Assembly (NCBI RefSeq): GCF_003319095.1
Contig: NZ_QOHI01000007.1
Span: 186,001 to 250,000 of the forward strand
DNA: 64,000 bases
Reading direction: 5' to 3'
Source: Blastococcus sp. TBT05-19
GTDB lineage: Bacteria > Actinomycetota > Actinomycetes > Mycobacteriales > Geodermatophilaceae
Positions 1 through 64,000 of the stretch are shown here, piece after piece. The position numbers were made by a program, and so were the translations under genes. The stretch's first letter is position 1. Every line of letters begins with the position of its first letter. The notes under the pieces are model-generated. The model saw only the letters and a program-made list of their open reading frames with translations, did not search any database and had not been told where the DNA came from.

Positions 1-118
1 ATCCGGCGTCGGCAACTACGGCGGGGTCGAGGCGGTCGCCGAGCCGTGGCACGGCCAGCCGTACTCGGCGACGATCTCCGCTCCCCCGCTGGGCACCGTC
101 TGGTTCCTGCACGAGTAG
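1..118 (+). CDS. glgB: 1,4-alpha-glucan branching enzyme, C-terminal fragment
   Basis: Only the last 38 codons are inside the window; the reading frame enters from the left edge and stops at TAG 116-118. The visible residues include [16 protein letters not shown] and end [11 protein letters not shown], which matches the C-terminal all-beta domain of GlgB, where a PWHG motif is followed by PPLG near the end. GlgB makes the alpha-1,6 branches of glycogen in the cytoplasm. In mycobacteria glgB lies near the thioredoxin/TPR gene and the fadA4-like thiolase, as here, which supports the call. The catalytic domain cannot be checked. Confidence 0.8.
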
Positions 119-196
119 AAGGACCACCTTTCCCCCCACACCTCGCATGCTCGGCGCGGGCCCCTGAAAGGTGGCCGTTCCAGCCCGTCACCGGGC

Positions 197-1591
197 ATGC
201 TGACGCCCATGACCCTGCGCCGGGCCGCACCGCTCGCCCTCGCCGCAGTGCTCGTGAGCGGCTGTGCCGTCGAGGTGGTGCAGGGGCAGGCCTCGCCCGC
301 CGGTGATCCGGCGCTGGACGTGTCGGCCGACGAGTTCCCGGTCACCGGCGCCGGCGACGAGCCGATCGACCAGGTCGCCCGCAACGCGCTGGCCGACCTG
401 GAGACGTTCTGGCAGCAGAGCTACCCGGAGTTCTTCGGCGAGGAGTACACGCCCCTGTCGGGCGGCTACTTCTCGGTGGACTCCGAGGACCTCGACCCGG
501 GCCTCTACCCGGAGACCGGGATCGGGTGCGCGGAGCAGCCGACCGACCCCGAGGAGGTCGCCGGGAACGCCTTCTACGACCCGGTCTGCGACGTCGTCGC
601 CTACGACCGCACGCTGCTGCAGGAGCTCGCCGACGACTACGGGCGCTTCCTCGTACCGGTCGTCATGGCGCACGAGTTCGGGCACGCGATGCAGGGCCGG
701 TACGGGTTCGCCGAGCGCAGCATCCTGGACGAGACGCAGGCCGACTGCCTCGCCGGCGCCTGGACGCGCTGGGTCGCCGACGGCAACGCGGAGCACGTCA
801 CGCTCCGCGAGCCGGAGCTCGACGACGTCGTCCGGGGCTTCCTCCTGCTGCGCGACGACGTCGGCAGCGACCCCGACGACGGCGCCGCGCACGGCTCGTT
901 CTTCGACCGGGTGTCGGCGTTCTACGAGGGGTTCGAGTCCGGGCTGGCCACGTGCCGCGACGACTTCGGCGACGACCGGCTCTTCACCGCCGCCGAGTTC
1001 GATCCCACCGACCTCGCCGACCAGGGCAACGCCGACTACGACAGCCTGGTGGACTGGGTGGCGACGACGCTGCCCGCCTTCTACGACGCGATCTTCCCCG
1101 ACGCGTTCGGCGGCAGGTTCGAGGCTCCGGCGGTCGAGGCCTTCGACGGCGACGCCCCCGACTGCGCCGGTCTCGCCGACCGCGACCTCGGCTACTGCCC
1201 GGAGGACGGCACCGTCTACGTGGACGAGACCGACCTGGCCATCCCCGCGTACGACGAGATCGGCGACTTCGCCCTGGCCACCGCCCTGTCCCTGCCCTAC
1301 GCGCTGGCGGTGCGGGACCAGGCCGGGCTCTCGGTCGACGACGGCGCGGCCACCCGCTCGGCTGTCTGCCTGACCGGCTGGTACCAGGCGCAGTGGTACA
1401 CGAACGCGTTCACCGACCTCGTGGGCGCGCAGATCAGTCCCGGCGACATCGACGAGGCGGTCCAGTTCCTGCTGCAGTACGGCGTCGACGACCGCGTCTT
1501 CCCGAACGTCGACGCCTCCGGCTTCGAGCTGGTGGGCGCCTTCCGCAGCGGCTTCCTCGACGGCAGCGAGGGGTGCGACCTGACGGGGTGA
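197..1591 (+). CDS. Lipoprotein neutral zinc metallopeptidase (YpfJ-like), copy 1
   Basis: A 464-residue exported protein. The N-terminus has a signal peptide with a lipobox (LVSGC, Cys 23), so it is predicted to be anchored to the outer face of the membrane. The zinc-protease motif HEFGH lies at residues 159-163, and the downstream ETQADC segment (Glu 179) supplies a likely third zinc ligand, as in the YpfJ/neutral zinc metallopeptidase family. The substrate is unknown. Four codons downstream an ATG at 209 (MTLRRAAP) is an equally good start; neither has a clear ribosome binding site. The next gene is a paralogue, so the pair arose by tandem duplication. Confidence 0.8.
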   Translation: MLTPMTLRRAAPLALAAVLVSGCAVEVVQGQASPAGDPALDVSADEFPVTGAGDEPIDQVARNALADLETFWQQSYPEFFGEEYTPLSGGYFSVDSEDLDPGLYPETGIGCAEQPTDPEEVAGNAFYDPVCDVVAYDRTLLQELADDYGRFLVPVVMAHEFGHAMQGRYGFAERSILDETQADCLAGAWTRWVADGNAEHVTLREPELDDVVRGFLLLRDDVGSDPDDGAAHGSFFDRVSAFYEGFESGLATCRDDFGDDRLFTAAEFDPTDLADQGNADYDSLVDWVATTLPAFYDAIFPDAFGGRFEAPAVEAFDGDAPDCAGLADRDLGYCPEDGTVYVDETDLAIPAYDEIGDFALATALSLPYALAVRDQAGLSVDDGAATRSAVCLTGWYQAQWYTNAFTDLVGAQISPGDIDEAVQFLLQYGVDDRVFPNVDASGFELVGAFRSGFLDGSEGCDLTG

Positions 1592-1642
1592 CGGGCTCCC
1601 GGGTGGGTTTGCGCTCCCGCCGGGGCGGCGATGGAGGCAGGC

Positions 1643-3016
1643 ATGAAGCGGCCCGTCCTGCTGTCCGTCGCGAGCCTGCTGCTCTGCGGCCTCATCAGCG
1701 CCTGCGGCGTCGTGGTGGTGGGGGGCACGCCGAGCGCGGTCGGCCCGGCGCCGTCCGACGCCCCGCCCGGGGAGGTCACGGTCGTGGGCGCCACGGACGA
1801 ACCGGTGGACGAGCTGGCCCGCAACGCCCTGGCCGACCTGCAGGGCTTCTGGGCCGAGCAGTTCCCGGACGCGTACGGCGACCGCTTCGCGCCGCTGCAG
1901 GGCGGCTACTTCAGCGTCGACCCCGGCGACGTCGACCCCCGCGACTACCCGCAGGGCGTCGGTTGCGGAGCCGACCCGCGCGAGTCGGAGAACAACGCGT
2001 TCTACTGCCAGGCGCCCGACCAGCCCAACTCGGACTCGATCACCTACGACCGCGCGTTCCTCGCCGAGCTGGCCGACGGCTACGGCCGCTTCCTGCCGGC
2101 GCTGGTGATGGCGCACGAGTTCGGCCACGCCGTCCAGGGCCGGGTCGGCACCCCGGGACCCTCCATCGCCACCGAGACCCAGGCCGACTGCTTCGCCGGC
2201 GCCTGGAGCGCGTGGGTCGCCGACGGGCAGGCCGAGCACTCGCAGCTGCGGGAGAGCGAGCTCGACGACCTCCTGCGCGGCTACTTCCTGCTCCGCGACC
2301 CGGTCGGCACGAGCCCGGCCGAGCAGTCGGCGCACGGCTCCTACTTCGACCGGGTGTCGGCGTTCCAGGAGGGGTTCGACGACGGGCCGACGGCCTGCCG
2401 GGACCGGTTCGGGCGCGACCGGGTGTTCACCCAGGGCACCTTCCGCGACGAGGACCTGCTCACCCAGGGCAACGCCCCCTACGACCAGCTGGTCGACCTG
2501 GTCGGTGACGCCCTCCCCGTGTTCTGGGACAGCGCCTTCGCCCAGGTCTTCGACGAGGACTTCGACGCCCCGCCCGTCGAGGCCTTCACCGGGGCCGCCC
2601 CGGACTGCGCGCCGTCGGACCGCGACCTCGTCTACTGCGCCGACGGCAACGTCGTCGGCTACGACGAGGGGCTCACGACCGACGCCTACGAGCTCGGCGA
2701 CTACGCGGTCGCGACCGCCCTCTCCATCCCCTACGCCCTGGGCGCGCGGGACCAGCTCGGACTGGACCCGGCGGACCCGGACGCGATCCGCTCGGCCGTG
2801 TGCCTCACCGGCTGGTTCAGCGCCGCTGTCTTCAACCGCCAGGTCCCCGACGTGCTCATCTCACCGGGCGACCTGGACGAGAGCGTGCTCTTCCTGCTCA
2901 CGTACGGCGTCGAGGAGGACGTGCTGGGTGCCGCCGAGCTCTCGGGCTTCCAGCTGGTCGACGTCTTCCGCGGCGGCTTCGTCGAGGGCGCCGCGGCCTG
3001 CGACGTAGGGGTCTAG
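1643..3016 (+). CDS. Lipoprotein neutral zinc metallopeptidase (YpfJ-like), copy 2
   Basis: This is a paralogue of the gene just upstream, with the same order of conserved blocks (ARNALADL, QGGYFSVD, HEFGHAVQGR, ETQADCFAGAW, CLTGW, SPGDLDE). Start 1643 is chosen because GGAGG at 1633-1637 sits five bases before it; an in-frame ATG at 1631 lacks this. A signal peptide ends in the lipobox LISAC (Cys 21). HEFGH is at residues 158-162 and the probable third ligand is Glu 178. It is predicted to be a membrane-anchored extracytoplasmic zinc protease of unknown substrate. Its stop overlaps the stop of the convergent thioredoxin gene in a CTAG tetranucleotide. Confidence 0.82.
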   Translation: MKRPVLLSVASLLLCGLISACGVVVVGGTPSAVGPAPSDAPPGEVTVVGATDEPVDELARNALADLQGFWAEQFPDAYGDRFAPLQGGYFSVDPGDVDPRDYPQGVGCGADPRESENNAFYCQAPDQPNSDSITYDRAFLAELADGYGRFLPALVMAHEFGHAVQGRVGTPGPSIATETQADCFAGAWSAWVADGQAEHSQLRESELDDLLRGYFLLRDPVGTSPAEQSAHGSYFDRVSAFQEGFDDGPTACRDRFGRDRVFTQGTFRDEDLLTQGNAPYDQLVDLVGDALPVFWDSAFAQVFDEDFDAPPVEAFTGAAPDCAPSDRDLVYCADGNVVGYDEGLTTDAYELGDYAVATALSIPYALGARDQLGLDPADPDAIRSAVCLTGWFSAAVFNRQVPDVLISPGDLDESVLFLLTYGVEEDVLGAAELSGFQLVDVFRGGFVEGAAACDVGV

Positions 3017-3990
3017 AAGAGGGCGGTCATGAGGGCGCGGCGGGCGGCACCGACGCGGGGGTCCTCGTCGCCGACGATGCCGAACAGCTCCACCAGGTGC
3101 TGGCGGGCCTGGTCGCGGTCCTCGCCGGCGCTGCGGCGGACGACGTCGAGCAGCCGGTCGAAGGCGGCCTCGATGTTGCCGGTGCCGAGCAGGAAGTCCG
3201 CCGCGCGGGTCTGCGCGGTGACGTCGTCGGGTGCGGCGTCGGCGGCGTCGAGCGCGTCGGGCCCCGCCTCTTCGGCACGGCGGAACAGCTGGACCTGGCG
3301 CAGCGCGATGCCGGCGTCGGGGTGGTCGGGCTCCTCGGCCAGGATCGCCTGGTACGCGGCCTCGGCCCCGGCCAGGTCACCCCGCTCCAAGGCTGCCTCG
3401 GCGGCGTCGAGGCGCGGGTCCTCCGCCGCCTCCTCGGGGGCCGGCCCGCCGGGGACCGCGCCGCCCGTGGTCGCCTGCACGAGCTCGGTGACGAACTGGC
3501 GGGCCTGCTCCTCGGGGATCGCGCCGGTGAACTCGGCGACGAGCTGGCCCTGCCAGACCGCCTTGACCGCCGGGATGCCCTGCACGCGCAGCCCCTGCGC
3601 CAGCGCGGGGTTCGCCTCGACGTCGACCTTCGCCAGCACCCAGGACCCGCCGCCCTCGACGGCGAGCGCCTCGAGCACCGGGGAGAGCTGCTTGCAGGGT
3701 CCGCACCACTCGGCCCACAGGTCGAGCACGACCGGCACCTGGAAGGACCGGTCGAGCACCTCGGCCTGGAAGGTTGCCTCGGTGACGTCGACGACGGCGC
3801 CCCCGGGTGCGCCGGCCGGAGCCGAGGCGCTCGGCGGCGGTGCCGCCTGGGCGCGCGCGGCCGCGTCGGAGCGGGCCTTGACCGCGGCCAGGTCGACGGC
3901 GCCGGCCATGGCGGCGGCCATCTGCGCCTGCTGGGCCTGCGCGCGCGGGTCGGGACGTCCGGGGCGGGTGGGCTGCATGACCTCGATCAT
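3013..3990 (-). CDS. Thioredoxin-domain protein with TPR-like C-terminus (YbbN/CnoX-like)
   Basis: This 325-residue cytoplasmic protein has an Ala/Pro-rich N-terminal stretch (about 1-65), a thioredoxin fold with the intact active site WCGPCK (Cys 96 and Cys 99), and a helical tetratricopeptide-like C-terminus (about 190-325) containing LDAAEAALERGDLAGAEAAYQAIL. That order matches YbbN/CnoX co-chaperones, which hold oxidised or unfolded clients; the mycobacterial counterpart near fadA4 and glgB is Rv1324. Unlike E. coli YbbN, the full CxxC is kept, so redox activity is possible. A second start at Met 5 is possible. The gene is convergent with the metallopeptidase and shares a CTAG stop overlap with it. 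Confidence 0.85.
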   Translation of the reverse strand: MIEVMQPTRPGRPDPRAQAQQAQMAAAMAGAVDLAAVKARSDAAARAQAAPPPSASAPAGAPGGAVVDVTEATFQAEVLDRSFQVPVVLDLWAEWCGPCKQLSPVLEALAVEGGGSWVLAKVDVEANPALAQGLRVQGIPAVKAVWQGQLVAEFTGAIPEEQARQFVTELVQATTGGAVPGGPAPEEAAEDPRLDAAEAALERGDLAGAEAAYQAILAEEPDHPDAGIALRQVQLFRRAEEAGPDALDAADAAPDDVTAQTRAADFLLGTGNIEAAFDRLLDVVRRSAGEDRDQARQHLVELFGIVGDEDPRVGAARRALMTALF

Positions 3991-4031
3991 CCCACCCCGG
4001 ACGCACCGGCCCTACCCGGCACCGGAACGGC

Positions 4032-6779
4032 TCAGCGCCCACCGGTGAAGTGGACGACCTGCTGGAACGTCGGCCGGTTCTGCCAGTCGATGTCCCGCAC
4101 GCCGACCAGGCCCGCGGTGGTGGCCCGGATGTCGTCGATGTGCTTGTCGTAGGTCAGCTCCGACACCGAGGACGCCCCCTGCTCGCCCAGGACCCGGTCC
4201 ACCGCGGTCCGCAACGACGCCCGCAGGTCCTCGGCGCAGGCGGTGGCGTCCCCGCCGCCGCAGTAGGTGCGCGACCAGGCACCCGGGTCGCTGCCGCGCA
4301 CCCGGTCGAGGTCCTTCGCCACGTAGCCGTACCAGGCCACCCCGTTCCACGCCGAGCCCAGGCCCTGGCGCGGGTGGTCGTCCAGCCGCTGGGGCAGCTC
4401 GTCGACGAGATCGCCGAGCGTGCCGCGGAGCAGGTCCTGGGCGGCGCCAGGTGCGTCCACGCCCCACCAGGCGTCGAAGAGCGCGATCGCGGCCTCGTCG
4501 GAGTACGCGCCGTCCCGGTCGCGGTCGAGCCGGTGCGCGCCCCGCTCCACCCAGCCGCTCAGCAGGGCCACGGCCTCGGCCAGCTCCGGGTCGTCGCCGA
4601 CGACGCCGAGCAGCGCCGGCAGCGTGTGCACCGCCCGGGAGTCGACGGTCGCGGCGTCCTGCACGGCAGCGGCCAGCGAGGTCGCCGTGACCCCGCCGTC
4701 GGCGGTCAGCACGTCCAGGCGGTCGGAGAGCGCCAGGCTGCGGTGGATCGGCCCGTAGCCCCACTGGTCGTCGGCCGCGCCGAACCCCGGCGCCTGCTTG
4801 TTGTTCCAGCTGACCAGGTAGCCGGTCGGCGGGTTGACCTCCTGCGGGTGCTCGTCGACGCCGAGCCAGCCCTGCCAGTCGTAGGCGGCATCCCCCCAGC
4901 GCGGCAGGTGCGGGTCGGTGCCCTCGGCGCGCACCGGGAGCCGGCCCGACGAGTAGTACGCGATGTCGGTGTCGTCGACGTAGAACCAGTTGAACGTGTA
5001 GTCGATGGCCGCGGCCGCCGTCCGGAAGCCGGCGGCGTCCCGCACGTGGTCGGGGTTGCCGAGCCGCTCGAAGCCCAGCGCGGAGTCGAGCTCGCGGCCG
5101 TAGGTGCTCCGCTGGTGCACGATGCCGACCGGCTCCCCGTCGACCGTGGTGCGCAGCTGGACGATGCCGTGCTCGGTGCGCAGGACCAGGAAGCGGTAGG
5201 TCTGCGGCAGGCCCGGGCCGGCGGGGTTGGGCACCGCGGTCTCCTCGTGCACGTGCCGGTCCATCGGCACGCAGGCGCCGCCGCCGTCGAGGTAGTGCTC
5301 CGACTCCACGGTGGGCGCGCTGCCGTCCGGCTCGCACAGCCGCACCACCACGGTGTCCACGAGGTCGCTGCCGGCGCTGGTGGCCGACCAGGCGTAGTCC
5401 ACCCCGCGGCCGAGCTGGACGACCAGGCTGGTGCCCGCGAAGGAGACGCCGCGCGCCCGGATGCCCGGAGCGACGACCGCCTGCTCGGTCAGCAGCTGCG
5501 GCGCGAAGTACCCGGTTTGCGGGCCGAAGACGGCGACCGGGTGGCCGTCGGCGGTGCGGTCGGCGGACACCAGCGCGGCGTTGCTCATGCCGTCGGGCAC
5601 CGCCCCCAGGTCGATCGTCCCGAACGGACCGTCCAGGGTCATGGGCCGGCCGCCGTCGGTGCGCCCGTCGAGGCTGTCGAGGGTGGGCGGCGGGACGAGC
5701 CCGGACCCGGCGTCGGCTCCCGTCCCCGGCGCCGTCGGGCCGTCGAGGTCGGGCAGCGCGACACCCGGCTTCGTCGGGTCGACCGGCCCGCCGCCGTAGG
5801 GCGTCGGCACGGTCGAGGTGGTCGGCGCCTGCGGGTCGTCGGTCAGCCGCAGGTCGTCGAAGACCCGCCGTCCCTCCTCGGCACCGAACCGGTCCTGGAG
5901 CTGCTGCAGCCACCGGGCGTTGGCGAACTCCGCGCCCCCGCCCTTGCCGAAGATGCCGCCGACCAGCGACGCCACGTAGACGACGTCGGCACGGTCCCAG
6001 GGCTCGGGCGCCTTCTGCAGGGCCGCGTACTCGACCGGGCAGTCCGGCCCGACCGGGCCGACCGGGCACAGCTCCTGCTGGGCGGCGTTGATGCCGGCCA
6101 GGTAGGCGTCCAGCGCGGCGACCAGTCGCCGGCCCTCCTCGCCGAACCGCTCCTCGGCGTCCGCGATCTGCTGCTCGGCCTCCTCCTCGGTGTAGAAGGC
6201 GGCGCGCAGCTGCTCCTGGTCCATGGCCGCGTTGGCCTCGCTGGGGCCGAGGAACTCCGCGGCGCGGGCCGCCCCGACGTGCCGCAGCAGGTCCATGAGG
6301 AACATGCGGTCCTTGGTGCCGGCGTAGCCCGAGCCCCAGGCGGCGTCCTCCCGGGTCTTCCCCTCGATGTACGGCACACCGAAGGAGTCCCACTTGATGA
6401 CGACGCCGGGCTTCGGCCTGTCGACCCGCACGGCGTCCTTGTTCTTCAAGGTGAGCGGCGCGTCCTTGTAGTAGCTGCCCAGGTCGCCCGGCGTGAGCGC
6501 GGTGAGGTCGGCGCGGTTGAGGGCGTCGTACATCTCCAGCTGGTCGGCGAAGTTCGCCGGTGCGTTCTCGCCGTCGACGGCGCGGCGGTTCTGCGGGTCC
6601 CCGGCCGCGACGACGGCTGCCTCGGCGGCGTTGATCGACCCCGACTGGCCCGGCGGCAGGATGTTCAGGACCCCTGGCTGGTCACCGTGCTTCCCGCTCG
6701 ACCCGGGGGTCGCCCCGGCCGGCGTGGAGAGCCCGGCCAGGACGACCGCTCCGGTCACCAGAACTGCCACGCGCCGCAT
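4032..6779 (-). CDS. Secreted penicillin acylase family (Ntn) hydrolase
   Basis: This 915-residue protein has a Sec signal peptide (MRRVAVLVTG...PAGA) and the architecture of the penicillin acylase/acyl-homoserine-lactone acylase family. An alpha chain of about 370 residues ends in a Pro/Gly/Asp-rich linker. It is followed by GMSNAALVS, where Ser 399 is the expected N-terminal nucleophile after self-cleavage, and then a long beta chain. Such enzymes hydrolyse amide-linked acyl groups (beta-lactams, acyl-homoserine lactones, or unknown substrates); the substrate cannot be read from sequence. GGGGAGA lies just upstream of ATG 6779. The length exceeds classical PGA (about 850) mainly through the linker. 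It appears to be transcribed alone. Confidence 0.85.
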   Translation of the reverse strand: MRRVAVLVTGAVVLAGLSTPAGATPGSSGKHGDQPGVLNILPPGQSGSINAAEAAVVAAGDPQNRRAVDGENAPANFADQLEMYDALNRADLTALTPGDLGSYYKDAPLTLKNKDAVRVDRPKPGVVIKWDSFGVPYIEGKTREDAAWGSGYAGTKDRMFLMDLLRHVGAARAAEFLGPSEANAAMDQEQLRAAFYTEEEAEQQIADAEERFGEEGRRLVAALDAYLAGINAAQQELCPVGPVGPDCPVEYAALQKAPEPWDRADVVYVASLVGGIFGKGGGAEFANARWLQQLQDRFGAEEGRRVFDDLRLTDDPQAPTTSTVPTPYGGGPVDPTKPGVALPDLDGPTAPGTGADAGSGLVPPPTLDSLDGRTDGGRPMTLDGPFGTIDLGAVPDGMSNAALVSADRTADGHPVAVFGPQTGYFAPQLLTEQAVVAPGIRARGVSFAGTSLVVQLGRGVDYAWSATSAGSDLVDTVVVRLCEPDGSAPTVESEHYLDGGGACVPMDRHVHEETAVPNPAGPGLPQTYRFLVLRTEHGIVQLRTTVDGEPVGIVHQRSTYGRELDSALGFERLGNPDHVRDAAGFRTAAAAIDYTFNWFYVDDTDIAYYSSGRLPVRAEGTDPHLPRWGDAAYDWQGWLGVDEHPQEVNPPTGYLVSWNNKQAPGFGAADDQWGYGPIHRSLALSDRLDVLTADGGVTATSLAAAVQDAATVDSRAVHTLPALLGVVGDDPELAEAVALLSGWVERGAHRLDRDRDGAYSDEAAIALFDAWWGVDAPGAAQDLLRGTLGDLVDELPQRLDDHPRQGLGSAWNGVAWYGYVAKDLDRVRGSDPGAWSRTYCGGGDATACAEDLRASLRTAVDRVLGEQGASSVSELTYDKHIDDIRATTAGLVGVRDIDWQNRPTFQQVVHFTGGR

Positions 6780-6847
6780 CCAGATCTCCCCGGTCGAGGG
6801 TGGTGTTGCTGTGTGAACGACGACACACCTACCGGGTTACGCCCAGG

Positions 6848-7210
6848 TCAGGCCTCCGCCCAGACGCCGAGCTCGTTGCCCGACGGGTCGCGGAAGTGGA
6901 ACCGGCGCCCACCCGGGAACGGGTAGGGGCCCTCGACCACGCTGCCGCCGGCGGCCTCGACCGCGGCCGCGGTGGCGTCGAGGTCGGTGGAGAAGAGCAG
7001 CACGAGCGGCCCGCCGGCGCGCGGTCCCGCGGGGTCGAGGCGGAGCCCCCCGGCCTCCCGCTCGCTCCCCGGTGCGCGGAAGCCGGCGTACTCCGGCCCG
7101 TAGGCGGTGAACACCCAGCCGAACGCGTCGGCGTAGAAGCGCTGCGCCTGCTGCAGGTCGAGAACGGTCAGCTCGACGTAGTCGATGGAGTGGTGCGGGG
7201 AGTCGGCCAT
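6848..7210 (-). CDS. VOC (glyoxalase/bleomycin-resistance fold) protein
   Basis: This 120-residue single-domain protein has the paired beta-alpha-beta-beta-beta pattern of the vicinal oxygen chelate superfamily. The first half begins IDYVELTVLDLQQAQRFYADAFGW and the second ends FHFRDPSGNELGVWAE, where Glu is a typical metal-ligand position. Members range from glyoxalases to dioxygenases and binding proteins, so no reaction is assigned. CACGAT lies six bases before the ATG, a weak leaderless -10-like hexamer. It lies 25 bases downstream of the icmA stop on the same strand and could be read through from that gene. Confidence 0.75.
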   Translation of the reverse strand: MADSPHHSIDYVELTVLDLQQAQRFYADAFGWVFTAYGPEYAGFRAPGSEREAGGLRLDPAGPRAGGPLVLLFSTDLDATAAAVEAAGGSVVEGPYPFPGGRRFHFRDPSGNELGVWAEA

Positions 7211-7235
7211 GCGGGGATCGTGCCGCAGGGGTGCG

Positions 7236-8915
7236 TCAGAAACGGGCGGGTTCGGTGTAGGTGCCCCACTCGGCGCGCAGGGCGTCGCAGATCTCGCCGA
7301 GGCTGGCCTCGGCCCGGACCGCGTCGAGCATCGCGGGGACCATGTTCTCCCCGGTGCGCGACACCTCGACCATGCGGGCGACGGCGGCGCGGGCGGCCTC
7401 GTCGTCCCGGGCGGCGCGGCGCCCGGCCAGCTCGGCCTTCTGGTCGACCTCCACCTGGTGGCTGACCCGCAGGATCTCCAGCTTGTCGTGGGCGTCGACC
7501 GAGCCGGTCAGCGTGTTGACGCCGACGACCTTCTTGTCGCCCTTCTCCAGCGCCCGCTGGTAGACGAAGGCCGCCTCGGCGATCTCACCGGTGAAGTACC
7601 CGTCCTCGATGCCGCGCAGGATGCCGGCGGTGATGCTCCCGTCCGACCCCATGTCGCGGATGCGGGTGAAGATCTCCTCCGCCTGCCGCTCGATGTCGTC
7701 GGTCAGCGCCTCGACGTACCAGCTGCCACCGAGCGGGTCGGCCACGTTCATGACGCCGGTCTCCTCGGCGATCACCTGCTGGGTGCGCAGCGCGATCTGC
7801 GCGGCCTTGGCGCTGGGCAGCGCGAGCACCTCGTCGAGGGCGTTGGTGTGCAGCGACTGCGTACCGCCGAGGACGGCGGACAGCGCCTCCACCGCCGTGC
7901 GCACGATGTTGTTGTCGGGCTGCTGCGCGGTGAGCGAGACACCGGCGGTCTGGGTGTGGAACCGCAGCTGCTGCGCCTTCTCCGTCTGCGCCCCGTAGAC
8001 GTCGCGCAGCCACCGGGCCCAGATGCGGCGGGCGGCGCGGAACTTGGCGATCTCCTCGAAGAAGTCGATGTGCGCGTCGAAGAAGAAGGAGAGGCCGGGG
8101 GCGAACTGCTCGATGTCCAGCCCCCGCGAGAGACCCAGCTCCACGTAGGCGAACCCGTCGGCGAGCGTGTAGGCGAGCTCCTGCGCGGCGGTCGAGCCGG
8201 CCTCGCGGATGTGGTAGCCGGAGACGCTGATGGGCTTGTACGCCGGGATGTTCTCCGCGCAGTACTCCATCAGGTCGCCGATCAGGCGCAGGTGCGGCTC
8301 CGGGGCGAAGAGCCACTCCTTCTGCGCGATGTACTCCTTGAAGATGTCGGTCTGCAGCGTGCCGTTGAGCTTCCCGACGTCGGCGCCCTGGCGCTCGGCA
8401 GCCACCAGGTACATGCAGAAGACCGGCACGGCGGGGCCGCTGATCGTCATCGACGTCGTCGTGGCCTCGAGGTCGATGCCGTCGAAGAGCACGTCCATGT
8501 CGGCGGCGGTGTCGATGGCGACGCCGCAGTGCCCGACCTCGCCGAGGGCCCGCGGGTCGTCGGAGTCCCGGCCCATGAGGGTGGGCATGTCGAAGGCGAC
8601 GCTGAGGCCACCGCCGCCCTCGGCCAGGATCATCTTGTAGCGCTCGTTGGTCTGCTTCGCGTTCCCGAAGCCGGCGAACTGGCGGATCGTCCACGCCCGG
8701 CCGCGGTAGCCGGTGGCGTGCAGGCCCCGGGTGAAGGGGAACTCCCCCGGGTAGCCGATCCGCTCGAAGCCCTCGACCGCGGACTCGTCGGCCGGCCCGT
8801 AGACCGGCGCCACCTCGACCCCGGACAGGGTCGTGAAGTCGGCGTCCCGCACCCGCCCGGCGGCGAGCGCCGCGTCGTACCGCTGCTGCCACCGCTGCTG
8901 GGCGTCCTGGGTCAT
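7236..8915 (-). CDS. icmA: Isobutyryl-CoA mutase, large (catalytic) subunit
   Basis: This 559-residue B12-dependent acyl-CoA mutase catalytic chain has no C-terminal cobalamin domain, so it needs a separate small subunit (IcmB), not seen in this window. Two positions identify the substrate. Phe 80 (in TIRQFAGF) and Gln 198 (in EYIAQKEW) replace the Tyr 89 and Arg 207 that bind the carboxylate in methylmalonyl-CoA mutase; Phe80/Gln198 are the known isobutyryl-CoA mutase residues, at identical numbering. The enzyme interconverts isobutyryl- and n-butyryl-CoA, linking valine breakdown to butyryl-CoA. A -10-like TACTAT seven bases before ATG 8915 suggests a leaderless transcript, and a palindrome over that promoter implies control by the upstream MarR gene. 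Confidence 0.88.
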   Translation of the reverse strand: MTQDAQQRWQQRYDAALAAGRVRDADFTTLSGVEVAPVYGPADESAVEGFERIGYPGEFPFTRGLHATGYRGRAWTIRQFAGFGNAKQTNERYKMILAEGGGGLSVAFDMPTLMGRDSDDPRALGEVGHCGVAIDTAADMDVLFDGIDLEATTTSMTISGPAVPVFCMYLVAAERQGADVGKLNGTLQTDIFKEYIAQKEWLFAPEPHLRLIGDLMEYCAENIPAYKPISVSGYHIREAGSTAAQELAYTLADGFAYVELGLSRGLDIEQFAPGLSFFFDAHIDFFEEIAKFRAARRIWARWLRDVYGAQTEKAQQLRFHTQTAGVSLTAQQPDNNIVRTAVEALSAVLGGTQSLHTNALDEVLALPSAKAAQIALRTQQVIAEETGVMNVADPLGGSWYVEALTDDIERQAEEIFTRIRDMGSDGSITAGILRGIEDGYFTGEIAEAAFVYQRALEKGDKKVVGVNTLTGSVDAHDKLEILRVSHQVEVDQKAELAGRRAARDDEAARAAVARMVEVSRTGENMVPAMLDAVRAEASLGEICDALRAEWGTYTEPARF

Positions 8916-8921
8916 GCCCGA

Positions 8922-8943
8922 GATAGTAGGACGTCCAACTATC
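8922..8943. promoter_or_regulatory. Palindromic operator overlapping the icmA promoter
   Basis: The half-sites GATAGT (8922-8927) and ACTATC (8938-8943) flank the palindromic core GGACGTCC, giving a 22-bp inverted repeat with only one mismatched symmetric pair. On the minus strand it contains TACTAT (8923-8928), a good actinobacterial -10 seven bases before the icmA ATG. It lies just after the marR stop. Length and symmetry suit a MarR dimer. Confidence 0.7.
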
Positions 8944-8955
8944 GTGTGTCGACGG

Positions 8956-9483
8956 TCACGCGGGCGTGTCCTCCCCCGGCGGGGCGACGTCGCCGGCGCC
9001 CAGGCGCACCTGGCGCAGCGTCGTGAACAGCGCCTCGTGCTGGTCCACCGAGAGGTCGGCCAGCCCGAAGTCCTGAGCCGTCAGCGCCCGGGTCCCCTCC
9101 TCGACGACCGCGCGGCCGCGCTCGGTGATCGACGCCAGCACGCCGCGGCCGTCGGCGGGGTTCGGGCGGCGGTCCACGTAGCCCGCGGCGACCAGCCGGT
9201 CGATCGCGTTGGTGACGCTGGTCGGGTGCACCATCAGCCGGCTGCCGATCACCTTGAGCGGCAGCTCGCCCAGGCGGCTGAAGGTCAGCAGCACGAGCAC
9301 CTCGTACCGGGCGAAGGTGAGCTCCAGCGGGCGCAGGGCGTCGTCGAAGCGGGCGAGCAGGATCTGCTGGACCCGGAAGACCGACGTGGCCGCGCGCATC
9401 GCCGACGACGGGCCGAAGTGCTTCTCCCACGTCTCCCCGGCGCGCTCGATCGGGTCGAACGGCAGCCCCAGCGGTCGGACCAT
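8956..9483 (-). CDS. MarR family transcriptional regulator
   Basis: This 175-residue protein has the MarR winged-helix layout: a dimerisation helix (SSAMRAATSVFRVQQILLARFDDAL), the helix-turn-helix GELPLKVIGSRLMVHPTSVTNAIDRLVAAGYVDRR, and the wing PADGRGVLASITERG. Start ATG 9483 is chosen because TAGCGT lies seven bases upstream with no Shine-Dalgarno, the leaderless pattern seen elsewhere in the window; a longer upstream reading frame is not MarR-like. The gene directly precedes icmA on the same strand, with a 22-bp palindrome in between. The natural inference is a repressor of icmA that responds to an acyl-CoA or related ligand. The ligand is unknown. Confidence 0.85.
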   Translation of the reverse strand: MVRPLGLPFDPIERAGETWEKHFGPSSAMRAATSVFRVQQILLARFDDALRPLELTFARYEVLVLLTFSRLGELPLKVIGSRLMVHPTSVTNAIDRLVAAGYVDRRPNPADGRGVLASITERGRAVVEEGTRALTAQDFGLADLSVDQHEALFTTLRQVRLGAGDVAPPGEDTPA

Positions 9484-9627
9484 GCCGCGGACGCTACCGG
9501 GCCCCGCCGGCACCGAGATCAGCCGCAGACCGGTGTCACCCGGGCGGGATACCGGCTTGAGGGTCATCTCGCGACCGCCTGTGGACAGCGGACACCCGCC
9601 GGCGGTCCCGTCCGCCATGGTGCCGGT

Positions 9628-10533
9628 GTGCCGCGACGCCCGCATCGACCCCCCGAGCTGCACGCGTCGGTCTTCCGGGGGTCGCTCGCCGTGCGCACCG
9701 GCCAGCTGACGCGCCACCAGCTGGGCAGCTCCGCCTGGTGCCGGCTCTTCCCCGACGTCTACGCCTGCGCATCGCTCCCGCTGACCCACGAGCTCCGCGC
9801 CGAGGCAGCCGCGCTGATGATCCCGGGAGCGGTGGCCTGCGGGCGCACGGCCGCCGTCCTCTGGGGCGTCGAGGTGGCCACGGTGGACGACGACGTCGAG
9901 TGCACGGTCCCCCGGGCATCGGGCGCCGGCCCGGTGGCCGGGCTGCGCGCGAACCGGCGCGCGCTGACCCCTGCGGAGGTGACGGAGCGCCGGGGCGTAG
10001 CCGTCACCACCCCGCTGCGCACAGCCCTCGACCTGGCCAGGATCCGCCCGCTCGACGAGGCCGTCGTGGCGCTGGACCAGTTCCTGCGCCCCGGGCTCGT
10101 CTTCCTCGAGGAGGTGCGGGCGGCAGCGGCGACCGCGGTCGGGCGGGACTGCCGGCACGTCCGGATGGCGGCAGCTCTCGCCGACGGGCTGGCCGAGTCA
10201 CCGCAGGAGACCCGGTTGCGCCTGGTCATCGGCCGGTCTCCGCTGCCGGCACCCGTTGCCCAGTACGGCGTCCGGCACGATGACCGCCCCGTCGCCCGCG
10301 TCGACCTCGCCTGGCCCGAGCTGCGCCTGGCCGTGGAGTACGACGGCGCGTGGCACGGGGAACCGGGGCAGTTCCGGCGCGACCGCCAGCGGCTGAACCG
10401 GCTCACCGCAGCCGGGTGGGTCGTGCTCTTCGTGACGGCGGCCGACCTGCGCCGGCCCGACCTGCTCGTGACCCGGCTCGATCGGGCGCTGGCGGCGAGA
10501 TCGGCGGAAGTCCGGCAACGCTTGCACCCGTAG
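9628..10533 (+). CDS. DUF559/Vsr-like endonuclease-fold protein with AbiEi-type N-terminus
   Basis: This 301-residue protein has an N-terminal winged-helix-like region (VRTGQLTRHQLGSSAWCRLFPDVY), a middle segment typical of AbiEi-like or transcriptional-regulator-annotated actinobacterial proteins (ACGRTAAVLWGV...TTPLRTALDLAR), and a C-terminal PD-(D/E)xK-like domain (ARVDLAWPELRLAVEYDGAWH...GWVVLFVTAADL) related to very-short-patch-repair nucleases. Asp and Glu in VDLAWPELRLAVEYDG are the candidate metal ligands. GTG 9628 is the start that gives the usual family N-terminus. The family is abundant and poorly characterised in actinobacteria; a role in DNA repair or defence is possible but not shown. 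It is divergent from marR. Confidence 0.7.
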   Translation: MPRRPHRPPELHASVFRGSLAVRTGQLTRHQLGSSAWCRLFPDVYACASLPLTHELRAEAAALMIPGAVACGRTAAVLWGVEVATVDDDVECTVPRASGAGPVAGLRANRRALTPAEVTERRGVAVTTPLRTALDLARIRPLDEAVVALDQFLRPGLVFLEEVRAAAATAVGRDCRHVRMAAALADGLAESPQETRLRLVIGRSPLPAPVAQYGVRHDDRPVARVDLAWPELRLAVEYDGAWHGEPGQFRRDRQRLNRLTAAGWVVLFVTAADLRRPDLLVTRLDRALAARSAEVRQRLHP

Positions 10534-10866
10534 GCGGCGCCGGCTGATCTCGATGTGACCCACTGCACCAGAGGGGCGTTATTCCCAGGCGTGGCGCCAC
10601 ATGTCGACACCTCGACACCTCGACAGGGCGACCGCCGGCTTGTGGCCCCGGAACCGCCTTCCTACGGTGGAGGAGCCGGCCGGGTGGTCGTCGCCCGACG
10701 AGGGTGGCCCCGGATCGGTACCGCCGCAGCACCGGCGCGGTGCGCCCCCCATCGAGGGCCCGCCCCGGACCGCGAGCACACCGCACACACCCGAGTCCCC
10801 GCGCCGAGGTGTGCCGGGCCGTGCCCGTGATCGGCCGCGGCGGACGAACGGAAGGAGAGCCACCTC
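10534..10866 (+). other. Long intergenic region / 5' leader of the NlpC/P60 gene
   Basis: No convincing gene lies in these 333 bases. A promoter can be proposed at 10640-10668, which leaves a GC-rich leader of about 190 nucleotides before the start codon at 10867. A short direct repeat (CGACACCT twice, then CGACAGG) lies near 10608-10628. Leaders of actinobacterial cell-wall hydrolases often carry the c-di-AMP (ydaO) riboswitch, but I could not match its conserved core here. Confidence 0.4.
10640..10668 (+). promoter_or_regulatory. Candidate promoter of the NlpC/P60 gene
   Basis: TTGTGG (10640-10645) and TACGGT (10663-10668) are separated by 17 bases, a plausible -35/-10 pair for the primary sigma factor. 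The predicted transcript start lies about 190 bases before the coding start. Confidence 0.4.
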
Positions 10867-11358
10867 GTGGTGACCACTCGCCCGACCCTGCGCCGCCTCG
10901 GTGCCGGCCTGTTCACCGGTGCCGCTGCCACCCTGACCCTCACGCTCTCGCCGGTGACCGCGTCCGCCGCCGAGCCCACGCCGGCCGCCACCTCGGCCCC
11001 GGCCCCGACCGCCGCCGCGCAGGCCGCCGTCGACGACGCGCGCGCGCAGGTGGGCAAGGCCTACGAGTACGGCGCCGAGGGTCCGGACGCCTACGACTGC
11101 TCCGGGCTCACCCAGCACGCCTACCGCGCCGCGGGCATCGAGCTGCCGCGCCGCAGCGCCGACCAGGCGGACGTCGGCACCCCGGTCGCCCGCGCCGACC
11201 TGCAGCCCGGCGACCTGGTCTTCTACTACGAGCCGATCAGCCACGTGGCCATCTACGTGGGCGACGGCCAGGTCGTGCACGCCGGTAGCGAGTCCACCGG
11301 CGTCGAGTACGAGACCGTCGACATGGACGGCTACAACACCGCCCGCCGGATCGCCTGA
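10867..11358 (+). CDS. Secreted NlpC/P60 (C40) peptidoglycan endopeptidase
   Basis: This 163-residue protein has a Sec signal peptide (LGAGLFTGAAATLTLTLSPVTASAA) and a short Ala/Pro linker before an NlpC/P60 domain. The catalytic Cys 78 lies in YDCSGLTQHAY, His 126 in SHVAIYVGDG, and His 138 in VVHAG completes the triad position. The family cleaves gamma-D-Glu to diaminopimelate bonds in wall peptides. The start is GTG 10867, with AGGAG at 10853-10857. There is no anchor or binding domain, so it is probably a diffusible hydrolase. The long leader suggests tight control, as is usual for autolysins. Confidence 0.88.
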   Translation: MVTTRPTLRRLGAGLFTGAAATLTLTLSPVTASAAEPTPAATSAPAPTAAAQAAVDDARAQVGKAYEYGAEGPDAYDCSGLTQHAYRAAGIELPRRSADQADVGTPVARADLQPGDLVFYYEPISHVAIYVGDGQVVHAGSESTGVEYETVDMDGYNTARRIA

Positions 11359-11382
11359 TCCGCCGGCCGGCCGGCGCTCAGC

Positions 11383-12855
11383 TCACGCGGCGGGCGCCGG
11401 CCGCAGCGGCGGTACCCGCCGCACACCGAAGACGTCGCGCAGCGCGACCCGGGCCCCGAGGTCGCCGCACATCCCGTGCACGGCCGGCCCCGGCGGGGTC
11501 GCCGACGACGCGAGGTACACGCCCTTCACCGGCGTCCGGTAGGTGTTCCACCGCGGCACCGGGCGGGCCAGCATCTGCCGCAGCGTCGCCTGGCCGTTGG
11601 AGATGTCGCCGCCGAGGTAGCTGATGTTCCACTGCTCCATCTGGACGGCGTTCTTCGTGTGCCGCTCGAGGATCGTGTCCTTGAAGCCCGGCGCGAACCG
11701 CTCGATCTGGTCCTCGATGGCCGCGGTCATGTCGACGTCGGCGCCGTGCGGCACGTGCACGTAGGCCCAGAAGATGTGCCCGCCGGCCGGGGCCCGCGTG
11801 GGGTCCGGGACGGTCGGCTGGACGGCGAGCACGTACGGCTTGTCGGTGATCCGGCCCTCGTTGGGCGCCCGCTCGCCGGCGATCGTCTCCTCGAGGTCGC
11901 CGGCGACGTGCAGGGTGCCCGCCCGGCGCGCGTCCGGGTTGGTCCACGGCACGGGGTCCGAGAGGATCCAGTCGATCTTGAACACCCCCGCGCCGTGCTT
12001 GTACCGGCGCACCCACCGGCGGTAGCCCTCGTTGAGCCGGTCCCCCGCCATCGTCACGAAGTCCTCGGGCGTGGTGTCGAGCAGCACCGCGGGCACGCCG
12101 TCGAACTCGCGCAGGTCGGTGACCCGGTGCCCGGTGACGACCTCGCCGCCCTGCTGCTCCAGCGCCGTCACCATCGCGTCGGCGAGCTTCTGCGAGCCGC
12201 CCTCGATCAGCGGCCAGCCCGCGTGGTGGGACAGCATCGCCAGCAGCATGCCCAGGGCCGAGGTCAGCGGCTGGCTGAGGTCGAGCATGCCGTGGGCCGC
12301 CGCGCCGCCGAGCAGCGCGCGGGCCTCCTGCGTCTCGAAGTACCGGTGGGCGAGCCAGCTGACGTTCGGCAGCCCGGTGAGCGCGAACTTCGTGACCTGC
12401 GGAACGCTCTTGGTCGGCAGCGAGCGCAGCCGGCTGGAGAGGAAGAAGTCGATGACGTCGGTGCCGTGCTCGACGATGGGCTCGAACATCCGGCGGTAGG
12501 CGTCGGCGTCGGCGCCCAGGCCGGCCGCCGTCTGCTCCAGCGACCGGAACGACAGCGCCGCCCCTCCGCCGTCCAGCGGGTGGGCGAAGCTGATCTCCGG
12601 GTGCACGAACCGCACACCGCGGCTCTCCGGGTCGAACTCGCGGAAGAACGGCGCGGCCGCGGCCATCGGCTGCACCGTGGAGCACACGTCGTGGTGGAAG
12701 CCGGGCCGCATCAGCTCCTCGGTGCGCATGCCGCCACCGGGCTTGTCGGCGGCGTCCACCACCTGCACGCGCAGGCCCGCCGCCGACATCCGCAGGGCGG
12801 CGGCCAGCCCGTTGGGACCCGCACCGACCACGACAGCATCCGGGCGCCCGCTCAT
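11383..12855 (-). CDS. FAD-dependent NAD(P)/phytoene-desaturase-like oxidoreductase
   Basis: This 490-residue protein begins with a Rossmann dinucleotide motif (DAVVVGAGPNGLAAALRM) followed by the FAD-binding segment PGGGMRTEEL. It resembles the phytoene desaturase-related/PYROXD2 group more than true carotenoid desaturases. The C-terminus contains LASSATPPGPAVHGMCGDLGARVAL, the usual second FAD-contact region. The substrate is unknown; no carotenoid genes are near. It is convergent with the NlpC/P60 gene and divergent from the HTTM pair. GAGGAT lies six bases before ATG 12855 and could be either a ribosome binding site or a leaderless -10. Confidence 0.8.
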   Translation of the reverse strand: MSGRPDAVVVGAGPNGLAAALRMSAAGLRVQVVDAADKPGGGMRTEELMRPGFHHDVCSTVQPMAAAAPFFREFDPESRGVRFVHPEISFAHPLDGGGAALSFRSLEQTAAGLGADADAYRRMFEPIVEHGTDVIDFFLSSRLRSLPTKSVPQVTKFALTGLPNVSWLAHRYFETQEARALLGGAAAHGMLDLSQPLTSALGMLLAMLSHHAGWPLIEGGSQKLADAMVTALEQQGGEVVTGHRVTDLREFDGVPAVLLDTTPEDFVTMAGDRLNEGYRRWVRRYKHGAGVFKIDWILSDPVPWTNPDARRAGTLHVAGDLEETIAGERAPNEGRITDKPYVLAVQPTVPDPTRAPAGGHIFWAYVHVPHGADVDMTAAIEDQIERFAPGFKDTILERHTKNAVQMEQWNISYLGGDISNGQATLRQMLARPVPRWNTYRTPVKGVYLASSATPPGPAVHGMCGDLGARVALRDVFGVRRVPPLRPAPAA

Positions 12856-12971
12856 CGCCCGATCCTCACACGGACCCCTGCGTTGTGTCGGCTGGGGACG
12901 GTGGGCTCCGCGGTGCGGGGCGCGCAGCGACCTGGTCCCGGCAGGGGCGCACCGGTCCTACCCTGTCCCGC

Positions 12972-13466
12972 GTGCCAGCCCTCCCGACCGTCGCGGACCC
13001 GCGGACGGAGCCCGAGCCGCTGCAGCTGACCCCCGCGGGCCGCAGCTGGCGGCTCGCCGCCGCCGGCATCGTGCTCGCCCTGCTGCTCGCCGGCACCGCG
13101 TGGGGGGACGACGACGAGTTCCCCTTCGGCCCGTTCCGCATGTACTCGACCCGGGCCGACCCGAACGCCGCGGTGGTCTCCACCCGCACGGTCGCCCTCA
13201 CGCCCACGGGCGAGGAGGTGCGCCTGTCCGGCGGGGAGGTCGGCCTGCGGCGCGCGGAGTTCGAGGGCCAGTTGGACCGGCTCCGGGACGAGCCGGAGCT
13301 GCTGGGCCTGCTGGCCGACGCCTACGTCGAGCGGCACCCCGACGCCCCCGAGCTCGTCGCGGTGCAGGTGATCCAGCGGCGCTTCCAGCTGATCGACGGC
13401 CGGCAGACCGGCGAGTTCACCGACCGCGTGCTGGTCGAGCACCTGCTGGAGGACGACGGAGCATGA
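12972..13466 (+). CDS. Single-pass membrane protein, partner of the HTTM gene
   Basis: This 164-residue protein has one transmembrane helix near the N-terminus (RLAAAGIVLALLLAGTAWG) and an extracytoplasmic region beginning EFPFGPFRMYSTR. That segment recurs in proteins encoded just before HTTM/vitamin-K-carboxylase-like genes in actinobacteria. Start GTG 12972 is supported by TACCCT at 12959-12964, seven bases upstream (leaderless pattern). The stop overlaps the next start in ATGA, so the two are translationally coupled and probably work together. No enzymatic motif is visible and the function is unknown. Confidence 0.7.
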   Translation: MPALPTVADPRTEPEPLQLTPAGRSWRLAAAGIVLALLLAGTAWGDDDEFPFGPFRMYSTRADPNAAVVSTRTVALTPTGEEVRLSGGEVGLRRAEFEGQLDRLRDEPELLGLLADAYVERHPDAPELVAVQVIQRRFQLIDGRQTGEFTDRVLVEHLLEDDGA

Positions 13467-14353
13467 CCACCCCTGCACCTCACGCCGGCGCGCTGGGCCG
13501 CTGGTTCTTCCGGCCGGTCCCGCTCGCCCGCATCGCCGTCTTCCGGGTGATCGCCTACCTGTTCATCCCGATCGACGTCTTCCTCACGACCGCCTGGGTG
13601 CGGGCGCACGCCGACGTCCCGGTCGAGTGGTACTCACCGCTGCTCATCGGCCGGCTGCTGCACCTGCCCACGCCCACCGCCACCGTGGTCGTGGTCGTCC
13701 AGTGGGCCCTCGTCCTCGCCGCGCTGGCCGCCGCCACCGGGCGGGCACCGCGACTCCTCGGTACGGCCGTCTTCCTCCTCTACATGGAGTGGATGGTCAT
13801 CGCGATGAGCTACGGGAAGGTCGACCACGACCGGATCGCCTTCCTGGTGGCGCTCGCCGTGCTGCCGACCATCGGCCGGGCCCGCCTGCGCGATCGCCGC
13901 TCCTCGGAGGCAGCCGGCTGGGCGATGGCCGCCGTCCTGATCACCGTCATGCTCACGTACTTCCTCGCCGCCTGGGCGAAGATCCGCTTCGGCGGCTGGG
14001 ACTGGCCGACCGGCTCGACGCTCACCCGAGCGGTGATGCGCCGGGGCACGCCGCTGTCGGACTGGACGCTCGAGCTGCCGTGGCTGCTGTCGACGGCGCA
14101 GTGGGCGATGCTGGTCCTGGAGTTCCTCGCCCCGCTGATGCTGCTGGTCCGCAGCGACCGGGCGCGGATCGGCCTGGTCCTCTTCCTGCTCGGCTTCCAC
14201 GTGATGGTGTTCGCCGGCGTGACGATCATCTTCCTGCCGCACTGCGTGGCGATCCTGTCGATCCTGCCGTGGGAGCGGCTGGCCGCGCGGTGGCAGCGGA
14301 CCGCCCCCGCGGCGGATCAGAGCTGGGCGAGCAGCTCGTCGGCCGCCCGGTAG
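13463..14353 (+). CDS. HTTM (vitamin K-dependent gamma-carboxylase-like) membrane protein
   Basis: This 296-residue polytopic protein has several hydrophobic helices and the HTTM features: an N-terminal RIAVFRVIAYLFIPID, a loop with VEWYSP, a YGKVDHDR segment and a TGSTLTRAVMRRG loop. Bacterial HTTM proteins share a membrane fold with gamma-glutamyl carboxylase but their reactions are mostly unknown. Its ATG overlaps the upstream stop (ATGA). The last 37 bases overlap the convergent meaB gene, and the Ser/Ala-rich tail ([10 protein letters not shown]) lies in that overlap. Confidence 0.75.
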   Translation: MTTPAPHAGALGRWFFRPVPLARIAVFRVIAYLFIPIDVFLTTAWVRAHADVPVEWYSPLLIGRLLHLPTPTATVVVVVQWALVLAALAAATGRAPRLLGTAVFLLYMEWMVIAMSYGKVDHDRIAFLVALAVLPTIGRARLRDRRSSEAAGWAMAAVLITVMLTYFLAAWAKIRFGGWDWPTGSTLTRAVMRRGTPLSDWTLELPWLLSTAQWAMLVLEFLAPLMLLVRSDRARIGLVLFLLGFHVMVFAGVTIIFLPHCVAILSILPWERLAARWQRTAPAADQSWASSSSAAR

Positions 14354-15339
14354 GGATCGGTCGTCCCGTCGACCACCGAGCCGGCGAGGGACTCCAGCGC
14401 CGCCGAGCCGCGGATGTCCCCGATGCGCTCGCGCAGCGTCGCCAGCGCGATCGCCTCGATCTCACGGGCGGCCCGCTCCGCGCGCCGGCGACGGCCCTCG
14501 CCGGTGGACTCCAGCCACCCGCGGTGCTCCTCGATCTTCTCCAGCACCCCGTCCACGCCGTTGTCCGTGTCGCGGGAGGCCACGGTCCGGCAGATCGGCG
14601 GGCGCCAGTTGCCGGCCTCGGAGTGACGGCCGCCGAGGGACTGCATGTAGCGCAGGTCGCGCACCGTCTGGTCGGCGCCGTCGCGGTCGGCCTTGTTCAC
14701 GACGAAGACGTCGGCGACCTCGAGGATGCCGGCCTTGGCCGCCTGGATGCCGTCGCCCATGCCGGGGGCCACGAGCACGAGCGTGGTGTCGGCCAGCGAG
14801 GCGATCTCCAGCTCCGACTGCCCCACGCCCACGGTCTCGATCAGCACCACGTCGCAGCCCGCGGCATCGAGCACCCGCAGCGCCTGCGGGGTCGCCCAGG
14901 ACAGGCCGCCGAGGTGCCCGCGCGAGGCCATCGACCGGATGAAGACGCCGCTGTCGCCGGCGTGGTCCTGCATGCGCACGCGGTCGCCGAGCAGCGCCCC
15001 GCCGGAGAACGGGGACGACGGGTCGACGGCGAGCACCCCGACGCGCCTGCCGGCCTGCCGCAGGGCGCGCACGAGCGCCGTCGTCGAGGTGGACTTGCCG
15101 ACGCCCGGCGAGCCGGTCAGGCCGATGACCTGGGCGTTGCCGGTGTGCGGGGCCAGTGCGGCCGCGACCTCGCGGAGCGCCGGGCTGGCGTCCTCCACCA
15201 GCGAGATCAGCCGCGCCACCGACCGCGCGTCACCCTCGCGGGCGCGCTCGACGAGCTCCGGGACGTCGACGGACCGACGCCCCCGCCTGCCGCGGGGGGA
15301 GGTGGGGGCGTCGGCCTGGACGGCGGTGCCGTCCGTCAC
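14317..15339 (-). CDS. meaB: B12-mutase-associated GTPase chaperone MeaB
   Basis: This 340-residue G3E-family GTPase carries the P-loop GSPGVGKST (residues 76-84), a [19 protein letters not shown] block, the switch segment ETVGVGQSE and NKAD for guanine recognition. MeaB-type proteins gate loading of adenosylcobalamin into mutases and protect them from inactivation. The start is GTG 15339, overlapping the thiolase stop as GTGA, so it is co-translated with thiolase rather than with a mutase. In this window IcmA and Ecm are the obvious clients; a methylmalonyl-CoA mutase elsewhere would be another. Confidence 0.93.
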
Positions 15340-16526
15340 GCCTTGCTGGGCGCGTGCAGGATCAGGGCGTCACCCTGGCCACCGCCGCCGCACAGCGCGG
15401 CGGCGCCGACCTTGGCGCCGCGACGGCGCAGCTCGAGCGCCACGTCGAGGACGACGCGGGCGCCGCTCATGCCGACCGGGTGCCCCAGGGCGATGGCGCC
15501 ACCGTTGGGGTTGACCTTCTCCGGGTCGATGCCGAGCTCGCGGGTGGAGACGATGGCGACCGCGGCGAAGGCCTCGTTGAGCTCGACGACGTCGAGGTCC
15601 TTCGGGTCGATGCCTTCGCGCTCGCAGGCCTTCTGGATGGCCCGCGACGGCTGGCTCTGCAGCGTGGCGTCCGGGCCGGCGACGATGCCGTGCGCACCGA
15701 TCTCGGCGATCGGCTCGATGCCCAGCTCGGCGGCCTTGGCCGCGCTCATGACCACGACCGCGCAGGCGCCGTCGGAGATCTGCGAGGCGGTGCCGGCGGT
15801 GATCGTGCCGTCCTTGGCGAACGCCGGCTTGAGCTTGGAGAGGCTGTCGGCGGTGGTGTCGGCGCGGATGCCCTCGTCGTCGGTGAACTCGATCGGATCG
15901 CCCTTGCGCTGCGGGATGAGCACCGGGGTGATCGCCTCGGCGAAGACGCCGTCCTTGTGCGACCGCGCGGCCTTCTGGTGGCTGGCGGCGGCGAACTCGT
16001 CCTGCTCCTCGCGGGTCAGGTCGTAGCGGCTGTTCGCCTGCTCGGTCAGCACGCCCATCGCGACCTGGTCGAAGGTGTCGGAGAGGCCGTCGTGGGCCAT
16101 CGCGTCGACCAGCTTCGTGTCGCCGTACTTCGTGCCCGTGCGCGAGCCGGCCAGCAGGTGCGGCGCCTGGGTCATCGACTCCATGCCACCGGCGACGACG
16201 ATGTCGTACTCGCCGGCGCGGATGAGCTGGTCGGCCATGGCGATCGCGCTGAGGCCGGAGAGGCAGACCTTGTTGACCGTGATCGAGGGCACCGACATCG
16301 GGATGCCGCCCTTCACCGCGGCCGGGCGGGCCGGGTTCTGGCCGGCGCCGGCCTGGATGACCTGGCCCATGATCACGTACTCGACCTGGTCGCCGGAGAT
16401 GCCGGCCCGCTCCAGGGCGGCCTTGATCGCCACCCCGCCGAGGTCGGCGGCCGAGAAGTCCTTCAGCGAGCCGAGAAGCCGGCCCATCGGGGTGCGAGCA
16501 CCGCTGACGATGACCGAGCGGGACAT
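15336..16526 (-). CDS. Acetyl-CoA C-acetyltransferase (thiolase)
   Basis: This 396-residue thiolase has the nucleophile Cys 88 in NKVCLSGL, His 349 in [10 protein letters not shown] and the second Cys 379 in CGGGGQGDA, so it should be active. Start ATG 16526 has GGAGG four bases upstream; an earlier in-frame start is not supported. It condenses two acetyl-CoA to acetoacetyl-CoA, the entry to the ethylmalonyl-CoA route and to polyhydroxybutyrate, or acts in the reverse direction. It is divergent from the epimerase gene. The mycobacterial equivalent, beside the epimerase and thioredoxin genes, is fadA4. A TATCCT -10 lies about 90 bases upstream. Confidence 0.9.
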
Positions 16527-16657
16527 GAGGCCTCCAGTGGCTGGGCCGCCGACGCTGGCGACCGTGTCGACAGGGCGGACCCGCGCACGGGACGCGGGCC
16601 GACTGCCGAACAGGATAGGACGTGAGGTGCAACGAGCCACCCGGTCCGGCGATGTCG

Positions 16658-16673
16658 GTCACCCGTCGGTGAA
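16658..16673. promoter_or_regulatory. Degenerate GTTACC-N4-GGTAAC-like site between thiolase and epimerase
   Basis: GTCACC-CGTC-GGTGAA in the divergent intergenic region keeps the length and most bases of the sites found at ccrA, the 3-hydroxybutyryl-CoA dehydrogenase gene and ecm. The T-to-C and A-to-G changes are symmetric. It is the weakest of the four. Confidence 0.35.
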
Positions 16674-16724
16674 CCCTGCCACATCCGAGTGTCGTCTCAG
16701 ACGTCTTACCGGCAGGATGCCCGC

Positions 16725-17201
16725 GTGACCACCAACGACGCCGATCACACCGCCGCCGCCGCGGGGCTGCCCGCCGGGCTGTTCACGACCATCGACCACG
16801 TGGGCATCGCCGTCCCCGACCTGGACGAGGCGATCGCCTTCTACGCCCAGGCCTTCGGCGTGCACTCCGTGCACGAGGAGACCAACGAGGAGCAGGGCGT
16901 CCGCGAGGCGATGCTGGCCGTCGGCAACGGCGACACCCGCATCCAGCTGCTCGCGCCGCTCACGCCGGAGTCCACGATCGCGAAGTTCATCGGGCGCTCC
17001 GGCCCGGGCCTGCAGCAGCTGGCCTTCCGGGTCGAGGACGTCGACGCCGTCAGCGCCACGCTGCGCGAGCGGGGCCTGCGGCTGCTCTACGACGTCCCCA
17101 AGCGCGGGACCTCCGACAGCCGCGTGAACTTCATCCACCCCAAGGACGCCGGCGGCGTCCTGGTCGAGCTCGTCGAGCCGGCCGCCTCCCCCGCCCACTG
17201 A
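16725..17201 (+). CDS. mce: Methylmalonyl-CoA (ethylmalonyl-CoA) epimerase
   Basis: This 158-residue VOC-fold epimerase (start GTG 16725; an upstream ATG at 16689 is less likely) opens with TTIDHVGIAVPDL (metal ligand His 25). It has RIQLLAP (Gln 74) and ends RVNFIHPKDAGGVLVELVEP, where Glu is the last ligand. At the usual third ligand site the common HH pair is replaced by Gln 97-Gln 98 (GPGLQQLAF), as I recall for the mycobacterial homologue. The enzyme interconverts (2S) and (2R) forms of methylmalonyl-CoA and, in the EMC pathway, ethylmalonyl-CoA. It lies between thiolase and ccrA. Confidence 0.88.
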   Translation: MTTNDADHTAAAAGLPAGLFTTIDHVGIAVPDLDEAIAFYAQAFGVHSVHEETNEEQGVREAMLAVGNGDTRIQLLAPLTPESTIAKFIGRSGPGLQQLAFRVEDVDAVSATLRERGLRLLYDVPKRGTSDSRVNFIHPKDAGGVLVELVEPAASPAH

Positions 17202-17218
17202 CCGCAGTGACCCGCGCG

Positions 17219-17234
17219 GTTACCCATCGGTAAC
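17219..17234. promoter_or_regulatory. Palindromic operator in the ccrA promoter (GTTACC-CATC-GGTAAC)
   Basis: A perfect 6+6 inverted repeat lies 73 bases before the ccrA start. The right half runs into TAACAT (17231-17236), a candidate -10. Near-identical sites lie upstream of the 3-hydroxybutyryl-CoA dehydrogenase gene and ecm. Confidence 0.65.
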
Positions 17235-17307
17235 ATCTGCGCACCCGCACCACCGCACCGCCCTCCGAGCCCGGCCGACGACGGCCGCAGACGACCCGGG
17301 AGTACGC

Positions 17308-18639
17308 GTGAACGAGATCAGGGACGCCATCCTCGCCAACCAGCTGGACGCGCTGGGCGGCCTGGCCGTGCCGGAGTCCTACCGCGCCGTGGTGGTGCGC
17401 AAGGACGAGCAGGACATGTTCGAGGGGGTGGCCACCAAGGACAAGGACCCCCGCAAGTCGCTGCACGTGCAGGAGGTCGCCACCCCGGAGCTGGGCCCGG
17501 GCGAGGCGATCGTGGCCGTCATGGCCTCCTCGGTGAACTACAACACCGTCTGGACGTCGATCTTCGAGCCGGTCTCGACCTTCGGCTTCCTCGAGCGCTA
17601 CGGCCGCGTCTCCGAGCTGACCAAGCGCCACGACCTGCCGTACCACATCGTCGGCTCCGACCTGGCCGGCGTCGTGCTGCGCGTAGGCCCCGGTGTGAAC
17701 AAGTGGAAGCCGGGCGACGAGGTCGTCGCGCACTGCCTCTCGGTGGAGCTCGAGGACCCGGCCGGCCACGACGACACGATGATGGACCCGCAGCAGCGGA
17801 TCTGGGGCTTCGAGACCAACTTCGGCGGCCTCGCCGAGATGGCGCTGGTCAAGAGCAACCAGCTGATGCCGAAGCCGGCGCACCTCTCCTGGGAGGAGGC
17901 CGCTGCCCCCGGCCTGGTCAACTCCACCGCCTACCGCCAGCTGGTCAGCCGCAACGGCGCCCACATGAAGCAGGGCGACACCGTCCTGATCTGGGGCGCC
18001 TCGGGTGGCCTGGGCTCCTACGCCACGCAGATGGCGCTCAACGGCGGCGCGATCCCGGTCTGCGTCGTGAGCAGCCCCGAGAAGGCGGAGATCGTCCGCC
18101 GGATGGGCGCGGAGCTGATCATCGACCGCTCGGCCGAGGGCTACAAGTTCTGGAAGGACGAGAACAACCAGGACCCCAAGGAGTGGCAGCGCCTGGGCAA
18201 GAAGATCCGCGAGCTGACCGGCGGTGAGGACGTCGACATCGTCTTCGAGCACCCGGGCCGCGAGACCTTCGGCGCCTCGGTCTACGTCGCCAAGAAGGGC
18301 GGCACGATCGTCACCTGCGCCTCGACCAGCGGATACATGCACCAGTACGACAACCGGTACCTCTGGATGAACCTGAAGAACATCCTGAGCTCGCACTTCG
18401 CCAACTACAAGGAGGCGTGGGAGGCCAACCGGCTCATCGACAAGGGCCTCATCCACCCGACCCTGTCGAAGGTGTACCCGATGGAGGAGGTCGGCCAGGC
18501 CGCCCTCGACGTCCACAAGAACGCCCACCAGGGCAAGGTCGGCGTCCTGACCCTCGCCCCCGAGGAGGGCCTGGGCGTCACGGACACCGCCAAGCGCGAG
18601 AAGCACGTGGACGCGATCAACCGCTTCCGCGGGGTGTGA
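17308..18639 (+). CDS. ccrA: Crotonyl-CoA carboxylase/reductase
   Basis: This 443-residue zinc-free MDR-family enzyme reductively carboxylates crotonyl-CoA to (2S)-ethylmalonyl-CoA with NADPH and CO2, the signature step of the ethylmalonyl-CoA pathway. All four CO2-pocket residues known from the Kitasatospora enzyme (Asn81, Phe170, Glu171, His365) are found two positions earlier: Asn 79 (VNYNTVW), Phe 168-Glu 169 (WGFETNFGG) and His 363 (LSSHFANYKE). The NADPH loop is WGASGGLGSYA. A leader of about 70 bases contains the operator-like palindrome. A strong 16-bp hairpin follows at 18645-18679, so it is probably transcribed alone. Confidence 0.95.
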   Translation: MNEIRDAILANQLDALGGLAVPESYRAVVVRKDEQDMFEGVATKDKDPRKSLHVQEVATPELGPGEAIVAVMASSVNYNTVWTSIFEPVSTFGFLERYGRVSELTKRHDLPYHIVGSDLAGVVLRVGPGVNKWKPGDEVVAHCLSVELEDPAGHDDTMMDPQQRIWGFETNFGGLAEMALVKSNQLMPKPAHLSWEEAAAPGLVNSTAYRQLVSRNGAHMKQGDTVLIWGASGGLGSYATQMALNGGAIPVCVVSSPEKAEIVRRMGAELIIDRSAEGYKFWKDENNQDPKEWQRLGKKIRELTGGEDVDIVFEHPGRETFGASVYVAKKGGTIVTCASTSGYMHQYDNRYLWMNLKNILSSHFANYKEAWEANRLIDKGLIHPTLSKVYPMEEVGQAALDVHKNAHQGKVGVLTLAPEEGLGVTDTAKREKHVDAINRFRGV

Positions 18640-18644
18640 CCCCT

Positions 18645-18679
18645 CCCGGTGGGGCCGGCGCGTCGCCGGCCCCACCGGG
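18645..18679 (+). terminator. Intrinsic terminator-like hairpin after ccrA
   Basis: A perfect 16-bp stem (arms 18645-18660 and 18664-18679) with a three-base loop starts six bases after the ccrA stop. There is no T tract, which is usual for high-GC actinobacteria. Confidence 0.8.
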
Positions 18680-18780
18680 AACCCCCTGCTCCCCGTGTCG
18701 GCAGGGACGACGGGGGCGGCTGGGATCTACGGTTCCCGGGGGACGGTGACGACGCCTCCCCCTTCTGCGAGGATGAGGAC

Positions 18781-19995
18781 ATGACCGACCCCCGCCGTGA
18801 TCTGCCGATGCACGAGGCGCAGCACTCGTTCGACGTCGTCCTGCGGGGGTACGACCGCAGTCAGGTGGCCGAGACCATCGAGCGGCTCGAGGCGGACTTC
18901 CGCATCGCCCTGGCCGACCGCGACGCCGCCGTGGCCCGCACCGCCGACATGGCCGGCCAGCTCTCCGCCCTGCACGGCGAGGTCGACGCGCTGCGCCGCA
19001 AGGCCGCGACGCAGTCCGCGCCGACGTTCGAGAACATCAGCGAGCGCATCCAGCACATGCTGCAGCTGGCCGAGGAGGAGGCGGGCGAGATCCGCCGCGC
19101 CGCCGAGGCCGACGCCATGGCCGTCCGCGAGCAGACCGCCGCCGAGGAGCGCGCCCTGCTGGAGCGGCACGCCGCCGGTCAGGCCGAGGTCGAGCGCATG
19201 CTCGGCGAGGCCCGCCAGACCGCCGAGCAGATCGCCCAGAAGGCGCAGATCCGCGCCGACGAGCTGGTCGGCAAGGCGCAGGAGCGCGTCGCCCGGCTCG
19301 ACGCCGAGTCGCAGGCCCGCCGCGCGAAGGTCGAGGAGGACTTCGACATCGCGCAGCGCGCCCGTCGCGCCGAGGCCGCCCGGGTCGAGGAGGAGCGCGA
19401 GCGCGTCTCCACCCAGGCCGCCCGCCAGCGCATCTCGGCCGCCGAGCAGCACGCCGCGCAGCTCGTCGCCGAGGCCGAGGCCCGCGCCGAGGCCATCCGC
19501 GACGTGCGCGACGAGCTCACCTCGCGCCTGGTCCAGGCCCGCCGCCTGCTCGACGGCCTGCCCGACCTGAGCGACCGTCCCGAGCCGGCCCGGGACGAGG
19601 CCGCCCGCGGCACCCAGGCCGCGCAGCCCGCCCCGCAGCAGGCGCCGGCCGTCGAGCCGAAGCCCGCCCAGCCGGCTCAGGCCGCTCCGCCGGCCGCTGA
19701 GGTCACGACCGCCGAGCCCGCCACCCAGGCGCCGGCCCAGGTCGCCGGTCAGCAGACCGGTCAGCAGCCGGCGGTCCAGGTGACCCGCGGGGAGAGCGAG
19801 GCCGCCGCGGCGCGCCAGCCCACCCGGCAGGACCCGGCCACCGCCACCTTCCCGGCGGCGCCGCAGCGCTCCGAGGAGCCCGCCACCCGCCAGCTGCCCA
19901 TGCCGCCCCGCCAGGGCGCGACCGGTTCCACCGCGGCGTCGCAGGCCGAGAGCACCCAGACGATCGACCAGCCCGTGGCGCCGGGTCGCTCCTGA
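18781..19995 (+). CDS. DivIVA-like coiled-coil cell-envelope/division protein
   Basis: This 404-residue protein begins with a DivIVA-type segment (FDVVLRGYDRSQVAETIERLEADF). A long continuous Ala/Glu/Arg coiled coil follows (about 60-250), then a disordered Ala/Pro/Gln tail to the end. Such proteins act as polar or septal scaffolds in actinobacteria (Wag31/DivIVA and filament-forming relatives). The start ATG 18781 has GAGGATGAGGA before it, and TACGGT at 18728-18733 is a candidate -10. No enzymatic motif is present. It sits between ccrA and a sortase-like gene with no obvious link to acyl-CoA metabolism. Confidence 0.75.
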   Translation: MTDPRRDLPMHEAQHSFDVVLRGYDRSQVAETIERLEADFRIALADRDAAVARTADMAGQLSALHGEVDALRRKAATQSAPTFENISERIQHMLQLAEEEAGEIRRAAEADAMAVREQTAAEERALLERHAAGQAEVERMLGEARQTAEQIAQKAQIRADELVGKAQERVARLDAESQARRAKVEEDFDIAQRARRAEAARVEEERERVSTQAARQRISAAEQHAAQLVAEAEARAEAIRDVRDELTSRLVQARRLLDGLPDLSDRPEPARDEAARGTQAAQPAPQQAPAVEPKPAQPAQAAPPAAEVTTAEPATQAPAQVAGQQTGQQPAVQVTRGESEAAAARQPTRQDPATATFPAAPQRSEEPATRQLPMPPRQGATGSTAASQAESTQTIDQPVAPGRS

Positions 19996-20024
19996 TCCTC
20001 GCGCCCCGCTCCACCGCAGCCCGC

Positions 20025-21272
20025 GTGCCCACGGCCCGCGGGCTGTCGGCCGTCCTGGCCCTGCTCGTGGCGGTGGGAGGCGCCGTCCTGGTCCCCGCAC
20101 CCGCCCGGGCCGAGGAGCCCGGGCTGCTGCGGGTCGCCCACCTCTCCCCCGACACGCCGGCGGTCGACGTCTCGCTGACGTCCGCCGCCGCGCCGGGCAC
20201 GGTGCTCACCGACCCCGGGCCCGTGGTCGCGGCCGAGCTGGCCTACGGCGCCCTCAGCGAGTACCGGGAGGTCCTCCCCGGCAGCCACGCGGTGAGCATC
20301 CGGGGCGCCGGTTCCGGTTCCGCCCCCGTGCTCTCGGCCCGGGTGGACGTGGCGCCGGGGCAGGTGCGCACCGTCGTCCTCGGCGGGGCGTTCGCCGACC
20401 TCGCTCTCTCCCCCACCGACGACGACCTCTCCCCTCCCCCGGCCGGTACCGCCCGCGTGCGGGTGCTGGCCGCGACGACCGAACCGACGGTGGACGTCTC
20501 GTTCGCCGGAGGCCTCGTACCGGCCTCGGACCTCCGCCCCGGGGAGGCCGGGGAGCCGCTGACCGTCCCCGGTGGGCGGTACCGGGCCTCGGTGACCGGC
20601 GCGGACCGCGAGGTGCCCCTCGACCTCGCCGCCGGCTCGGTGGTCACCCTGCTGGTGCTGGACGCTCCCGGCGGCGGGACGACGCTGCGGCCCGTGGTCG
20701 ACGCCAGCGGCCCGGCCGTGCGGCCCGCGGGTGGCGTGGAGGCCGGCGGCGCCCCCCGGCTGCCGGGGACGGCGCTCACGACGGCGCTCGCCGCGGTCAC
20801 GGGCGCGGGCTCGGCCGCCGTCCGCCTCGGCGAGGAGGCCACCGCGCCGGTGCGCCTGCGACTGCCCTCGGCGGGCGTCGATGCCCCGCTGACCGGGACG
20901 GGCCTCGACGGCGCGGGTGCCCTGGTGCCGCCCGCCGACCCCCTCGTGGCCGGATGGTTCACCGGTGGCCCGCGTCCCGGCGAGCGCGGCCCCGCCGTGG
21001 TCACCGGCCACGTGGACTGGGCCGGTCGCCCGGGAGCGCTGGCCGAGCTGTCCGGAGCCGCCGTGGGCGACGAGGTGGTGGTGGAGCGGGCCGACGGCAC
21101 CGAGACCCGCTTCCGGGTCACCGCCGTCGACCGGTACGCCAAGGACGCGTTCCCCACCGAGCTGGTCTACGGGGCGACCGCCGGGGCCGAGCTGCGGCTG
21201 ATCACCTGCGGCGGCCCGTTCGAGCGGGGCAGCTACCGGGACAACGTCGTCGTCACCGCGCAGGCTTCTTAA
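20025..21272 (+). CDS. Secreted DUF4397-class F sortase fusion protein
   Basis: This 415-residue protein has a signal peptide (MPTARGLSAVLALLVAVGGAVLVPAPARA). Residues about 33-215 look like a DUF4397 beta-sandwich region (LLRVAHLSPDTPAVDVSL, and a second unit RVRVLAATTEPTVDVSF). Residues about 270-415 form a sortase-type cysteine transpeptidase. The catalytic set is complete: His 329 in VTGHVDWAG, Cys 395 in LITCGG, and Arg 405 in SYRDNVVV. Class F sortases are common in actinobacteria and mostly lack assigned substrates. The fusion suggests the DUF4397 part positions the enzyme or its substrate outside the cell. No LPxTG protein is nearby. Its stop overlaps the convergent zinc-binding gene by four bases. 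Confidence 0.82.
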   Translation: MPTARGLSAVLALLVAVGGAVLVPAPARAEEPGLLRVAHLSPDTPAVDVSLTSAAAPGTVLTDPGPVVAAELAYGALSEYREVLPGSHAVSIRGAGSGSAPVLSARVDVAPGQVRTVVLGGAFADLALSPTDDDLSPPPAGTARVRVLAATTEPTVDVSFAGGLVPASDLRPGEAGEPLTVPGGRYRASVTGADREVPLDLAAGSVVTLLVLDAPGGGTTLRPVVDASGPAVRPAGGVEAGGAPRLPGTALTTALAAVTGAGSAAVRLGEEATAPVRLRLPSAGVDAPLTGTGLDGAGALVPPADPLVAGWFTGGPRPGERGPAVVTGHVDWAGRPGALAELSGAAVGDEVVVERADGTETRFRVTAVDRYAKDAFPTELVYGATAGAELRLITCGGPFERGSYRDNVVVTAQAS

Positions 21273-21574
21273 CGGCGGCGGTCGCGGGAGCGCCAGCAGG
21301 TGGTGTGCCAGTGCCGGCGCCAGTCGGCCGCCGACTCGACGTCCCAGGGCTCCAGGTCCGAGTCGCGGGCGTAGGCCGGCCAGGTCACCACGTGCGGCGT
21401 CCCCGGGCGGATCTCCTGGTCGCAGCCGGGACAGCGGTAGGCCTTGCCGGCCGACGAGCCGGTGAGCGCCCGCACCACCCAGTCGCCGTCAGCGGCCTCC
21501 TCGACCGTCTCGACGCGACGAGCCGGCTCCCGACCGGAGGGTCGGGAGCCGGCTCGTGGGCGGCGACGGGGCAC
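21269..21574 (-). CDS. Small putative zinc-binding protein
   Basis: This 101-residue basic protein has the core DWVVRALTGSSAGKAYRCPGCDQEIRPGTPHVVTWP and a C-terminal HWHTTCW. The CPGC pair and the later His/Cys could bind one zinc. It resembles a conserved actinobacterial family often mislabelled ATP/GTP-binding; the function is unknown. GTG 21574 lies three bases after the upstream gene's stop, and the first codons coincide with a 17-bp hairpin, so the true start could be further downstream. It is convergent with the sortase gene (four-base overlap). Confidence 0.6.
   Translation of the reverse strand: MPRRRPRAGSRPSGREPARRVETVEEAADGDWVVRALTGSSAGKAYRCPGCDQEIRPGTPHVVTWPAYARDSDLEPWDVESAADWRRHWHTTCWRSRDRRR
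21519..21556 (-). terminator. Strong 17-bp hairpin after the 3-hydroxybutyryl-CoA dehydrogenase gene
   Basis: Arms 21519-21535 and 21540-21556 pair perfectly around a GGAG loop. It begins 21 bases past the dehydrogenase stop, as expected of a terminator, yet falls inside the first codons of the small zinc-binding gene. It could be a terminator with a later true start for that gene, or a translation/attenuation structure. Confidence 0.6.
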
Positions 21575-21577
21575 CCG

Positions 21578-23359
21578 TCAGCGGCTGGCGTAGTCCCGGA
21601 ACCCGCGGCCGGTCTTGCGACCGAGGTAGCCGGCGGTGACCAGGTGCTCGAGCAGCGGGGCCGGCGCGAAGCCGGGCTCGCGGAACTCGGTGTAGAGCTC
21701 CCGCTCGATGGCCAGCGACACGTCCAGCCCGACGACGTCGAGCAGCTCGAACGGGCCCATCGGGTAGCCGCAGCCGACCTTCATGGCCGCGTCGATGTCG
21801 TCGGCGGTGGCGTAGTGCGCCTCGAGCATCTTCACCGCGTCGTTCAGGTACGGGAAGAGCAGCGCGTTCACGATGAAGCCGGCCCGGTCGGTGCAGGACA
21901 CCGCGTGCTTCTTCAGCTCCGCCGAGACCGCGTGGATCGTGGCGGCGACGTCGGGCGCGGTGGAGATCGTGGAGACGACCTCCACCAGCTTCATCACCTG
22001 CGCCGGGTTGAAGAAGTGCATGCCCACGACGTCGGCCGGGCGGCCGCTGGCCTTGGCGCACTCGATCACCGGGAGGCTGGAGGTGGTCGTGGCGAGCACG
22101 GCACCGGCCTTGGCGATCTCGCCGAGGTTGGCGAACAGCGCCTCCTTGACCGGCAGCGACTCGACGACGGCCTCGATGATCAGGTCGCGGTCGGCCAGGT
22201 CGTCCAGCGAGGTGGTGCCGGTGACCCGGGCGAGGATCTCGTCGCGGGCGGACTCCTCGAGCCGGCCTCGCTGCACCTGCTTCTCCAGCGACTTGGTCAG
22301 GGCCCGGGTTACGGCCTCGACCTTCTCGGCCGCGCGGGCGACGAAGACCACGTCGAACCCGCCCTTGGCGACGACCTCGATGATGCCGGTGGCCATCGTG
22401 CCCGAGCCGACGACGCCCACGGTCCGCACCGGACGGGCGCCCTCGGCGGCACCGCCGGGGGTGGGGGTCTGCGCGTCGTCGACGACCTCGGCGGAGCCGG
22501 CCTCGGCGTAGCTGTAGAAGCCGCGGCCGGACTTCCGGCCGAGCAGGCCTGCGGTCATCATCTGCTTGATGATCGGGCTGGGCGCGTGCAGCCGGTTGCG
22601 CGACTGCTTGTACATCGTGTCGAGGATCTCGTAGGCGGTGTCGATGCCGATGAGGTCCATGAGCGCGAGCGGGCCCATCGGGAGGCCGCAGCCCAGCCGC
22701 ATGGCCGCGTCGATGTCCTCGCGCGAGGCGTAGCGGTTCTCGTACATCGAGACCGCGTGGTTGAGGTAGCCGAACAGCAGCGCGTTGGCGATGAAGCCCG
22801 CGCGGTCACCGATGGTGACGTCGACCTTGCCCAGCCGGTCGGCCAGCGCCTCGACGTCCTCGACCACCGAGGGCTCGGTGACGACGGTCTGCACGACCTC
22901 GACGAGCTTCATGACCGGGGCCGGGTTGAAGAAGTGCATGCCGATGACCTTGCTCGGCCGGCCCGTGACGACCGAGAGCTCGGTGACCGACAGGCTCGAG
23001 GTGTTGGTCGCCAGGATGGTGTCCGGCGGGCAGATCTTGTCGAGCGCGGCGAAGACCTCGGCCTTGAGCTCCATGCGCTCCGGCACGGCCTCGATGACCA
23101 GCTCGGCGTTCGCCAGGTCCTCCAGCGAGTTGCTGAAGCGGATGCGCTCGAAGATCGTGTCCCGCTCGGCGGCGTCCAGCTTGCCGCGGGCCACGGCCCG
23201 GTCGGTGGACTGCTCCACGTGGCCGCGGCCACGTGCCAGTGCCTCGTCGGACACCTCGACCGCGGTGACCGACAGGCCCGCCCGCGCGAGCACCTCCGCG
23301 ATGCCGGCACCCATGGTGCCCAGCCCCACGACGCCGACCTCGTTCAGTTCCCTGGCCAC
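21578..23359 (-). CDS. Duplicated (tandem-fused) 3-hydroxybutyryl-CoA dehydrogenase
   Basis: This 593-residue protein contains two complete 3-hydroxyacyl-CoA dehydrogenase units head to tail. Each has an NAD loop (GLGTMGAGIAEVLA; GSGTMATGIIEVVA), the catalytic His-Glu block (GMHFFNPAPVMKLVEVV; GMHFFNPAQVMKLVEVV), a NALLF segment and a terminal GRKSGRGF/GRKTGRGF signature. A short linker (about residues 290-325) joins them. The start GTG 23359 is preferred because GGGAGA lies seven bases before it; ATG 23374, in frame, lacks a ribosome binding site. The reaction reduces acetoacetyl-CoA to 3-hydroxybutyryl-CoA, or the reverse, matching thiolase and CcrA. The promoter region carries two inverted repeats. 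Confidence 0.9.
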   Translation of the reverse strand: MARELNEVGVVGLGTMGAGIAEVLARAGLSVTAVEVSDEALARGRGHVEQSTDRAVARGKLDAAERDTIFERIRFSNSLEDLANAELVIEAVPERMELKAEVFAALDKICPPDTILATNTSSLSVTELSVVTGRPSKVIGMHFFNPAPVMKLVEVVQTVVTEPSVVEDVEALADRLGKVDVTIGDRAGFIANALLFGYLNHAVSMYENRYASREDIDAAMRLGCGLPMGPLALMDLIGIDTAYEILDTMYKQSRNRLHAPSPIIKQMMTAGLLGRKSGRGFYSYAEAGSAEVVDDAQTPTPGGAAEGARPVRTVGVVGSGTMATGIIEVVAKGGFDVVFVARAAEKVEAVTRALTKSLEKQVQRGRLEESARDEILARVTGTTSLDDLADRDLIIEAVVESLPVKEALFANLGEIAKAGAVLATTTSSLPVIECAKASGRPADVVGMHFFNPAQVMKLVEVVSTISTAPDVAATIHAVSAELKKHAVSCTDRAGFIVNALLFPYLNDAVKMLEAHYATADDIDAAMKVGCGYPMGPFELLDVVGLDVSLAIERELYTEFREPGFAPAPLLEHLVTAGYLGRKTGRGFRDYASR

Positions 23360-23377
23360 GCTGCCATCTCCCATCGC

Positions 23378-23414
23378 CGGTGATCGCGGGCAGTCTCTCA
23401 CCCGGCGATCACCG
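23378..23414. promoter_or_regulatory. 10-bp inverted repeat in the dehydrogenase leader
   Basis: CGGTGATCGC (23378-23387) and GCGATCACCG (23405-23414) are perfect complements separated by 17 bases, just before the coding start. It could be a second operator or a 5'-UTR stem-loop. Confidence 0.45.
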
Positions 23415-23424
23415 CCGCGCGGGG

Positions 23425-23440
23425 GCTACCCGCCGGTAAC
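23425..23440. promoter_or_regulatory. Operator-like site upstream of the dehydrogenase gene
   Basis: Read on the minus strand the site is GTTACC-GGCG-GGTAGC. It is immediately next to the nucS stop and 50-66 bases before the alternative starts of the dehydrogenase gene. It matches the ccrA and ecm sites in length, spacing and 10-11 of 12 arm bases. Confidence 0.6.
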
Positions 23441-24112
23441 TCAGAAGAGGCGCTGGGTGGGGTCGTCGGTCCCCTTGAGGACGGCGTAGTCGACCGTGAC
23501 GCAGTCGATGCCGCGGTCCTGCGCGAGCACCTTCGCCTGCGGCTTGATCTCCTGCGCGGCGAACACGCCCTTCACCGGCGCGAGCAGCGGATCGCGGTTG
23601 AGCAGCTCCAGGTAACGGGTCAGCTGCTCCACGCCGTCGATCTCGCCGCGGCGCTTGATCTCCACCGCGACGACCTTGCCGTCGGCGTCCCGGCAGAGCA
23701 GGTCCACCGGGCCGATCGCCGTCGGGTACTCCCGCCGCACCAGCGTCCACCCCTGCCCGAACGTCTCCACGTGCAGCGCGAGCAGCCGCTGGAGCTCGGC
23801 CTCGACGCCGTCCTTCTGGAGGCCGGGATCGACGCCCAGCTCGTGCGCGTGGTCGTGCAGCACCTCGTCGATGGTGATGATCAGCTGCTCGCCGGCCTTG
23901 TTCGTGACCGTCCAGGTGCCGCTGCCGTCGTCCAGCTGCTCCTCGAGGCGGCAGGGCGGGCTCATCCAGTTCAGCGGCTTGTAGGCCCGGTCGTCGGCGT
24001 GGACGGACACCGAGCCGTCGGCCTTGACCAGCAGGAGACGGGTCGCCAGGGGCAGATGGGCGGTGAGCCGACCGATGTAGTCGACCGAGCAACGAGCGAT
24101 GACCAGACGCAC
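23441..24112 (-). CDS. nucS: Mismatch-specific endonuclease NucS (EndoMS)
   Basis: This 223-residue protein has an N-terminal beta domain ([52 protein letters not shown]) and a C-terminal RecB-like nuclease with [23 protein letters not shown] (catalytic Asp, Glu, Lys). NucS replaces MutS/MutL mismatch repair in actinobacteria by cutting both strands at mismatches. The C-terminal QRLF resembles a beta-clamp-binding tail. Start GTG 24112 gives the family N-terminus (VRLVIA), and TACCGT lies eight bases upstream (leaderless pattern). The mycobacterial orthologue lies in the same wider neighbourhood. Confidence 0.95.
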
Positions 24113-24213
24113 GGGCGCCGACGGTACCGGGCGGGCCGACGGCTCGCGCCGGCCCGGGCTTTTCGGGAAGTCATCGGCTCGCATGTGGTGGCGGAGGCCC
24201 TGCCGGGTCGAGA

Positions 24214-25404
24214 ATGACACCCGTGGAAGAGGGCACCGGTCTCGGCGACGACTGGGTGCACTGGCTCCTCGACGCGGCGCGTGCCCGGCTGGGCATGGAC
24301 GTCGCCTGGGTGTCGCTCTTCACCGAGGGGGACCAGCGGATCACCTCCGCGGTGGGTGACCTCGCGTCGATGAACGTGGTCGAGGGCATGAGCGCCCCGC
24401 TGGAGGGCTCCTACTGCGTGCGCGTGCTGAGCGGCCAGCTGCCACCGGTGGTGACCGGCGCGACCCGCGATCCCCGGACGCGCGACCTCGAGGTCACCGC
24501 CGACCTGAACATCGGCTCCTACGTCGGCGCCCCGGTGCGGGACGCCGACCACCGCCCCGTCGGCATGCTGTGCTGCGTCAGCCGCGGCCCCGGCACGCAC
24601 CTGGACGCCGAGTCGGCACGCACCGTCGAGCTGCTCGCCGACCTCATCAGCGACCACCTGCGCAGCGGGTCCGCCGCGGCCGCGCGCGACCTGGCCGCCC
24701 GGCGCGAACGGGTGCGCTCCTTCCTCGTCCGCGGCGCGGTCGTCACCCACCTCCAGCCGGTCGTGGAGATGGCCACCGGCGCGGTCGTCGGGCACGAGGC
24801 GCTCAGCCGTTTCCCCGACTGGAAGGGCCCCGGCCCGGCGGGCCTGTTCAGCGAGGCCGCCGCCGTCGGGCTCGGGGTGGAGCTGGAGGAGCTCGCCGCG
24901 CGCGCCGCGCTCGAGGTGGCCCGGACGCTCCCGGCCGACCTGACCCTCGCCGTCAACCTCTCCCCCGAGGCGCTGACCTGCGACTCGGTCGTCCAGCTGC
25001 TGCTGGAGCACTGCGACTGCGACCTGGCAGTCGAGATCACCGAGCACAGCCGGATCGACGACTACGCGGCCGTCCTGAGCGCGACCGGGCGGCTGCGCGG
25101 GTCCGGCATCGGGGTGAGCGTGGACGACGCGGGCGCGGGCTACGCGAGCCTGCGGCACATCCTCCGGTTGCGTCCCGACGTCATCAAGCTCGACACCGGC
25201 CTGGTGATGGGGCTGCACGACGACCCCGCCCGCCAGGCGATGACCTCGGCGATGGTCGCCTTCGCCGGCGAGACCGGTGCCCGCCTGGTGGCCGAGGGGG
25301 TCGAGGAGGAGGCCGAGCGGGATGCGCTGCTCGCCCGCGGGGTGCGGTACGGGCAGGGCTACCTCTTCGGCCGGCCGCGCCCGGCGTACGACCTCGTGGC
25401 GTGA
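24214..25404 (+). CDS. GAF-EAL cyclic-di-GMP phosphodiesterase
   Basis: This 396-residue cytoplasmic protein has an N-terminal GAF sensor (about 18-150) and a C-terminal EAL domain (about 165-395). The EAL catalytic set is complete: Glu 195 (HEALSRF), Asn 248 (VNLS), Glu 274 (EITEH), Asp 304-Asp 305 ([11 protein letters not shown]), Lys 325 (IKLD) and Glu 361 (AEGVE), so it should hydrolyse c-di-GMP to pGpG. The DDFGTG loop reads DDAGAG here, a tolerated variant. The GAF ligand is unknown. The stop overlaps the next GTG (GTGA), coupling it to a lipoprotein gene. It is divergent from nucS. GTG 24223 is an alternative start. Confidence 0.88.
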
Positions 25405-26252
25405 GGCGCCCGGCCACCGCCATCGGTGCGCTCCTCGTGCTCCTGGGCGCGTGCACCGGCCCGGGCCAGGAGCAGGCGCCCGAGGACCGTCAGGCCCCGC
25501 TCCCCGGGGAGCCGCCGGCCGTCGTCCTGCAGATCGGCGAGGTCGGGGGCTACGTGCCGGCCACCTACGCCCTGGCCCGACTGCCCGCGGTCACCGTGTA
25601 CTCCGACGGCCGGGTCGTCACCCGCGCACCCGGGCCGGCACGGTTCCCCGAGCCCGCGCTGCCGGCCCTGCAGGTGCACCGCGTCGACCCCGGCGGACTG
25701 CAGGAGCTGGTCGGGCTGGCCGTGCAGGCCGGCGTGACGGAGACCGGCGACCTGGGTTCGCCCTCGGTCACCGATCTGCCCGACACCCGCTTCGAGCTGC
25801 GCGCCGGTCTGGACAGCGCCACGCGCCAGGTGTACGCGCTGGGCATCGGGTCGGGACCCGATGCCGACGGCAGGTACGGGCTGACGCCGGGGCAGGTCGC
25901 GGACCGCGAGCGGCTGTCACGGCTGGTCGAGCAGCTGCTCGACCTGCCCGGCACCCTCGGCCCCGACGGGGTGGAGGGTCCCGAGCCCTACGCCGTCCGG
26001 TCGGTCGCCGCCGTCGCCGCCGAGCTCGTCGAGCCCGGCCCGACCGCGCGGCCGTGGCCCGGCCCCCCGCTGGACGTGGCGGGGGTCGGCTGCGTCCTCG
26101 TGCCCGAGGACCAGGTCGGTCCGGTGCTCGACGCCGCGGCCTCGGCCACCGACCACACCCCCTGGACGACGGCGGACGGCCGGCGCTGGACGGTGCTGCT
26201 GCGCCCGCTGCTCCCGCACGAGTCCGGCTGCGAGGACCTCTCCCGGGGATGA
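25401..26252 (+). CDS. Putative lipoprotein of unknown function
   Basis: This 283-residue protein has a lipoprotein signal ([20 protein letters not shown]; lipobox LLGAC). The rest is a soluble domain with blocks such as PAVTVYSDGRVV, VTDLPDTRFEL and DGRRWTVLLRPLLPHESGC, seen in other actinobacterial lipoproteins without assigned function. Start GTG 25401 overlaps the EAL gene stop (GTGA), so the two are co-translated; a cell-surface output linked to c-di-GMP is possible but speculative. A strong bidirectional terminator follows. Confidence 0.7.
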   Translation: MRRPATAIGALLVLLGACTGPGQEQAPEDRQAPLPGEPPAVVLQIGEVGGYVPATYALARLPAVTVYSDGRVVTRAPGPARFPEPALPALQVHRVDPGGLQELVGLAVQAGVTETGDLGSPSVTDLPDTRFELRAGLDSATRQVYALGIGSGPDADGRYGLTPGQVADRERLSRLVEQLLDLPGTLGPDGVEGPEPYAVRSVAAVAAELVEPGPTARPWPGPPLDVAGVGCVLVPEDQVGPVLDAAASATDHTPWTTADGRRWTVLLRPLLPHESGCEDLSRG

Positions 26253-26255
26253 CGA

Positions 26256-26289
26256 ACGGGCCCGGACCTCCTGGGAGGTCCGGGCCCGT
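26256..26289. terminator. Bidirectional terminator hairpin
   Basis: A 16-bp perfect stem (26256-26271 with 26274-26289) lies between the convergent lipoprotein and symporter genes, four bases after the lipoprotein stop and 13 bases from the symporter stop. Confidence 0.85.
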
Positions 26290-26302
26290 GTCGCGGGGAG
26301 TG

Positions 26303-27661
26303 CTACACCGTGGCGGGGGTGCGCAGGTCGGCGTCGACGCCGCTCTGCTCCTCCACCTTCGCCAGCGGCTGGGCCGACGACGTCGAGCCGAAGCGCTCGA
26401 CGTCGAGGATGCCCTCGCGCTTGGCCACGATGGTCGGGACCAGCGCCTGGCCGGCCACGTTCACCGCGGTGCGGCCCATGTCCAGGATCGGGTCGATCGC
26501 CAGCAGCAGGCCGACACCGGCCAGCGGCAGGCCCAGCGTGGACAGCGTGAGGGTGAGCATGACCACCGCGCCGGTCACGCCGGCCGTGGCCGCCGAACCG
26601 ATCACCGAGACGAGCGCGATGAGCAGGTAGTCGGTGACGCCGAGGTCCACGCCGAAGAACTGGGCCACGAAGATCGCGGCCAGCGCCGGGTAGATCGCGG
26701 CGCACCCGTCCATCTTCGTCGTCGCGCCGAGCGGCACGGCGAACGAGGCGTAGGACCGCGGGACGCCGAGGTTCTGCTCGGTCACGCGCTCGGTCACCGG
26801 CAGGGTGCCGATCGAGGAGCGGGAGACGAAGGCCAGCTGGATGGCCGGCCAGGCGCCGGCGAACCAGCGCAGCGGCGAGAGACCGTGGGCCTTGAGCAGC
26901 ACCGGGTAGACGACGAAGAGCACCAGGGCCAGGCCCGCGTAGACGGCGCCGGCGAAGACGCCCAGGCTGCCCAGGGAGTCCCAGCCGTAGCTGGCGACGG
27001 CGTTGCCGATCAGGCCGACGGTGCCGATCGGGGCCAGGAGGATGACCCACCACAGGACCTTCTGCACGATCGCCAGGGCGGAGCGCACGAAGCCGAGGAA
27101 CGGCTCGGCGGCCTCGCCGACCTTGAGGACGGCCACGCCGATCGCGATCGAGATGACGATCAGCTGCAGCACGTTGAACGACAGGCCCACCGAGCCGTCA
27201 CTGCCGGCGGAGGCCTGCAGCCCGAGGATGTTGCCCGGGACCAGCCCGGTGAGGAAGTCCCACCAGCCACCGGTCGTCGCGGGGGCCTCGGCGGCGGCCG
27301 CGTCGACCGAGCTGTTGCGGCCGGGCTGCGTCAGCAGGCCCAGCCCGATGCCGATGCCGACGGCGATCAGCGCGGTGATGCCGAACCACAGCAGGGTCTG
27401 GCCGGCCAGGCGGGCGGCGTTGGAGACCTGCTTGAGGTTCGCGATGGAGACGATGACCGCGGTGACGATCAGCGGCGGGACCAGCGCCTTGAGCAGCGCG
27501 ACGAAGCTGCTGCCGATGGTCTGGAGGGTGCTGGTGAGCCAGTTCGGCGAGCCGTCGGAGACGGGGCCGATCTCGCGGGCGACGAGGCCGAGGGCCACGC
27601 CGACCACGAGGGCGAGGAGCACCTGTGCCGCGAAGGGCACACGGCGGAGACGAGCGAGCAC
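26303..27661 (-). CDS. Dicarboxylate/amino acid:cation symporter (DAACS family)
   Basis: This 452-residue integral membrane protein has about eight hydrophobic segments and the re-entrant-loop motifs of the GltP/DctA/SstT family. These are SRSSIGTLPVTERV (the serine-rich HP1 loop), ATTKMDGCAAIYPALAAIFVAQ (TM7, in place of the NMDGT motif) and GVTGAVVMLTLTLSTLGLPLAG (HP2). It imports glutamate, aspartate or C4-dicarboxylates with Na+ or H+; the exact substrate is not readable. The start is GTG 27661, with GAAAGG ten bases upstream. Transcription ends at the shared hairpin at 26256-26289. C4-dicarboxylate or amino-acid uptake would feed the same carbon network as the EMC genes, but no operon links them. 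Confidence 0.85.
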   Translation of the reverse strand: MLARLRRVPFAAQVLLALVVGVALGLVAREIGPVSDGSPNWLTSTLQTIGSSFVALLKALVPPLIVTAVIVSIANLKQVSNAARLAGQTLLWFGITALIAVGIGIGLGLLTQPGRNSSVDAAAAEAPATTGGWWDFLTGLVPGNILGLQASAGSDGSVGLSFNVLQLIVISIAIGVAVLKVGEAAEPFLGFVRSALAIVQKVLWWVILLAPIGTVGLIGNAVASYGWDSLGSLGVFAGAVYAGLALVLFVVYPVLLKAHGLSPLRWFAGAWPAIQLAFVSRSSIGTLPVTERVTEQNLGVPRSYASFAVPLGATTKMDGCAAIYPALAAIFVAQFFGVDLGVTDYLLIALVSVIGSAATAGVTGAVVMLTLTLSTLGLPLAGVGLLLAIDPILDMGRTAVNVAGQALVPTIVAKREGILDVERFGSTSSAQPLAKVEEQSGVDADLRTPATV

Positions 27662-27860
27662 GAGGGAGGGGCCTTTCGAGGAATCGGAACGGGACGACGA
27701 GCGCGGCCGGCGTCAACAGCCGGCGGTCGTCATCCGTCCGAAGTCCAGGGCACGCCGTCGCGTGAGGCCCCACAGGTTCTGCACGAGAGGGTCAATGCGA
27801 GCAGGCCCCGGCCCATGCCGGGTTGTGCTCGGTTTCACCCGGACGCGGGAACCCCGCCGC

Positions 27861-27898
27861 CGTCACGGCCGACCCGGCGTGCACCGCCGGCCGTGACG
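27861..27898 (-). terminator. Terminator-like hairpin after the SnoaL-like gene
   Basis: Arms 27861-27871 and 27888-27898 form an 11-bp perfect stem with a 16-base loop, six bases past the SnoaL-like stop. Confidence 0.6.
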
Positions 27899-27903
27899 CG
27901 ACC

Positions 27904-28290
27904 TCAGGCCGGTGCCGGCGAGAGGTGCTCGTGCACGCCCAGCCAGCGCCCGTCACGGCGCGCGAAGACGATCGTCTCCCGCTCGTGCAGGACGTCCTCG
28001 CCGTCGTTCGTGCGCACCGTCGTCCGGACCCGGTGGGTGAACACGCCGGTCTCGCCGAGGAGCTGGACGACCACGTCGGTGCTCTCGCAGGAGACGACCT
28101 GGAAACCGTCCTCGGCCACCCACCGTGCCCACTCCCGCCGGTACTCCTCGGTCGAGGTGAGCAGCCGGTCGGTGGTGTGGAACAGGAACGTGGCGTCCTC
28201 GGCGAAGCTGCCGAAGTAGGCCTCCAGGTCGCCACGTCCGAAGGCCTGCACGAGTGCCTCCGCGGCTGCCCTGACCTCCGCCTCGACCAT
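27904..28290 (-). CDS. SnoaL/NTF2-like domain protein
   Basis: This 128-residue protein has the cone-shaped NTF2/SnoaL fold signature: AEALVQAFGRGDLEAYFGSFAEDATFLFHTTDRLL at the N-terminus, and TVRTNDGEDVLHERETIVFARRDGRWLGVHEHLS at the end, as in the calcium/calmodulin kinase association-like and SnoaL-like enzymes. It may be a small hydrolase, isomerase or binding protein. ATG 28290 overlaps the transporter stop by one base (TGATG), so it is co-translated with the NCS1 permease and probably acts on the imported compound or its product. Confidence 0.75.
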   Translation of the reverse strand: MVEAEVRAAAEALVQAFGRGDLEAYFGSFAEDATFLFHTTDRLLTSTEEYRREWARWVAEDGFQVVSCESTDVVVQLLGETGVFTHRVRTTVRTNDGEDVLHERETIVFARRDGRWLGVHEHLSPAPA

Positions 28291-29855
28291 CACGCGACCG
28301 GTTCCTGGGGACGGCGACCGGCCCGGTGCACCGAGGCGCGCGGATCGTCGACGACGGGCGCGGCCTCGCCGTCGCTGACCGGGACCCAGCGCGGGCCCTC
28401 GGGGCCGAAGGCGTGGCGGGGCTCCGGGAAGGCGAACAGCAGGGCCAGGTAGATCACGGCCGCCAGGCCGAGGGAGACCGGCAGGCTCACGTCGATGCCG
28501 CCGGCGACCGCGTTGCGGAAGGGCCCCTCGATCAGCGGCGGGTAGTTGGCGAAGAGCAGCCCGGCGATCGCCGAGGGGATCCACGCCGCCATGCCCCGCC
28601 AGTTGACCCCCTCGCTGAACCAGTAGCGCCCACCGGTCCGGCCCTGGTTGAAGACCTGCACGTCCTCGGGCGAGTAGTACCCGCGCCGGACGACGTAGCC
28701 GATGGTCATGATGATCATCCAGGGGGTCGTGCAGATGACGATCGCGCCGATGAAGGCGTTCACGCTGCCCAGCAGGTCGAAGGCCAGGCGGCCGACGAGG
28801 ATGAAGACGAAGGCCAGCGCGCCGATGAACAGCGACGCCTGCACGCGGCTGAGCCGGGGGAAGACCGAGGAGAAGTCCAGCCCCGTGCCGTAGAGCGACG
28901 TCACGCCGGTGGACATGCCGCCGAGGAACGCCACCACGATCAGCAGCACCGCGTACCAGAGCGGCGACGCCTGGATCAGCGCCACCACGTAGTCGGCCTC
29001 TCCGGCGACCAGGGTCGCGGTGCCGACACCGAAGAGGAACGGCACGAGCGTGGCCAGCTGACCGAGGAAGGTGGCGCCCAGCAGCTTCGGGGTGGGCGTG
29101 CCCGCGGGGATGTAGCGCGACCAGTCGCCGAGGAACGCCCCGAAGCTGACCGGGTTCCCCATGACGATCAGCGCCGAGAGGATGAAGGTCGGCCAGAAGC
29201 TGCCCAGCGCGTACGCCTCGGGACCGGGGTCGTAGCCGAAGTCGAACAGCGACGCGTAGGCGACGATGCCGAGCAGCATGAGCACGGTGTTGGCGAGGAC
29301 GACCACCTTGTTCACCAGCAGCATGAACTGGTAGCCGTAGACCACGACGACGATCACCAGCGCTCCGAGGACCGCGTAGATGATCCCGCGGAACAGGTCG
29401 GAGTCCTCCGTGCCGAACAGGCGGGTGGCCGCGCCGACGATCGCGTCGCCGCTGACCCACACCGAGATCGAGTAGAACGCGATCGCCGTCAGCAGCGAGA
29501 GGAACGAGCCGAGCACCCGGCCCCGGACGCCGAAGTGCGCACCGGAGGACACCGCGTTGTTCGTCCCCGTCCGCGGGCCGAAGAGGCCCATCGGCATGAG
29601 GATCAGCGCCCCGACCACGACGCCGACGAGCGTGGCGGCGACGGCCTGGCCCAGCGAGAGCCCCAGTAGGACCGGGAAGGTGCCGAGGATGACCGTCGCG
29701 AACGTGTTGGCGCCGCCGAACTGGATGCGGAACAGGTCGAAGGGCCGCGACGTGCGCTCGGCAGCGGGGATCGTGTCGATCCCGTGCTGCTCGATCTCGG
29801 TGACGCGGGGTCGCCGCGCCTCCGCGGCCGTCCCGGCCACAACGGGTCCGCTCAT
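28290..29855 (-). CDS. NCS1 family nucleobase/cation symporter (cytosine permease-like)
   Basis: This 521-residue, roughly 12-helix membrane protein is of the purine-cytosine permease (NCS1) family. The early motif FDLFRIQFGGANTFATVILGT corresponds to the NCS1 N-terminal signature, followed by GPRTGTNNAVSSGAHFGVRG. NCS1 members import nucleobases, allantoin, hydantoins or thiamine precursors; the substrate is uncertain here. Start ATG 29855 has GGAGG five bases upstream. A promoter (TTGTCT, 18 bases, TAATCT) overlaps a palindromic operator shared with the divergent XRE-cupin gene, which is the likely regulator. The C-terminal tail is hydrophilic. Confidence 0.82.
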   Translation of the reverse strand: MSGPVVAGTAAEARRPRVTEIEQHGIDTIPAAERTSRPFDLFRIQFGGANTFATVILGTFPVLLGLSLGQAVAATLVGVVVGALILMPMGLFGPRTGTNNAVSSGAHFGVRGRVLGSFLSLLTAIAFYSISVWVSGDAIVGAATRLFGTEDSDLFRGIIYAVLGALVIVVVVYGYQFMLLVNKVVVLANTVLMLLGIVAYASLFDFGYDPGPEAYALGSFWPTFILSALIVMGNPVSFGAFLGDWSRYIPAGTPTPKLLGATFLGQLATLVPFLFGVGTATLVAGEADYVVALIQASPLWYAVLLIVVAFLGGMSTGVTSLYGTGLDFSSVFPRLSRVQASLFIGALAFVFILVGRLAFDLLGSVNAFIGAIVICTTPWMIIMTIGYVVRRGYYSPEDVQVFNQGRTGGRYWFSEGVNWRGMAAWIPSAIAGLLFANYPPLIEGPFRNAVAGGIDVSLPVSLGLAAVIYLALLFAFPEPRHAFGPEGPRWVPVSDGEAAPVVDDPRASVHRAGRRPQEPVA

Positions 29856-29901
29856 GTGCACCTCCGGGTGAGGCGGTGGTCCCGACCACCGCAGTGGGCG
29901 A

Positions 29902-29931
29902 AGATTAGGGGCAGAGTTGTCTGGGAGACAA
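29902..29931 (-). promoter_or_regulatory. Promoter of the NCS1 transporter gene
   Basis: Minus-strand TTGTCT (29926-29931) and TAATCT (29902-29907) are 18 bases apart. The -35 lies in the right arm of the operator palindrome, so a bound regulator would block it. Confidence 0.55.
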
Positions 29932-29933
29932 CT
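29915..29933. promoter_or_regulatory. Palindromic operator between NCS1 and XRE-cupin genes
   Basis: AGTTGTC-TGGGA-GACAACT is a perfect 7+7 inverted repeat in the divergent intergenic region. It is the probable binding site of the adjacent XRE-cupin regulator. AAAGTT occurs twice just to its right (29934-29939 and about 29945-29950). Confidence 0.65.
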
Positions 29934-29991
29934 AAAGTTGCCCGAAAGTTTCGTGCGGCATGCTGCTCGTGGACTCGGGAGAGGGGACGAC

Positions 29992-30576
29992 GTGGCCGGA
30001 GAGGTACGACGGCTGGCACGACCGCACGACCCCGCCGAGGCGCTGATCGGCGCCCGGCTGCGGGCGGCACGGCAGGCAGCGGGACTGACCCTCGCGGCGG
30101 TCGCCATCGAGGCGGGGCTCACCAAGGGCTTCCTGAGCCGGCTCGAGCGCGACGAGGTCTCGCCGTCGGTCGCCTCGCTGGTGTCGGTGTGCGGCATCCT
30201 CGGCATCGGGGTCGGGCAGCTGTTCGAGGCGCCCGAGACCTCGCTCGTGCGGGGCGACGAGGCCCCGCCGATCAACTTCGGCAGGCGCGGTCTCCGCGAG
30301 TACCTGCTCACCGCGGGCTCGCAGCGCCACCTGCAGGTGATCCGGTCCCTGGTCGAGCCGGGCGGCGGGAGCGGCCCGGAGCTCTACTCCCTGGCGTGCG
30401 AGGCGGAGTTCGTCTACCTGGTGGCCGGGGAGCTGCGGCTGCTGCTGCCCGGAGATCCGGTGGACCTGACCGCCGGTGACGCCTTCACCATGCCCGGCGC
30501 CACCCCCCACACGTGGCTCAACCCCTCGGCCGACACCGTCGCCGAGGTGCTGTGGGTCCTGAGTCCGGCACCGTGA
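29992..30576 (+). CDS. XRE family regulator with C-terminal cupin
   Basis: This 194-residue regulator has an N-terminal helix-turn-helix (IGARLRAARQAAGLTLAAVAIEAGLTKGFLSRLERDEVSPSVASLVSVCGIL) and a C-terminal cupin beta barrel (EAEFVYLVAGELRLLLPGDPVDLTAGDAFTMPGATPHTW). Such HipB/PuuR-type proteins repress catabolic and transport genes and sense small metabolites through the cupin. GTG 29992, preceded by GAGGGGA, is preferred over an in-frame ATG at 29917 that lies inside the operator palindrome. It is divergent from NCS1 and coupled by GTGA to the cyclase gene, so it probably controls both. Confidence 0.85.
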   Translation: MAGEVRRLARPHDPAEALIGARLRAARQAAGLTLAAVAIEAGLTKGFLSRLERDEVSPSVASLVSVCGILGIGVGQLFEAPETSLVRGDEAPPINFGRRGLREYLLTAGSQRHLQVIRSLVEPGGGSGPELYSLACEAEFVYLVAGELRLLLPGDPVDLTAGDAFTMPGATPHTWLNPSADTVAEVLWVLSPAP

Positions 30577-31259
30577 GCGGCCCCCTGGTCCCGTCGGTGC
30601 GGGGCATCGTCGACCTCTCGCACCCGTTGGACGACGGCACCCCCGTCTACCCCGGGGACCCGGTCGCGCGGATCGAGCCCGCCACGACCATCGAGGAGCA
30701 CGGCTACAACGTCCTGCACGTGCGGATGGGCTCGCAGACCGGCACGCACGTGGACGCCCCCTTCCACTTCCTCGAGGACGGCGCCCGCATCGACGAGCTC
30801 CCCCTGGAGCTGTTCCTCGGCCCGGCGGTCGTCGCAGACCTCCGCGGCCGGGCACCGCGCACCCCGATCACGTGGGCGGACCTGGCGCCGGTCGCCGACC
30901 GCCTCGGGCCCGGGCGCATGCTCCTGCTGCACACCGGCTGGGACGCGCACTGGGGCACCGACGCGTACTTCGCCCACCCGTACCTGGACGGCGACGCAGC
31001 ACAGCGGCTGGTCGACGCCGGCGTCCGCACGATCGGCCTGGACGCGCTGAGCCTCGACGAGACGGTGCTGGACGGCGAGTCGGCGGGCGGGTTCGCCGCG
31101 CACCTCGCCGTCCTCGGCGCCGGGGGCGTGATCGTGGAGAACCTGCGGAACCTGTCCTCCGTCACCTCGGCCGAGCCGGTCGTCAGCGTGCTCCCGCTCC
31201 GGCTCACCGGAGCCGACGGCGCCCCGGTCCGGGCCGTGGCGTTCGACGTCGCCGGCTGA
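30573..31259 (+). CDS. Cyclase/kynurenine formamidase-like hydrolase
   Basis: This 228-residue metal-dependent hydrolase is of the cyclase family. The signature QTGTHVDAPFHF (His 59, Asp 61, His 65) binds the metal, and IVDLSHPLDDGTPVYPGDP opens the protein as in arylformamidases, isatin hydrolases and related enzymes. These open or close amide, lactone or imide bonds. GTG 30573 overlaps the regulator stop (GTGA), placing it in the same unit as the regulator and functionally with the divergent NCS1 transporter. A nucleobase-derived or hydantoin/imide-like substrate is plausible. A 12-bp terminator hairpin follows. Confidence 0.8.
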   Translation: MSGPLVPSVRGIVDLSHPLDDGTPVYPGDPVARIEPATTIEEHGYNVLHVRMGSQTGTHVDAPFHFLEDGARIDELPLELFLGPAVVADLRGRAPRTPITWADLAPVADRLGPGRMLLLHTGWDAHWGTDAYFAHPYLDGDAAQRLVDAGVRTIGLDALSLDETVLDGESAGGFAAHLAVLGAGGVIVENLRNLSSVTSAEPVVSVLPLRLTGADGAPVRAVAFDVAG

Positions 31260-31281
31260 CCCCCCGCCCGGGGGGTCAGCC
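31254..31281. terminator. Bidirectional terminator between cyclase and ecm genes
   Basis: Arms 31254-31265 and 31270-31281 form a perfect 12-bp stem with a GCCC loop. The left arm includes the cyclase stop codon; the structure also lies just past the ecm stop on the other strand. Confidence 0.8.
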
Positions 31282-31289
31282 GCCCGACG

Positions 31290-33308
31290 TCAGGCCGGCT
31301 CCGGCACCAACTCCGGAAGCCCGTTGGCCTCGCGGACGACGTCGACGACCTGGCCCATGATGTCGTTGAGCCCGAAGTCCTTGGGCGTGAACACCCGGGC
31401 GACGCCCTGCTCGCGCAGCCGGCGGGCGTCGCTGTCCGGGATGATCCCGCCGACGACCACCGGGACGTCGTCGAGACCGGCGTCCTTCAGGCCCTGGAGC
31501 ACCGCCGGGACGACCTGGAGGTGCGAGCCCGAGAGCACCGAGAGCCCGACGACGTGCACGTCCTCCTCCACGGCGGCGGAGACGATCTGCGCCGGCGTGA
31601 GGCGGATGCCCTGGTAGATGACCTCGAACCCGGCGTCGCGGGCGCGCACGGCGATCTGCTCGGCGCCGTTGCTGTGCCCGTCGAGCCCCGGCTTGCCGAC
31701 CAGGAAGCGCAGTCGGCCGCCCATCTCCTCACCGGTCGCCCGCACCCGCTCGCGGACCCCGAGGAGGGTCTCGTCGGCCTCGCCGCCACCCGAGGCGGCC
31801 GAGACGCCGGTCGGTGCCCGGTACTCGCCGAAGACCTCGCGCAGCACGCCGGACCACTCCCCCGTCGTGACGCCGGCACGGGCGCACTCCAGGGTCGCGT
31901 GCATCAGGTTGACGTCGCTGCTCGCGGCCTCGCGCAGCGCCTCCAGCGCCTTGTCGGCGGCCTCCTGGTCGCGCTCGGCCCGCCACTTCTTCACGGCCTC
32001 CTGCGCGGCGGCCTCGACGGCCGGGTCGACCGTCATGATCGCGGTGTCGAGGTCGGCGGTGAGCGGGTTGGGCTCGGTGGTGTCGAACTTGTTCACCCCG
32101 ACGACGACGTCCTCGCCGCTCTCCATCCGGCGACGGCGCTCGGCGAGCGAGCCCACCAGCTGGCCCTTCATGTACCCCGACTCGACGGCGGTGACCGCGC
32201 CGCCCATCTCCTGCACCCGGGCGATCTCGGCGCGGGCGCCCTCGAGGATGTCGGCGACCTTCTTCTCCACCACGACCGAGCCGGTGAACAGATCCTCGTA
32301 CTCGAGCAGGTCGGTCTCGTAGGCCAGCACCTGCTGCAGCCGCAGCGACCACTGCTGGTCCCACGGCCGGGGCAGCCCGAGCGCCTCGTTCCAGGCGGGC
32401 AGCTGCACGGCGCGGGCGCGGGAGTCGCGGGACAGCGTGACCGCGAGCATCTCCAGCACGATGCGCTGGACGTTGTTCTCCGGCTGGGCCTCGGTCAGGC
32501 CGAGGGAGTTGACCTGCACGCCGTAGCGGAAGCGGCGGTGCTTGGCGTCCTGGACGCCGTAGCGCTCCTCGGTCAGCTCGTCCCAGAGCTGGGTGAAGGC
32601 GCGCATCTTGCACATCTCCTCGACGAAGCGGACGCCCGCGTTGACGAAGAAGGAGATGCGCGCGACGACCTCGCCGAACTTCTCCTGCGGCACCTGGCCG
32701 GAGTCGCGCACGGAGTCCAGGACGGCGATCGCGGTGCTGATCGCGTAGGCGATCTCCTGCTCCGGCGTCGCCCCGGCCTCCTGCAGGTGGTAGCTGCAGA
32801 TGTTAATCGGGTTCCACTTCGGCATGGTCGTCACCGTGTACGCGACCATGTCGGTGATCAGCCGCATCGACGGAGCCGGCGGGAAGACGTAGGTCCCCCG
32901 CGACAGGTACTCCTTGATGATGTCGTTCTGCGTCGTCCCGGCCAGCTTGCTGACGTCGTGCCCGTGCTCCTCGGCGACGGCCTGGTAGAGCGCCAGCAGC
33001 CACATCGCGGTCGCGTTGATCGTCATCGACGTGTTCATCTCGTCGAGCGGGATGCCGTCGAAGAGCGCGCGCATGTCACCGATGTGCGTGACCGGGACGC
33101 CGACCTTGCCGACCTCGCCGACGGCGAGCTCGTCGTCGGGGTCGTACCCGGTCTGCGTCGGCAGGTCGAAGGCCACCGAGAGACCGGTCTGGCCCTTGGC
33201 CAGGTTCCGGCGGTAGAGGGCGTTGGACTCGGCCGGCGAGGAGTGGCCGGCGTAGGTGCGCATGACCCAGGGACGGTCACGCTCCTCCGGCGATGACGGG
33301 AACGGCAT
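31290..33308 (-). CDS. ecm: Ethylmalonyl-CoA mutase (MeaA/Ecm)
   Basis: This 672-residue single-chain B12 mutase combines an N-terminal TIM-barrel domain (DRPWVMRTYAGHSSPAESNALYRRNLAKGQTGLSVAFDLPTQTGYD) and a C-terminal cobalamin domain with KPGLDGHSNG (lower axial ligand His 545). The barrel keeps Tyr (RTYAGH) and Arg (EYLSRGTY) at the carboxylate-binding positions, so it acts on a dicarboxyl-CoA. Sequence blocks (NTSMTINATAMWLLALYQ, PKWNPINICSYHLQEAGATPEQE) are those of MeaA/Ecm, converting (2R)-ethylmalonyl-CoA to methylsuccinyl-CoA. TACACT lies eight bases before ATG 33308 (leaderless), and a GTTACC-type site overlaps the expected -35. Confidence 0.94.
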   Translation of the reverse strand: MPFPSSPEERDRPWVMRTYAGHSSPAESNALYRRNLAKGQTGLSVAFDLPTQTGYDPDDELAVGEVGKVGVPVTHIGDMRALFDGIPLDEMNTSMTINATAMWLLALYQAVAEEHGHDVSKLAGTTQNDIIKEYLSRGTYVFPPAPSMRLITDMVAYTVTTMPKWNPINICSYHLQEAGATPEQEIAYAISTAIAVLDSVRDSGQVPQEKFGEVVARISFFVNAGVRFVEEMCKMRAFTQLWDELTEERYGVQDAKHRRFRYGVQVNSLGLTEAQPENNVQRIVLEMLAVTLSRDSRARAVQLPAWNEALGLPRPWDQQWSLRLQQVLAYETDLLEYEDLFTGSVVVEKKVADILEGARAEIARVQEMGGAVTAVESGYMKGQLVGSLAERRRRMESGEDVVVGVNKFDTTEPNPLTADLDTAIMTVDPAVEAAAQEAVKKWRAERDQEAADKALEALREAASSDVNLMHATLECARAGVTTGEWSGVLREVFGEYRAPTGVSAASGGGEADETLLGVRERVRATGEEMGGRLRFLVGKPGLDGHSNGAEQIAVRARDAGFEVIYQGIRLTPAQIVSAAVEEDVHVVGLSVLSGSHLQVVPAVLQGLKDAGLDDVPVVVGGIIPDSDARRLREQGVARVFTPKDFGLNDIMGQVVDVVREANGLPELVPEPA

Positions 33309-33327
33309 ACCGGCGGAGTGTAGGGCG

Positions 33328-33343
33328 GTTACCCGCGAGTAGC
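33328..33343. promoter_or_regulatory. Operator-like site in the ecm promoter (GTTACC-CGCG-AGTAGC)
   Basis: The site lies 20-35 bases before the ecm start, over the -35 region implied by TACACT (minus strand, 33317-33322). It differs at only one arm position from the site upstream of the dehydrogenase gene read on its minus strand. Confidence 0.6.
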
Positions 33344-33404
33344 AGCTCCGCCGTGACGAGGTGTGCGGTGGCACACTCGATCGGGGGTTCCAGGAGGAGG
33401 TGCC

Positions 33405-33707
33405 GTGCCGTACGACGCAGCAGGACCGCTCGTCGCCGTGGTCGTGCTGGGGCTGCTCGCGCTGTTCACGCGGTGGGCCTTCGCCGGCCGGCCCGCGCCG
33501 TCGTCCCCGGTCGACGACGGGCTGCTGACCCGGGTAGCGACGCTCAGCCGACGGGAGTCGGCGCTGCAGCTGCGGGCGCTGCTCTCCGACGCCGGCATCC
33601 GCTCCACCGTCCGCTTCCCCGGCGCGCACCGCGCCGAGGTGCTGGTGTTCCCGGAGGACGCCGACCGCGCGCGTGCGCTCGCGGTCTCGTTCCGCAGCCC
33701 CGAGTGA
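33405..33707 (+). CDS. Small membrane-anchored protein (DUF2007-like)
   Basis: This 100-residue protein has one N-terminal transmembrane helix (GPLVAVVVLGLLALFTRWAF) and a small cytoplasmic alpha/beta domain (TRVATLSRRESALQLRALLSDAGIRSTVRFPGAHRAEVLVFPEDADRARAL). That domain resembles DUF2007/signal-transducing PII-like folds found in many uncharacterised proteins. Start GTG 33405 has an extended AGGAGGAGG at 33392-33400. It ends one base from the murA stop (convergent) and starts about 100 bases from the divergent ecm gene. The function is unknown. Confidence 0.65.
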   Translation: MPYDAAGPLVAVVVLGLLALFTRWAFAGRPAPSSPVDDGLLTRVATLSRRESALQLRALLSDAGIRSTVRFPGAHRAEVLVFPEDADRARALAVSFRSPE

Positions 33708-33708
33708 C

Positions 33709-34989
33709 TCAGCCGGGGCGCTGGGTCCGCTCCACCTGGGCGCCCAGGCCGCGCAGCTGCTCGACGAAGTCCGGGTAGCCGCGGTCGACGTGGTAGGCGT
33801 CCTGCACCTCGGTGACGCCGTCGGAGCACAGCCCGGCCAGCACCAGCCCGGCCCCGGCGCGGATGTCGCTGGCGAGCACCGGGGCGCTGGAGAACCGCTC
33901 CCGGCCGCGCACGACCGCGTGGTGCCCGTCGATGCGGATGTCCGCGCCCAGCCGGACGAGCTCGTTGACGAACATGAACCGGCCCTCGAACACGTTCTCG
34001 GTGATCAGGGCGGTCCCGGTCGAGACGGCGGCCAGCGCCACTGCCATCGGCTGCAGGTCGGTCGGGAAGCCGGGGAAGGGCAGGGTCACGACGTCGACGC
34101 ACCGCGGGCGGTCGTCCATGGCCACGCGCAGCCCGTCGGGCACGACCTCGACGGTCGCGCCGGCGTCGGTCAGCTTGTCCAGCGCCACGGTGAGGTGCTC
34201 GGCCGTGGCGCGCTCGATGACGACGTCCCCGCGGGTCATGACCGTGCCGATCGCCCACGTGCCGGCCACGATCCGGTCCGGGACCGTCGTGTACTCGACC
34301 GGGTGCAGCTGCTCGACGCCCTCGACGGTGATGGTGGAGGTGCCCGCGCCGTCGATGCGCGCGCCCATCGCGGCGAGCAGCCGGCACAGGTCGACGATCT
34401 CCGGCTCGCGGGCGGCGTTGTCCACGACCGTGGTGCCCTGCGCGAGGACGGCGGCCATCACCAGGTTCTCGGTGGCCCCCACGGACGGGAAGTCCAGCCA
34501 GATCGAGGCGCCGGTCAGCCGCGGCGCGGTGGCGACCAGGAAGCCGTGCTCGCTGATGATCGTGGCGCCCAGCCGCTCCAGGCCGGAGATGTGCATGTCC
34601 AGGCCCCGGGAGCCGATCGCGTCGCCGCCGGGCAGGGCGACGCGCGCCGACCCGCACCGGGCGACCAGCGGACCGAGCACGTTGATCGAGGCGCGCATCC
34701 GGCGCACCAGGTCGTAGTCGGTCTCCGTGGACGGCTTCTCGGGGACGTCGATGGTGAGCCGGCCGCCGCCCCCGCTGCCCGGGGTGCGCTCGTAGGAGAC
34801 GTCGCAGCCCAGCCGGCGCAGCACCTCGCTCATGATCGTGACGTCGAGGATGTCGGGGACCTCGTCGATCGTCGAGCGGCCGGTCGCCAGCAGGGTCGCC
34901 GCCATGAGCTTGAGCGCGCTGTTCTTGGCGCCGGTGACCCGAACACGTCCGGCCAGCCGCGCGCCGCCGGTCACCTCGAAGCAGTCCAC
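33709..34989 (-). CDS. murA: UDP-N-acetylglucosamine 1-carboxyvinyltransferase
   Basis: This 426-residue enzyme transfers enolpyruvate from PEP to UDP-GlcNAc, the first committed step of peptidoglycan synthesis. It opens with the family block [24 protein letters not shown]. The catalytic loop reads [15 protein letters not shown]: the cysteine that fosfomycin alkylates (Cys 115 in E. coli) is Asp 123 here, as in mycobacteria, so intrinsic fosfomycin resistance is predicted. GTG 34989 has TAGGGT six bases upstream (leaderless pattern). It is divergent from the cobalamin adenosyltransferase gene, the same arrangement as in mycobacteria. Confidence 0.95.
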
Positions 34990-35058
34990 CGGTCCACCCT
35001 AAGGCCCGTTGTGCGCCATCCGTTCCAGGCGCGGGCGGCCGCCGCCTACGCTCCACCC

Positions 35059-35667
35059 ATGACCGTCCGGCTGACCCGCATCTACACGAAGACCGGTGAC
35101 GCCGGTCAGACCCACCTCGGCGACATGAGCCGGGTCGCGAAGACCGATCCGCGGCTGGTCGCCTACGCCGACGTCGACGAGGCCAACAGCGTCCTCGGCG
35201 TCGCGCTGGCGCTGGGGCAGGTCGATGCGGAGATCGCCGACCTGCTGCGCAGCATCCAGAACGACCTCTTCGACATCGGCGCCGACCTGTGCACGCCGAT
35301 CGCGGAGAACCCGGCCTACCCGCCGCTGCGGATCACCGCGGAGTACACCGAGCGGCTCGAGGCGGCCTGCGACACGTACAACGAGACGCTGCCCAAGCTG
35401 ACCAGCTTCATCCTGCCGGGCGGCACCCCCGCCGCGGCGCTGCTGCACCAGGCCCGCGTCGTCGTCCGGCGGGCCGAGCGGAGCGTCTGGGCCCTGTTGG
35501 AGGCCGAGCCCGAGCAGACCAACGCCGAGACGGCGCGCTACCTCAACCGGCTCTCGGACCTGGTGTTCATCCTGTCGCGGGTGGCCAACCCGGACGGGGA
35601 CATCCTCTGGGAGCCCGGCGCGCACAGCGGCGTGCACAAGCAGCGGGCCGCGAGCAGCGGGAACTGA
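35059..35667 (+). CDS. PduO-type corrinoid adenosyltransferase
   Basis: This 202-residue helical-bundle enzyme transfers the adenosyl group of ATP to cob(I)alamin. Diagnostic blocks are the N-terminal RIYTKTGDAGQTHLGDMSRVAKTD (ATP loop), RSIQNDLFDIGADLCTP and the C-terminal RRAERSVWALLE...YLNRLSDLVFILSR. It makes adenosylcobalamin, the coenzyme of IcmA, Ecm and any methylmalonyl-CoA mutase in this cell. TACGCT (35047-35052) lies six bases before ATG 35059, with no Shine-Dalgarno, so a leaderless transcript is likely. It is convergent with the DUF2550 gene. Confidence 0.93.
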   Translation: MTVRLTRIYTKTGDAGQTHLGDMSRVAKTDPRLVAYADVDEANSVLGVALALGQVDAEIADLLRSIQNDLFDIGADLCTPIAENPAYPPLRITAEYTERLEAACDTYNETLPKLTSFILPGGTPAAALLHQARVVVRRAERSVWALLEAEPEQTNAETARYLNRLSDLVFILSRVANPDGDILWEPGAHSGVHKQRAASSGN

Positions 35668-35678
35668 CCCCGCCGCGC

Positions 35679-36080
35679 TCAGCCAGCCGGTGGGGCGGAC
35701 TCGACCCAGGACAGGAAGCCGGTGAGGGTCGAGGGCTCCATGGCCAGCTCCCGGGCACCCGCCGCCGTGCTGCACTCGAGCACGACGACGTCGCCGGGGA
35801 GCGCCAGGTCGTCCCGGCCGGCCGAGCGCTGCGAGAGCACCCGGAACTCGGCCCGGCAGAGTCGGTGCTGAGGACGCACCGAGAGCGACAGCGCGCGGTA
35901 CCAGAGCAGCGCGTCGCCGCCGTACCAGGCGACGCCCACCGACCAGCGCGGTGAGCCGACCGGGCGGAGCCACATGGTGACCGCACCCAGCCCGGACAGC
36001 AGGAACCGGCGGCGCAGCAGGAAGACGACGACGACCAGCAGCAGCAGGACGCCGACCAGGATCAGCAGGGCCGTGGTCAT
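35679..36080 (-). CDS. DUF2550 family membrane protein
   Basis: This 133-residue protein has one N-terminal transmembrane helix (TALLILVGVLLLLVVVVFLLRRR) and a C-terminal domain (GSPRWSVGVAWYGGDALLWYRALSLSVRPQHRLCR) typical of DUF2550, a family encoded next to atpC in actinobacteria (Rv1312 in M. tuberculosis). Its role is unknown; the conserved position downstream of atpC hints at a membrane or ATP-synthase link. It starts 28 bases after the atpC stop on the same strand, so it is probably cotranscribed with it. Confidence 0.8.
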   Translation of the reverse strand: MTTALLILVGVLLLLVVVVFLLRRRFLLSGLGAVTMWLRPVGSPRWSVGVAWYGGDALLWYRALSLSVRPQHRLCRAEFRVLSQRSAGRDDLALPGDVVVLECSTAAGARELAMEPSTLTGFLSWVESAPPAG

Positions 36081-36108
36081 GTCGTGCTACCGCCGCGCCC
36101 CGCCCGGA

Positions 36109-36498
36109 TCAGACGCTCTCGCCGACAGCCCTCAGCCGGGACTGCGCGCGGCGCACAGCGGCCTGCGCGTCGGGGTCGTCCTTCTCGCCCTCGGCGCGGC
36201 GCAGGGCCTCGCGGGCCCGCTCCACGTCGATCTCGGAGGAGATCTCCGCCGTCTCGGCCAGGATGGAGACGCCTTCCCCGGTGATGGAGAGGAAGCCACC
36301 GTGCGCGGCGACGACCAGGTCCTCGCCCTCGGTGGTCCGGATCGTCACGACGCCGCCGTCGGCCAGCTGCGCCAGCACGGGCGCGTGGCCGGCCAGGATG
36401 CCCAGCTCGCCCTCGGTGGTGCGGGCGATCACGGTCGTGGCCTCGCCGGACCAGATCTTGCGCTCGACGGCCACCAACTCGACCTGCAGGGTCGCCAC
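36109..36498 (-). CDS. atpC: F1 ATP synthase epsilon subunit
   Basis: This 129-residue protein has an N-terminal beta sandwich ([42 protein letters not shown]) and a short C-terminal helical part ([35 protein letters not shown]), as usual for epsilon. GTG 36498 has GAGGAG a few bases upstream. It rotates with gamma and can restrain ATP hydrolysis. It is separated from atpD by 491 bases containing a terminator-like hairpin and a small ORF, so it may not be made from the same message as the other subunits. Confidence 0.93.
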
Positions 36499-36609
36499 GA
36501 CACTCCTCGGGGTCCAGGGTCCGGCGGCCCGTGAGCCGACGGCGGATGGGTCCACAATAGCGGCGTGTCGCAGGGCGGCCCCGGCCCGGGTGCTGCGGAG
36601 CGCGCCGTC

Positions 36610-36798
36610 CTACGCGGAGCGGCGGTAGAGCAGCGTCCAGCGCCCGACGCGGACCCACGGGTGCCGGACGCACGTCGACGGCGCCCACCCCTCGGTGTCG
36701 AAACCCGGGTCGGCGATCGTGACCGGGGCGTACGGCGGCCAGGTCCAGTCCCGGCTGCCCCGCTCCGGGGATCGCAGCACCCTGCTGTCCCGCTCCAC
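36610..36798 (-). CDS. Small hypothetical protein between atpD and atpC
   Basis: A 62-codon frame begins at GTG 36798, with GAGGGG four bases before it. Its codons end in G or C almost without exception, the pattern of real genes here. The protein is rich in Arg and Trp (RDWTWPPYAPVTI, RHPWVRVGRWTLLYRRSA). I recognise no family. It lies alone in the unusual gap between atpD and atpC. It could be a genuine small protein or a chance frame. Confidence 0.4.
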   Translation of the reverse strand: MERDSRVLRSPERGSRDWTWPPYAPVTIADPGFDTEGWAPSTCVRHPWVRVGRWTLLYRRSA

Positions 36799-36938
36799 GT
36801 CGCCCCTCGATCCGGCGCCCGTTGCGCGGGCGCGCCTGCGGAGATGGTCGGCAGCTCACGGCTGCCCACGCAGGGACGGCCGACCGGAATCACCCGATCG
36901 GGCGATGGGATCGCGCCCTCAGTGCCCCGGAACGGCGA

Positions 36939-36968
36939 CGGCCGGACCCCCTCGCGGGGATCCGGCCG
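36939..36968 (-). terminator. Terminator-like hairpin after atpD
   Basis: Arms 36939-36951 and 36956-36968 pair over 13 bp with one mismatch and a four-base loop, 21 bases beyond the atpD stop and well upstream of atpC. Confidence 0.65.
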
Positions 36969-36989
36969 ACGCCGTGACGTGCTGGGAGC

Positions 36990-39466
<2,477 letters not shown>

Positions 39467-39469
39467 GGG

Positions 39470-41104
<1,635 letters not shown>

Positions 41105-41153
41105 GGCTCTGAGTCCTCTTCCCTGCGGGGTCGTGTCTGTGGAGTGTGGGCGG

Positions 41154-41972
41154 TCAGCCGGCCAGCTGCCGGCGGGCAGCTTCCAGGCGGTGGGCGATCG
41201 TGCCGTCGATGACCTCGTCGCCCACCTGGACGAGGAGCCCGCCGAGCACCGTGGGATCCACGGTCACGTGCAAGCCGATGGTCCGTCCGTAGAGGCGGCC
41301 CAGCGCGTCGGCGAGCCGCTGCTCCTGGGCGGCGGTCAGCGCCGTGGCCGTCGTCACGCGGGCGATCGACTGCCCACGACGCCGGCTGGCGACGTCGGAC
41401 AGCCGCTCGATCGCGACCCCGGCCGTTCCGACGTGCGAACCGGTCAGGACGTTCCGGAGCAGCTGCTCGGTCACCGGGCTGACCCGGCCCGACAGCAGCC
41501 GGTCCAGGAGCGCGGACTTGCCCTCCGCGGACCCGGTGCGGTCGCTGAGGATCCGCGACAGCCCCTGGTCGCCGGCGACGATCCGGCCGAAGCGGAAGAG
41601 CTCGTCCTCCACGTCGTCCAGCTCACCGCGGGCGTCGGCGGCGTCGAGCGCGGCCTCGGTGGCCAGCGTCGTCGCGGCCTCCACCATGTCCAGCGGCCGC
41701 GACCAGCGCTGCCGCACCGTGACCGAGAGGACGTCGAGGGCGGCCGGCTGCAGTCGCGAGGAGAACAGCCGCTCGGCCAGCGCCGCACGCTCCTCGGGCT
41801 TGCCCGAGGGGTCGGCCAGCGCCCGGCGCAGCGACGGCTGGGCCTGCAGCAGCCGGGCGACGGCGAACAGCTCGTCGGCCAGCGCCAGCAGGTCCGGGCC
41901 GGCAGCTCCCTGGGTGCGCTCGGACAGGCGCTCGCGCGCCTGGACGAGCGCCACCCGGCTGGATGCCTCCAT
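41154..41972 (-). CDS. atpH: F1 ATP synthase delta subunit
   Basis: This 272-residue stator subunit is longer than the E. coli one (177), as usual in actinobacteria with a separate b subunit. It is mostly helical, with the family C-terminal block [72 protein letters not shown] 41972 overlaps the atpF stop by one base (TGATG). It connects F1 to the peripheral stalk. There is no b-delta fusion as in mycobacteria. Confidence 0.93.
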
Positions 41973-42586
41973 CAGCGGTTGCCCTCCGGCACGGTCACGG
42001 CGGGGCCGCGACCACCGTCGGTGCTCATCCCGTCGAGCTGGTCGAGGAACCGGTCGACCGTGCCCTGACGACGGGCGTCGTCGGCGAGGGACTCCCCGAC
42101 CACGCGACCGGCCAGGTCGACGGCGAGCGCGCCGATCTGCCCGCGCAGCTCGTTGACGACCTGCTGACGGGCCGAGGCGATCTGCTCCTCGCCGCGGGCG
42201 ACGATGCGAGCCGACTCCTCCTGCGCCTGGGTGCGCAGCTCCTCGATGATCTGCTGCCCCTCGGCGCGGGCGGCGTCGCGGATCTGCGCGGCCTCGTTGC
42301 GGGCTTCCGCCAGCTGCGCCTTGTACTGCTCGAGAGCGGCCTTGGCCTCGGCCTGCATGGCCTCGGCCCGCTCGATGCCGCCCTCGATGGTGCGCTGGCG
42401 CTCGGCCAGCATGGCCTCGAGGCGCGGGACCACGAAGCGCTTGTACAGGAAGTACAGGACAGCGAAGGAGATGATGCCGACGATCAGCTCACCCGGGTGC
42501 GGGATGACCGGGTAGGTCGACTCCCAGAAACCACCCTCGCCGCTCTCGGCGGCCAGCACAGCGGCCGCGTCGTCGATAGCCCCCAT
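41972..42586 (-). CDS. atpF: F0 ATP synthase b subunit
   Basis: This 204-residue peripheral-stalk subunit has one N-terminal transmembrane helix (GELIVGIISFAVLYFLYKRFVVPRLEAMLAERQ) followed by a long charged coiled coil rich in Ala, Glu and Gln. ATG 42586 is chosen because AAGGAG lies eight bases upstream; an in-frame start at 42616 is not supported. An N-terminal stretch of about 25 residues before the helix is typical of actinobacteria. Confidence 0.94.
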   Translation of the reverse strand: MGAIDDAAAVLAAESGEGGFWESTYPVIPHPGELIVGIISFAVLYFLYKRFVVPRLEAMLAERQRTIEGGIERAEAMQAEAKAALEQYKAQLAEARNEAAQIRDAARAEGQQIIEELRTQAQEESARIVARGEEQIASARQQVVNELRGQIGALAVDLAGRVVGESLADDARRQGTVDRFLDQLDGMSTDGGRGPAVTVPEGNR

Positions 42587-42612
42587 CTCGGGTGCTCCTT
42601 CCGGTCCTCGGG

Positions 42613-42819
42613 TCACGAGAAGACGAACGCCAGGGCGATGCCGAAGATGGCCAGCTGCTCACAGAGCACGAAGCCCAGGATGGCGATGGTCTGCAGCACG
42701 CCGCGGGTCTCGGGCTGACGCGCCACGCCGCTCACGTAGGCAGCGAAGATCAGGCCGATGCCCACGCCCGGCCCGATGGCCGACAGGCCGTAGCCGATGA
42801 TCGCAAGATTGCCTTCCAT
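42613..42819 (-). CDS. atpE: F0 ATP synthase c subunit
   Basis: This 68-residue hairpin proteolipid has two helices joined by the polar loop ARQPE. The proton-carrying carboxylate is Glu 54 ([13 protein letters not shown]), and no sodium-binding pattern is evident, so it is proton-driven. The first helix has the Gly-rich [15 protein letters not shown] packing motif. It forms the rotor ring. Confidence 0.96.
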
Positions 42820-42902
42820 GGGTTTTTCCGTTCCTCTCGGTCGGTCTGTGCTGCCGGGTGGCGCACATGGGTGGTGCAGTTCTGGGGCGTGCCCGCAGAC
42901 GA

Positions 42903-43685
42903 TCAGTGGTCGTCGGCGTAGACCTCGGCGATGTAGATCGAGGCCAGGAGGATGAAGACGTAGGCCTGCAGGAACGCGATCAGGATCTCGAACGCGCTGA
43001 AGAGGAGGAACATCAGGAAGGCCGGGATGGACACCAGCTTCAGCAGGCCCTCGCCGTGGAGCAGCAGGTACTCGCCACCGAGCGCGAACAGCAGCAGCAG
43101 GATGTGGCCGGCGAACATGTTGCCGAAGAGCCGCAGCGTGAGCGTGACCGGGCGGGTGACCAGGAAGGTGACCAGCTCGAGCAGGAAGACGACCGGCACG
43201 ACGAACAGCGGCAGGCCGCTCGGCACCAGGTTCTTGAGGAAGCCCCCGATCCCGCGGCGGCGGACGCCGGCGACCAGGTAGACGACGTAGACCCCGAGCG
43301 CGAGGGCCAGGGGGAAGCCGATGCGGCTCATCGTCGGGAACTGGACGGGCGGGATGATGCCCATCAGGTTGTTCACCAGGATGAGCGTGAACAGCGTGAA
43401 CAGCAGCGGGATGTAGGGCTTGAAGTGCGCCGAGCCGATGATGTCGCGGCCGATCGAGTTGCGGACCAGGCCGTACATGCCCTCGAGCCGGAACTGCCCA
43501 CGGCCCGGGACCACCGACAGGCGGCGGGTCGTCACCATCATCACGACGGCGAGGCCGATGGTGACCAGCACCATCACGATCATGCTGCGCGTGATGGCGA
43601 AGGCGCCCTCGCCGACCAGCGGCTGCCAGAAATCTGGCGCGCTCGGCGGGACGAACTCCTCGGCGGCCGAGACCACGGTCGTCAC
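42903..43685 (-). CDS. atpB: F0 ATP synthase a subunit
   Basis: This 260-residue membrane subunit forms the proton half-channels. The essential Arg is in [14 protein letters not shown], followed by [58 protein letters not shown], the usual last helices. Five or six hydrophobic segments are visible. It is the first core gene of the atp cluster, after two small AtpI/AtpZ-like genes. Confidence 0.95.
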
Positions 43686-43770
43686 TACTCAGCCTCCGTC
43701 AGGAACTGCGGTTGGGTGCAAGCCGGCGGCCCGGACACCGGATGCGCGCGCACGGCGCAGCTCCCGATCC

Positions 43771-44022
43771 TCACAGGCCCCGGTCACTGTAACGGACCCA
43801 GATGCTGAAGATCGCGGCGGCCATGCCCAGCACCAGCGCCACGGGCAGCACCCACACCTGGCCGGTCGCCTCGCTGATCCACCAGGCCGGCAGCCCGAAC
43901 ACCAGCATCGCCGACAGCAGCGTGCCCATCGCGTCCCAGCCCTGGCGCAGGTGGGCGCCGGCGACCATCTGGTGGTGCACCGGCGGCTCCTTGCGGGGAC
44001 GCTCGCCGGTGCCGTCGGTCAC
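43771..44022 (-). CDS. AtpZ/AtpI-like small membrane protein
   Basis: This 83-residue protein has a hydrophilic N-terminus and two transmembrane helices (MGTLLSAMLVFGLPAWWISEATG; VWVLPVALVLGMAAAIFSIWVRY), the layout of AtpZ/AtpI assembly-factor-like proteins that precede atpB in many bacteria. Its start overlaps the end of the upstream AtpI-like gene by four bases, implying coupled translation. A role in c-ring assembly or ion supply is inferred from position only. Confidence 0.7.
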   Translation of the reverse strand: MTDGTGERPRKEPPVHHQMVAGAHLRQGWDAMGTLLSAMLVFGLPAWWISEATGQVWVLPVALVLGMAAAIFSIWVRYSDRGL

Positions 44023-44459
44023 GACCGGATCCCGGGAGCGGGCTCGTCGTAGATGTAGGTCTTGACGCGGGTGAACGCGACGATCTCGCCGATGGTGCCG
44101 GCCAGCGACACGACGATCGCCGTGACCGCGAAGGCGATCGGGGACAACCAGTCCGCGTTCCGGAACAGGATCAGGAAGACGCCGAGCAGCATGACCTTGA
44201 AGAAGTAGCTGACCATCGCGCCCATGAAGACCACGCGCGGGTCCAGGCCCGCCATCTTCCGCAGGATCAGCATCGTCGACACGGTGCTCAGCACCACGAG
44301 AGCGGACGCCAGCGCGCTGCCGGCGAAGCCGAGCGACCCGTCGACCAGCGTGAACACCACGATCGCGATGACGGCGACGGCGATCGAGGGCACGGCGCCA
44401 CCGCGGAGCATGGCGCCGTAGGGGTCGGGTCTGTCGGCGGCCCGGGGCTCAGGAGTCAC
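44019..44459 (-). CDS. AtpI-like membrane protein at head of atp operon
   Basis: This 146-residue protein has four predicted transmembrane helices (VPSIAVAVIAIVVFTLVDG; ALASALVVLSTVSTMLIL; VFMGAMVSYFFKVMLLGVFLIL; PIAFAVTAIVVSLAGTIGEIVAF), the topology of ATP synthase protein I, and it sits where atpI/Rv1303 is found in mycobacteria. GTG 44459 has TACGGT (minus strand, 44465-44470) five bases upstream, a candidate promoter for the atp operon. Confidence 0.7.
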   Translation of the reverse strand: MTPEPRAADRPDPYGAMLRGGAVPSIAVAVIAIVVFTLVDGSLGFAGSALASALVVLSTVSTMLILRKMAGLDPRVVFMGAMVSYFFKVMLLGVFLILFRNADWLSPIAFAVTAIVVSLAGTIGEIVAFTRVKTYIYDEPAPGIRS

Positions 44460-44464
44460 GCCCT

Positions 44465-44470
44465 ACCGTA
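44465..44470 (-). promoter_or_regulatory. Candidate -10 for the atp operon
   Basis: TACGGT on the minus strand lies five bases before the first atp-cluster start (GTG 44459) in the 67-base gap after wecA, consistent with an internal leaderless-type promoter. Confidence 0.35.
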
Positions 44471-44526
44471 TCCGGCGTCGCCCCGCCACCGGCAGGGAGC
44501 AGGGACGGCGGCCGCCCCGGCCGGGC

Positions 44527-45750
44527 TCAGCGGGGGGCGCCGCCGACCGCGGACGGCGGCTCGGCGCCGGCCCGGCGCACGCGGGCCGTGGGGTGGTCGG
44601 CCCGGCTCTTCCGGCGCTGCGCCTCCAGCTCCGCGGCCCGCGCCTCGCGCGCGGCCCGCCGGGCCCGGGGGCTCAGCACCACGACCACGCCGACGACGAG
44701 CAGGACCGCGATCACGACCAGGAGCTCGGCCCGTCCGCCGGTGATCGACAGGCCGACGGCGCCGAAGGAGAGCAGCGCGGCCCAGAAGTACATGACGAGG
44801 ACCGCCCGCCGGTGCGAGTGGCCGATGGAGAGCAGCCGGTGGTGCAGGTGCATCTTGTCCGGCGCGAACGGCGACCGCCCGCGCAGCGTCCGCCGGAAGA
44901 CCGCCAGCACCAGGTCGGTGAACGGGATGAAGAGCACCGCCACCGGCACCAGCAGCGGAAGGGTCAGCGGCAGCAGGCTGGCCGCCGAGCCGAAGGACTG
45001 GGCGTCCACTCCCCCGGTGGCGCTCACCGCTGCCGCCGACAGCATGAGGCCCACCAACATCGAGCCGGAGTCGCCCATGAAGATCCGGGCCGGGCTGAAG
45101 TTGTGCGGCAGAAAGCCCAGGCAGGCCCCGGCCAGGACGGCGGTGATCAGCGCCGGCGCGCTGGCCGATTCGACGTAGCCGTCCAGGGCCAGGCTGTAGC
45201 TGTAGGCGAAGAACGCCAGCGCCGCGATCGCCGAGACCCCCGCCGCCAGGCCGTCCAGCCCGTCGATGAAGTTGAGCGCGTTCACCGCCAGGACGGTGAG
45301 CAGGATGGTCGCCGGGACACCGACGTCGGGCCCCAGGGAGATCGTCCCGATGTCGGCGACCGGCAGGAAGACGTAGGCCAGCTGCACGCCGAGCAGGACC
45401 ATGACCCCGGCTGCGGCGATCTGACCGGTGAGTTTCGTCAGGGCGTCCAGGCCCCACTTGTCGTCCAGCACGCCGAGCAGGCAGATCAGCCCGCCCGCCA
45501 CGAGCACGGCGTAGGCCTGGGAGTCGTCGAACGTGCGCTGCAGGTTCGGCAGCCGTGAGGCGACCAGGATGGCGGCGACGACGCCGAGGTACATCGCCAT
45601 GCCGCCGCCCCGGGGCGTCGGGATGACGTGCACGTCGCGCTCCCGCGGCGCCGCCATCATCCGCAGCCGGATCGCCGTCATCCGCACCACCGGCGTGGCC
45701 AGGAAGGTGACCAGCGCCGCGGTGAGGAGGACGACGACGTATTCGCGCAC
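44527..45750 (-). CDS. wecA: Undecaprenyl-phosphate GlcNAc-1-phosphate transferase
   Basis: This 407-residue polytopic enzyme of the MraY/WecA family has LLGVLDDKWG (Asp 96-Asp 97), NALNFIDGLDGLAAG (Asn 160, Asp 163, Asp 166) and HNFSPARIFMGDSGS, with a cytoplasmic loop containing HLHHRL. It starts lipid-linked glycan synthesis (arabinogalactan linker in mycobacteria, teichoic or wall polysaccharide elsewhere). The C-terminal tail is charged and Arg-rich. Its place between glyA and atp mirrors the rfe gene before atpI in mycobacteria. It starts three bases after glyA. Confidence 0.92.
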   Translation of the reverse strand: MREYVVVLLTAALVTFLATPVVRMTAIRLRMMAAPRERDVHVIPTPRGGGMAMYLGVVAAILVASRLPNLQRTFDDSQAYAVLVAGGLICLLGVLDDKWGLDALTKLTGQIAAAGVMVLLGVQLAYVFLPVADIGTISLGPDVGVPATILLTVLAVNALNFIDGLDGLAAGVSAIAALAFFAYSYSLALDGYVESASAPALITAVLAGACLGFLPHNFSPARIFMGDSGSMLVGLMLSAAAVSATGGVDAQSFGSAASLLPLTLPLLVPVAVLFIPFTDLVLAVFRRTLRGRSPFAPDKMHLHHRLLSIGHSHRRAVLVMYFWAALLSFGAVGLSITGGRAELLVVIAVLLVVGVVVVLSPRARRAAREARAAELEAQRRKSRADHPTARVRRAGAEPPSAVGGAPR

Positions 45751-45753
45751 GGC

Positions 45754-47058
45754 TCAGGCGGTCCGTGCGGGCTCGGGGTGGGCAGTCGGTCGGGTCGGGT
45801 GGGGGTAAGCAGGGTGGGTGCCGACCAGCTCGCGGACACCGGCGGCGACCTCCGCCGTCCGGCTGCCGTCGGAGTCGCGGATCGCGGTCCCGATGAGCGA
45901 GGCGATCGACTTCATCTCCGGCTCGGCCATGCCCTGGGTGGTGACCGCCGGGCTGCCGACCCGGATGCCGGAGGCGACCGACGCCGGCTGCGGGTCGAAG
46001 GGGATCGCGTTCTTGTTGAGCACGATGCCCGCGGCACCGCACCGGGCCTCGGCGTCGGCACCGGTCACGCCGGTCCCCTGCAGGTCCAGCAGCGCGAGGT
46101 GGGTGTCGGTGCCCCCGGCCACCGGCCGCAGACCCTCGTCCGCCAGCCCCTCGGTGAGGGCCTGCGCGTTGGCGATGACCTGGCGCGCGTAGGCCTGGTA
46201 CCCGGGCTGCAGGCACTCCTTGAAGTTCACCGCCTTGGCCGCGACGGCGTGCATCAGCGGCCCGCCCTGCATCATCGGGAAGGCCGACTTGTCGATCGCC
46301 TTGGCGTGCTCGGCCTTGCAGACGATCGCGCCACCGCGGGGGCCGCGCAGCACCTTGTGCGTGGTGAAGGTGACCACGTCGGCGTAGGGCACGGGGCTCG
46401 GGATCGCCTTGCCCGCGACGAGGCCGATGAAGTGCGCGGCGTCGACCATGAAGATCGCGCCGACCTCGTCGGCGATCTCGCGGAACGCCGCGAAGTCGAT
46501 CAGCCGCGGGATCGCCGAGCCCCCGGCCACGATGAGCTTGGGCCGGTGCTCGCGGGCCAGGTCGCGCACCTGGTCGTAGTCGATGTGCTCGGTCTTCTCG
46601 TCGACCCCGTACTGCACGGCGTTGAACCACTTGCCGCTGAAGCTGACCTTCGTGCCGTGGGTCAGGTGGCCGCCGTGCGGCAGCGCCATGCCCAGGAAGG
46701 TGTCACCGGGCGAGAGGAAGGCGCCGTAGGCGGCGAGGTTGGCGTTGGCCCCGGAGTGCGGCTGCAGGTTCGCGTGCTCGGCGCCGAACAGCTCCTTGGC
46801 CCGCGCGATGCCGATCTCCTCGGCGCGGTCGACGACCTCGCACCCGCCGTAGTACCGGCGTCCCGGGTAGCCCTCGGCGTACTTGTTCGACAGCGTGCTG
46901 CCCAGCGCGGCCAGGACGGCGGGGCTGGTGAAGTTCTCGCTGGCGATCAGCTGCAGCCCGCCGCGCAGCCGGTCGAGCTCGTCGGTGACCACCCCGGCGA
47001 TGTCGGGATCGAAAGCGGCCAGGGCGTCGAAGTCCGGCCCCCAGTAGGGCGTGCTCAT
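45754..47058 (-). CDS. glyA: Serine hydroxymethyltransferase
   Basis: This 434-residue PLP enzyme converts serine and tetrahydrofolate to glycine and methylene-tetrahydrofolate. Visible landmarks are LQLIASENFTSPAVL near the N-terminus, the PLP-lysine segment VVTFTTHKVLRGPRGG and the C-terminal RVGSPAVTTQGM. ATG 47058 begins the gene; wecA follows after three bases. The EMC pathway shares C1/C2 intermediates with serine metabolism, but glyA is a housekeeping gene and no special link is shown. Confidence 0.95.
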   Translation of the reverse strand: MSTPYWGPDFDALAAFDPDIAGVVTDELDRLRGGLQLIASENFTSPAVLAALGSTLSNKYAEGYPGRRYYGGCEVVDRAEEIGIARAKELFGAEHANLQPHSGANANLAAYGAFLSPGDTFLGMALPHGGHLTHGTKVSFSGKWFNAVQYGVDEKTEHIDYDQVRDLAREHRPKLIVAGGSAIPRLIDFAAFREIADEVGAIFMVDAAHFIGLVAGKAIPSPVPYADVVTFTTHKVLRGPRGGAIVCKAEHAKAIDKSAFPMMQGGPLMHAVAAKAVNFKECLQPGYQAYARQVIANAQALTEGLADEGLRPVAGGTDTHLALLDLQGTGVTGADAEARCGAAGIVLNKNAIPFDPQPASVASGIRVGSPAVTTQGMAEPEMKSIASLIGTAIRDSDGSRTAEVAAGVRELVGTHPAYPHPTRPTAHPEPARTA

Positions 47059-47152
47059 CTCGGTCGCACTCCAGAACGTCGGTGCGGGCGCCCGCGGTAC
47101 CCGGGCTCGGGCGGCGCGGCGGTCAGAGACCCACTATGACACTGCCCGCGCG

Positions 47153-47848
47153 CTAGTCCGTGATCTCGGGGACGACCTCGCGGAGGCGTTCCACCGAGAC
47201 GGCGCCGACGCGCAGGACGCGCGGGTTCGGGCCGGTGCAGTCGACGATGGTGCTGGCCGCCGAGCTGTCCCGGGGGCCGCCGTCGAGCACGACCGCGGCG
47301 TGGGCGCCCAGCTGCTGGTCGGCCTCCTGCGCGGTGGTGGCCGCGGGCCGGCCGGAGCGGTTGGCGCTGGACACGGCGAGCGGGCCGGTCCGGCGGAGCA
47401 GGTCGCGGGTCAGCTCGTCGTCGGGCAGCCGGACGGCGACGGTCCCCTCGGCGTCGCCGAGGTCCCAGGCCAGCGACGGCGCGTTCTCGACGACGAGGGT
47501 GAGCCCTCCGGGCCAGAACTCCTGGGCCAGCCGGGTGGCGACCTCCGGCGTGCGCAGGACCAGACCGGCCAGGGTCGACGCCTCGCCGATCAGGACCGGC
47601 ACCGGCATGCCGCGACCGCGGTTCTTCGCCGCGAGCAGCCCGGTCACAGCGGCCGGGGCGAAGGCGTCGGCGGCCACGCCGTAGACCGTGTCGGTGGGCA
47701 GCAGGACCAGCTCGGAGCGGGCGATCGCCGCGGCGGCGGCGTCCAGCCCGGCGGTCCGGGCCTCGGGGTCGGAGCAGTCGTAGATGTCGGCCACGGGTGC
47801 CGAGTCTGTCATCGGTGCGGGACGTCGCGCGGACCCGGCGTCAGTCAT
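47153..47848 (-). CDS. L-threonylcarbamoyladenylate synthase (Sua5/TsaC)
   Basis: This 231-residue YrdC-domain enzyme uses threonine, bicarbonate and ATP to make the precursor of t6A in tRNA. The core ELVLLPTDTVYGVAADAF, KNRGRGMPVPVLI and PLAVSSANRSGRPA are family motifs. Start ATG 47848 has GAGGAGG four bases upstream and overlaps the kinase stop (ATGACTGA); ATG 47812, in frame, lacks a binding site. It follows prfA, prmC and the kinase on one message. All three partners other than the kinase serve translation. Confidence 0.92.
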   Translation of the reverse strand: MTDAGSARRPAPMTDSAPVADIYDCSDPEARTAGLDAAAAAIARSELVLLPTDTVYGVAADAFAPAAVTGLLAAKNRGRGMPVPVLIGEASTLAGLVLRTPEVATRLAQEFWPGGLTLVVENAPSLAWDLGDAEGTVAVRLPDDELTRDLLRRTGPLAVSSANRSGRPAATTAQEADQQLGAHAAVVLDGGPRDSSAASTIVDCTGPNPRVLRVGAVSVERLREVVPEITD

Positions 47849-49307
47849 CGCCCTCCTCGCCCTTCTCCTCCTCCTTCTGCTGCTGCTCCTGCTGCTTCTT
47901 CGCCTCCTCCTCCCGCTTCTTCGCCTCCTCCTCCTGCTTCTTCGCCTCCTCCTCCTGCTTCTTCGCCGCCTCCTCCTGCTTCTTCGACTCGTCCTCGCCC
48001 CGCTCGCCGTTCCCGCCGGGCTGCTCCACCGGGGCGGGCACCGGCACCGGTGGCACGGCGTAGGACAGCCGCACGAGGTCGTCGGGGGCGAGCGTTCCCT
48101 CCGGTTCGACGGCGGTGACGTCGCCGGCCGGCACGTCACCGGCCTCCACCGGGACGAGCTCCACGCGCAGGCCGCGCCCCACGAGGTCGGCCTGCACCTC
48201 GCGCACGGGGCGTCCGACGAGGTCGGCCGCGACCACCTCGATCCCCTCCGGTGTCGCCGACGTCGGCGTGGTCCCGGAGGACGGGGTGCCGGACCCGGTG
48301 GGGAGCACGGTGACGAGGACCGCGACGGCGATCAGCGCGACGGCCGCGGCGACCAGCGCCGGGATCAGCCAGCGCCGGCGTCCACGGGCTGCGGGTGCGG
48401 CCACGGCGCGGATCGGTTGCGTCCCCGACCCCGGGACGGGCAGCACCGCGGTGGGCGCCCGCCGCGCCGGCGAGGTGGGCAGTCCCGCGGTCAGCCGGCG
48501 GGCGGCGTCCCGGAGCGCCGCGCCGTCGGGGTAGCGGGCAGCCGGGTCCTTCGCCATGGCCTGCTCGACGAGCGTGCGCACCCCGGCCGGGACGCCCATC
48601 GGCAGCGGCGCCGGCTCGTCGCGGATGTGCATGACGGCGATCTGGACCGGGTTCTCGGCCTCGAAGGGGCGGCGTCCGGCCAGGCACTCGTAGGCCACCG
48701 CGCCGAGCGCGTAGACGTCGCTGGCCGGGGTCGCCTGACCGCCGGCGGCCTGCTCCGGGGAGAAGTAGTGCGCCGTCCCGACGACCTGACCGGTCCCGGT
48801 GACCGCGACGCTGGCCGCCGAGCGCGCGATCCCGAAGTCGGTGATCTTCACCGTCCCCTGCGGGGTGACCAGGATGTTGGCGGGCTTGATGTCGCGGTGC
48901 ACGATCCCGGCCGCGTGCGCGGCGGCGAGCCCGTCGGCGACCTGGTCCAGGATGTCGACGGTCCGGGCGGCGTCCAGCCGGTGCTCGCGGGCGAGCAGGT
49001 CGGCGAGCGACTCCCCGTCGACGAGCTCCATCACGAGGTAGGCCGACGACTGCGCGTGCGGGGTCGCCGGGACCTCGCCGTAGTCGAACACCGCAGCGAT
49101 GTGCGGGTGCGTCAGGAGCGCGGCGTGCTGGGCCTCGGCCCGGAACCGCGTCAGGAAGGTGGCGTCGCCGGCGTACTGCTCGCGGAGCACCTTCACCGCG
49201 ACCGGGCGGTCGAGCAGCGTGTCGTGGCCGCGCCACACCTGGCCCATGCCGCCGCCGGCGATCAGCGACGTGAGGCGGTACCGGTTCGCGAGCAGGTCCG
49301 GGTGCAT
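47841..49307 (-). CDS. PASTA-type serine/threonine protein kinase with charged C-terminal tail
   Basis: This 488-residue kinase has the nucleotide loop AGGGMGQVW, Lys 39, HRDIKPAN (Asp 139), DFG (Asp 157) and SPEQA, so it should be active. A transmembrane helix at about 313-335 and one PASTA-like extracytoplasmic domain (353-418) suggest it senses wall fragments. The end (437-488) is a Lys/Glu/Gln tract of KKQEEEA-type repeats with an acidic finish, unusual for this family. ATG 49307 overlaps the prmC stop (TGATG) and its stop overlaps sua5, placing it inside a translation-factor operon. Confidence 0.88.
   Translation of the reverse strand: MHPDLLANRYRLTSLIAGGGMGQVWRGHDTLLDRPVAVKVLREQYAGDATFLTRFRAEAQHAALLTHPHIAAVFDYGEVPATPHAQSSAYLVMELVDGESLADLLAREHRLDAARTVDILDQVADGLAAAHAAGIVHRDIKPANILVTPQGTVKITDFGIARSAASVAVTGTGQVVGTAHYFSPEQAAGGQATPASDVYALGAVAYECLAGRRPFEAENPVQIAVMHIRDEPAPLPMGVPAGVRTLVEQAMAKDPAARYPDGAALRDAARRLTAGLPTSPARRAPTAVLPVPGSGTQPIRAVAAPAARGRRRWLIPALVAAAVALIAVAVLVTVLPTGSGTPSSGTTPTSATPEGIEVVAADLVGRPVREVQADLVGRGLRVELVPVEAGDVPAGDVTAVEPEGTLAPDDLVRLSYAVPPVPVPAPVEQPGGNGERGEDESKKQEEAAKKQEEEAKKQEEEAKKREEEAKKQQEQQQKEEEKGEEGDD
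47883..47984 (-). repeat. Coding repeat for the kinase K/E/Q tail
   Basis: Near-identical 21-base units (on the plus strand, CTTCTTCGCCTCCTCCTCC-like) encode repeated KKQEEEA heptads at residues 442-475 of the kinase. The low-complexity DNA should be prone to length variation. Confidence 0.7.
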
Positions 49308-50167
49308 CAGCCCTCCGTGCGTCGAGCGGTCGTGAACCGTGGGCGGCCGGCGAGATCCACGTGGTCCTCGACCTCGGTGAAGGCGCCGTGCGCCCGGACG
49401 AGCGCGGGCAGCGCGATCCCCTGCTGGTCGGCGTGCTCGATGCCCAGGTACCCGCCGGGTCGCAGCAGCCGCGCGGCCACCGACAGCATGCCCCGGACGA
49501 CGTCCAGGCCGTCGGGCCCTCCCCACAGCGCCAGCGGCGGGTCGTGGTCGGCGACCTCACGGGGCACGCGGGCACCGTCGGGCACGTAGGGCGGATTGGA
49601 GACGACGACCTCGACCCGGCCGTCGAGCTCCCCCAGCAGCGCCGGGTCGGTCATGTCACCGGCCACGACGCCCACCGGGGTGTCCTTCTTCCCGACCCGC
49701 TCCAGGGCGTTGTGCCGGGTCCACTCGATCGCGCCGGGGTCCCGCTCGACGGCGGTCACGCGGGCTCCGGGGTGCTCGTGCGCGATCGACAGGGCGATGG
49801 CGCCCGATCCGCTGCCGAGGTCCACCACGATCGGGCCGTCGAGCCCGGCCAGCCGCTCGAGCGCCCACTCCACCAGCAGCTCGGTCTCCGGCCGCGGGAC
49901 GAACACCCCGGGCCCGACGGACAGCTCGAGGTGCCGGAAGGCGGCGCGGCCGGTCAGGTGCTGGAGCGGTATCCGGTCGGCGCGCTGGTCGAGCAGCGCG
50001 GCGAAGCGGGCCGCGGCGTCGTCGTCCACCTCGTCGAGGGTGACCAGACCCGCCCGCGCGCGGCCGACGACGTGACCCAGCAGCAGCTCGGCGTCGACCC
50101 GCGGCGACTCCACCCCCGCGTCGGCGAGCCGCCGGGTAGCCTCGGTCAGGAGCGCGCGGGTGTTCAG
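49307..50167 (-). CDS. prmC: Release factor glutamine methyltransferase
   Basis: This 286-residue SAM enzyme has the motif [16 protein letters not shown] and the catalytic [10 protein letters not shown]; it methylates the GGQ glutamine of release factors, including the adjacent PrfA. The expected N-terminus ([30 protein letters not shown]) has no ATG, GTG or TTG in front of it. The only start giving a full family N-terminus is CTG 50167, which overlaps the prfA stop as CTGA. A shorter form from an internal GTG (AGVESP) would lose the first helix. Confidence 0.88.
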
Positions 50168-51246
50168 GACCCGGCCGCCAGCAGCTCGGCGGTGTGCGCG
50201 GACGCCAGGGCGTCGATCACCGCGTCGAGGTCGCCGTCGATCACCGCGTCGAGGTTGTGCGCCTTGTAGCCGACCCGGTGGTCGGCGATCCGGTTCTCCG
50301 GGAAGTTGTAGGTGCGCACCCGCTCGCTGCGGTCCATGGTCCGCACCTGGCTGCGGCGCTGGTCGCTGGCGGTCGCGGCGGCCTCCTCGCGGGCCGCGGC
50401 CAGCAGCCGGGAGCGCAGCACCCGGAGTGCGGACTCCCGGTTCTGCAGCTGGCTCTTCTCGTTCTGCGAGCTGACCACGATGCCGCTGGGCAGGTGGGTG
50501 ATCCGGACGGCGGAGTCGGTGGTGTTGACGCTCTGCCCGCCGGGGCCCGAGGAGCGGAAGACGTCGATGCGCAGGTCGTTGGGGTCGACCGTGACGTCGA
50601 CCTCCTCGGCCTCCGGCAGCACGAGGACGCCGGCCGCCGAGGTGTGGATGCGGCCCTGCGACTCGGTCACCGGGACCCGCTGCACCCGGTGCACGCCGCC
50701 CTCGAACTTCAGCCGCGACCAGATGCCCTCGTCGGTGCGGGACTTGATGGCCACGGCGACGTCCTTGTACCCGCCGAGCTCGGCGTCCACGGCGTCGAGC
50801 ACCTCGGTCGACCAGCCCCGGCGCTCGGCGTACCGCAGGTACATGCGCAGCAGGTCGCCGGCGAAGAGCGCGGACTCCGCGCCCCCCTCCCCCGCCTTGA
50901 TCTCGAGGATGACGTCCTTGTCGTCGTCGGGATCCTTGGGCAGCAGCTGCTCGCGCAACCGGCCGGTGAGCTCCTCGATCCGCTGCTCGAGCGCGGTGGC
51001 CTCGGCGGCGAAGGACGCGTCCTCGGCGGCGAGCTCCCGGGCGGCGCTGAGGTCGTCGCGGGCCTGGTCCAGCCCGCGCGAGGTCTCGACCAGCGGGGCG
51101 AGCTGCGCGTAGCGCCGGGCCATCCGGCGGGCACGCGACTGGTCGGCGTGCACCGCGGGGTCGGCGAGCTCCTGCTCCAACCGCGCGTGCTCGGCGAGCA
51201 GCCCGGCCAGCCGGTCGGCCGCCGACGTCTCGGTGCTCGTGCTCAC
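50164..51246 (-). CDS. prfA: Peptide chain release factor 1
   Basis: This 360-residue factor has the codon-recognition tripeptide Pro-Val-Thr (192-194, in [26 protein letters not shown]), specific for UAA/UAG, and the peptidyl-release motif GGQ at 236-238 ([24 protein letters not shown]). GTG 51246 has GGAGG five bases upstream; an earlier in-frame start is not supported. It is co-translated with prmC. A perfect 24-bp palindrome lies 17 bases before the start. Confidence 0.96.
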
Positions 51247-51263
51247 GCAGACCTCCGACAGGA

Positions 51264-51287
51264 GGGCCAAAATGGCCATTTTGGCCC
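51264..51287. promoter_or_regulatory. Perfect 24-bp palindrome between rpmE and prfA
   Basis: The half-site GGGCCAAAATGG is followed directly by its reverse complement. It has an AT-rich centre in a very GC-rich setting. It lies between the rpmE terminator hairpin and the prfA ribosome binding site and is a strong candidate operator for the prfA operon. The cognate regulator is unknown. Confidence 0.6.
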
Positions 51288-51306
51288 GGTATGGGTGCGG
51301 ACATGA

Positions 51307-51348
51307 CGACGGCGCCCGCCCCACCGCGAGGTGGGACGGGCGCCGTCG
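51307..51348 (-). terminator. Terminator hairpin after rpmE
   Basis: Arms 51307-51325 and 51330-51348 pair over 19 bp with a single mismatch and a GCGA loop, six bases past the rpmE stop. Confidence 0.8.
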
Positions 51349-51354
51349 GAGTGG

Positions 51355-51591
51355 CTACTTGTCGGCGGTCTCGGCGCCGGCAGCGGCACGCTTGCCGAAC
51401 CGCTTCTCGAAGCGGGCGACGCGGCCACCGGTGTCGAGGATGCGCTGCTTGCCGGTGTAGAAGGGGTGGCAGGCCGAGCAGGTCTCGACGGTCAGCTGAC
51501 CGGTCGGGCTGGTGCTGCGGGTCTGGAACGTGTTGCCGCAACCGCAGGTCACGGTGGTGACGTTGTAGGCCGGGTGGATGTCGGGCTTCAT
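51355..51591 (-). CDS. rpmE: 50S ribosomal protein L31 (zinc-binding form)
   Basis: This 78-residue ribosomal protein begins [22 protein letters not shown]. Cys 16, Cys 18, Cys 38 and Cys 41 (CGC...CSAC) form the zinc site of the C+ type, which zinc-starved actinobacteria usually replace by a Cys-free paralogue. ATG 51591 is the family start; an in-frame ATG further up is not supported. It lies between rho and prfA, as in mycobacteria, and is followed by a strong hairpin. Confidence 0.95.
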
Positions 51592-51726
51592 GGCTGCGCC
51601 TCTTCTGCGGAGTCTGTGTCGTTCGGTGTGCGTCAACGCCGGGGGCCGGACGGCTATTTCCGGCCGCGCCCGCGGGGCTCGGTCGACCAGTCTCCCAGAT
51701 CGGGAGACCGGTCGACCGTCCGGGTC

Positions 51727-53829
51727 TCAGTCCTTGTCCGGACCCAGCGTCGTCTTCTGGATCTGCATGAGGAACTCGACGTTGTTGCGCGTCTTCTTCA
51801 GCTTCTCCAGCAGCAGCTCCAGCGCCTGCTGCGGCTCGAGCGCGGCGAGCACCCGACGCAGCTTGATGACGATGGCCAGCTCGTCGGGCGACATGAGGAT
51901 CTCCTCCTTGCGCGTGCCCGACGCGTTGACGTCGACCGCCGGGAAGACCCGCTTGTCCGCCAGGCGGCGGTCCAGCTTGATCTCCGCGTTCCCCGTGCCC
52001 TTGAACTCCTCGAAGATGACCGTGTCCATCGTGGAGCCGGTCTCGACCAGCGCCGAGGCGATGATCGTGAGCGAGCCGCCGTTCTCGATGTTGCGGGCAG
52101 CACCGAGGAAGCGCTTGGGCGGGTAGAGCGCCGTGGAGTCGACACCACCGGAGAGGATGCGCCCGCTGGCGGGGGCCGCCAGGTTGTAGGCGCGGCCCAG
52201 GCGGGTGATCGAGTCCAGCAGGACGACGACGTCGTGGCCCATCTCGACCAGGCGCTTGGCCCGCTCGATGGAGAGCTCGGCGACCGTGGTGTGGTCCGAC
52301 GGCGGCCGGTCGAAGGTCGAGGCGATGACCTCGCCCTTCACCGAGCGCTGCATGTCGGTGACCTCCTCCGGACGCTCGTCGACCAGGACGACCATCAGGT
52401 GGCACTCGGGGTTGTTCGTCGTGATCGCGTTCGCCAGCGACTGCAGCACCATCGTCTTGCCGGCCTTGGGCGGCGACACGATGAGCGCGCGCTGCCCCTT
52501 GCCGATCGGCATGACCAGGTCGATCACACGGGTGGTCAGCAGGTGCGGCTCGGTCTCCAGCCGCAGGCGGTCCTGCGGGTAGAGCGGGGTCAGCTTGGTG
52601 AACTCCGGGCGGTTGCGGGCCTGCTCGGGGTCCAGACCGTTGACCGTGTCCAGCCGCACCAGGGCGTTGTACTTGTCCTTGCGCTCGCCCTCGCGGGGCT
52701 GGCGCACCGCGCCGGTGATGGCGTCACCGCGGCGCAGGCCGTAGCGGCGCACCTGCGACAGCGAGACGTAGACGTCGTTGGGCCCGGTCAGGTAGCCGGA
52801 GGTGCGGACGAACGCGTAGTTCTCCAGCACGTCCAGGATGCCGGCGACGGGCAGCAGGACGTCGTCCTCGCTGACGGTCGGCTCGCCCTGGTCGAAGCGC
52901 TCCCGGCCGGTGCCGCGCTTGTTGCGGTCGCGGTAGCGACGACCCCGGCGACCGCGGCCGCCCTCGAAGTCGTCGTCCTCGTCCTCGGCCGGGCCGTTGC
53001 CCCGGTCGTTGCGGGGGGCGTCGGCGCGCCCGCCGTCGGTGCGGTTGTCGGGACGGTTGCCGCGCTCGTTGCGGTCGCGGTCGGGACCGCGGTTGCCGTC
53101 GCGCCCCCCGCCGTCACGGTTGCCGTCACGAGCACCGCCGTCGCGGTTGCCGTCACGGGCGCCACCGTCGCGGTTGCCGCGCTCGGCGCGGTCACCGTTC
53201 TCGCGGTTGCCGCGCTCGGCACGGTCACCGTTCTCGCGGTTGCCGTCCCGGTCCCCGCGGTTGCCGTCCCGGTCGCCGCGGTTGCGGTTGCGGTTGCGCT
53301 GCGGGCGGTCGCCGTCGCGCTGCTCGGCGTCGGCCTCGCCGTCGGCGGTGGTCTGCGGGTCGACGGGCGCGGAGCCCTCGGCCGGCGCGGTCTCGGCCGT
53401 GCGCGCCTCGGTCGGCGAACCGGCCGGGCGGCTGGCACCCCGGCGGGTGCGCGCGGGCGGCGCGTCGCCGGTCAGCGGGCCGCCGTTGGCGCCACCGCTG
53501 ATGGGGGCCTCGAGGGGCGCGGCGGTCGCGGCCGCACCGCGGGCGGTGTCGGCGCCGCCGGTGGATGCGGTCTCGGCGCGCGGCGCGGGGGCCGCGGAGT
53601 CGGGGCCGTCGACCTGGCGCTCGGAGATGGCGGCGACGAGGTCGCTCTTGCGCATCCGGCCGGTGCCGGAGATGCCCAGCTCGGCGGCCAGGCGCTGGAG
53701 CTCGGGCAGCAGCATGCCGGCCAGCCCGTTGCCGCGGCGACGGGGTCGGCCCGTCGTCCCAGAAGCGGCAGTGCCCTCGCCGGAGGCGTCCGATGCGCCG
53801 GTCGCGACGAGGTCGGTGGTTTCGCTCAC
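51727..53829 (-). CDS. rho: Transcription termination factor Rho
   Basis: This 700-residue hexameric RNA helicase has a Rho_N helix-extended-loop segment at about 35-70 ([33 protein letters not shown]). A very large low-complexity insert follows (about 75-310), whose part at 178-278 is built of Asn/Arg/Asp/Gly repeats. The RNA-binding and ATPase core starts near residue 315; the P-loop is SPPKAGKT (452-459). Such inserts are typical of actinobacterial Rho and add RNA-binding capacity. A promoter (54013-54041) predicts a leader of about 180 bases, suggesting autoregulation. Confidence 0.95.
53086..53298 (-). repeat. Coding repeats for the Rho N/R/D/G-rich insert
   Basis: Short tandem units encode [18 protein letters not shown] and DGGARDGNR repeats (Rho residues 178-248). 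The units are imperfect but clearly duplicated at DNA level. Confidence 0.7.
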
Positions 53830-54012
53830 GTACAGGTCCTTCCCTGCGGTGACCTGCGCCGTCTGAGCGCAGGGGGCCCGGTCCTCGTCGGCCGGCCGGA
53901 GGGCGGGCGCACGGAGGATCAGGTGGAGAAGATGCGAGGCGGATCAGCGGCGAAGAGGTTCGAACTGCTTCGGCCCCGCGCGAGGCTCGCCCGAGTGGGC
54001 GGCTACGCCGTG

Positions 54013-54041
54013 AGCCTAAACGCAGCTCACAGCCGAGACAA
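54013..54041 (-). promoter_or_regulatory. Promoter of rho
   Basis: Minus-strand TTGTCT (54036-54041) and TAGGCT (54013-54018) are exactly 17 bases apart in the 239-base gap between thrB and rho, predicting a leader of about 180 bases. I see no gene in that gap. Confidence 0.6.
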
Positions 54042-54068
54042 CACCGGTGGTTTCCCGCGTCTTCCCCG

Positions 54069-55034
54069 TTATCGAGACGATACCTGGGCCGTCCCACGCG
54101 ACACCCGCGCCCCGGTGGGGTCGACGTCCAGCGGGAGCACCGTCCAGCCCTCCGGGACCGACGCCGTCACGTCGCGCAGCTCCTCGGCGCCGGGCGGCTG
54201 GTCCGCCGAGCGGACGGTGCGTCGCGCGAGCACCAGCACCGACGGCCCGGCACCCGAGACGACGGCGGCGTGGCCCGCGGCCCGCAGCCGCTCGATGACC
54301 GCGAGGGACGCCGGCATCGCCGTGGCCCGCTGGCGCTGGTGCAGCCGGTCCTCGGTCGCCTCCATGAGCAGGCTCCCCGAGGTGAGGGCGTGCACCAGCA
54401 GCGCGGACCGGCCGGCGTTGAACGCGGCGTCCGCGTGCGGCACGACGTCGGGCAGGAGCCCCCGCGCGACCTCCGTCGACAGCGTCGCGTCCGGCACGAG
54501 GACGACCGGCATGACGTCGCCGTGCACCGGCAGGCTGTCCGCGCCGACGCCGGTCTCCCCCGTCCAGGACAGGGTCAGGCCGCCCAGGAGGCAGGCGGCC
54601 ACGTTGTCCGGGTGCCCCTCCATGGCGGTGGTCAGCCGGAGCACGGCGTTCCCGTCGATGGCCTCGACGTCGGGGCGGAGCGCCCAGGCGCCCAGCACCC
54701 CGGCCACCACGGCCGCGGCGGAGGAACCCATCCCCCGCCCCTGCGGGATGCCGTTGTCCGCGACCACGCGCAGACCCGACGGCGACCACCCGAGCTCGTC
54801 GCACGCCGCGCGGAAGGCGCGGACGACCAGGTGCGACTCGTCCAGCGGCAGCTCACCCGCGCCGATCCCGCCGACCTCGACCGCCAGCCCCGACGGCTCG
54901 ACCGAGAACTCGAGCACGTCGTGGAGGGCGAGCGCCAGGCCGGCGCAGTCGAACGCCGGACCGAGGTTGGCGCTGGTGGCAGGTACCCGGACCCGGACCG
55001 GCGCCGTCACGGCAGGACCACCGCTGGCGCTCAC
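54069..55034 (-). CDS. thrB: Homoserine kinase
   Basis: This 321-residue GHMP kinase has [22 protein letters not shown] at the N-terminus, the ATP loop [16 protein letters not shown] and the C-terminal [11 protein letters not shown]. It phosphorylates homoserine for threonine synthase. GTG 55034 overlaps the thrC stop as GTGA and is preferred over an in-frame GTG at 55010. It is the last gene of the argS-lysA-hom-thrC-thrB unit. Confidence 0.93.
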
Positions 55035-56104
55035 AACCCGAGCTGGGCCGCGGCGGCGGCGGCGTCCACCGGCACGGTCACGGGGGCGGGGGCACCGGAG
55101 ATCGCCCACTCGGGGTCCTTGAGCCCGTTGCCCGTGACGGTGCAGACGATCCGCTGCCCCGGCTCGAGCTCACCGGCGTCGGCGACCTGCAGCAGGCCCG
55201 CGACCGACGCCGCGGACGCCGGCTCGACGAACACCGCCTCGGTGCGGGCGAGCAGCCGGTAGGCGGAGAGGATGGCGCGGTCGGTGACGGCGTCGATGCG
55301 GCCGCCGGACTCGTCGCGGGCAGCCAGCGCCTTGGTCCAGGAGGCCGGGTTGCCGATCCGGATGGCGGTCGCGATGGTGCTCGGGTTCTCCACGACCTGA
55401 CCGTTGACGATCGGCGCCGCCCCGGCGGCCTGGAAGCCCCACATGCGCGGTGTGCGGGACGCCGTCCCGTCGGCGGCGTACTCGCGGTAGCCCTGCCAGT
55501 AGGCGGTGATGTTGCCGGCGTTGCCGACCGGCAGGCAGTGGATGTCGGGGGCGTCGCCGAGCACGTCGACGATCTCGAAGGACGCGGTCTTCTGCCCCTC
55601 GATGCGGAACTGGTTGACGCTGTTGACCAGGCTCACCGGGTAGTCGATCGCCAGCTTGCTGGCCAGGGCCAGGCAGTCGTCGAAGTTGCCGTCGACCTGC
55701 AGCAGCTTGGCGCCGTGCACCAGCGCCTGGGCCAGCTTGCCCATGGCGATCTTGCCCTGCGGGACCAGCACGGCGCAGGTGATGCCGGCGCGGGCGGCGT
55801 AGGCCGCGGCGCTGGCGCTGGTGTTGCCGGTGGAGGCGCAGATGACCGCCTCGGCGCCCTCCTCCACGGCCTTGGTGATGGCCATGGTCATCCCCCGGTC
55901 CTTGAAGGAGCCGGTCGGGTTCGCGCCCTCGACCTTGAGGTAGACCTCGCAGCCGGTGCGCTTCGAGAGCTCCCGGGCGGGCAGCAGCGGCGTGGCGCCC
56001 TCCTGCAGGGTCACCACCGGCGTGCTGTCGCTGACCGGCAGGCGGGACCGGTAGGCCTCGATGAGCCCGGGCCAGCCCGGGGAGACGGTCGACGAGACGG
56101 TCAT
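55031..56104 (-). CDS. thrC: Threonine synthase
   Basis: This 357-residue fold-type II PLP enzyme has the Schiff-base Lys 68 in [11 protein letters not shown] and the phosphate-binding loop [14 protein letters not shown]. It converts O-phosphohomoserine to threonine. ATG 56104 overlaps the hom stop (ATGA). The length is the short actinobacterial type. Confidence 0.95.
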
Positions 56105-57393
56105 GACAACCCTTCCACGCGCAGCACGCTGGTGACCCCGACGACCGCGGGCATCTCCCGCAGCGCGTCGATGGTGTCCGACAGCGCCGCGTCCGGGGCG
56201 CTGTGGGTCACGATGACCAGCGTGGCGGCGTCGCCGCGGCCGGTCTGCCGGACGGTCGAGATGCTCACGCCGTGCTGCGCGAACTCCTGCGCGACGGCGG
56301 CGAGGACACCGGGCTTGTCCGCCACGTCGAGGCTGACGTGGTAGCGCGTCGGCGTCTCGGCCATGGGGCGGACGGCAAGGTCGGCGTAGCCCGAGGGGCC
56401 CTGCCCGGCGGCACCGGCCAGCCGGTTGCGGGCCACCGCGACGAGGTCGCCGAGCACCGCCGAGGCCGTCGGCTCTCCCCCGGCCCCCTGGCCGTAGAAC
56501 ATCAGCTGACCGGCGGCCTCGGCCTCGACGAAGACGGCGTTGAACGCACCGCTGACCGAGGCCAGCGGGTGCGTGGTCGGGATCATCGCGGGGTGGACGC
56601 GCACGGCGACCGAGTCGCCGTCGGTGCCCGCCACCCGCTCGCAGATGGCCAGCAGCTTCACCGTGCAGCCGATCTCGGCGGCCCGGGCGACGTCGGTGGC
56701 GGTGACCTCCGAGATGCCCTCGCGGTGCACGTCGGCGGCCGAGACCGGGGTGTGGAAGGCCAGCGAGGCGAGGATGGCGGCCTTCGCGGCCGCGTCGAAG
56801 CCGTCGACGTCGGCGGTCGGGTCGGCCTCGGCGTAACCGAGCTCGGTGGCCTCGGCCAGCGCCTCGCCGAAGCCGGCGCCGGTCTCGGCCATCCGCGACA
56901 GGATGTAGTTCGTCGTGCCGTTCACGATGCCGACGACGCGGCTGAGCTGGTCACCGGCCAGCGACTCGCGCAGCGGCCGGAGGATCGGGATGGAGCCCGC
57001 GACCGCGGCCTCGTAGTAGAGGTCGACCCCGGCCTTGGCGGCCGCGGCGTGCAGCGCGACGCCGTCCTCGGCCAGCAGCGCCTTGTTGGCGCTGACCACC
57101 GACTTGCCGGACTCGAAGGCGGCCAGCATCAGCGAGCGGGCCGGCTCGATGCCGCCGATGACCTCGACGACCAGGTCGACGTCGTCGCGGGTCACCAGCG
57201 CGTGCGCGTCGGTGGTCAGCAGGTCCCCCGGGACGTCGGGGTGGTGCTGCGGGCGCCGGACGGCGACCCCGGCGACCTCGACCGGGCGGCCGATGCGCGC
57301 GGCGAGGTCCCCCGACTGGTCCTGCAGCAGGCGGAGGACGGCGCTGCCGACCGTGCCGCAGCCCAGGAGCGCGACCTTGAGCGGACCGTTCAC
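56101..57393 (-). CDS. hom: Homoserine dehydrogenase
   Basis: This 430-residue enzyme has the NAD(P) loop [22 protein letters not shown], the substrate segment [36 protein letters not shown] and a C-terminal ACT domain ([34 protein letters not shown]), the usual site of threonine feedback control. GTG 57393 overlaps the lysA stop (GTGA). It makes homoserine for threonine and methionine. Confidence 0.95.
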
Positions 57394-58883
57394 GAGCGGG
57401 CTCCTCCGGAGTGCTCGGGCGCCGGCTGGGACGGCGCGGGTGACGGTGCGGGACGACCGGCGAGGACGGCGTCGAGCGCGAACACGTCCGCCAGTGTCTG
57501 ACGGCGGACGATCTCGGTGGCCGAGCCGTCCCGGACGGCGACCACCGGCGGCTTGAGCAGGTAGTTGTAGTTGCTCGCCATCGACCAGCAGTAGGCGCCG
57601 GTGGCGGCCACGGCGAGCAGGTCGCCGGGCTGGACGTCCGAGGGCAGCCACAGGTCGCGGACGAGGATGTCGCCGCTCTCGCAGTGCTTGCCCACGACCC
57701 GGCACAGCGCGGGCGGGGCGTCGGAGCTGCGGTTGGCCAGCACGCACGTGTAGGACGCGTCGTAGAGGGCGGTGCGGATGTTGTCGCTCATCCCGCCGTC
57801 GACCGACACGTAGTTGCGCACCAGCGGCGTGCCCGGCGCCCCGGAGGCACCGAGACGGACCGGCTTGATGGTGCCGATCTCGTAGAGGGTGACGGTGCCG
57901 GGGCCGGCGATGGCCCGGCCCGGCTCGACCGCCAGGCGCGGCACCGGCAGCCCGAGCTCGGCGCACTCGGCGGCGACGACCGACCGCAGCCGGCCGGCGA
58001 CGTCGGCCGGGGTGACCGGGTCGTCGTCCGGGAGGTAGGCGATGCCGAAGCCGCCACCGAGGTTGAGCTCCTCGAGCACCTGGCCCGTGGCGTCGCGGAC
58101 GGCGCCCATCAGGCCGACGACGCGGTGCGCGGCGGCCTCGAACCCGGCGGTGTCGAAGATCTGCGAGCCGATGTGGCTGTGCAGCCCGGTCAGGCGCAGC
58201 GCCGGCTGCTCGACCACCCGGCGGGCCGCCTCCAGCGCGTCGCCGGTGGCGAGGGAGAACCCGAACTTCTGGTCCTCGTGCGCGGTGGCGATGAACTCGT
58301 GGGTGTGCGCCTCGATGCCGACGGTGGTGCGGATGAGCACCGGCACCGGCGCGCCCCCGCCGGCCACGCGGGCCGCGGCCAGCGGCACCAGCCGGTCGAT
58401 CTCGTCGAAGGAGTCGAGGACGACGTGCCCGATCCCGGAGTCGACGGCCAGCTGCAGCTCGACGAGGGACTTGTTGTTGCCGTGCAGCGCGATCCGCTCG
58501 GCGGGGAAGCCGGCAGCCAGGGCCAGCGCCAGCTCGTTGCCGCTGCAGGCGTCCAGGTGCAGGCCGTCCTCGGCGATCCACCGGGCGACCTGGCCGCAGA
58601 GGAACGCCTTGGAGGCGTAGTGCACGTCGGCGTCGCTGAACGCGTCGGCGAACTCCGCGGCCCGGCCGCGGAAGTCGCCCTCGTCCAGCACGAACAGCGG
58701 GGTGCCGTGCGCGCGGGCGAGCTCGGTGACCGGGCGGCCGCCCAGGTGCAGCTCGCCGTCGATCCGCTCGGCCGACCGGGGCCAGACCTGGGGGTCGAGC
58801 ACGCCGAGCTCGGCCGGCGGCGCACCGGCGGCCGACGGCGGGCTGATGTTCCCGTGGAGCGGCCCGGCCGGGTGCGCCCTCAC
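57390..58883 (-). CDS. lysA: Diaminopimelate decarboxylase
   Basis: This 497-residue fold-type III PLP enzyme has Lys 92 in HYASKAFLC, the PLP-phosphate Gly loop in [10 protein letters not shown] and the catalytic Cys in [11 protein letters not shown]. It makes lysine from meso-diaminopimelate. GTG 58883 overlaps the argS stop (GTGA). The N-terminus is slightly extended, as in mycobacteria. Lysine and threonine branches are encoded together here. Confidence 0.95.
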
Positions 58884-60541
58884 ATCCGCTCCGGGGCGCT
58901 CACACCGAGGACGGCCAGGCCGTTGCGCAGCACGGTCGCGGTCGCGGCGCAGAGCGTGAGCCGCGCGCGGTGCAGCTCGCCCGGCTCCTCGTCGCCCATC
59001 GGCAGGATGCGGCAGGAGTCGTAGAACCGGTGGTAGGTGCCGGCCAGCTCCTCGAGGTACCGGGCGACCCGGTGCGGCGCGCGCAGCTCGGCGGCGGCCG
59101 TGATCACCCGGGGGAACTCGCCGAGAGCCCGCAGCAGGGTGTTCTCGCGCTCGTGGGTGAGCAGCGAGACGTCGACGCCGGCCGGGTCGCCGGGCGCGAT
59201 GCCCAGGTCGGCGGCGTTGCGCAGCACCGAGGAGATCCGGGCGTGCGCGTACTGCACGTAGAACACCGGGTTGTCGTTGGTCTGCCGGCTCCACAGGTCC
59301 AGGTCGAGGTCGATCGTCTGGTCGACCGAGGCACGGGCCAGGGCGTAGCGGGCGGCGTCGGCCCCGACGGCCTCCACCAGGTCCTCGAGCAGGACGACGG
59401 TGCCGGCGCGCTTGCTCATCCGCAGCGGCTGGCCGTCGCGCACGAGGTTGACCAGCTGGCCGAGCAGGATCTCCAGGTTGACCTCGGGGTCGTCGCCGAC
59501 GGCGGCCGACAGCGCCTTGTAGCGGCCGACGTAGCCGGCGTGGTCGGCGCCGAGCATGATCACGACCTTGTCGAAGCCGCGGTCGCGCTTGTCGAGGTAG
59601 TAGGCGCAGTCGGCGGCGAAGTAGGTCGGGGCGCCGTCGCTCTTGATCAGCGGCCGGTCCTTGTCGTCACCGAAGTCGGTGGTGCGCAGCCACACCGCGC
59701 CGTCGGCCTCGTACACGTGACCGTTCTCCCGCAGCCGGGTGATCGCCTTGTCCAGGGCGCCGGTCTCGTGCAGCGTGCGCTCGCTGAAGTACACGTCGAA
59801 GACGACGCCGAAGTCCGCCAGCGTCCGCTTGATCTCGGCGAACATCAGGTCGACGCCGCGCACCCGGAACCGCTCCTGCTGCTCGACCTCGGGCTGCTCG
59901 AGCAGCCCCGGCTCGGCGGCGAGCACCTGCTGGGCGATCTCGGAGATGTAGTCGCCGGCGTAGCCGTCCTCGGGCACCGGCCGGCCGGCCGCTGCGGCCA
60001 TCAGGCTGAGGGCGAACCGGTCGATCTGGGCCCCGGCGTCGTTGAAGTAGTACTCCCGGGTCACCGAGGCGCCGCTGGCCTCCAGCAACCGGCCCAGCGC
60101 GTCGCCGACGGCGGCCCAGCGGGTACCGCCGATGTGCACCGGCCCCGTGGGGTTGGCCGACACGAACTCCAGGTTGAGCCGCTGCCCGGCGAGGGAGTCG
60201 GTGCGGCCGTAGGCGTCCCCTGCGGTCACCGCGTCGACGGCGATCCGGCCGAGGGCGCCCTGGGCGAGGACGATGTTGAGGAAGCCGGGTCCGGCGATCT
60301 CGACCGTGGCGATGCCCGCGTGCGCCCGCAGCTCCTCGGCCAGCAGGCCCGCCACGTCCCGCGGCGGCCGGCCGGCCGGCTTGGCCAGGCGCAGGGCGAT
60401 GTTGGTGGCGTAGTCGCCGTGCTCGCGCACCTTGGGCCGCTCGATGACGACGTCGGCCGGGACCTCGACGGACAGCTCGCCTCGCTCGACCACCGCGGCC
60501 ACGGCGGTGCGGACGACGTCCTGAAGCTGCTCCGGTGTCAC
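58880..60541 (-). CDS. argS: Arginyl-tRNA synthetase
   Basis: This 553-residue class I synthetase has an N-terminal additional domain, the HIGH-equivalent HIGG in [22 protein letters not shown] as the KMSKS loop and a C-terminal anticodon-binding helical domain. GTG 60541 has TACGCT (minus strand, 60548-60553) six bases upstream, a leaderless promoter for the whole argS-lysA-hom-thrC-thrB unit. A tRNA-Arg(CCG) gene lies 1.7 kb away on the other strand, unlinked in transcription. Confidence 0.95.
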
Positions 60542-60681
60542 CGGGAGAGCGTACTGACCGCCCCGGATGGCCCGGTTACCAGCTGACGCACAGGCCCGCG
60601 ACCTAGACTCGCGCCCGGTACGAGGGGCCCGGACGGGCCTCGCGGCACAGGCGCGCACGCGCCCCGTAACGAGGAGAGGCC

Positions 60682-61443
60682 TTGGCCAAGGACCGCACGC
60701 CCGACAAGAGCCGAGGGACCGGCGGCGGTTCGTCGCGCTCCGGAGCCGGCGCCGGGGGGCGCGGCAAGGGGGGGCGCACCCGGCCCCCGGCGAACGTCGT
60801 GACCCAGCAGCGGCCGTGGGGCCTGATCGCCGGAGCGGTCGTCGTCGCCCTCTTCGCCGCGGCCGTCCTCGGCTACGCGGTGGTCAAGGTGAACGAGGCC
60901 AACGCCAACAAGGTCGAGTCCATCGACGAGATCTCCGGGGCGCAGACCTTCGAGTACGAGGGCGGGCTGCACGACGACAACCCGATCAGCTACGAGCAGT
61001 CGCCCCCGGTGGGCGGGCCGCACGCCAACGTGTGGGCCGACTGCACGGGCACGGTCTACGACGTCGACGTCCGGCACGAGAACGCGGTGCACAGCCTCGA
61101 GCACGGCGCCGTGTGGATCACGTACGACCCCGACGAGGTCTCCGACGGCGACGTCACGAAGCTCGCCGAGCTGGTCGACGGCGTCTCGGGCCGGATGCTC
61201 TCCCCCTACGTCGGGCTCGACTCCCCCATCAGCGTCCAGTCCTGGGGCCACCAGCTGAAGGTCGACAGCGCCGACGACGAGCGGATCGAGCAGTTCGCCG
61301 ACCTCATGACCTACAAGTCGGACAGCTACCCGGAGCCGGGTGCCACCTGCGAGCGCCCCGACTTCCTGGCCGACCCGCTGGTCGAGGAGGGCGACGGCGC
61401 GGCGGCCACGCCGTCCGACGCCGAGACGACCCCGGCGCCCTGA
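60682..61443 (+). CDS. DUF3105 domain membrane protein
   Basis: This 253-residue protein has a Gly/Arg/Ser-rich cytoplasmic N-terminus (about 1-40), one transmembrane helix ([22 protein letters not shown]) and an exported DUF3105 domain ([49 protein letters not shown]) with conserved His residues that could bind metal. The start is TTG 60682 with GAGGAG before it. It is followed after 29 bases by a DUF305 gene; the two families are frequent neighbours in actinobacteria. The function is unknown. Confidence 0.8.
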
Positions 61444-61472
61444 CCGGCGACCCGGGCACGGACACCGCACCG

Positions 61473-62138
61473 ATGACCGCCGGCACCCGCACGCCGCTGC
61501 GCCTGGCGCTGCTGGCGGTCATCGCGGTGGCGCTGGTGGCGCTGGGCGGCGGTCTTGCCCTGCTCCTGGGCATCGGCGGGAGCGGCACCCCCGCACCGAC
61601 GACCGACTCGGTCGACGCCGGCTTCTCGCGGGACATGTCGCGGCACCACCTGCAGGGCGTGGAGATGGCCAACCTCGTCGCCGAGCGCAGCGAGGACCCG
61701 GAGGTCGAGTCGCTGGCCTTCGACATCTCGGCCACGCAGACCAACCAGGCCGGCCGGATGCAGGGCTGGCTCGCGCTGTGGGGGCTGCCGGTCTCCGGCG
61801 GCGAGACGATGGCGTGGATGACGGCGGAGGGCCACGGCGGTCACGACATGGGCGGGATGGGCACCGGCGCCGGCGCGCTCATGCCCGGCATGGCGACCGA
61901 GGAGGAGCTGGCGGAGCTGCGGAGCCTGTCGGGCACCGCGTTCGACGTCGAGTTCCTCCGGCTGATGATCCGCCACCACCAGGGCGGTTTCGACATGGCG
62001 CGGGACGCCGCCGAGCACGCCGAGGTCCAGGCCGTGCGGGACCTCGCCCGCTCGATCGAGCAGTCGCAGGGGGTGGAGACGCAGACGATGACCGACATGC
62101 TCACCGCCCGCGGCGGCACTCCCCTGCCGGCGCCCTGA
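61473..62138 (+). CDS. Exported DUF305 protein, possible copper/metal-binding
   Basis: This 221-residue protein has an N-terminal signal anchor (RLALLAVIAVALVALGGGLALLLGIGG) and a ferritin-like DUF305 domain with repeated metal-site motifs: FSRDMSRHHLQGVEMA and RLMIRHHQGGFDMARDAAEHA. A His/Gly/Met-rich loop (AEGHGGHDMGGMGTG) lies between them. His-His and Met-rich motifs suggest copper or other metal handling in the cell envelope. ATG 61473 is chosen. It is probably cotranscribed with the DUF3105 gene. Confidence 0.8.
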   Translation: MTAGTRTPLRLALLAVIAVALVALGGGLALLLGIGGSGTPAPTTDSVDAGFSRDMSRHHLQGVEMANLVAERSEDPEVESLAFDISATQTNQAGRMQGWLALWGLPVSGGETMAWMTAEGHGGHDMGGMGTGAGALMPGMATEEELAELRSLSGTAFDVEFLRLMIRHHQGGFDMARDAAEHAEVQAVRDLARSIEQSQGVETQTMTDMLTARGGTPLPAP

Positions 62139-62196
62139 GGGCCGGGGCCGCCGTCGGAGCGGCCGTCCGGGGCTGGTAACTTCTTCCCTGCCCCGA

Positions 62197-62268
62197 GCCC
62201 CCGTAGCTCAGGGGATAGAGCACTGCCCTCCGGAGGCAGGGGCGCAGGTTCGAATCCTGCCGGGGGCA
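62197..62268 (+). tRNA. tRNA-Arg (anticodon CCG)
   Basis: A complete cloverleaf can be drawn: acceptor arms 62197-62203 and 62261-62267, D arm GCTC/GAGC, anticodon stem CTGCC/GGCAG around the loop CTCCGGA (anticodon CCG at 62230-62232), and T arm GCAGG-TTCGAAT-CCTGC. The discriminator is A 62268 and CCA is not encoded in full. It reads CGG codons, which are abundant in this genome. A terminator hairpin follows. Confidence 0.95.
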
Positions 62269-62283
62269 CCGGAACAGCTCGAT

Positions 62284-62321
62284 CGGAGGGCCTGCACCGC
62301 AGCCGCGGCGCAGGCCCTCCG
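62284..62321 (+). terminator. Terminator hairpin after tRNA-Arg
   Basis: CGGAGGGCCTGC (62284-62295) pairs perfectly with 62310-62321, and CCGC/GCGG pair inside the loop. Confidence 0.8.
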
Positions 62322-62396
62322 TCGTTCTCGGGGTCGGCCGGGACCGGACCCGGGCCGGTGATCCAGGTCTCAACCGGCTCGGCTAGCGTCCGCGGC

Positions 62397-63293
62397 ATGG
62401 CGACCAGCGACATCCAGAAGGCATCCGTCGGCGACCTCGAGATCGCGTACGAGACGTTCGGGGACGCCTCGGGCACGCCCCTCCTGCTCGTGATGGGGCT
62501 GGCCACGCAGATGATCGGCTGGCCCGACGAGTTCTGCTCCGGCCTGGCCGAGCGGGGCCACTTCGTCGTCCGCTTCGACAACCGCGACATCGGGCTCTCC
62601 ACCCACCTGCACGACGCCGGCCCGGCCGACGTCATGGCGGTGCTCGGCGGCGACCGGTCGACGGTGGCCTACGGCCTGCCCGACCTCGCCGAGGACACCG
62701 TCGGGCTGCTCGACGCCCTGGGCATCGACAGCGCGCACGTCGTCGGCGCCTCGATGGGCGGCATGATCGCCCAGCTCGTGGCCATCGCCCACCCGGAGCG
62801 GGTGCGCAGCCTCACCTCGATCATGTCCACCACCGGCGACCCCGCCGTCGGCGCCCCGGCCGAGGCCGCCCTCGGCGTGCTGCTGGCCGCGCCCGCCACC
62901 GAGCGGGAGGGCGCGATCCAGCGCGTCGTCGACACCTACCGGGTCATCGGCTCCCCCGGCTTCGAGTTCGACGAGGCCTCGGTGCGCGACCGGGCCGGCC
63001 TGTCCTTCGACCGCGCGCACGACCCTGCCGGGGTGTCCCGGCAGCTCGCCGCCATCCTCAGCACCCACGACCGCACCGCCGACCTCGGGAAGGTCGCGGC
63101 GCCCACGCTGGTCATCCACGGCGAGCAGGACCAGCTGGTGTCCGTGACCGGTGGCCGGGCCACCGCGGCCGCGATCCCCGGCTCGGAGCTGCTGGTGGTC
63201 GACGGCATGGGCCACGACCTGCCGCGCGAGGTGTGGCCGCAGCTGACCGACCGGATCACCGCGCTGGTCGAGCGGGCCGAGCAGGCGCGGTGA
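62397..63293 (+). CDS. Alpha/beta hydrolase
   Basis: This 298-residue alpha/beta-fold hydrolase has the nucleophile elbow GASMGG (Ser 119), the acid in LVIHGEQDQLV and His in VDGMGHDLP. The oxyanion region is VMGLATQMIGW. It resembles generic esterases and peroxidase-like hydrolases of actinobacteria; the substrate is unknown. TAGCGT (62384-62389) lies seven bases before ATG 62397, with no Shine-Dalgarno. The 16-base stretch TAGCGTCCGCGGCATG here is identical to that at the marR start. Confidence 0.85.
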   Translation: MATSDIQKASVGDLEIAYETFGDASGTPLLLVMGLATQMIGWPDEFCSGLAERGHFVVRFDNRDIGLSTHLHDAGPADVMAVLGGDRSTVAYGLPDLAEDTVGLLDALGIDSAHVVGASMGGMIAQLVAIAHPERVRSLTSIMSTTGDPAVGAPAEAALGVLLAAPATEREGAIQRVVDTYRVIGSPGFEFDEASVRDRAGLSFDRAHDPAGVSRQLAAILSTHDRTADLGKVAAPTLVIHGEQDQLVSVTGGRATAAAIPGSELLVVDGMGHDLPREVWPQLTDRITALVERAEQAR

Positions 63294-63312
63294 CCCCGGT
63301 CGGGGGCGGGGC

Positions 63313-64000
63313 TCAGCTGGTGAGCATCCCGCCCTCGACCGGGATGGTCGTGCCGGTGACGTAGCCGCCGGCGTCGCTGACGAGGAACACCAGCGCCGCG
63401 GCGAGCTCGCGGGGGTCACCGGCGCGGCCGGCCAGCACGCGGGTCATCTGCTGGTCGAGGTAGCCCTCGGGGTACTGGTCGGTCATCTCCGAGGCGAAGA
63501 AGCCCGGCGCGAGCGCGTTCACCCGGATGCCCTTGCGGCCGGTCCACTGCTGCGCCAGGTCGCGGGTGAGCCCGATGAGCCCGGCCTTGCTGGCCGCGTA
63601 GGCGGCCTGCGGCAGTCCCGCGGTGGTCAGGCCCAGGATGCTGGAGATGTTCACGATCGAGCTGCCCGGCTTCATCACCCGGCCGCAGGCCTGGGCCATC
63701 CAGTAGCAGCCGTTGAGGTTGACGTCGATGACCTGGCGGAAGGCGTCGGGCGCCTCGCGGGTCGCCGGTGCGGCCGTGCCGATGCCGGCGTTGTTCACCA
63801 GGATGTCGACCTTGCCGAACTCGGCCATTGCGGCGTCCACCAGTGCCTGGCAGTCCTCGACCCTGGCGACGTCGGTCTGCACCGAGATCGCGCGGCGGCC
63901 GGCGTCCTCCACGGCCTTCTGGGTCTCGGCCAGCCGGTCGACCCGGCGCGCGCCGAGCACGACGTCGCAGCCGGCCTCCGCGAGCGTGCGGGCGAACACC
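63313..64000 (-). CDS. SDR family oxidoreductase, N-terminus outside the window
   Basis: About 229 C-terminal residues of a short-chain dehydrogenase/reductase are present; the frame runs off the right edge, so the TGxxxGIG cofactor loop is not visible. Present are LVNNAGIGT, the catalytic Ser in VNISSILG and YAASK (Tyr, Lys), and the family ending GGYVTGTTIPVEGGMLTS. The partial ARRVDRL segment after the second strand is typical of 3-oxoacyl/sorbitol-type SDRs that bind NADP. The substrate is unknown. Confidence 0.88.
   Translation of the reverse strand, partial: VFARTLAEAGCDVVLGARRVDRLAETQKAVEDAGRRAISVQTDVARVEDCQALVDAAMAEFGKVDILVNNAGIGTAAPATREAPDAFRQVIDVNLNGCYWMAQACGRVMKPGSSIVNISSILGLTTAGLPQAAYAASKAGLIGLTRDLAQQWTGRKGIRVNALAPGFFASEMTDQYPEGYLDQQMTRVLAGRAGDPRELAAALVFLVSDAGGYVTGTTIPVEGGMLTS

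Follow-up and report, generated by a model that had tools for sequence, protein, structure and literature searches.

Several described systems resemble the sites considered here. In Mycobacterium tuberculosis, the TetR-type protein FasR (Rv3208) is an activator of fas-acpS; a regulator of this type would bind its operator and leave it in response to C16-C20 acyl-CoA. A mycobacterial TAC-N6-GTA palindrome was predicted in 2012 (McGuire et al. 2012; PMC3388012) in the form TAC(YNNNNR)GTA, linked to palmitate-up genes and clustered at fas and other fatty-acid genes, with sites named at Rv3229c, Rv3230c, and Rv2524c. FdmR (Rv0238; Dong et al. 2021 PNAS) is a TetR protein that responds to long-chain acyl-CoA and represses fadE5 and fatty-acid breakdown. 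AccR of Streptomyces avermitilis is a TetR repressor of acyl-CoA genes (accD1A1-hmgL-fadE4, echA8, echA9, and fadE2) that recognizes the 16-nt palindrome GTTAA-N6-TTAAC (PMC10933834).

The window analyzed here is a 64,000-nucleotide stretch of the genome of the soil bacterium Blastococcus sp. TBT05-19. The original prediction was that the regions upstream of ccrA, a dehydrogenase gene, and ecm share a 16-bp site, and all three sites match GTTACCNNNNRGTARC with zero mismatches at the coordinates and on the strands given below.

17219..17234, plus strand: predicted ccrA operator, GTTACC-CATC-GGTAAC, a perfect palindrome; start codon 73 bp downstream
17231..17236, plus strand: predicted ccrA -10, TAACAT
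17308..18639, plus strand: ccrA, crotonyl-CoA carboxylase/reductase (TIGR01751, 605 bits against a cut-off of 378.6)
21578..23359, minus strand: two-module 3-hydroxyacyl-CoA dehydrogenase gene (PF02737 and PF00725, two stretches each); in-frame start codon picked by eye
23425..23440, minus strand: predicted dehydrogenase operator, GTTACC-GGCG-GGTAGC, flanked by nucS and the 3-hydroxyacyl-CoA dehydrogenase gene, whose start codon is 65 bp downstream
31290..33308, minus strand: ecm, methylmalonyl-CoA-mutase-type enzyme (PF01642 and PF02310)
33317..33322, minus strand: predicted ecm -10, TACACT, 5 bp 3' of the operator, with the ATG 8 bp beyond
33328..33343, minus strand: predicted ecm operator, GCTACTCGCGGGTAAC on the gene strand, with the predicted -10 directly 3' and the ATG 19 bp downstream

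The ecm product is most likely an ethylmalonyl-CoA mutase. Its top PDB matches are methylmalonyl-CoA mutases, it scored under the methylmalonyl-CoA mutase equivalog cut-off (558.7 versus 876 bits, with the longer ORF scored), and we chose the Ecm name because ccrA is nearby. Because the ATG lies just 8 bp past the predicted -10, a leaderless ecm transcript is suggested.

On both strands of the window, nine stretches match the motif with at most two mismatches, a number that none of 100 shuffles reached (mean, 3.27; maximum, 8). We built a matrix from eight sites of the genome, the three window sites among them; within the window these three, one per gene, are alone in reaching 10 bits, and the runner-up scored 9.7 bits at 63471. 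The degenerate fourth site proposed at 16658..16673 did not stand. It scores 6.7 bits, and for 66 of the 80 ccrA loci the equivalent stretch had a median best score of -4.6 (maximum, 10.5), compared to -5.6 (maximum, 4.5) in a control stretch; given this low score and lack of conservation, we dropped it from the regulon.

A genome-wide scan had been named beforehand as a test that could refute the prediction. The symmetric consensus GYTACYNNNNRGTARC (GYTACY-N4-RGTARC) occurs seven times in the 3.92-Mb genome and not at all in a reversed control, and all seven sites are in front of genes for beta-oxidation or the ethylmalonyl-CoA (EMC) pathway: ccrA, ecm, mcl, a 3-hydroxyacyl-CoA dehydrogenase gene, fadAB, etfBA, and etfD. 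The fadE5 gene is preceded by a near-consensus double site. A spacing of 6 bp between TAC and GTA is present in all three window sites and all seven consensus sites. With up to two mismatches allowed, GTTACC-N4-GGTAAC has 42 matches genome-wide and 6 in the control; among the subset of the 42 whose surroundings were inspected, those near an ExeM-like nuclease gene (L021), a WhiB gene (L022), and ABC genes (L020) were taken as chance, and none of them is a consensus site. The sequence data thus support the view that one set of 16-letter sites would mark a single regulon joining beta-oxidation and EMC genes. An acyl-CoA dehydrogenase gene also lies near mcl (L149).

Lack of conservation in relatives had been named as the other refuting outcome; the sites are kept, so the prediction came through both tests. 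A site of at least 12 bits lies within 400 bp upstream of ccrA in 77 of 80 named loci, a count that is partly circular for close relatives because ccrA belongs to the training set of the matrix; the plain consensus, used without the matrix, is present over the same upstream distance in 51 of the 80, with 55 occurrences across all 720,428 bases of the loci. For fadE, sites are found upstream in 25 of 27 loci, with two sites in 22. Across 25 genomes, TBT05-19 included, we counted 162 sites and 29 in the control. High-GC DNA can yield short palindromes by chance, and the motif could in principle be such a product or a structural DNA feature that has no dedicated factor. But mononucleotide shuffles of the ccrA upstream regions gave a site of at least 12 bits in only 5 of 1,600 cases, compared to the 77 of 80 observed, and together with the excess over control in the TBT05-19 genome and in the 25 genomes this refutes chance, leaving such an explanation with a probability close to nil.

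The arrangement of the sites relative to promoters gives some indication of how the factor acts. As had been noted from the window, the ccrA site touches a candidate -10, with TAACAT overlapping the right half-site. In the aligned ccrA promoters (74 of the 80, namely those with a site of at least 16 bits within 140 bp), a -10-like hexamer lies inside the operator in 74 of 74, and all 74 carry a T two bases past the palindrome; the mirror position lacks conservation. Hexamers resembling a -10 also overlap the fadA, etfB, etfD, and fasR sites; no such overlap was seen at the dehydrogenase, mcl, and fadE sites inspected. A -10 within the ccrA operator suggests repression, and this geometry is our whole argument that the factor acts as a repressor at these sites. 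The factor could instead be an activator, like FasR at fas, and turn the genes on at low acyl-CoA. The description of M. tuberculosis FasR as an activator of fas-acpS favors this, and the fadE5 double site recalls the repeated sites at fas, but the overlaps with -10-like hexamers suit repression, and shutting down catabolism at high acyl-CoA would make little metabolic sense. We therefore regard activation as very unlikely.

The site had been likened to operators of TetR-type acyl-CoA regulators, with no such regulator in the window. Consistent with this, none of the 34 PF00440 matches in the genome is on contig C20, and a candidate outside the window fits the description: a predicted ortholog of FasR.

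Contig C12, about 429.4-430.0 kb: FasR ortholog (TetR family), adjoining a DUF3107 gene

In mycobacteria, too, a DUF3107 gene neighbors fasR. The TBT05-19 protein matches the M. tuberculosis FasR structure 6O6P with an E value of 2.2e-59, and the recognition helix VSKPVLYQHF is identical in both proteins. SKP[VI][LV]YQHF is present in 30 of 30 FasR ortholog loci (among those read out, one has SKPVVYQHF). The 30 FasR rows, TBT05-19 included, form a single clade at 100/99 that contains rows above the NCBI FasR cut-off, and the TBT05-19 protein itself misses the NCBIfam NF053731 FasR equivalog cut-off (246.3 versus 330 bits); we therefore call it a FasR ortholog that falls outside the mycobacterial equivalog under NCBI's definition. 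The FasR tunnel and spine residues Leu98, Leu106, Phe123, and Phe138 correspond to L, M, Y, and F in the TBT05-19 protein, with two kept and two replaced by other large residues; the numbering uses a 20-residue offset under which positions 123 and 138 are Phe. Both TAC-N6-GTA and AAC-N6-GTA occur in the oligonucleotide co-crystallized with FasR, which has the half-site layout of the TBT05-19 sites, and in family f8, genus g8, four fas promoters hold related repeats.

Autoregulation did not lead to the factor in TBT05-19. The matrix scan found no site of 10 bits or more at any of its 34 TetR loci, which counts against its own FasR as well as against other TetR proteins; fasR has a weak, degenerate site (7.0 bits) 11 bp before its start. 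Upstream sites of fasR occur in several families: 6 of 30 fasR loci have a site of at least 11 bits 62-177 bp before the HMM start and the other 24 have no upstream site; a site lies 63-194 bp before the HMM start in 8 of 16 further loci, some of which were picked because sites had already been seen there and one of which is a repeat genome.

Across 196 genomes of the class, 12 of the 20 called FasR-less are free of sites, compared to 5 of the 176 others, an association that is not phylogenetically independent since 10 of the 20 belong to one family (f47). Some FasR-bearing groups show no clear enrichment: family f28 has 55 sites versus 45 in the control and family f36 has 34 versus 25 (17 genomes each), and the single genomes G152 and G162 have 4 versus 4 and 5 versus 6. 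The fas promoter lacks a site in G152 and has one of 13.8 bits in G162. Conversely, G076 (5 versus 0), G091 (4 versus 2), and G024 (4 versus 2) are called FasR-less yet bear sites.

Such genomes bear on whether a different TetR reads the regulon in TBT05-19, for which there are two candidates.

Contig C7, 517.5-518.1 kb: member of the FasR-related group X (L039)
Contig C10, 90.7-91.5 kb: fadE5-side TetR, about 1.2 kb before the fadE5 double site

Group X is found in several families and has a similar helix (VSKPVVYEHF), the fadE-side protein is close to a double site, and the relative G008 carries a consensus site 74 bp upstream of another TetR gene (L190). Eight FasR-less genomes that have only weaker FasR-model matches (about 1e-29 to 1e-35, the group X range) hold 5 sites versus 13 in the control, which argues against group X, although G076 and G091 behave in the opposite way. 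For the fadE-side TetR, NCBIfam gave nothing at 1e-15 and the PDB matches are all distant, and the absence of strong sites at TetR loci weighs on both candidates. On balance, we consider a reader of this kind unlikely.

An FdmR ortholog would be another possible reader. FdmR controls fadE5 in Mycobacterium marinum, and in family f8 the motif is present upstream of fadE and etfD. As FdmR we took the TetR at L237:1414-2037, because of its position about 8 kb from the fadE site. Rv0238 lies near fadE5. This protein is FasR-like, with the helix ISKPMLYLYY, but its rows and the FasR rows form separate clades (100/99). All five family f8 genomes examined, the query's own among them, have a match to it of 237-446 bits, and G018 has one of 136.6 bits; across 15 of 15 genomes of the TBT05-19 genus, the best match is at most 72.5 bits, and in TBT05-19 itself it is FasR (71.8 bits, 29% identity). 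Provided that L237:1414-2037 is FdmR, this absence largely refutes FdmR as the factor in Blastococcus, and we regard it as very unlikely. FdmR may still read the motif inside mycobacteria, and the fadE and etfD sites of family f8 raise the question of whether FasR, FdmR, or both are readers there.

We think it probable, then, that the FasR ortholog binds the GYTACY-N4-RGTARC sites and represses one beta-oxidation/EMC regulon, with long-chain acyl-CoA as the release signal. Computation yielded the set of sites and their conservation, the ortholog encoded in the genome, and the -10-like hexamer that is conserved; binding of FasR to the sites, repression, and the long acyl-CoA signal we infer. 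A FasR dimer would occupy the sites and hold down fadE5, fadAB, etfBA, etfD, the 3-hydroxyacyl-CoA dehydrogenase gene, and the EMC genes ccrA, ecm, and mcl. At ccrA, the bound factor would block RNA polymerase, as proposed because the right half-site contains the -10. Build-up of long-chain acyl-CoA would fill the FasR tunnel and take the factor off the DNA, and fatty-acid breakdown and the acetyl-CoA assimilation route would be switched on together. One operator would thereby join the enzymes that turn fat into acetyl-CoA with the EMC enzymes that assimilate it. More tentatively, and with the case falling a little short of even, FasR may have had an older and wider role across Actinomycetes, repressing beta-oxidation until released by acyl-CoA and, where the EMC pathway exists, acetyl-CoA assimilation along with it, and mycobacterial FAS I control may be a later recruitment of the same operator.

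The mycobacterial palindrome at fatty-acid genes and FasR control of fas are already known; the proposed beta-oxidation and EMC regulon, with its predicted FasR assignment, appears to be new. In open-licence full texts, represented mostly by titles and the beginnings of abstracts, we found neither FasR control of EMC genes nor such a regulon in Geodermatophilaceae.

Compared with the known systems, the AccR case is alike in having a TetR repressor, a 16-nt palindrome, and acyl-CoA genes, but the published motif has another base at position five of each half: the TBT05-19 sites read GYTAC/GTARC, and we rejected GTTAA-N6-TTAAC as their identity. The TetR taken as FdmR differs in belonging to a clade of its own, and none of the 15 genomes searched from the TBT05-19 genus matches it at a comparable level. 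The motif of PMC3388012 has the same TAC-N6-GTA architecture as the TBT05-19 sites, and it is known for clusters of two or three sites; in our set two sites occur at 22 of 27 fadE loci and single sites at the window genes. The section on that motif deals with mycobacteria and names neither a factor nor EMC genes, so that a candidate factor is now named for a layout published without one. The FasR/fas-acpS system shares with TBT05-19 a TetR of the FasR clade, the identical recognition helix, and the TAC-N6-GTA layout of the co-crystal DNA. It differs in that TBT05-19 is without FAS I (no PF08354 match in the genome), its sites serve beta-oxidation and EMC genes, and these sites are better palindromes, lying on the promoter at ccrA. 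The published role of FasR is activation of synthesis, whereas the role proposed in TBT05-19 is repression of catabolism; if this is true, the protein that M. tuberculosis work has treated as a fatty-acid synthesis switch controls a catabolic regulon in relatives of that bacterium.

Three sites of the form GYTACY-N4-RGTARC lie in the window exactly where the original prediction had placed them, and a scan with a matrix built from eight sites of this genome finds no others of at least 10 bits in the 64 kb. A fourth, degenerate site proposed at 16658..16673 falls away, scoring 6.7 bits and showing no conservation in 66 named ccrA loci. The genome-wide scan proposed at the same time, run over all 3.92 Mb (25 contigs, the window being C20:186001-250000), gave 7 matches to the symmetric consensus GYTACYNNNNRGTARC versus 0 to the reversed consensus used as a control. 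Going by the gene identities at each site, all 7 precede beta-oxidation or ethylmalonyl-CoA (EMC) genes.

Consensus sites in the Blastococcus sp. TBT05-19 genome, with distances to start codons of our choosing
17219..17234, plus strand, before ccrA, 73 bp to start
23425..23440, minus strand, before the 3-hydroxyacyl-CoA dehydrogenase gene, 65 bp to start
33328..33343, minus strand, before ecm, 19 bp to start
Outside the window, before fadA-fadB, 52 bp to start
Outside the window, before etfBA, 69 bp to start
Outside the window, before the etfD-like gene, 171 bp to start
Outside the window, before mcl, 30 bp to start

An eighth target, an acyl-CoA dehydrogenase gene whose product matches FadE5 structures over its full length (836 bits), has two sites, each one mismatch off the consensus. 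Taken purely as a sequence feature, the set of sites is nearly certain. The targets were identified by TIGR01751 (ccrA), Pfam matches (fadA and fadB), PF01012 (etfB), and a 233-bit match to the malyl-CoA/beta-methylmalyl-CoA lyase 5UGR (mcl); etfA is named provisionally, from its position and first residues. The etfD-like product matches 9OJN, an iron-sulfur-binding reductase, at 805 bits and carries 4Fe-4S and CCG domains, the same domains described for mycobacterial EtfD in PMC8593149. The end of nucS (23441-24220; mismatch-repair endonuclease type) directly abuts the dehydrogenase operator; in one relative, G016, a consensus site (L179:3001-3016) is found instead some 40 bp upstream of a NucS-like gene, the dehydrogenase start being about 1.5 kb off.

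The conservation in relatives on which the original prediction had staked itself is also seen. Among 80 named ccrA loci, the best 80 of 534 from one scan, 77 have a site of at least 12 bits within 400 bp upstream, a score reached by 5 of 1,600 mononucleotide shuffles of ccrA upstream regions. These 80 loci span Blastococcus, Geodermatophilus, Modestobacter, Klenkia, Goekera, Aeromicrobium, Mumia, Actinokineospora, Planosporangium, and some MAGs, and those of top identity (93-97%) are nearly all from Blastococcus. The loci lacking a site at this threshold are L092, L123, and L136; L092 is a second, operator-less ccrA copy of Blastococcus endophyticus, perhaps a paralog with another role. For fadE, matched at 1e-100 in 27 of 30 family genomes, 25 of the 27 loci have a site of at least 11 bits and 22 have two, with starts 21-26 bp apart. 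Across 25 genomes (this one and relatives), the consensus occurs at 162 sites versus 29 for the control. Some sites in relatives precede orthologs of ccrA, fadA, fadE, etfB, etfD, and mcl, and one (L192) precedes an AMP-binding, acyl-CoA synthetase-like gene; the surroundings of the others held no neighbor nameable as a beta-oxidation or EMC-type gene. In G019, a consensus site (L188:3001-3016) lies 8 bp before an open reading frame that may be a lipid-glycerol target, its product resembling glycerol-3-phosphate dehydrogenase (PF01266, PF16901).

The flanks of the palindrome bear on how the sites might act. In the 74 ccrA promoters (of the 80) that have a site of at least 16 bits within 140 bp, the palindrome is followed by A in 57%, by C in 30%, and by G in 14%, the base after that is T in all 74, and there is no conservation at the mirror positions to the left. 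The right half-site and its flank thus read TAAC-N-T (TAACAT in the window), a predicted -10-like element (TAnnnT) within the operator. Hexamers of the same type are found at fadA (TAACTT), etfB (TAACAT), etfD (TAGCCT), and fasR (TAACAT), and none overlaps the dehydrogenase, mcl, or fadE sites. At ecm, the site is followed 5 bp downstream by TACACT; because the ATG (33308) follows this predicted -10 by 8 bp, the geometry suggests a leaderless transcript. Because any factor bound at ccrA would sit over the promoter, the arrangement suggests repression.

As originally stated, no TetR-type regulator is encoded in the window; none of the 34 TetR matches in the genome is on contig C20. The candidate lies elsewhere:

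C12:429398-429985, minus strand, FasR ortholog (NCBI FasR model, 246 bits)

The score is below the NCBI equivalog cut-off of 330. A DUF3107 gene adjoins this fasR, as is presumably also the case in mycobacteria. Matched to structures of Mycobacterium tuberculosis FasR (E = 2.2e-59), the protein has the same recognition helix, VSKPVLYQHF; we take these PDB entries to be FasR following PMC7382501. The FasR co-crystal DNA given in that paper, TACCCGTACGTAGAACTCGCCAGTA, contains TAC-N6-GTA and AAC-N6-GTA. FasR is probably the factor that reads the sites, and FasR biology together with the promoter geometry leads us to infer repression that would be released by acyl-CoA.

Co-occurrence was examined in 196 genomes of the class, each searched for both FasR and the motif. 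Where FasR is present (176 genomes, match of 3.6e-50 or better), there are 930 sites versus 350 for the control (837 versus 350 leaving out the outlier G057, with 93 sites), and 5 genomes have none. Where it is scored absent (20 genomes: 10, all of family f47, without a match at 1e-20 and 10 with matches of only ~1e-29 to 1e-35), there are 15 sites versus 30, and 12 genomes have none (Fisher P = 1.3e-10 for site-less genomes, kinship ignored). Counter-cases are G076 (5 versus 0) and G091 (4 versus 2), FasR-less by this rule yet with sites, and, from another genome set, the FasR-less G024 (4 versus 2). Families f27 (102 versus 34), f29 (92 versus 25), and f8 (164 versus 71; by our inference Mycobacteriaceae) are enriched. 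FasR presence is no guarantee of a large regulon, since f28 (55 versus 45) and f36 (34 versus 25), 17 genomes each, carry it in all genomes listed, with little or no enrichment.

Sites also precede fasR. In 6 of 30 loci (L245, L255, L256, L271, L273, and L274), one of at least 11 bits (13.7 to 20.5) is found 62-177 bp upstream of where the FasR HMM match begins; L250 and L258 hold two in total elsewhere in the locus. A second set of 16, partly picked for sites already seen (G033 and G075, with G057 of the same family) and repeating G026 from the first, has a site at 63-194 bp in 8 (11.4 to 23.2 bits). The fasR of Blastococcus sp. TBT05-19 carries a 7.0-bit site, GGAACC-GCTC-GGTAAC on the gene strand, 11 bp upstream of the start, and four further genomes of the genus have a partial form of this site, ACCCGTCGGTARCAT, upstream of fasR. 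G057, G075, and G033 (family f21; L340-L345, L347-L350) carry a dispersed inverted-repeat element of ~69 bp with a consensus or near-consensus operator at either end, GTTACTGGTGAGTAGC ... GCTACTCACCAGTAAC, their starts 53 bp apart; this repeat family could spread or titrate FasR-type operators.

Within mycobacteria, FdmR (Rv0238), which we take to be encoded near fadE5, could read the same motif. Papers citing the original work describe it as an M. marinum repressor whose targets include fadE5. A stand-in query, a TetR gene that lies in G021 (L237) ~8 kb away from the fadE site and is presumed to be FdmR, found matches of at least 237 bits in 5 of 5 f8 genomes but none above 72.5 bits in 15 genomes of the genus studied here. 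Family f8 genomes (L226, L228, L230, L172) have two sites spaced by 25 bp upstream of etfD and a pair upstream of fadE, where shared control by FasR and FdmR is possible. A TetR of the related group X, or one near fadE5, is a less likely factor than FasR. FasR sequences form a single clade (100/99), apart from those taken as FdmR and from group X. A TetR gene at L148:2218-2967 is separated from the fadE5 double site downstream of it by ~1.2 kb that includes a small open reading frame and a LapA-domain gene, and G008 has a consensus site (L190:3001-3016) 74 bp upstream of a different type of TetR gene (TetR_C_11).

The motif layout is already known, because McGuire et al. (2012) predicted a mycobacterial palindrome with TAC and GTA 6 bp apart, clustered before Rv3229c, Rv3230c, and fas and tied to palmitate-upregulated genes, its factor unnamed in the section concerned. 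The new elements are the motif's targets in Geodermatophilaceae (catabolic and EMC genes), the -10-like hexamer embedded in the operator, the class-wide co-occurrence of motif and FasR, and the occurrence of sites upstream of fasR. A search of the Blastococcus sp. TBT05-19 genome found no FAS I. Among the FAS I upstream regions of 12 other genomes, L212, L214, L215, and L217 have no site near FAS I, L208, L209, L218, and L219 have one or two, and the four of genus g8 (L210, L211, L213, and L216; probably Mycobacterium) have two to four of at least 9 bits near the start, which take the forms SCTACT-N4-CGTAAC, GTTACY-N4-CGTAGA, and AGAACT-N4-AGTAAC. These g8 repeats are weaker palindromes than the beta-oxidation sites and agree with the three inverted repeats reported for M. 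tuberculosis FasR.
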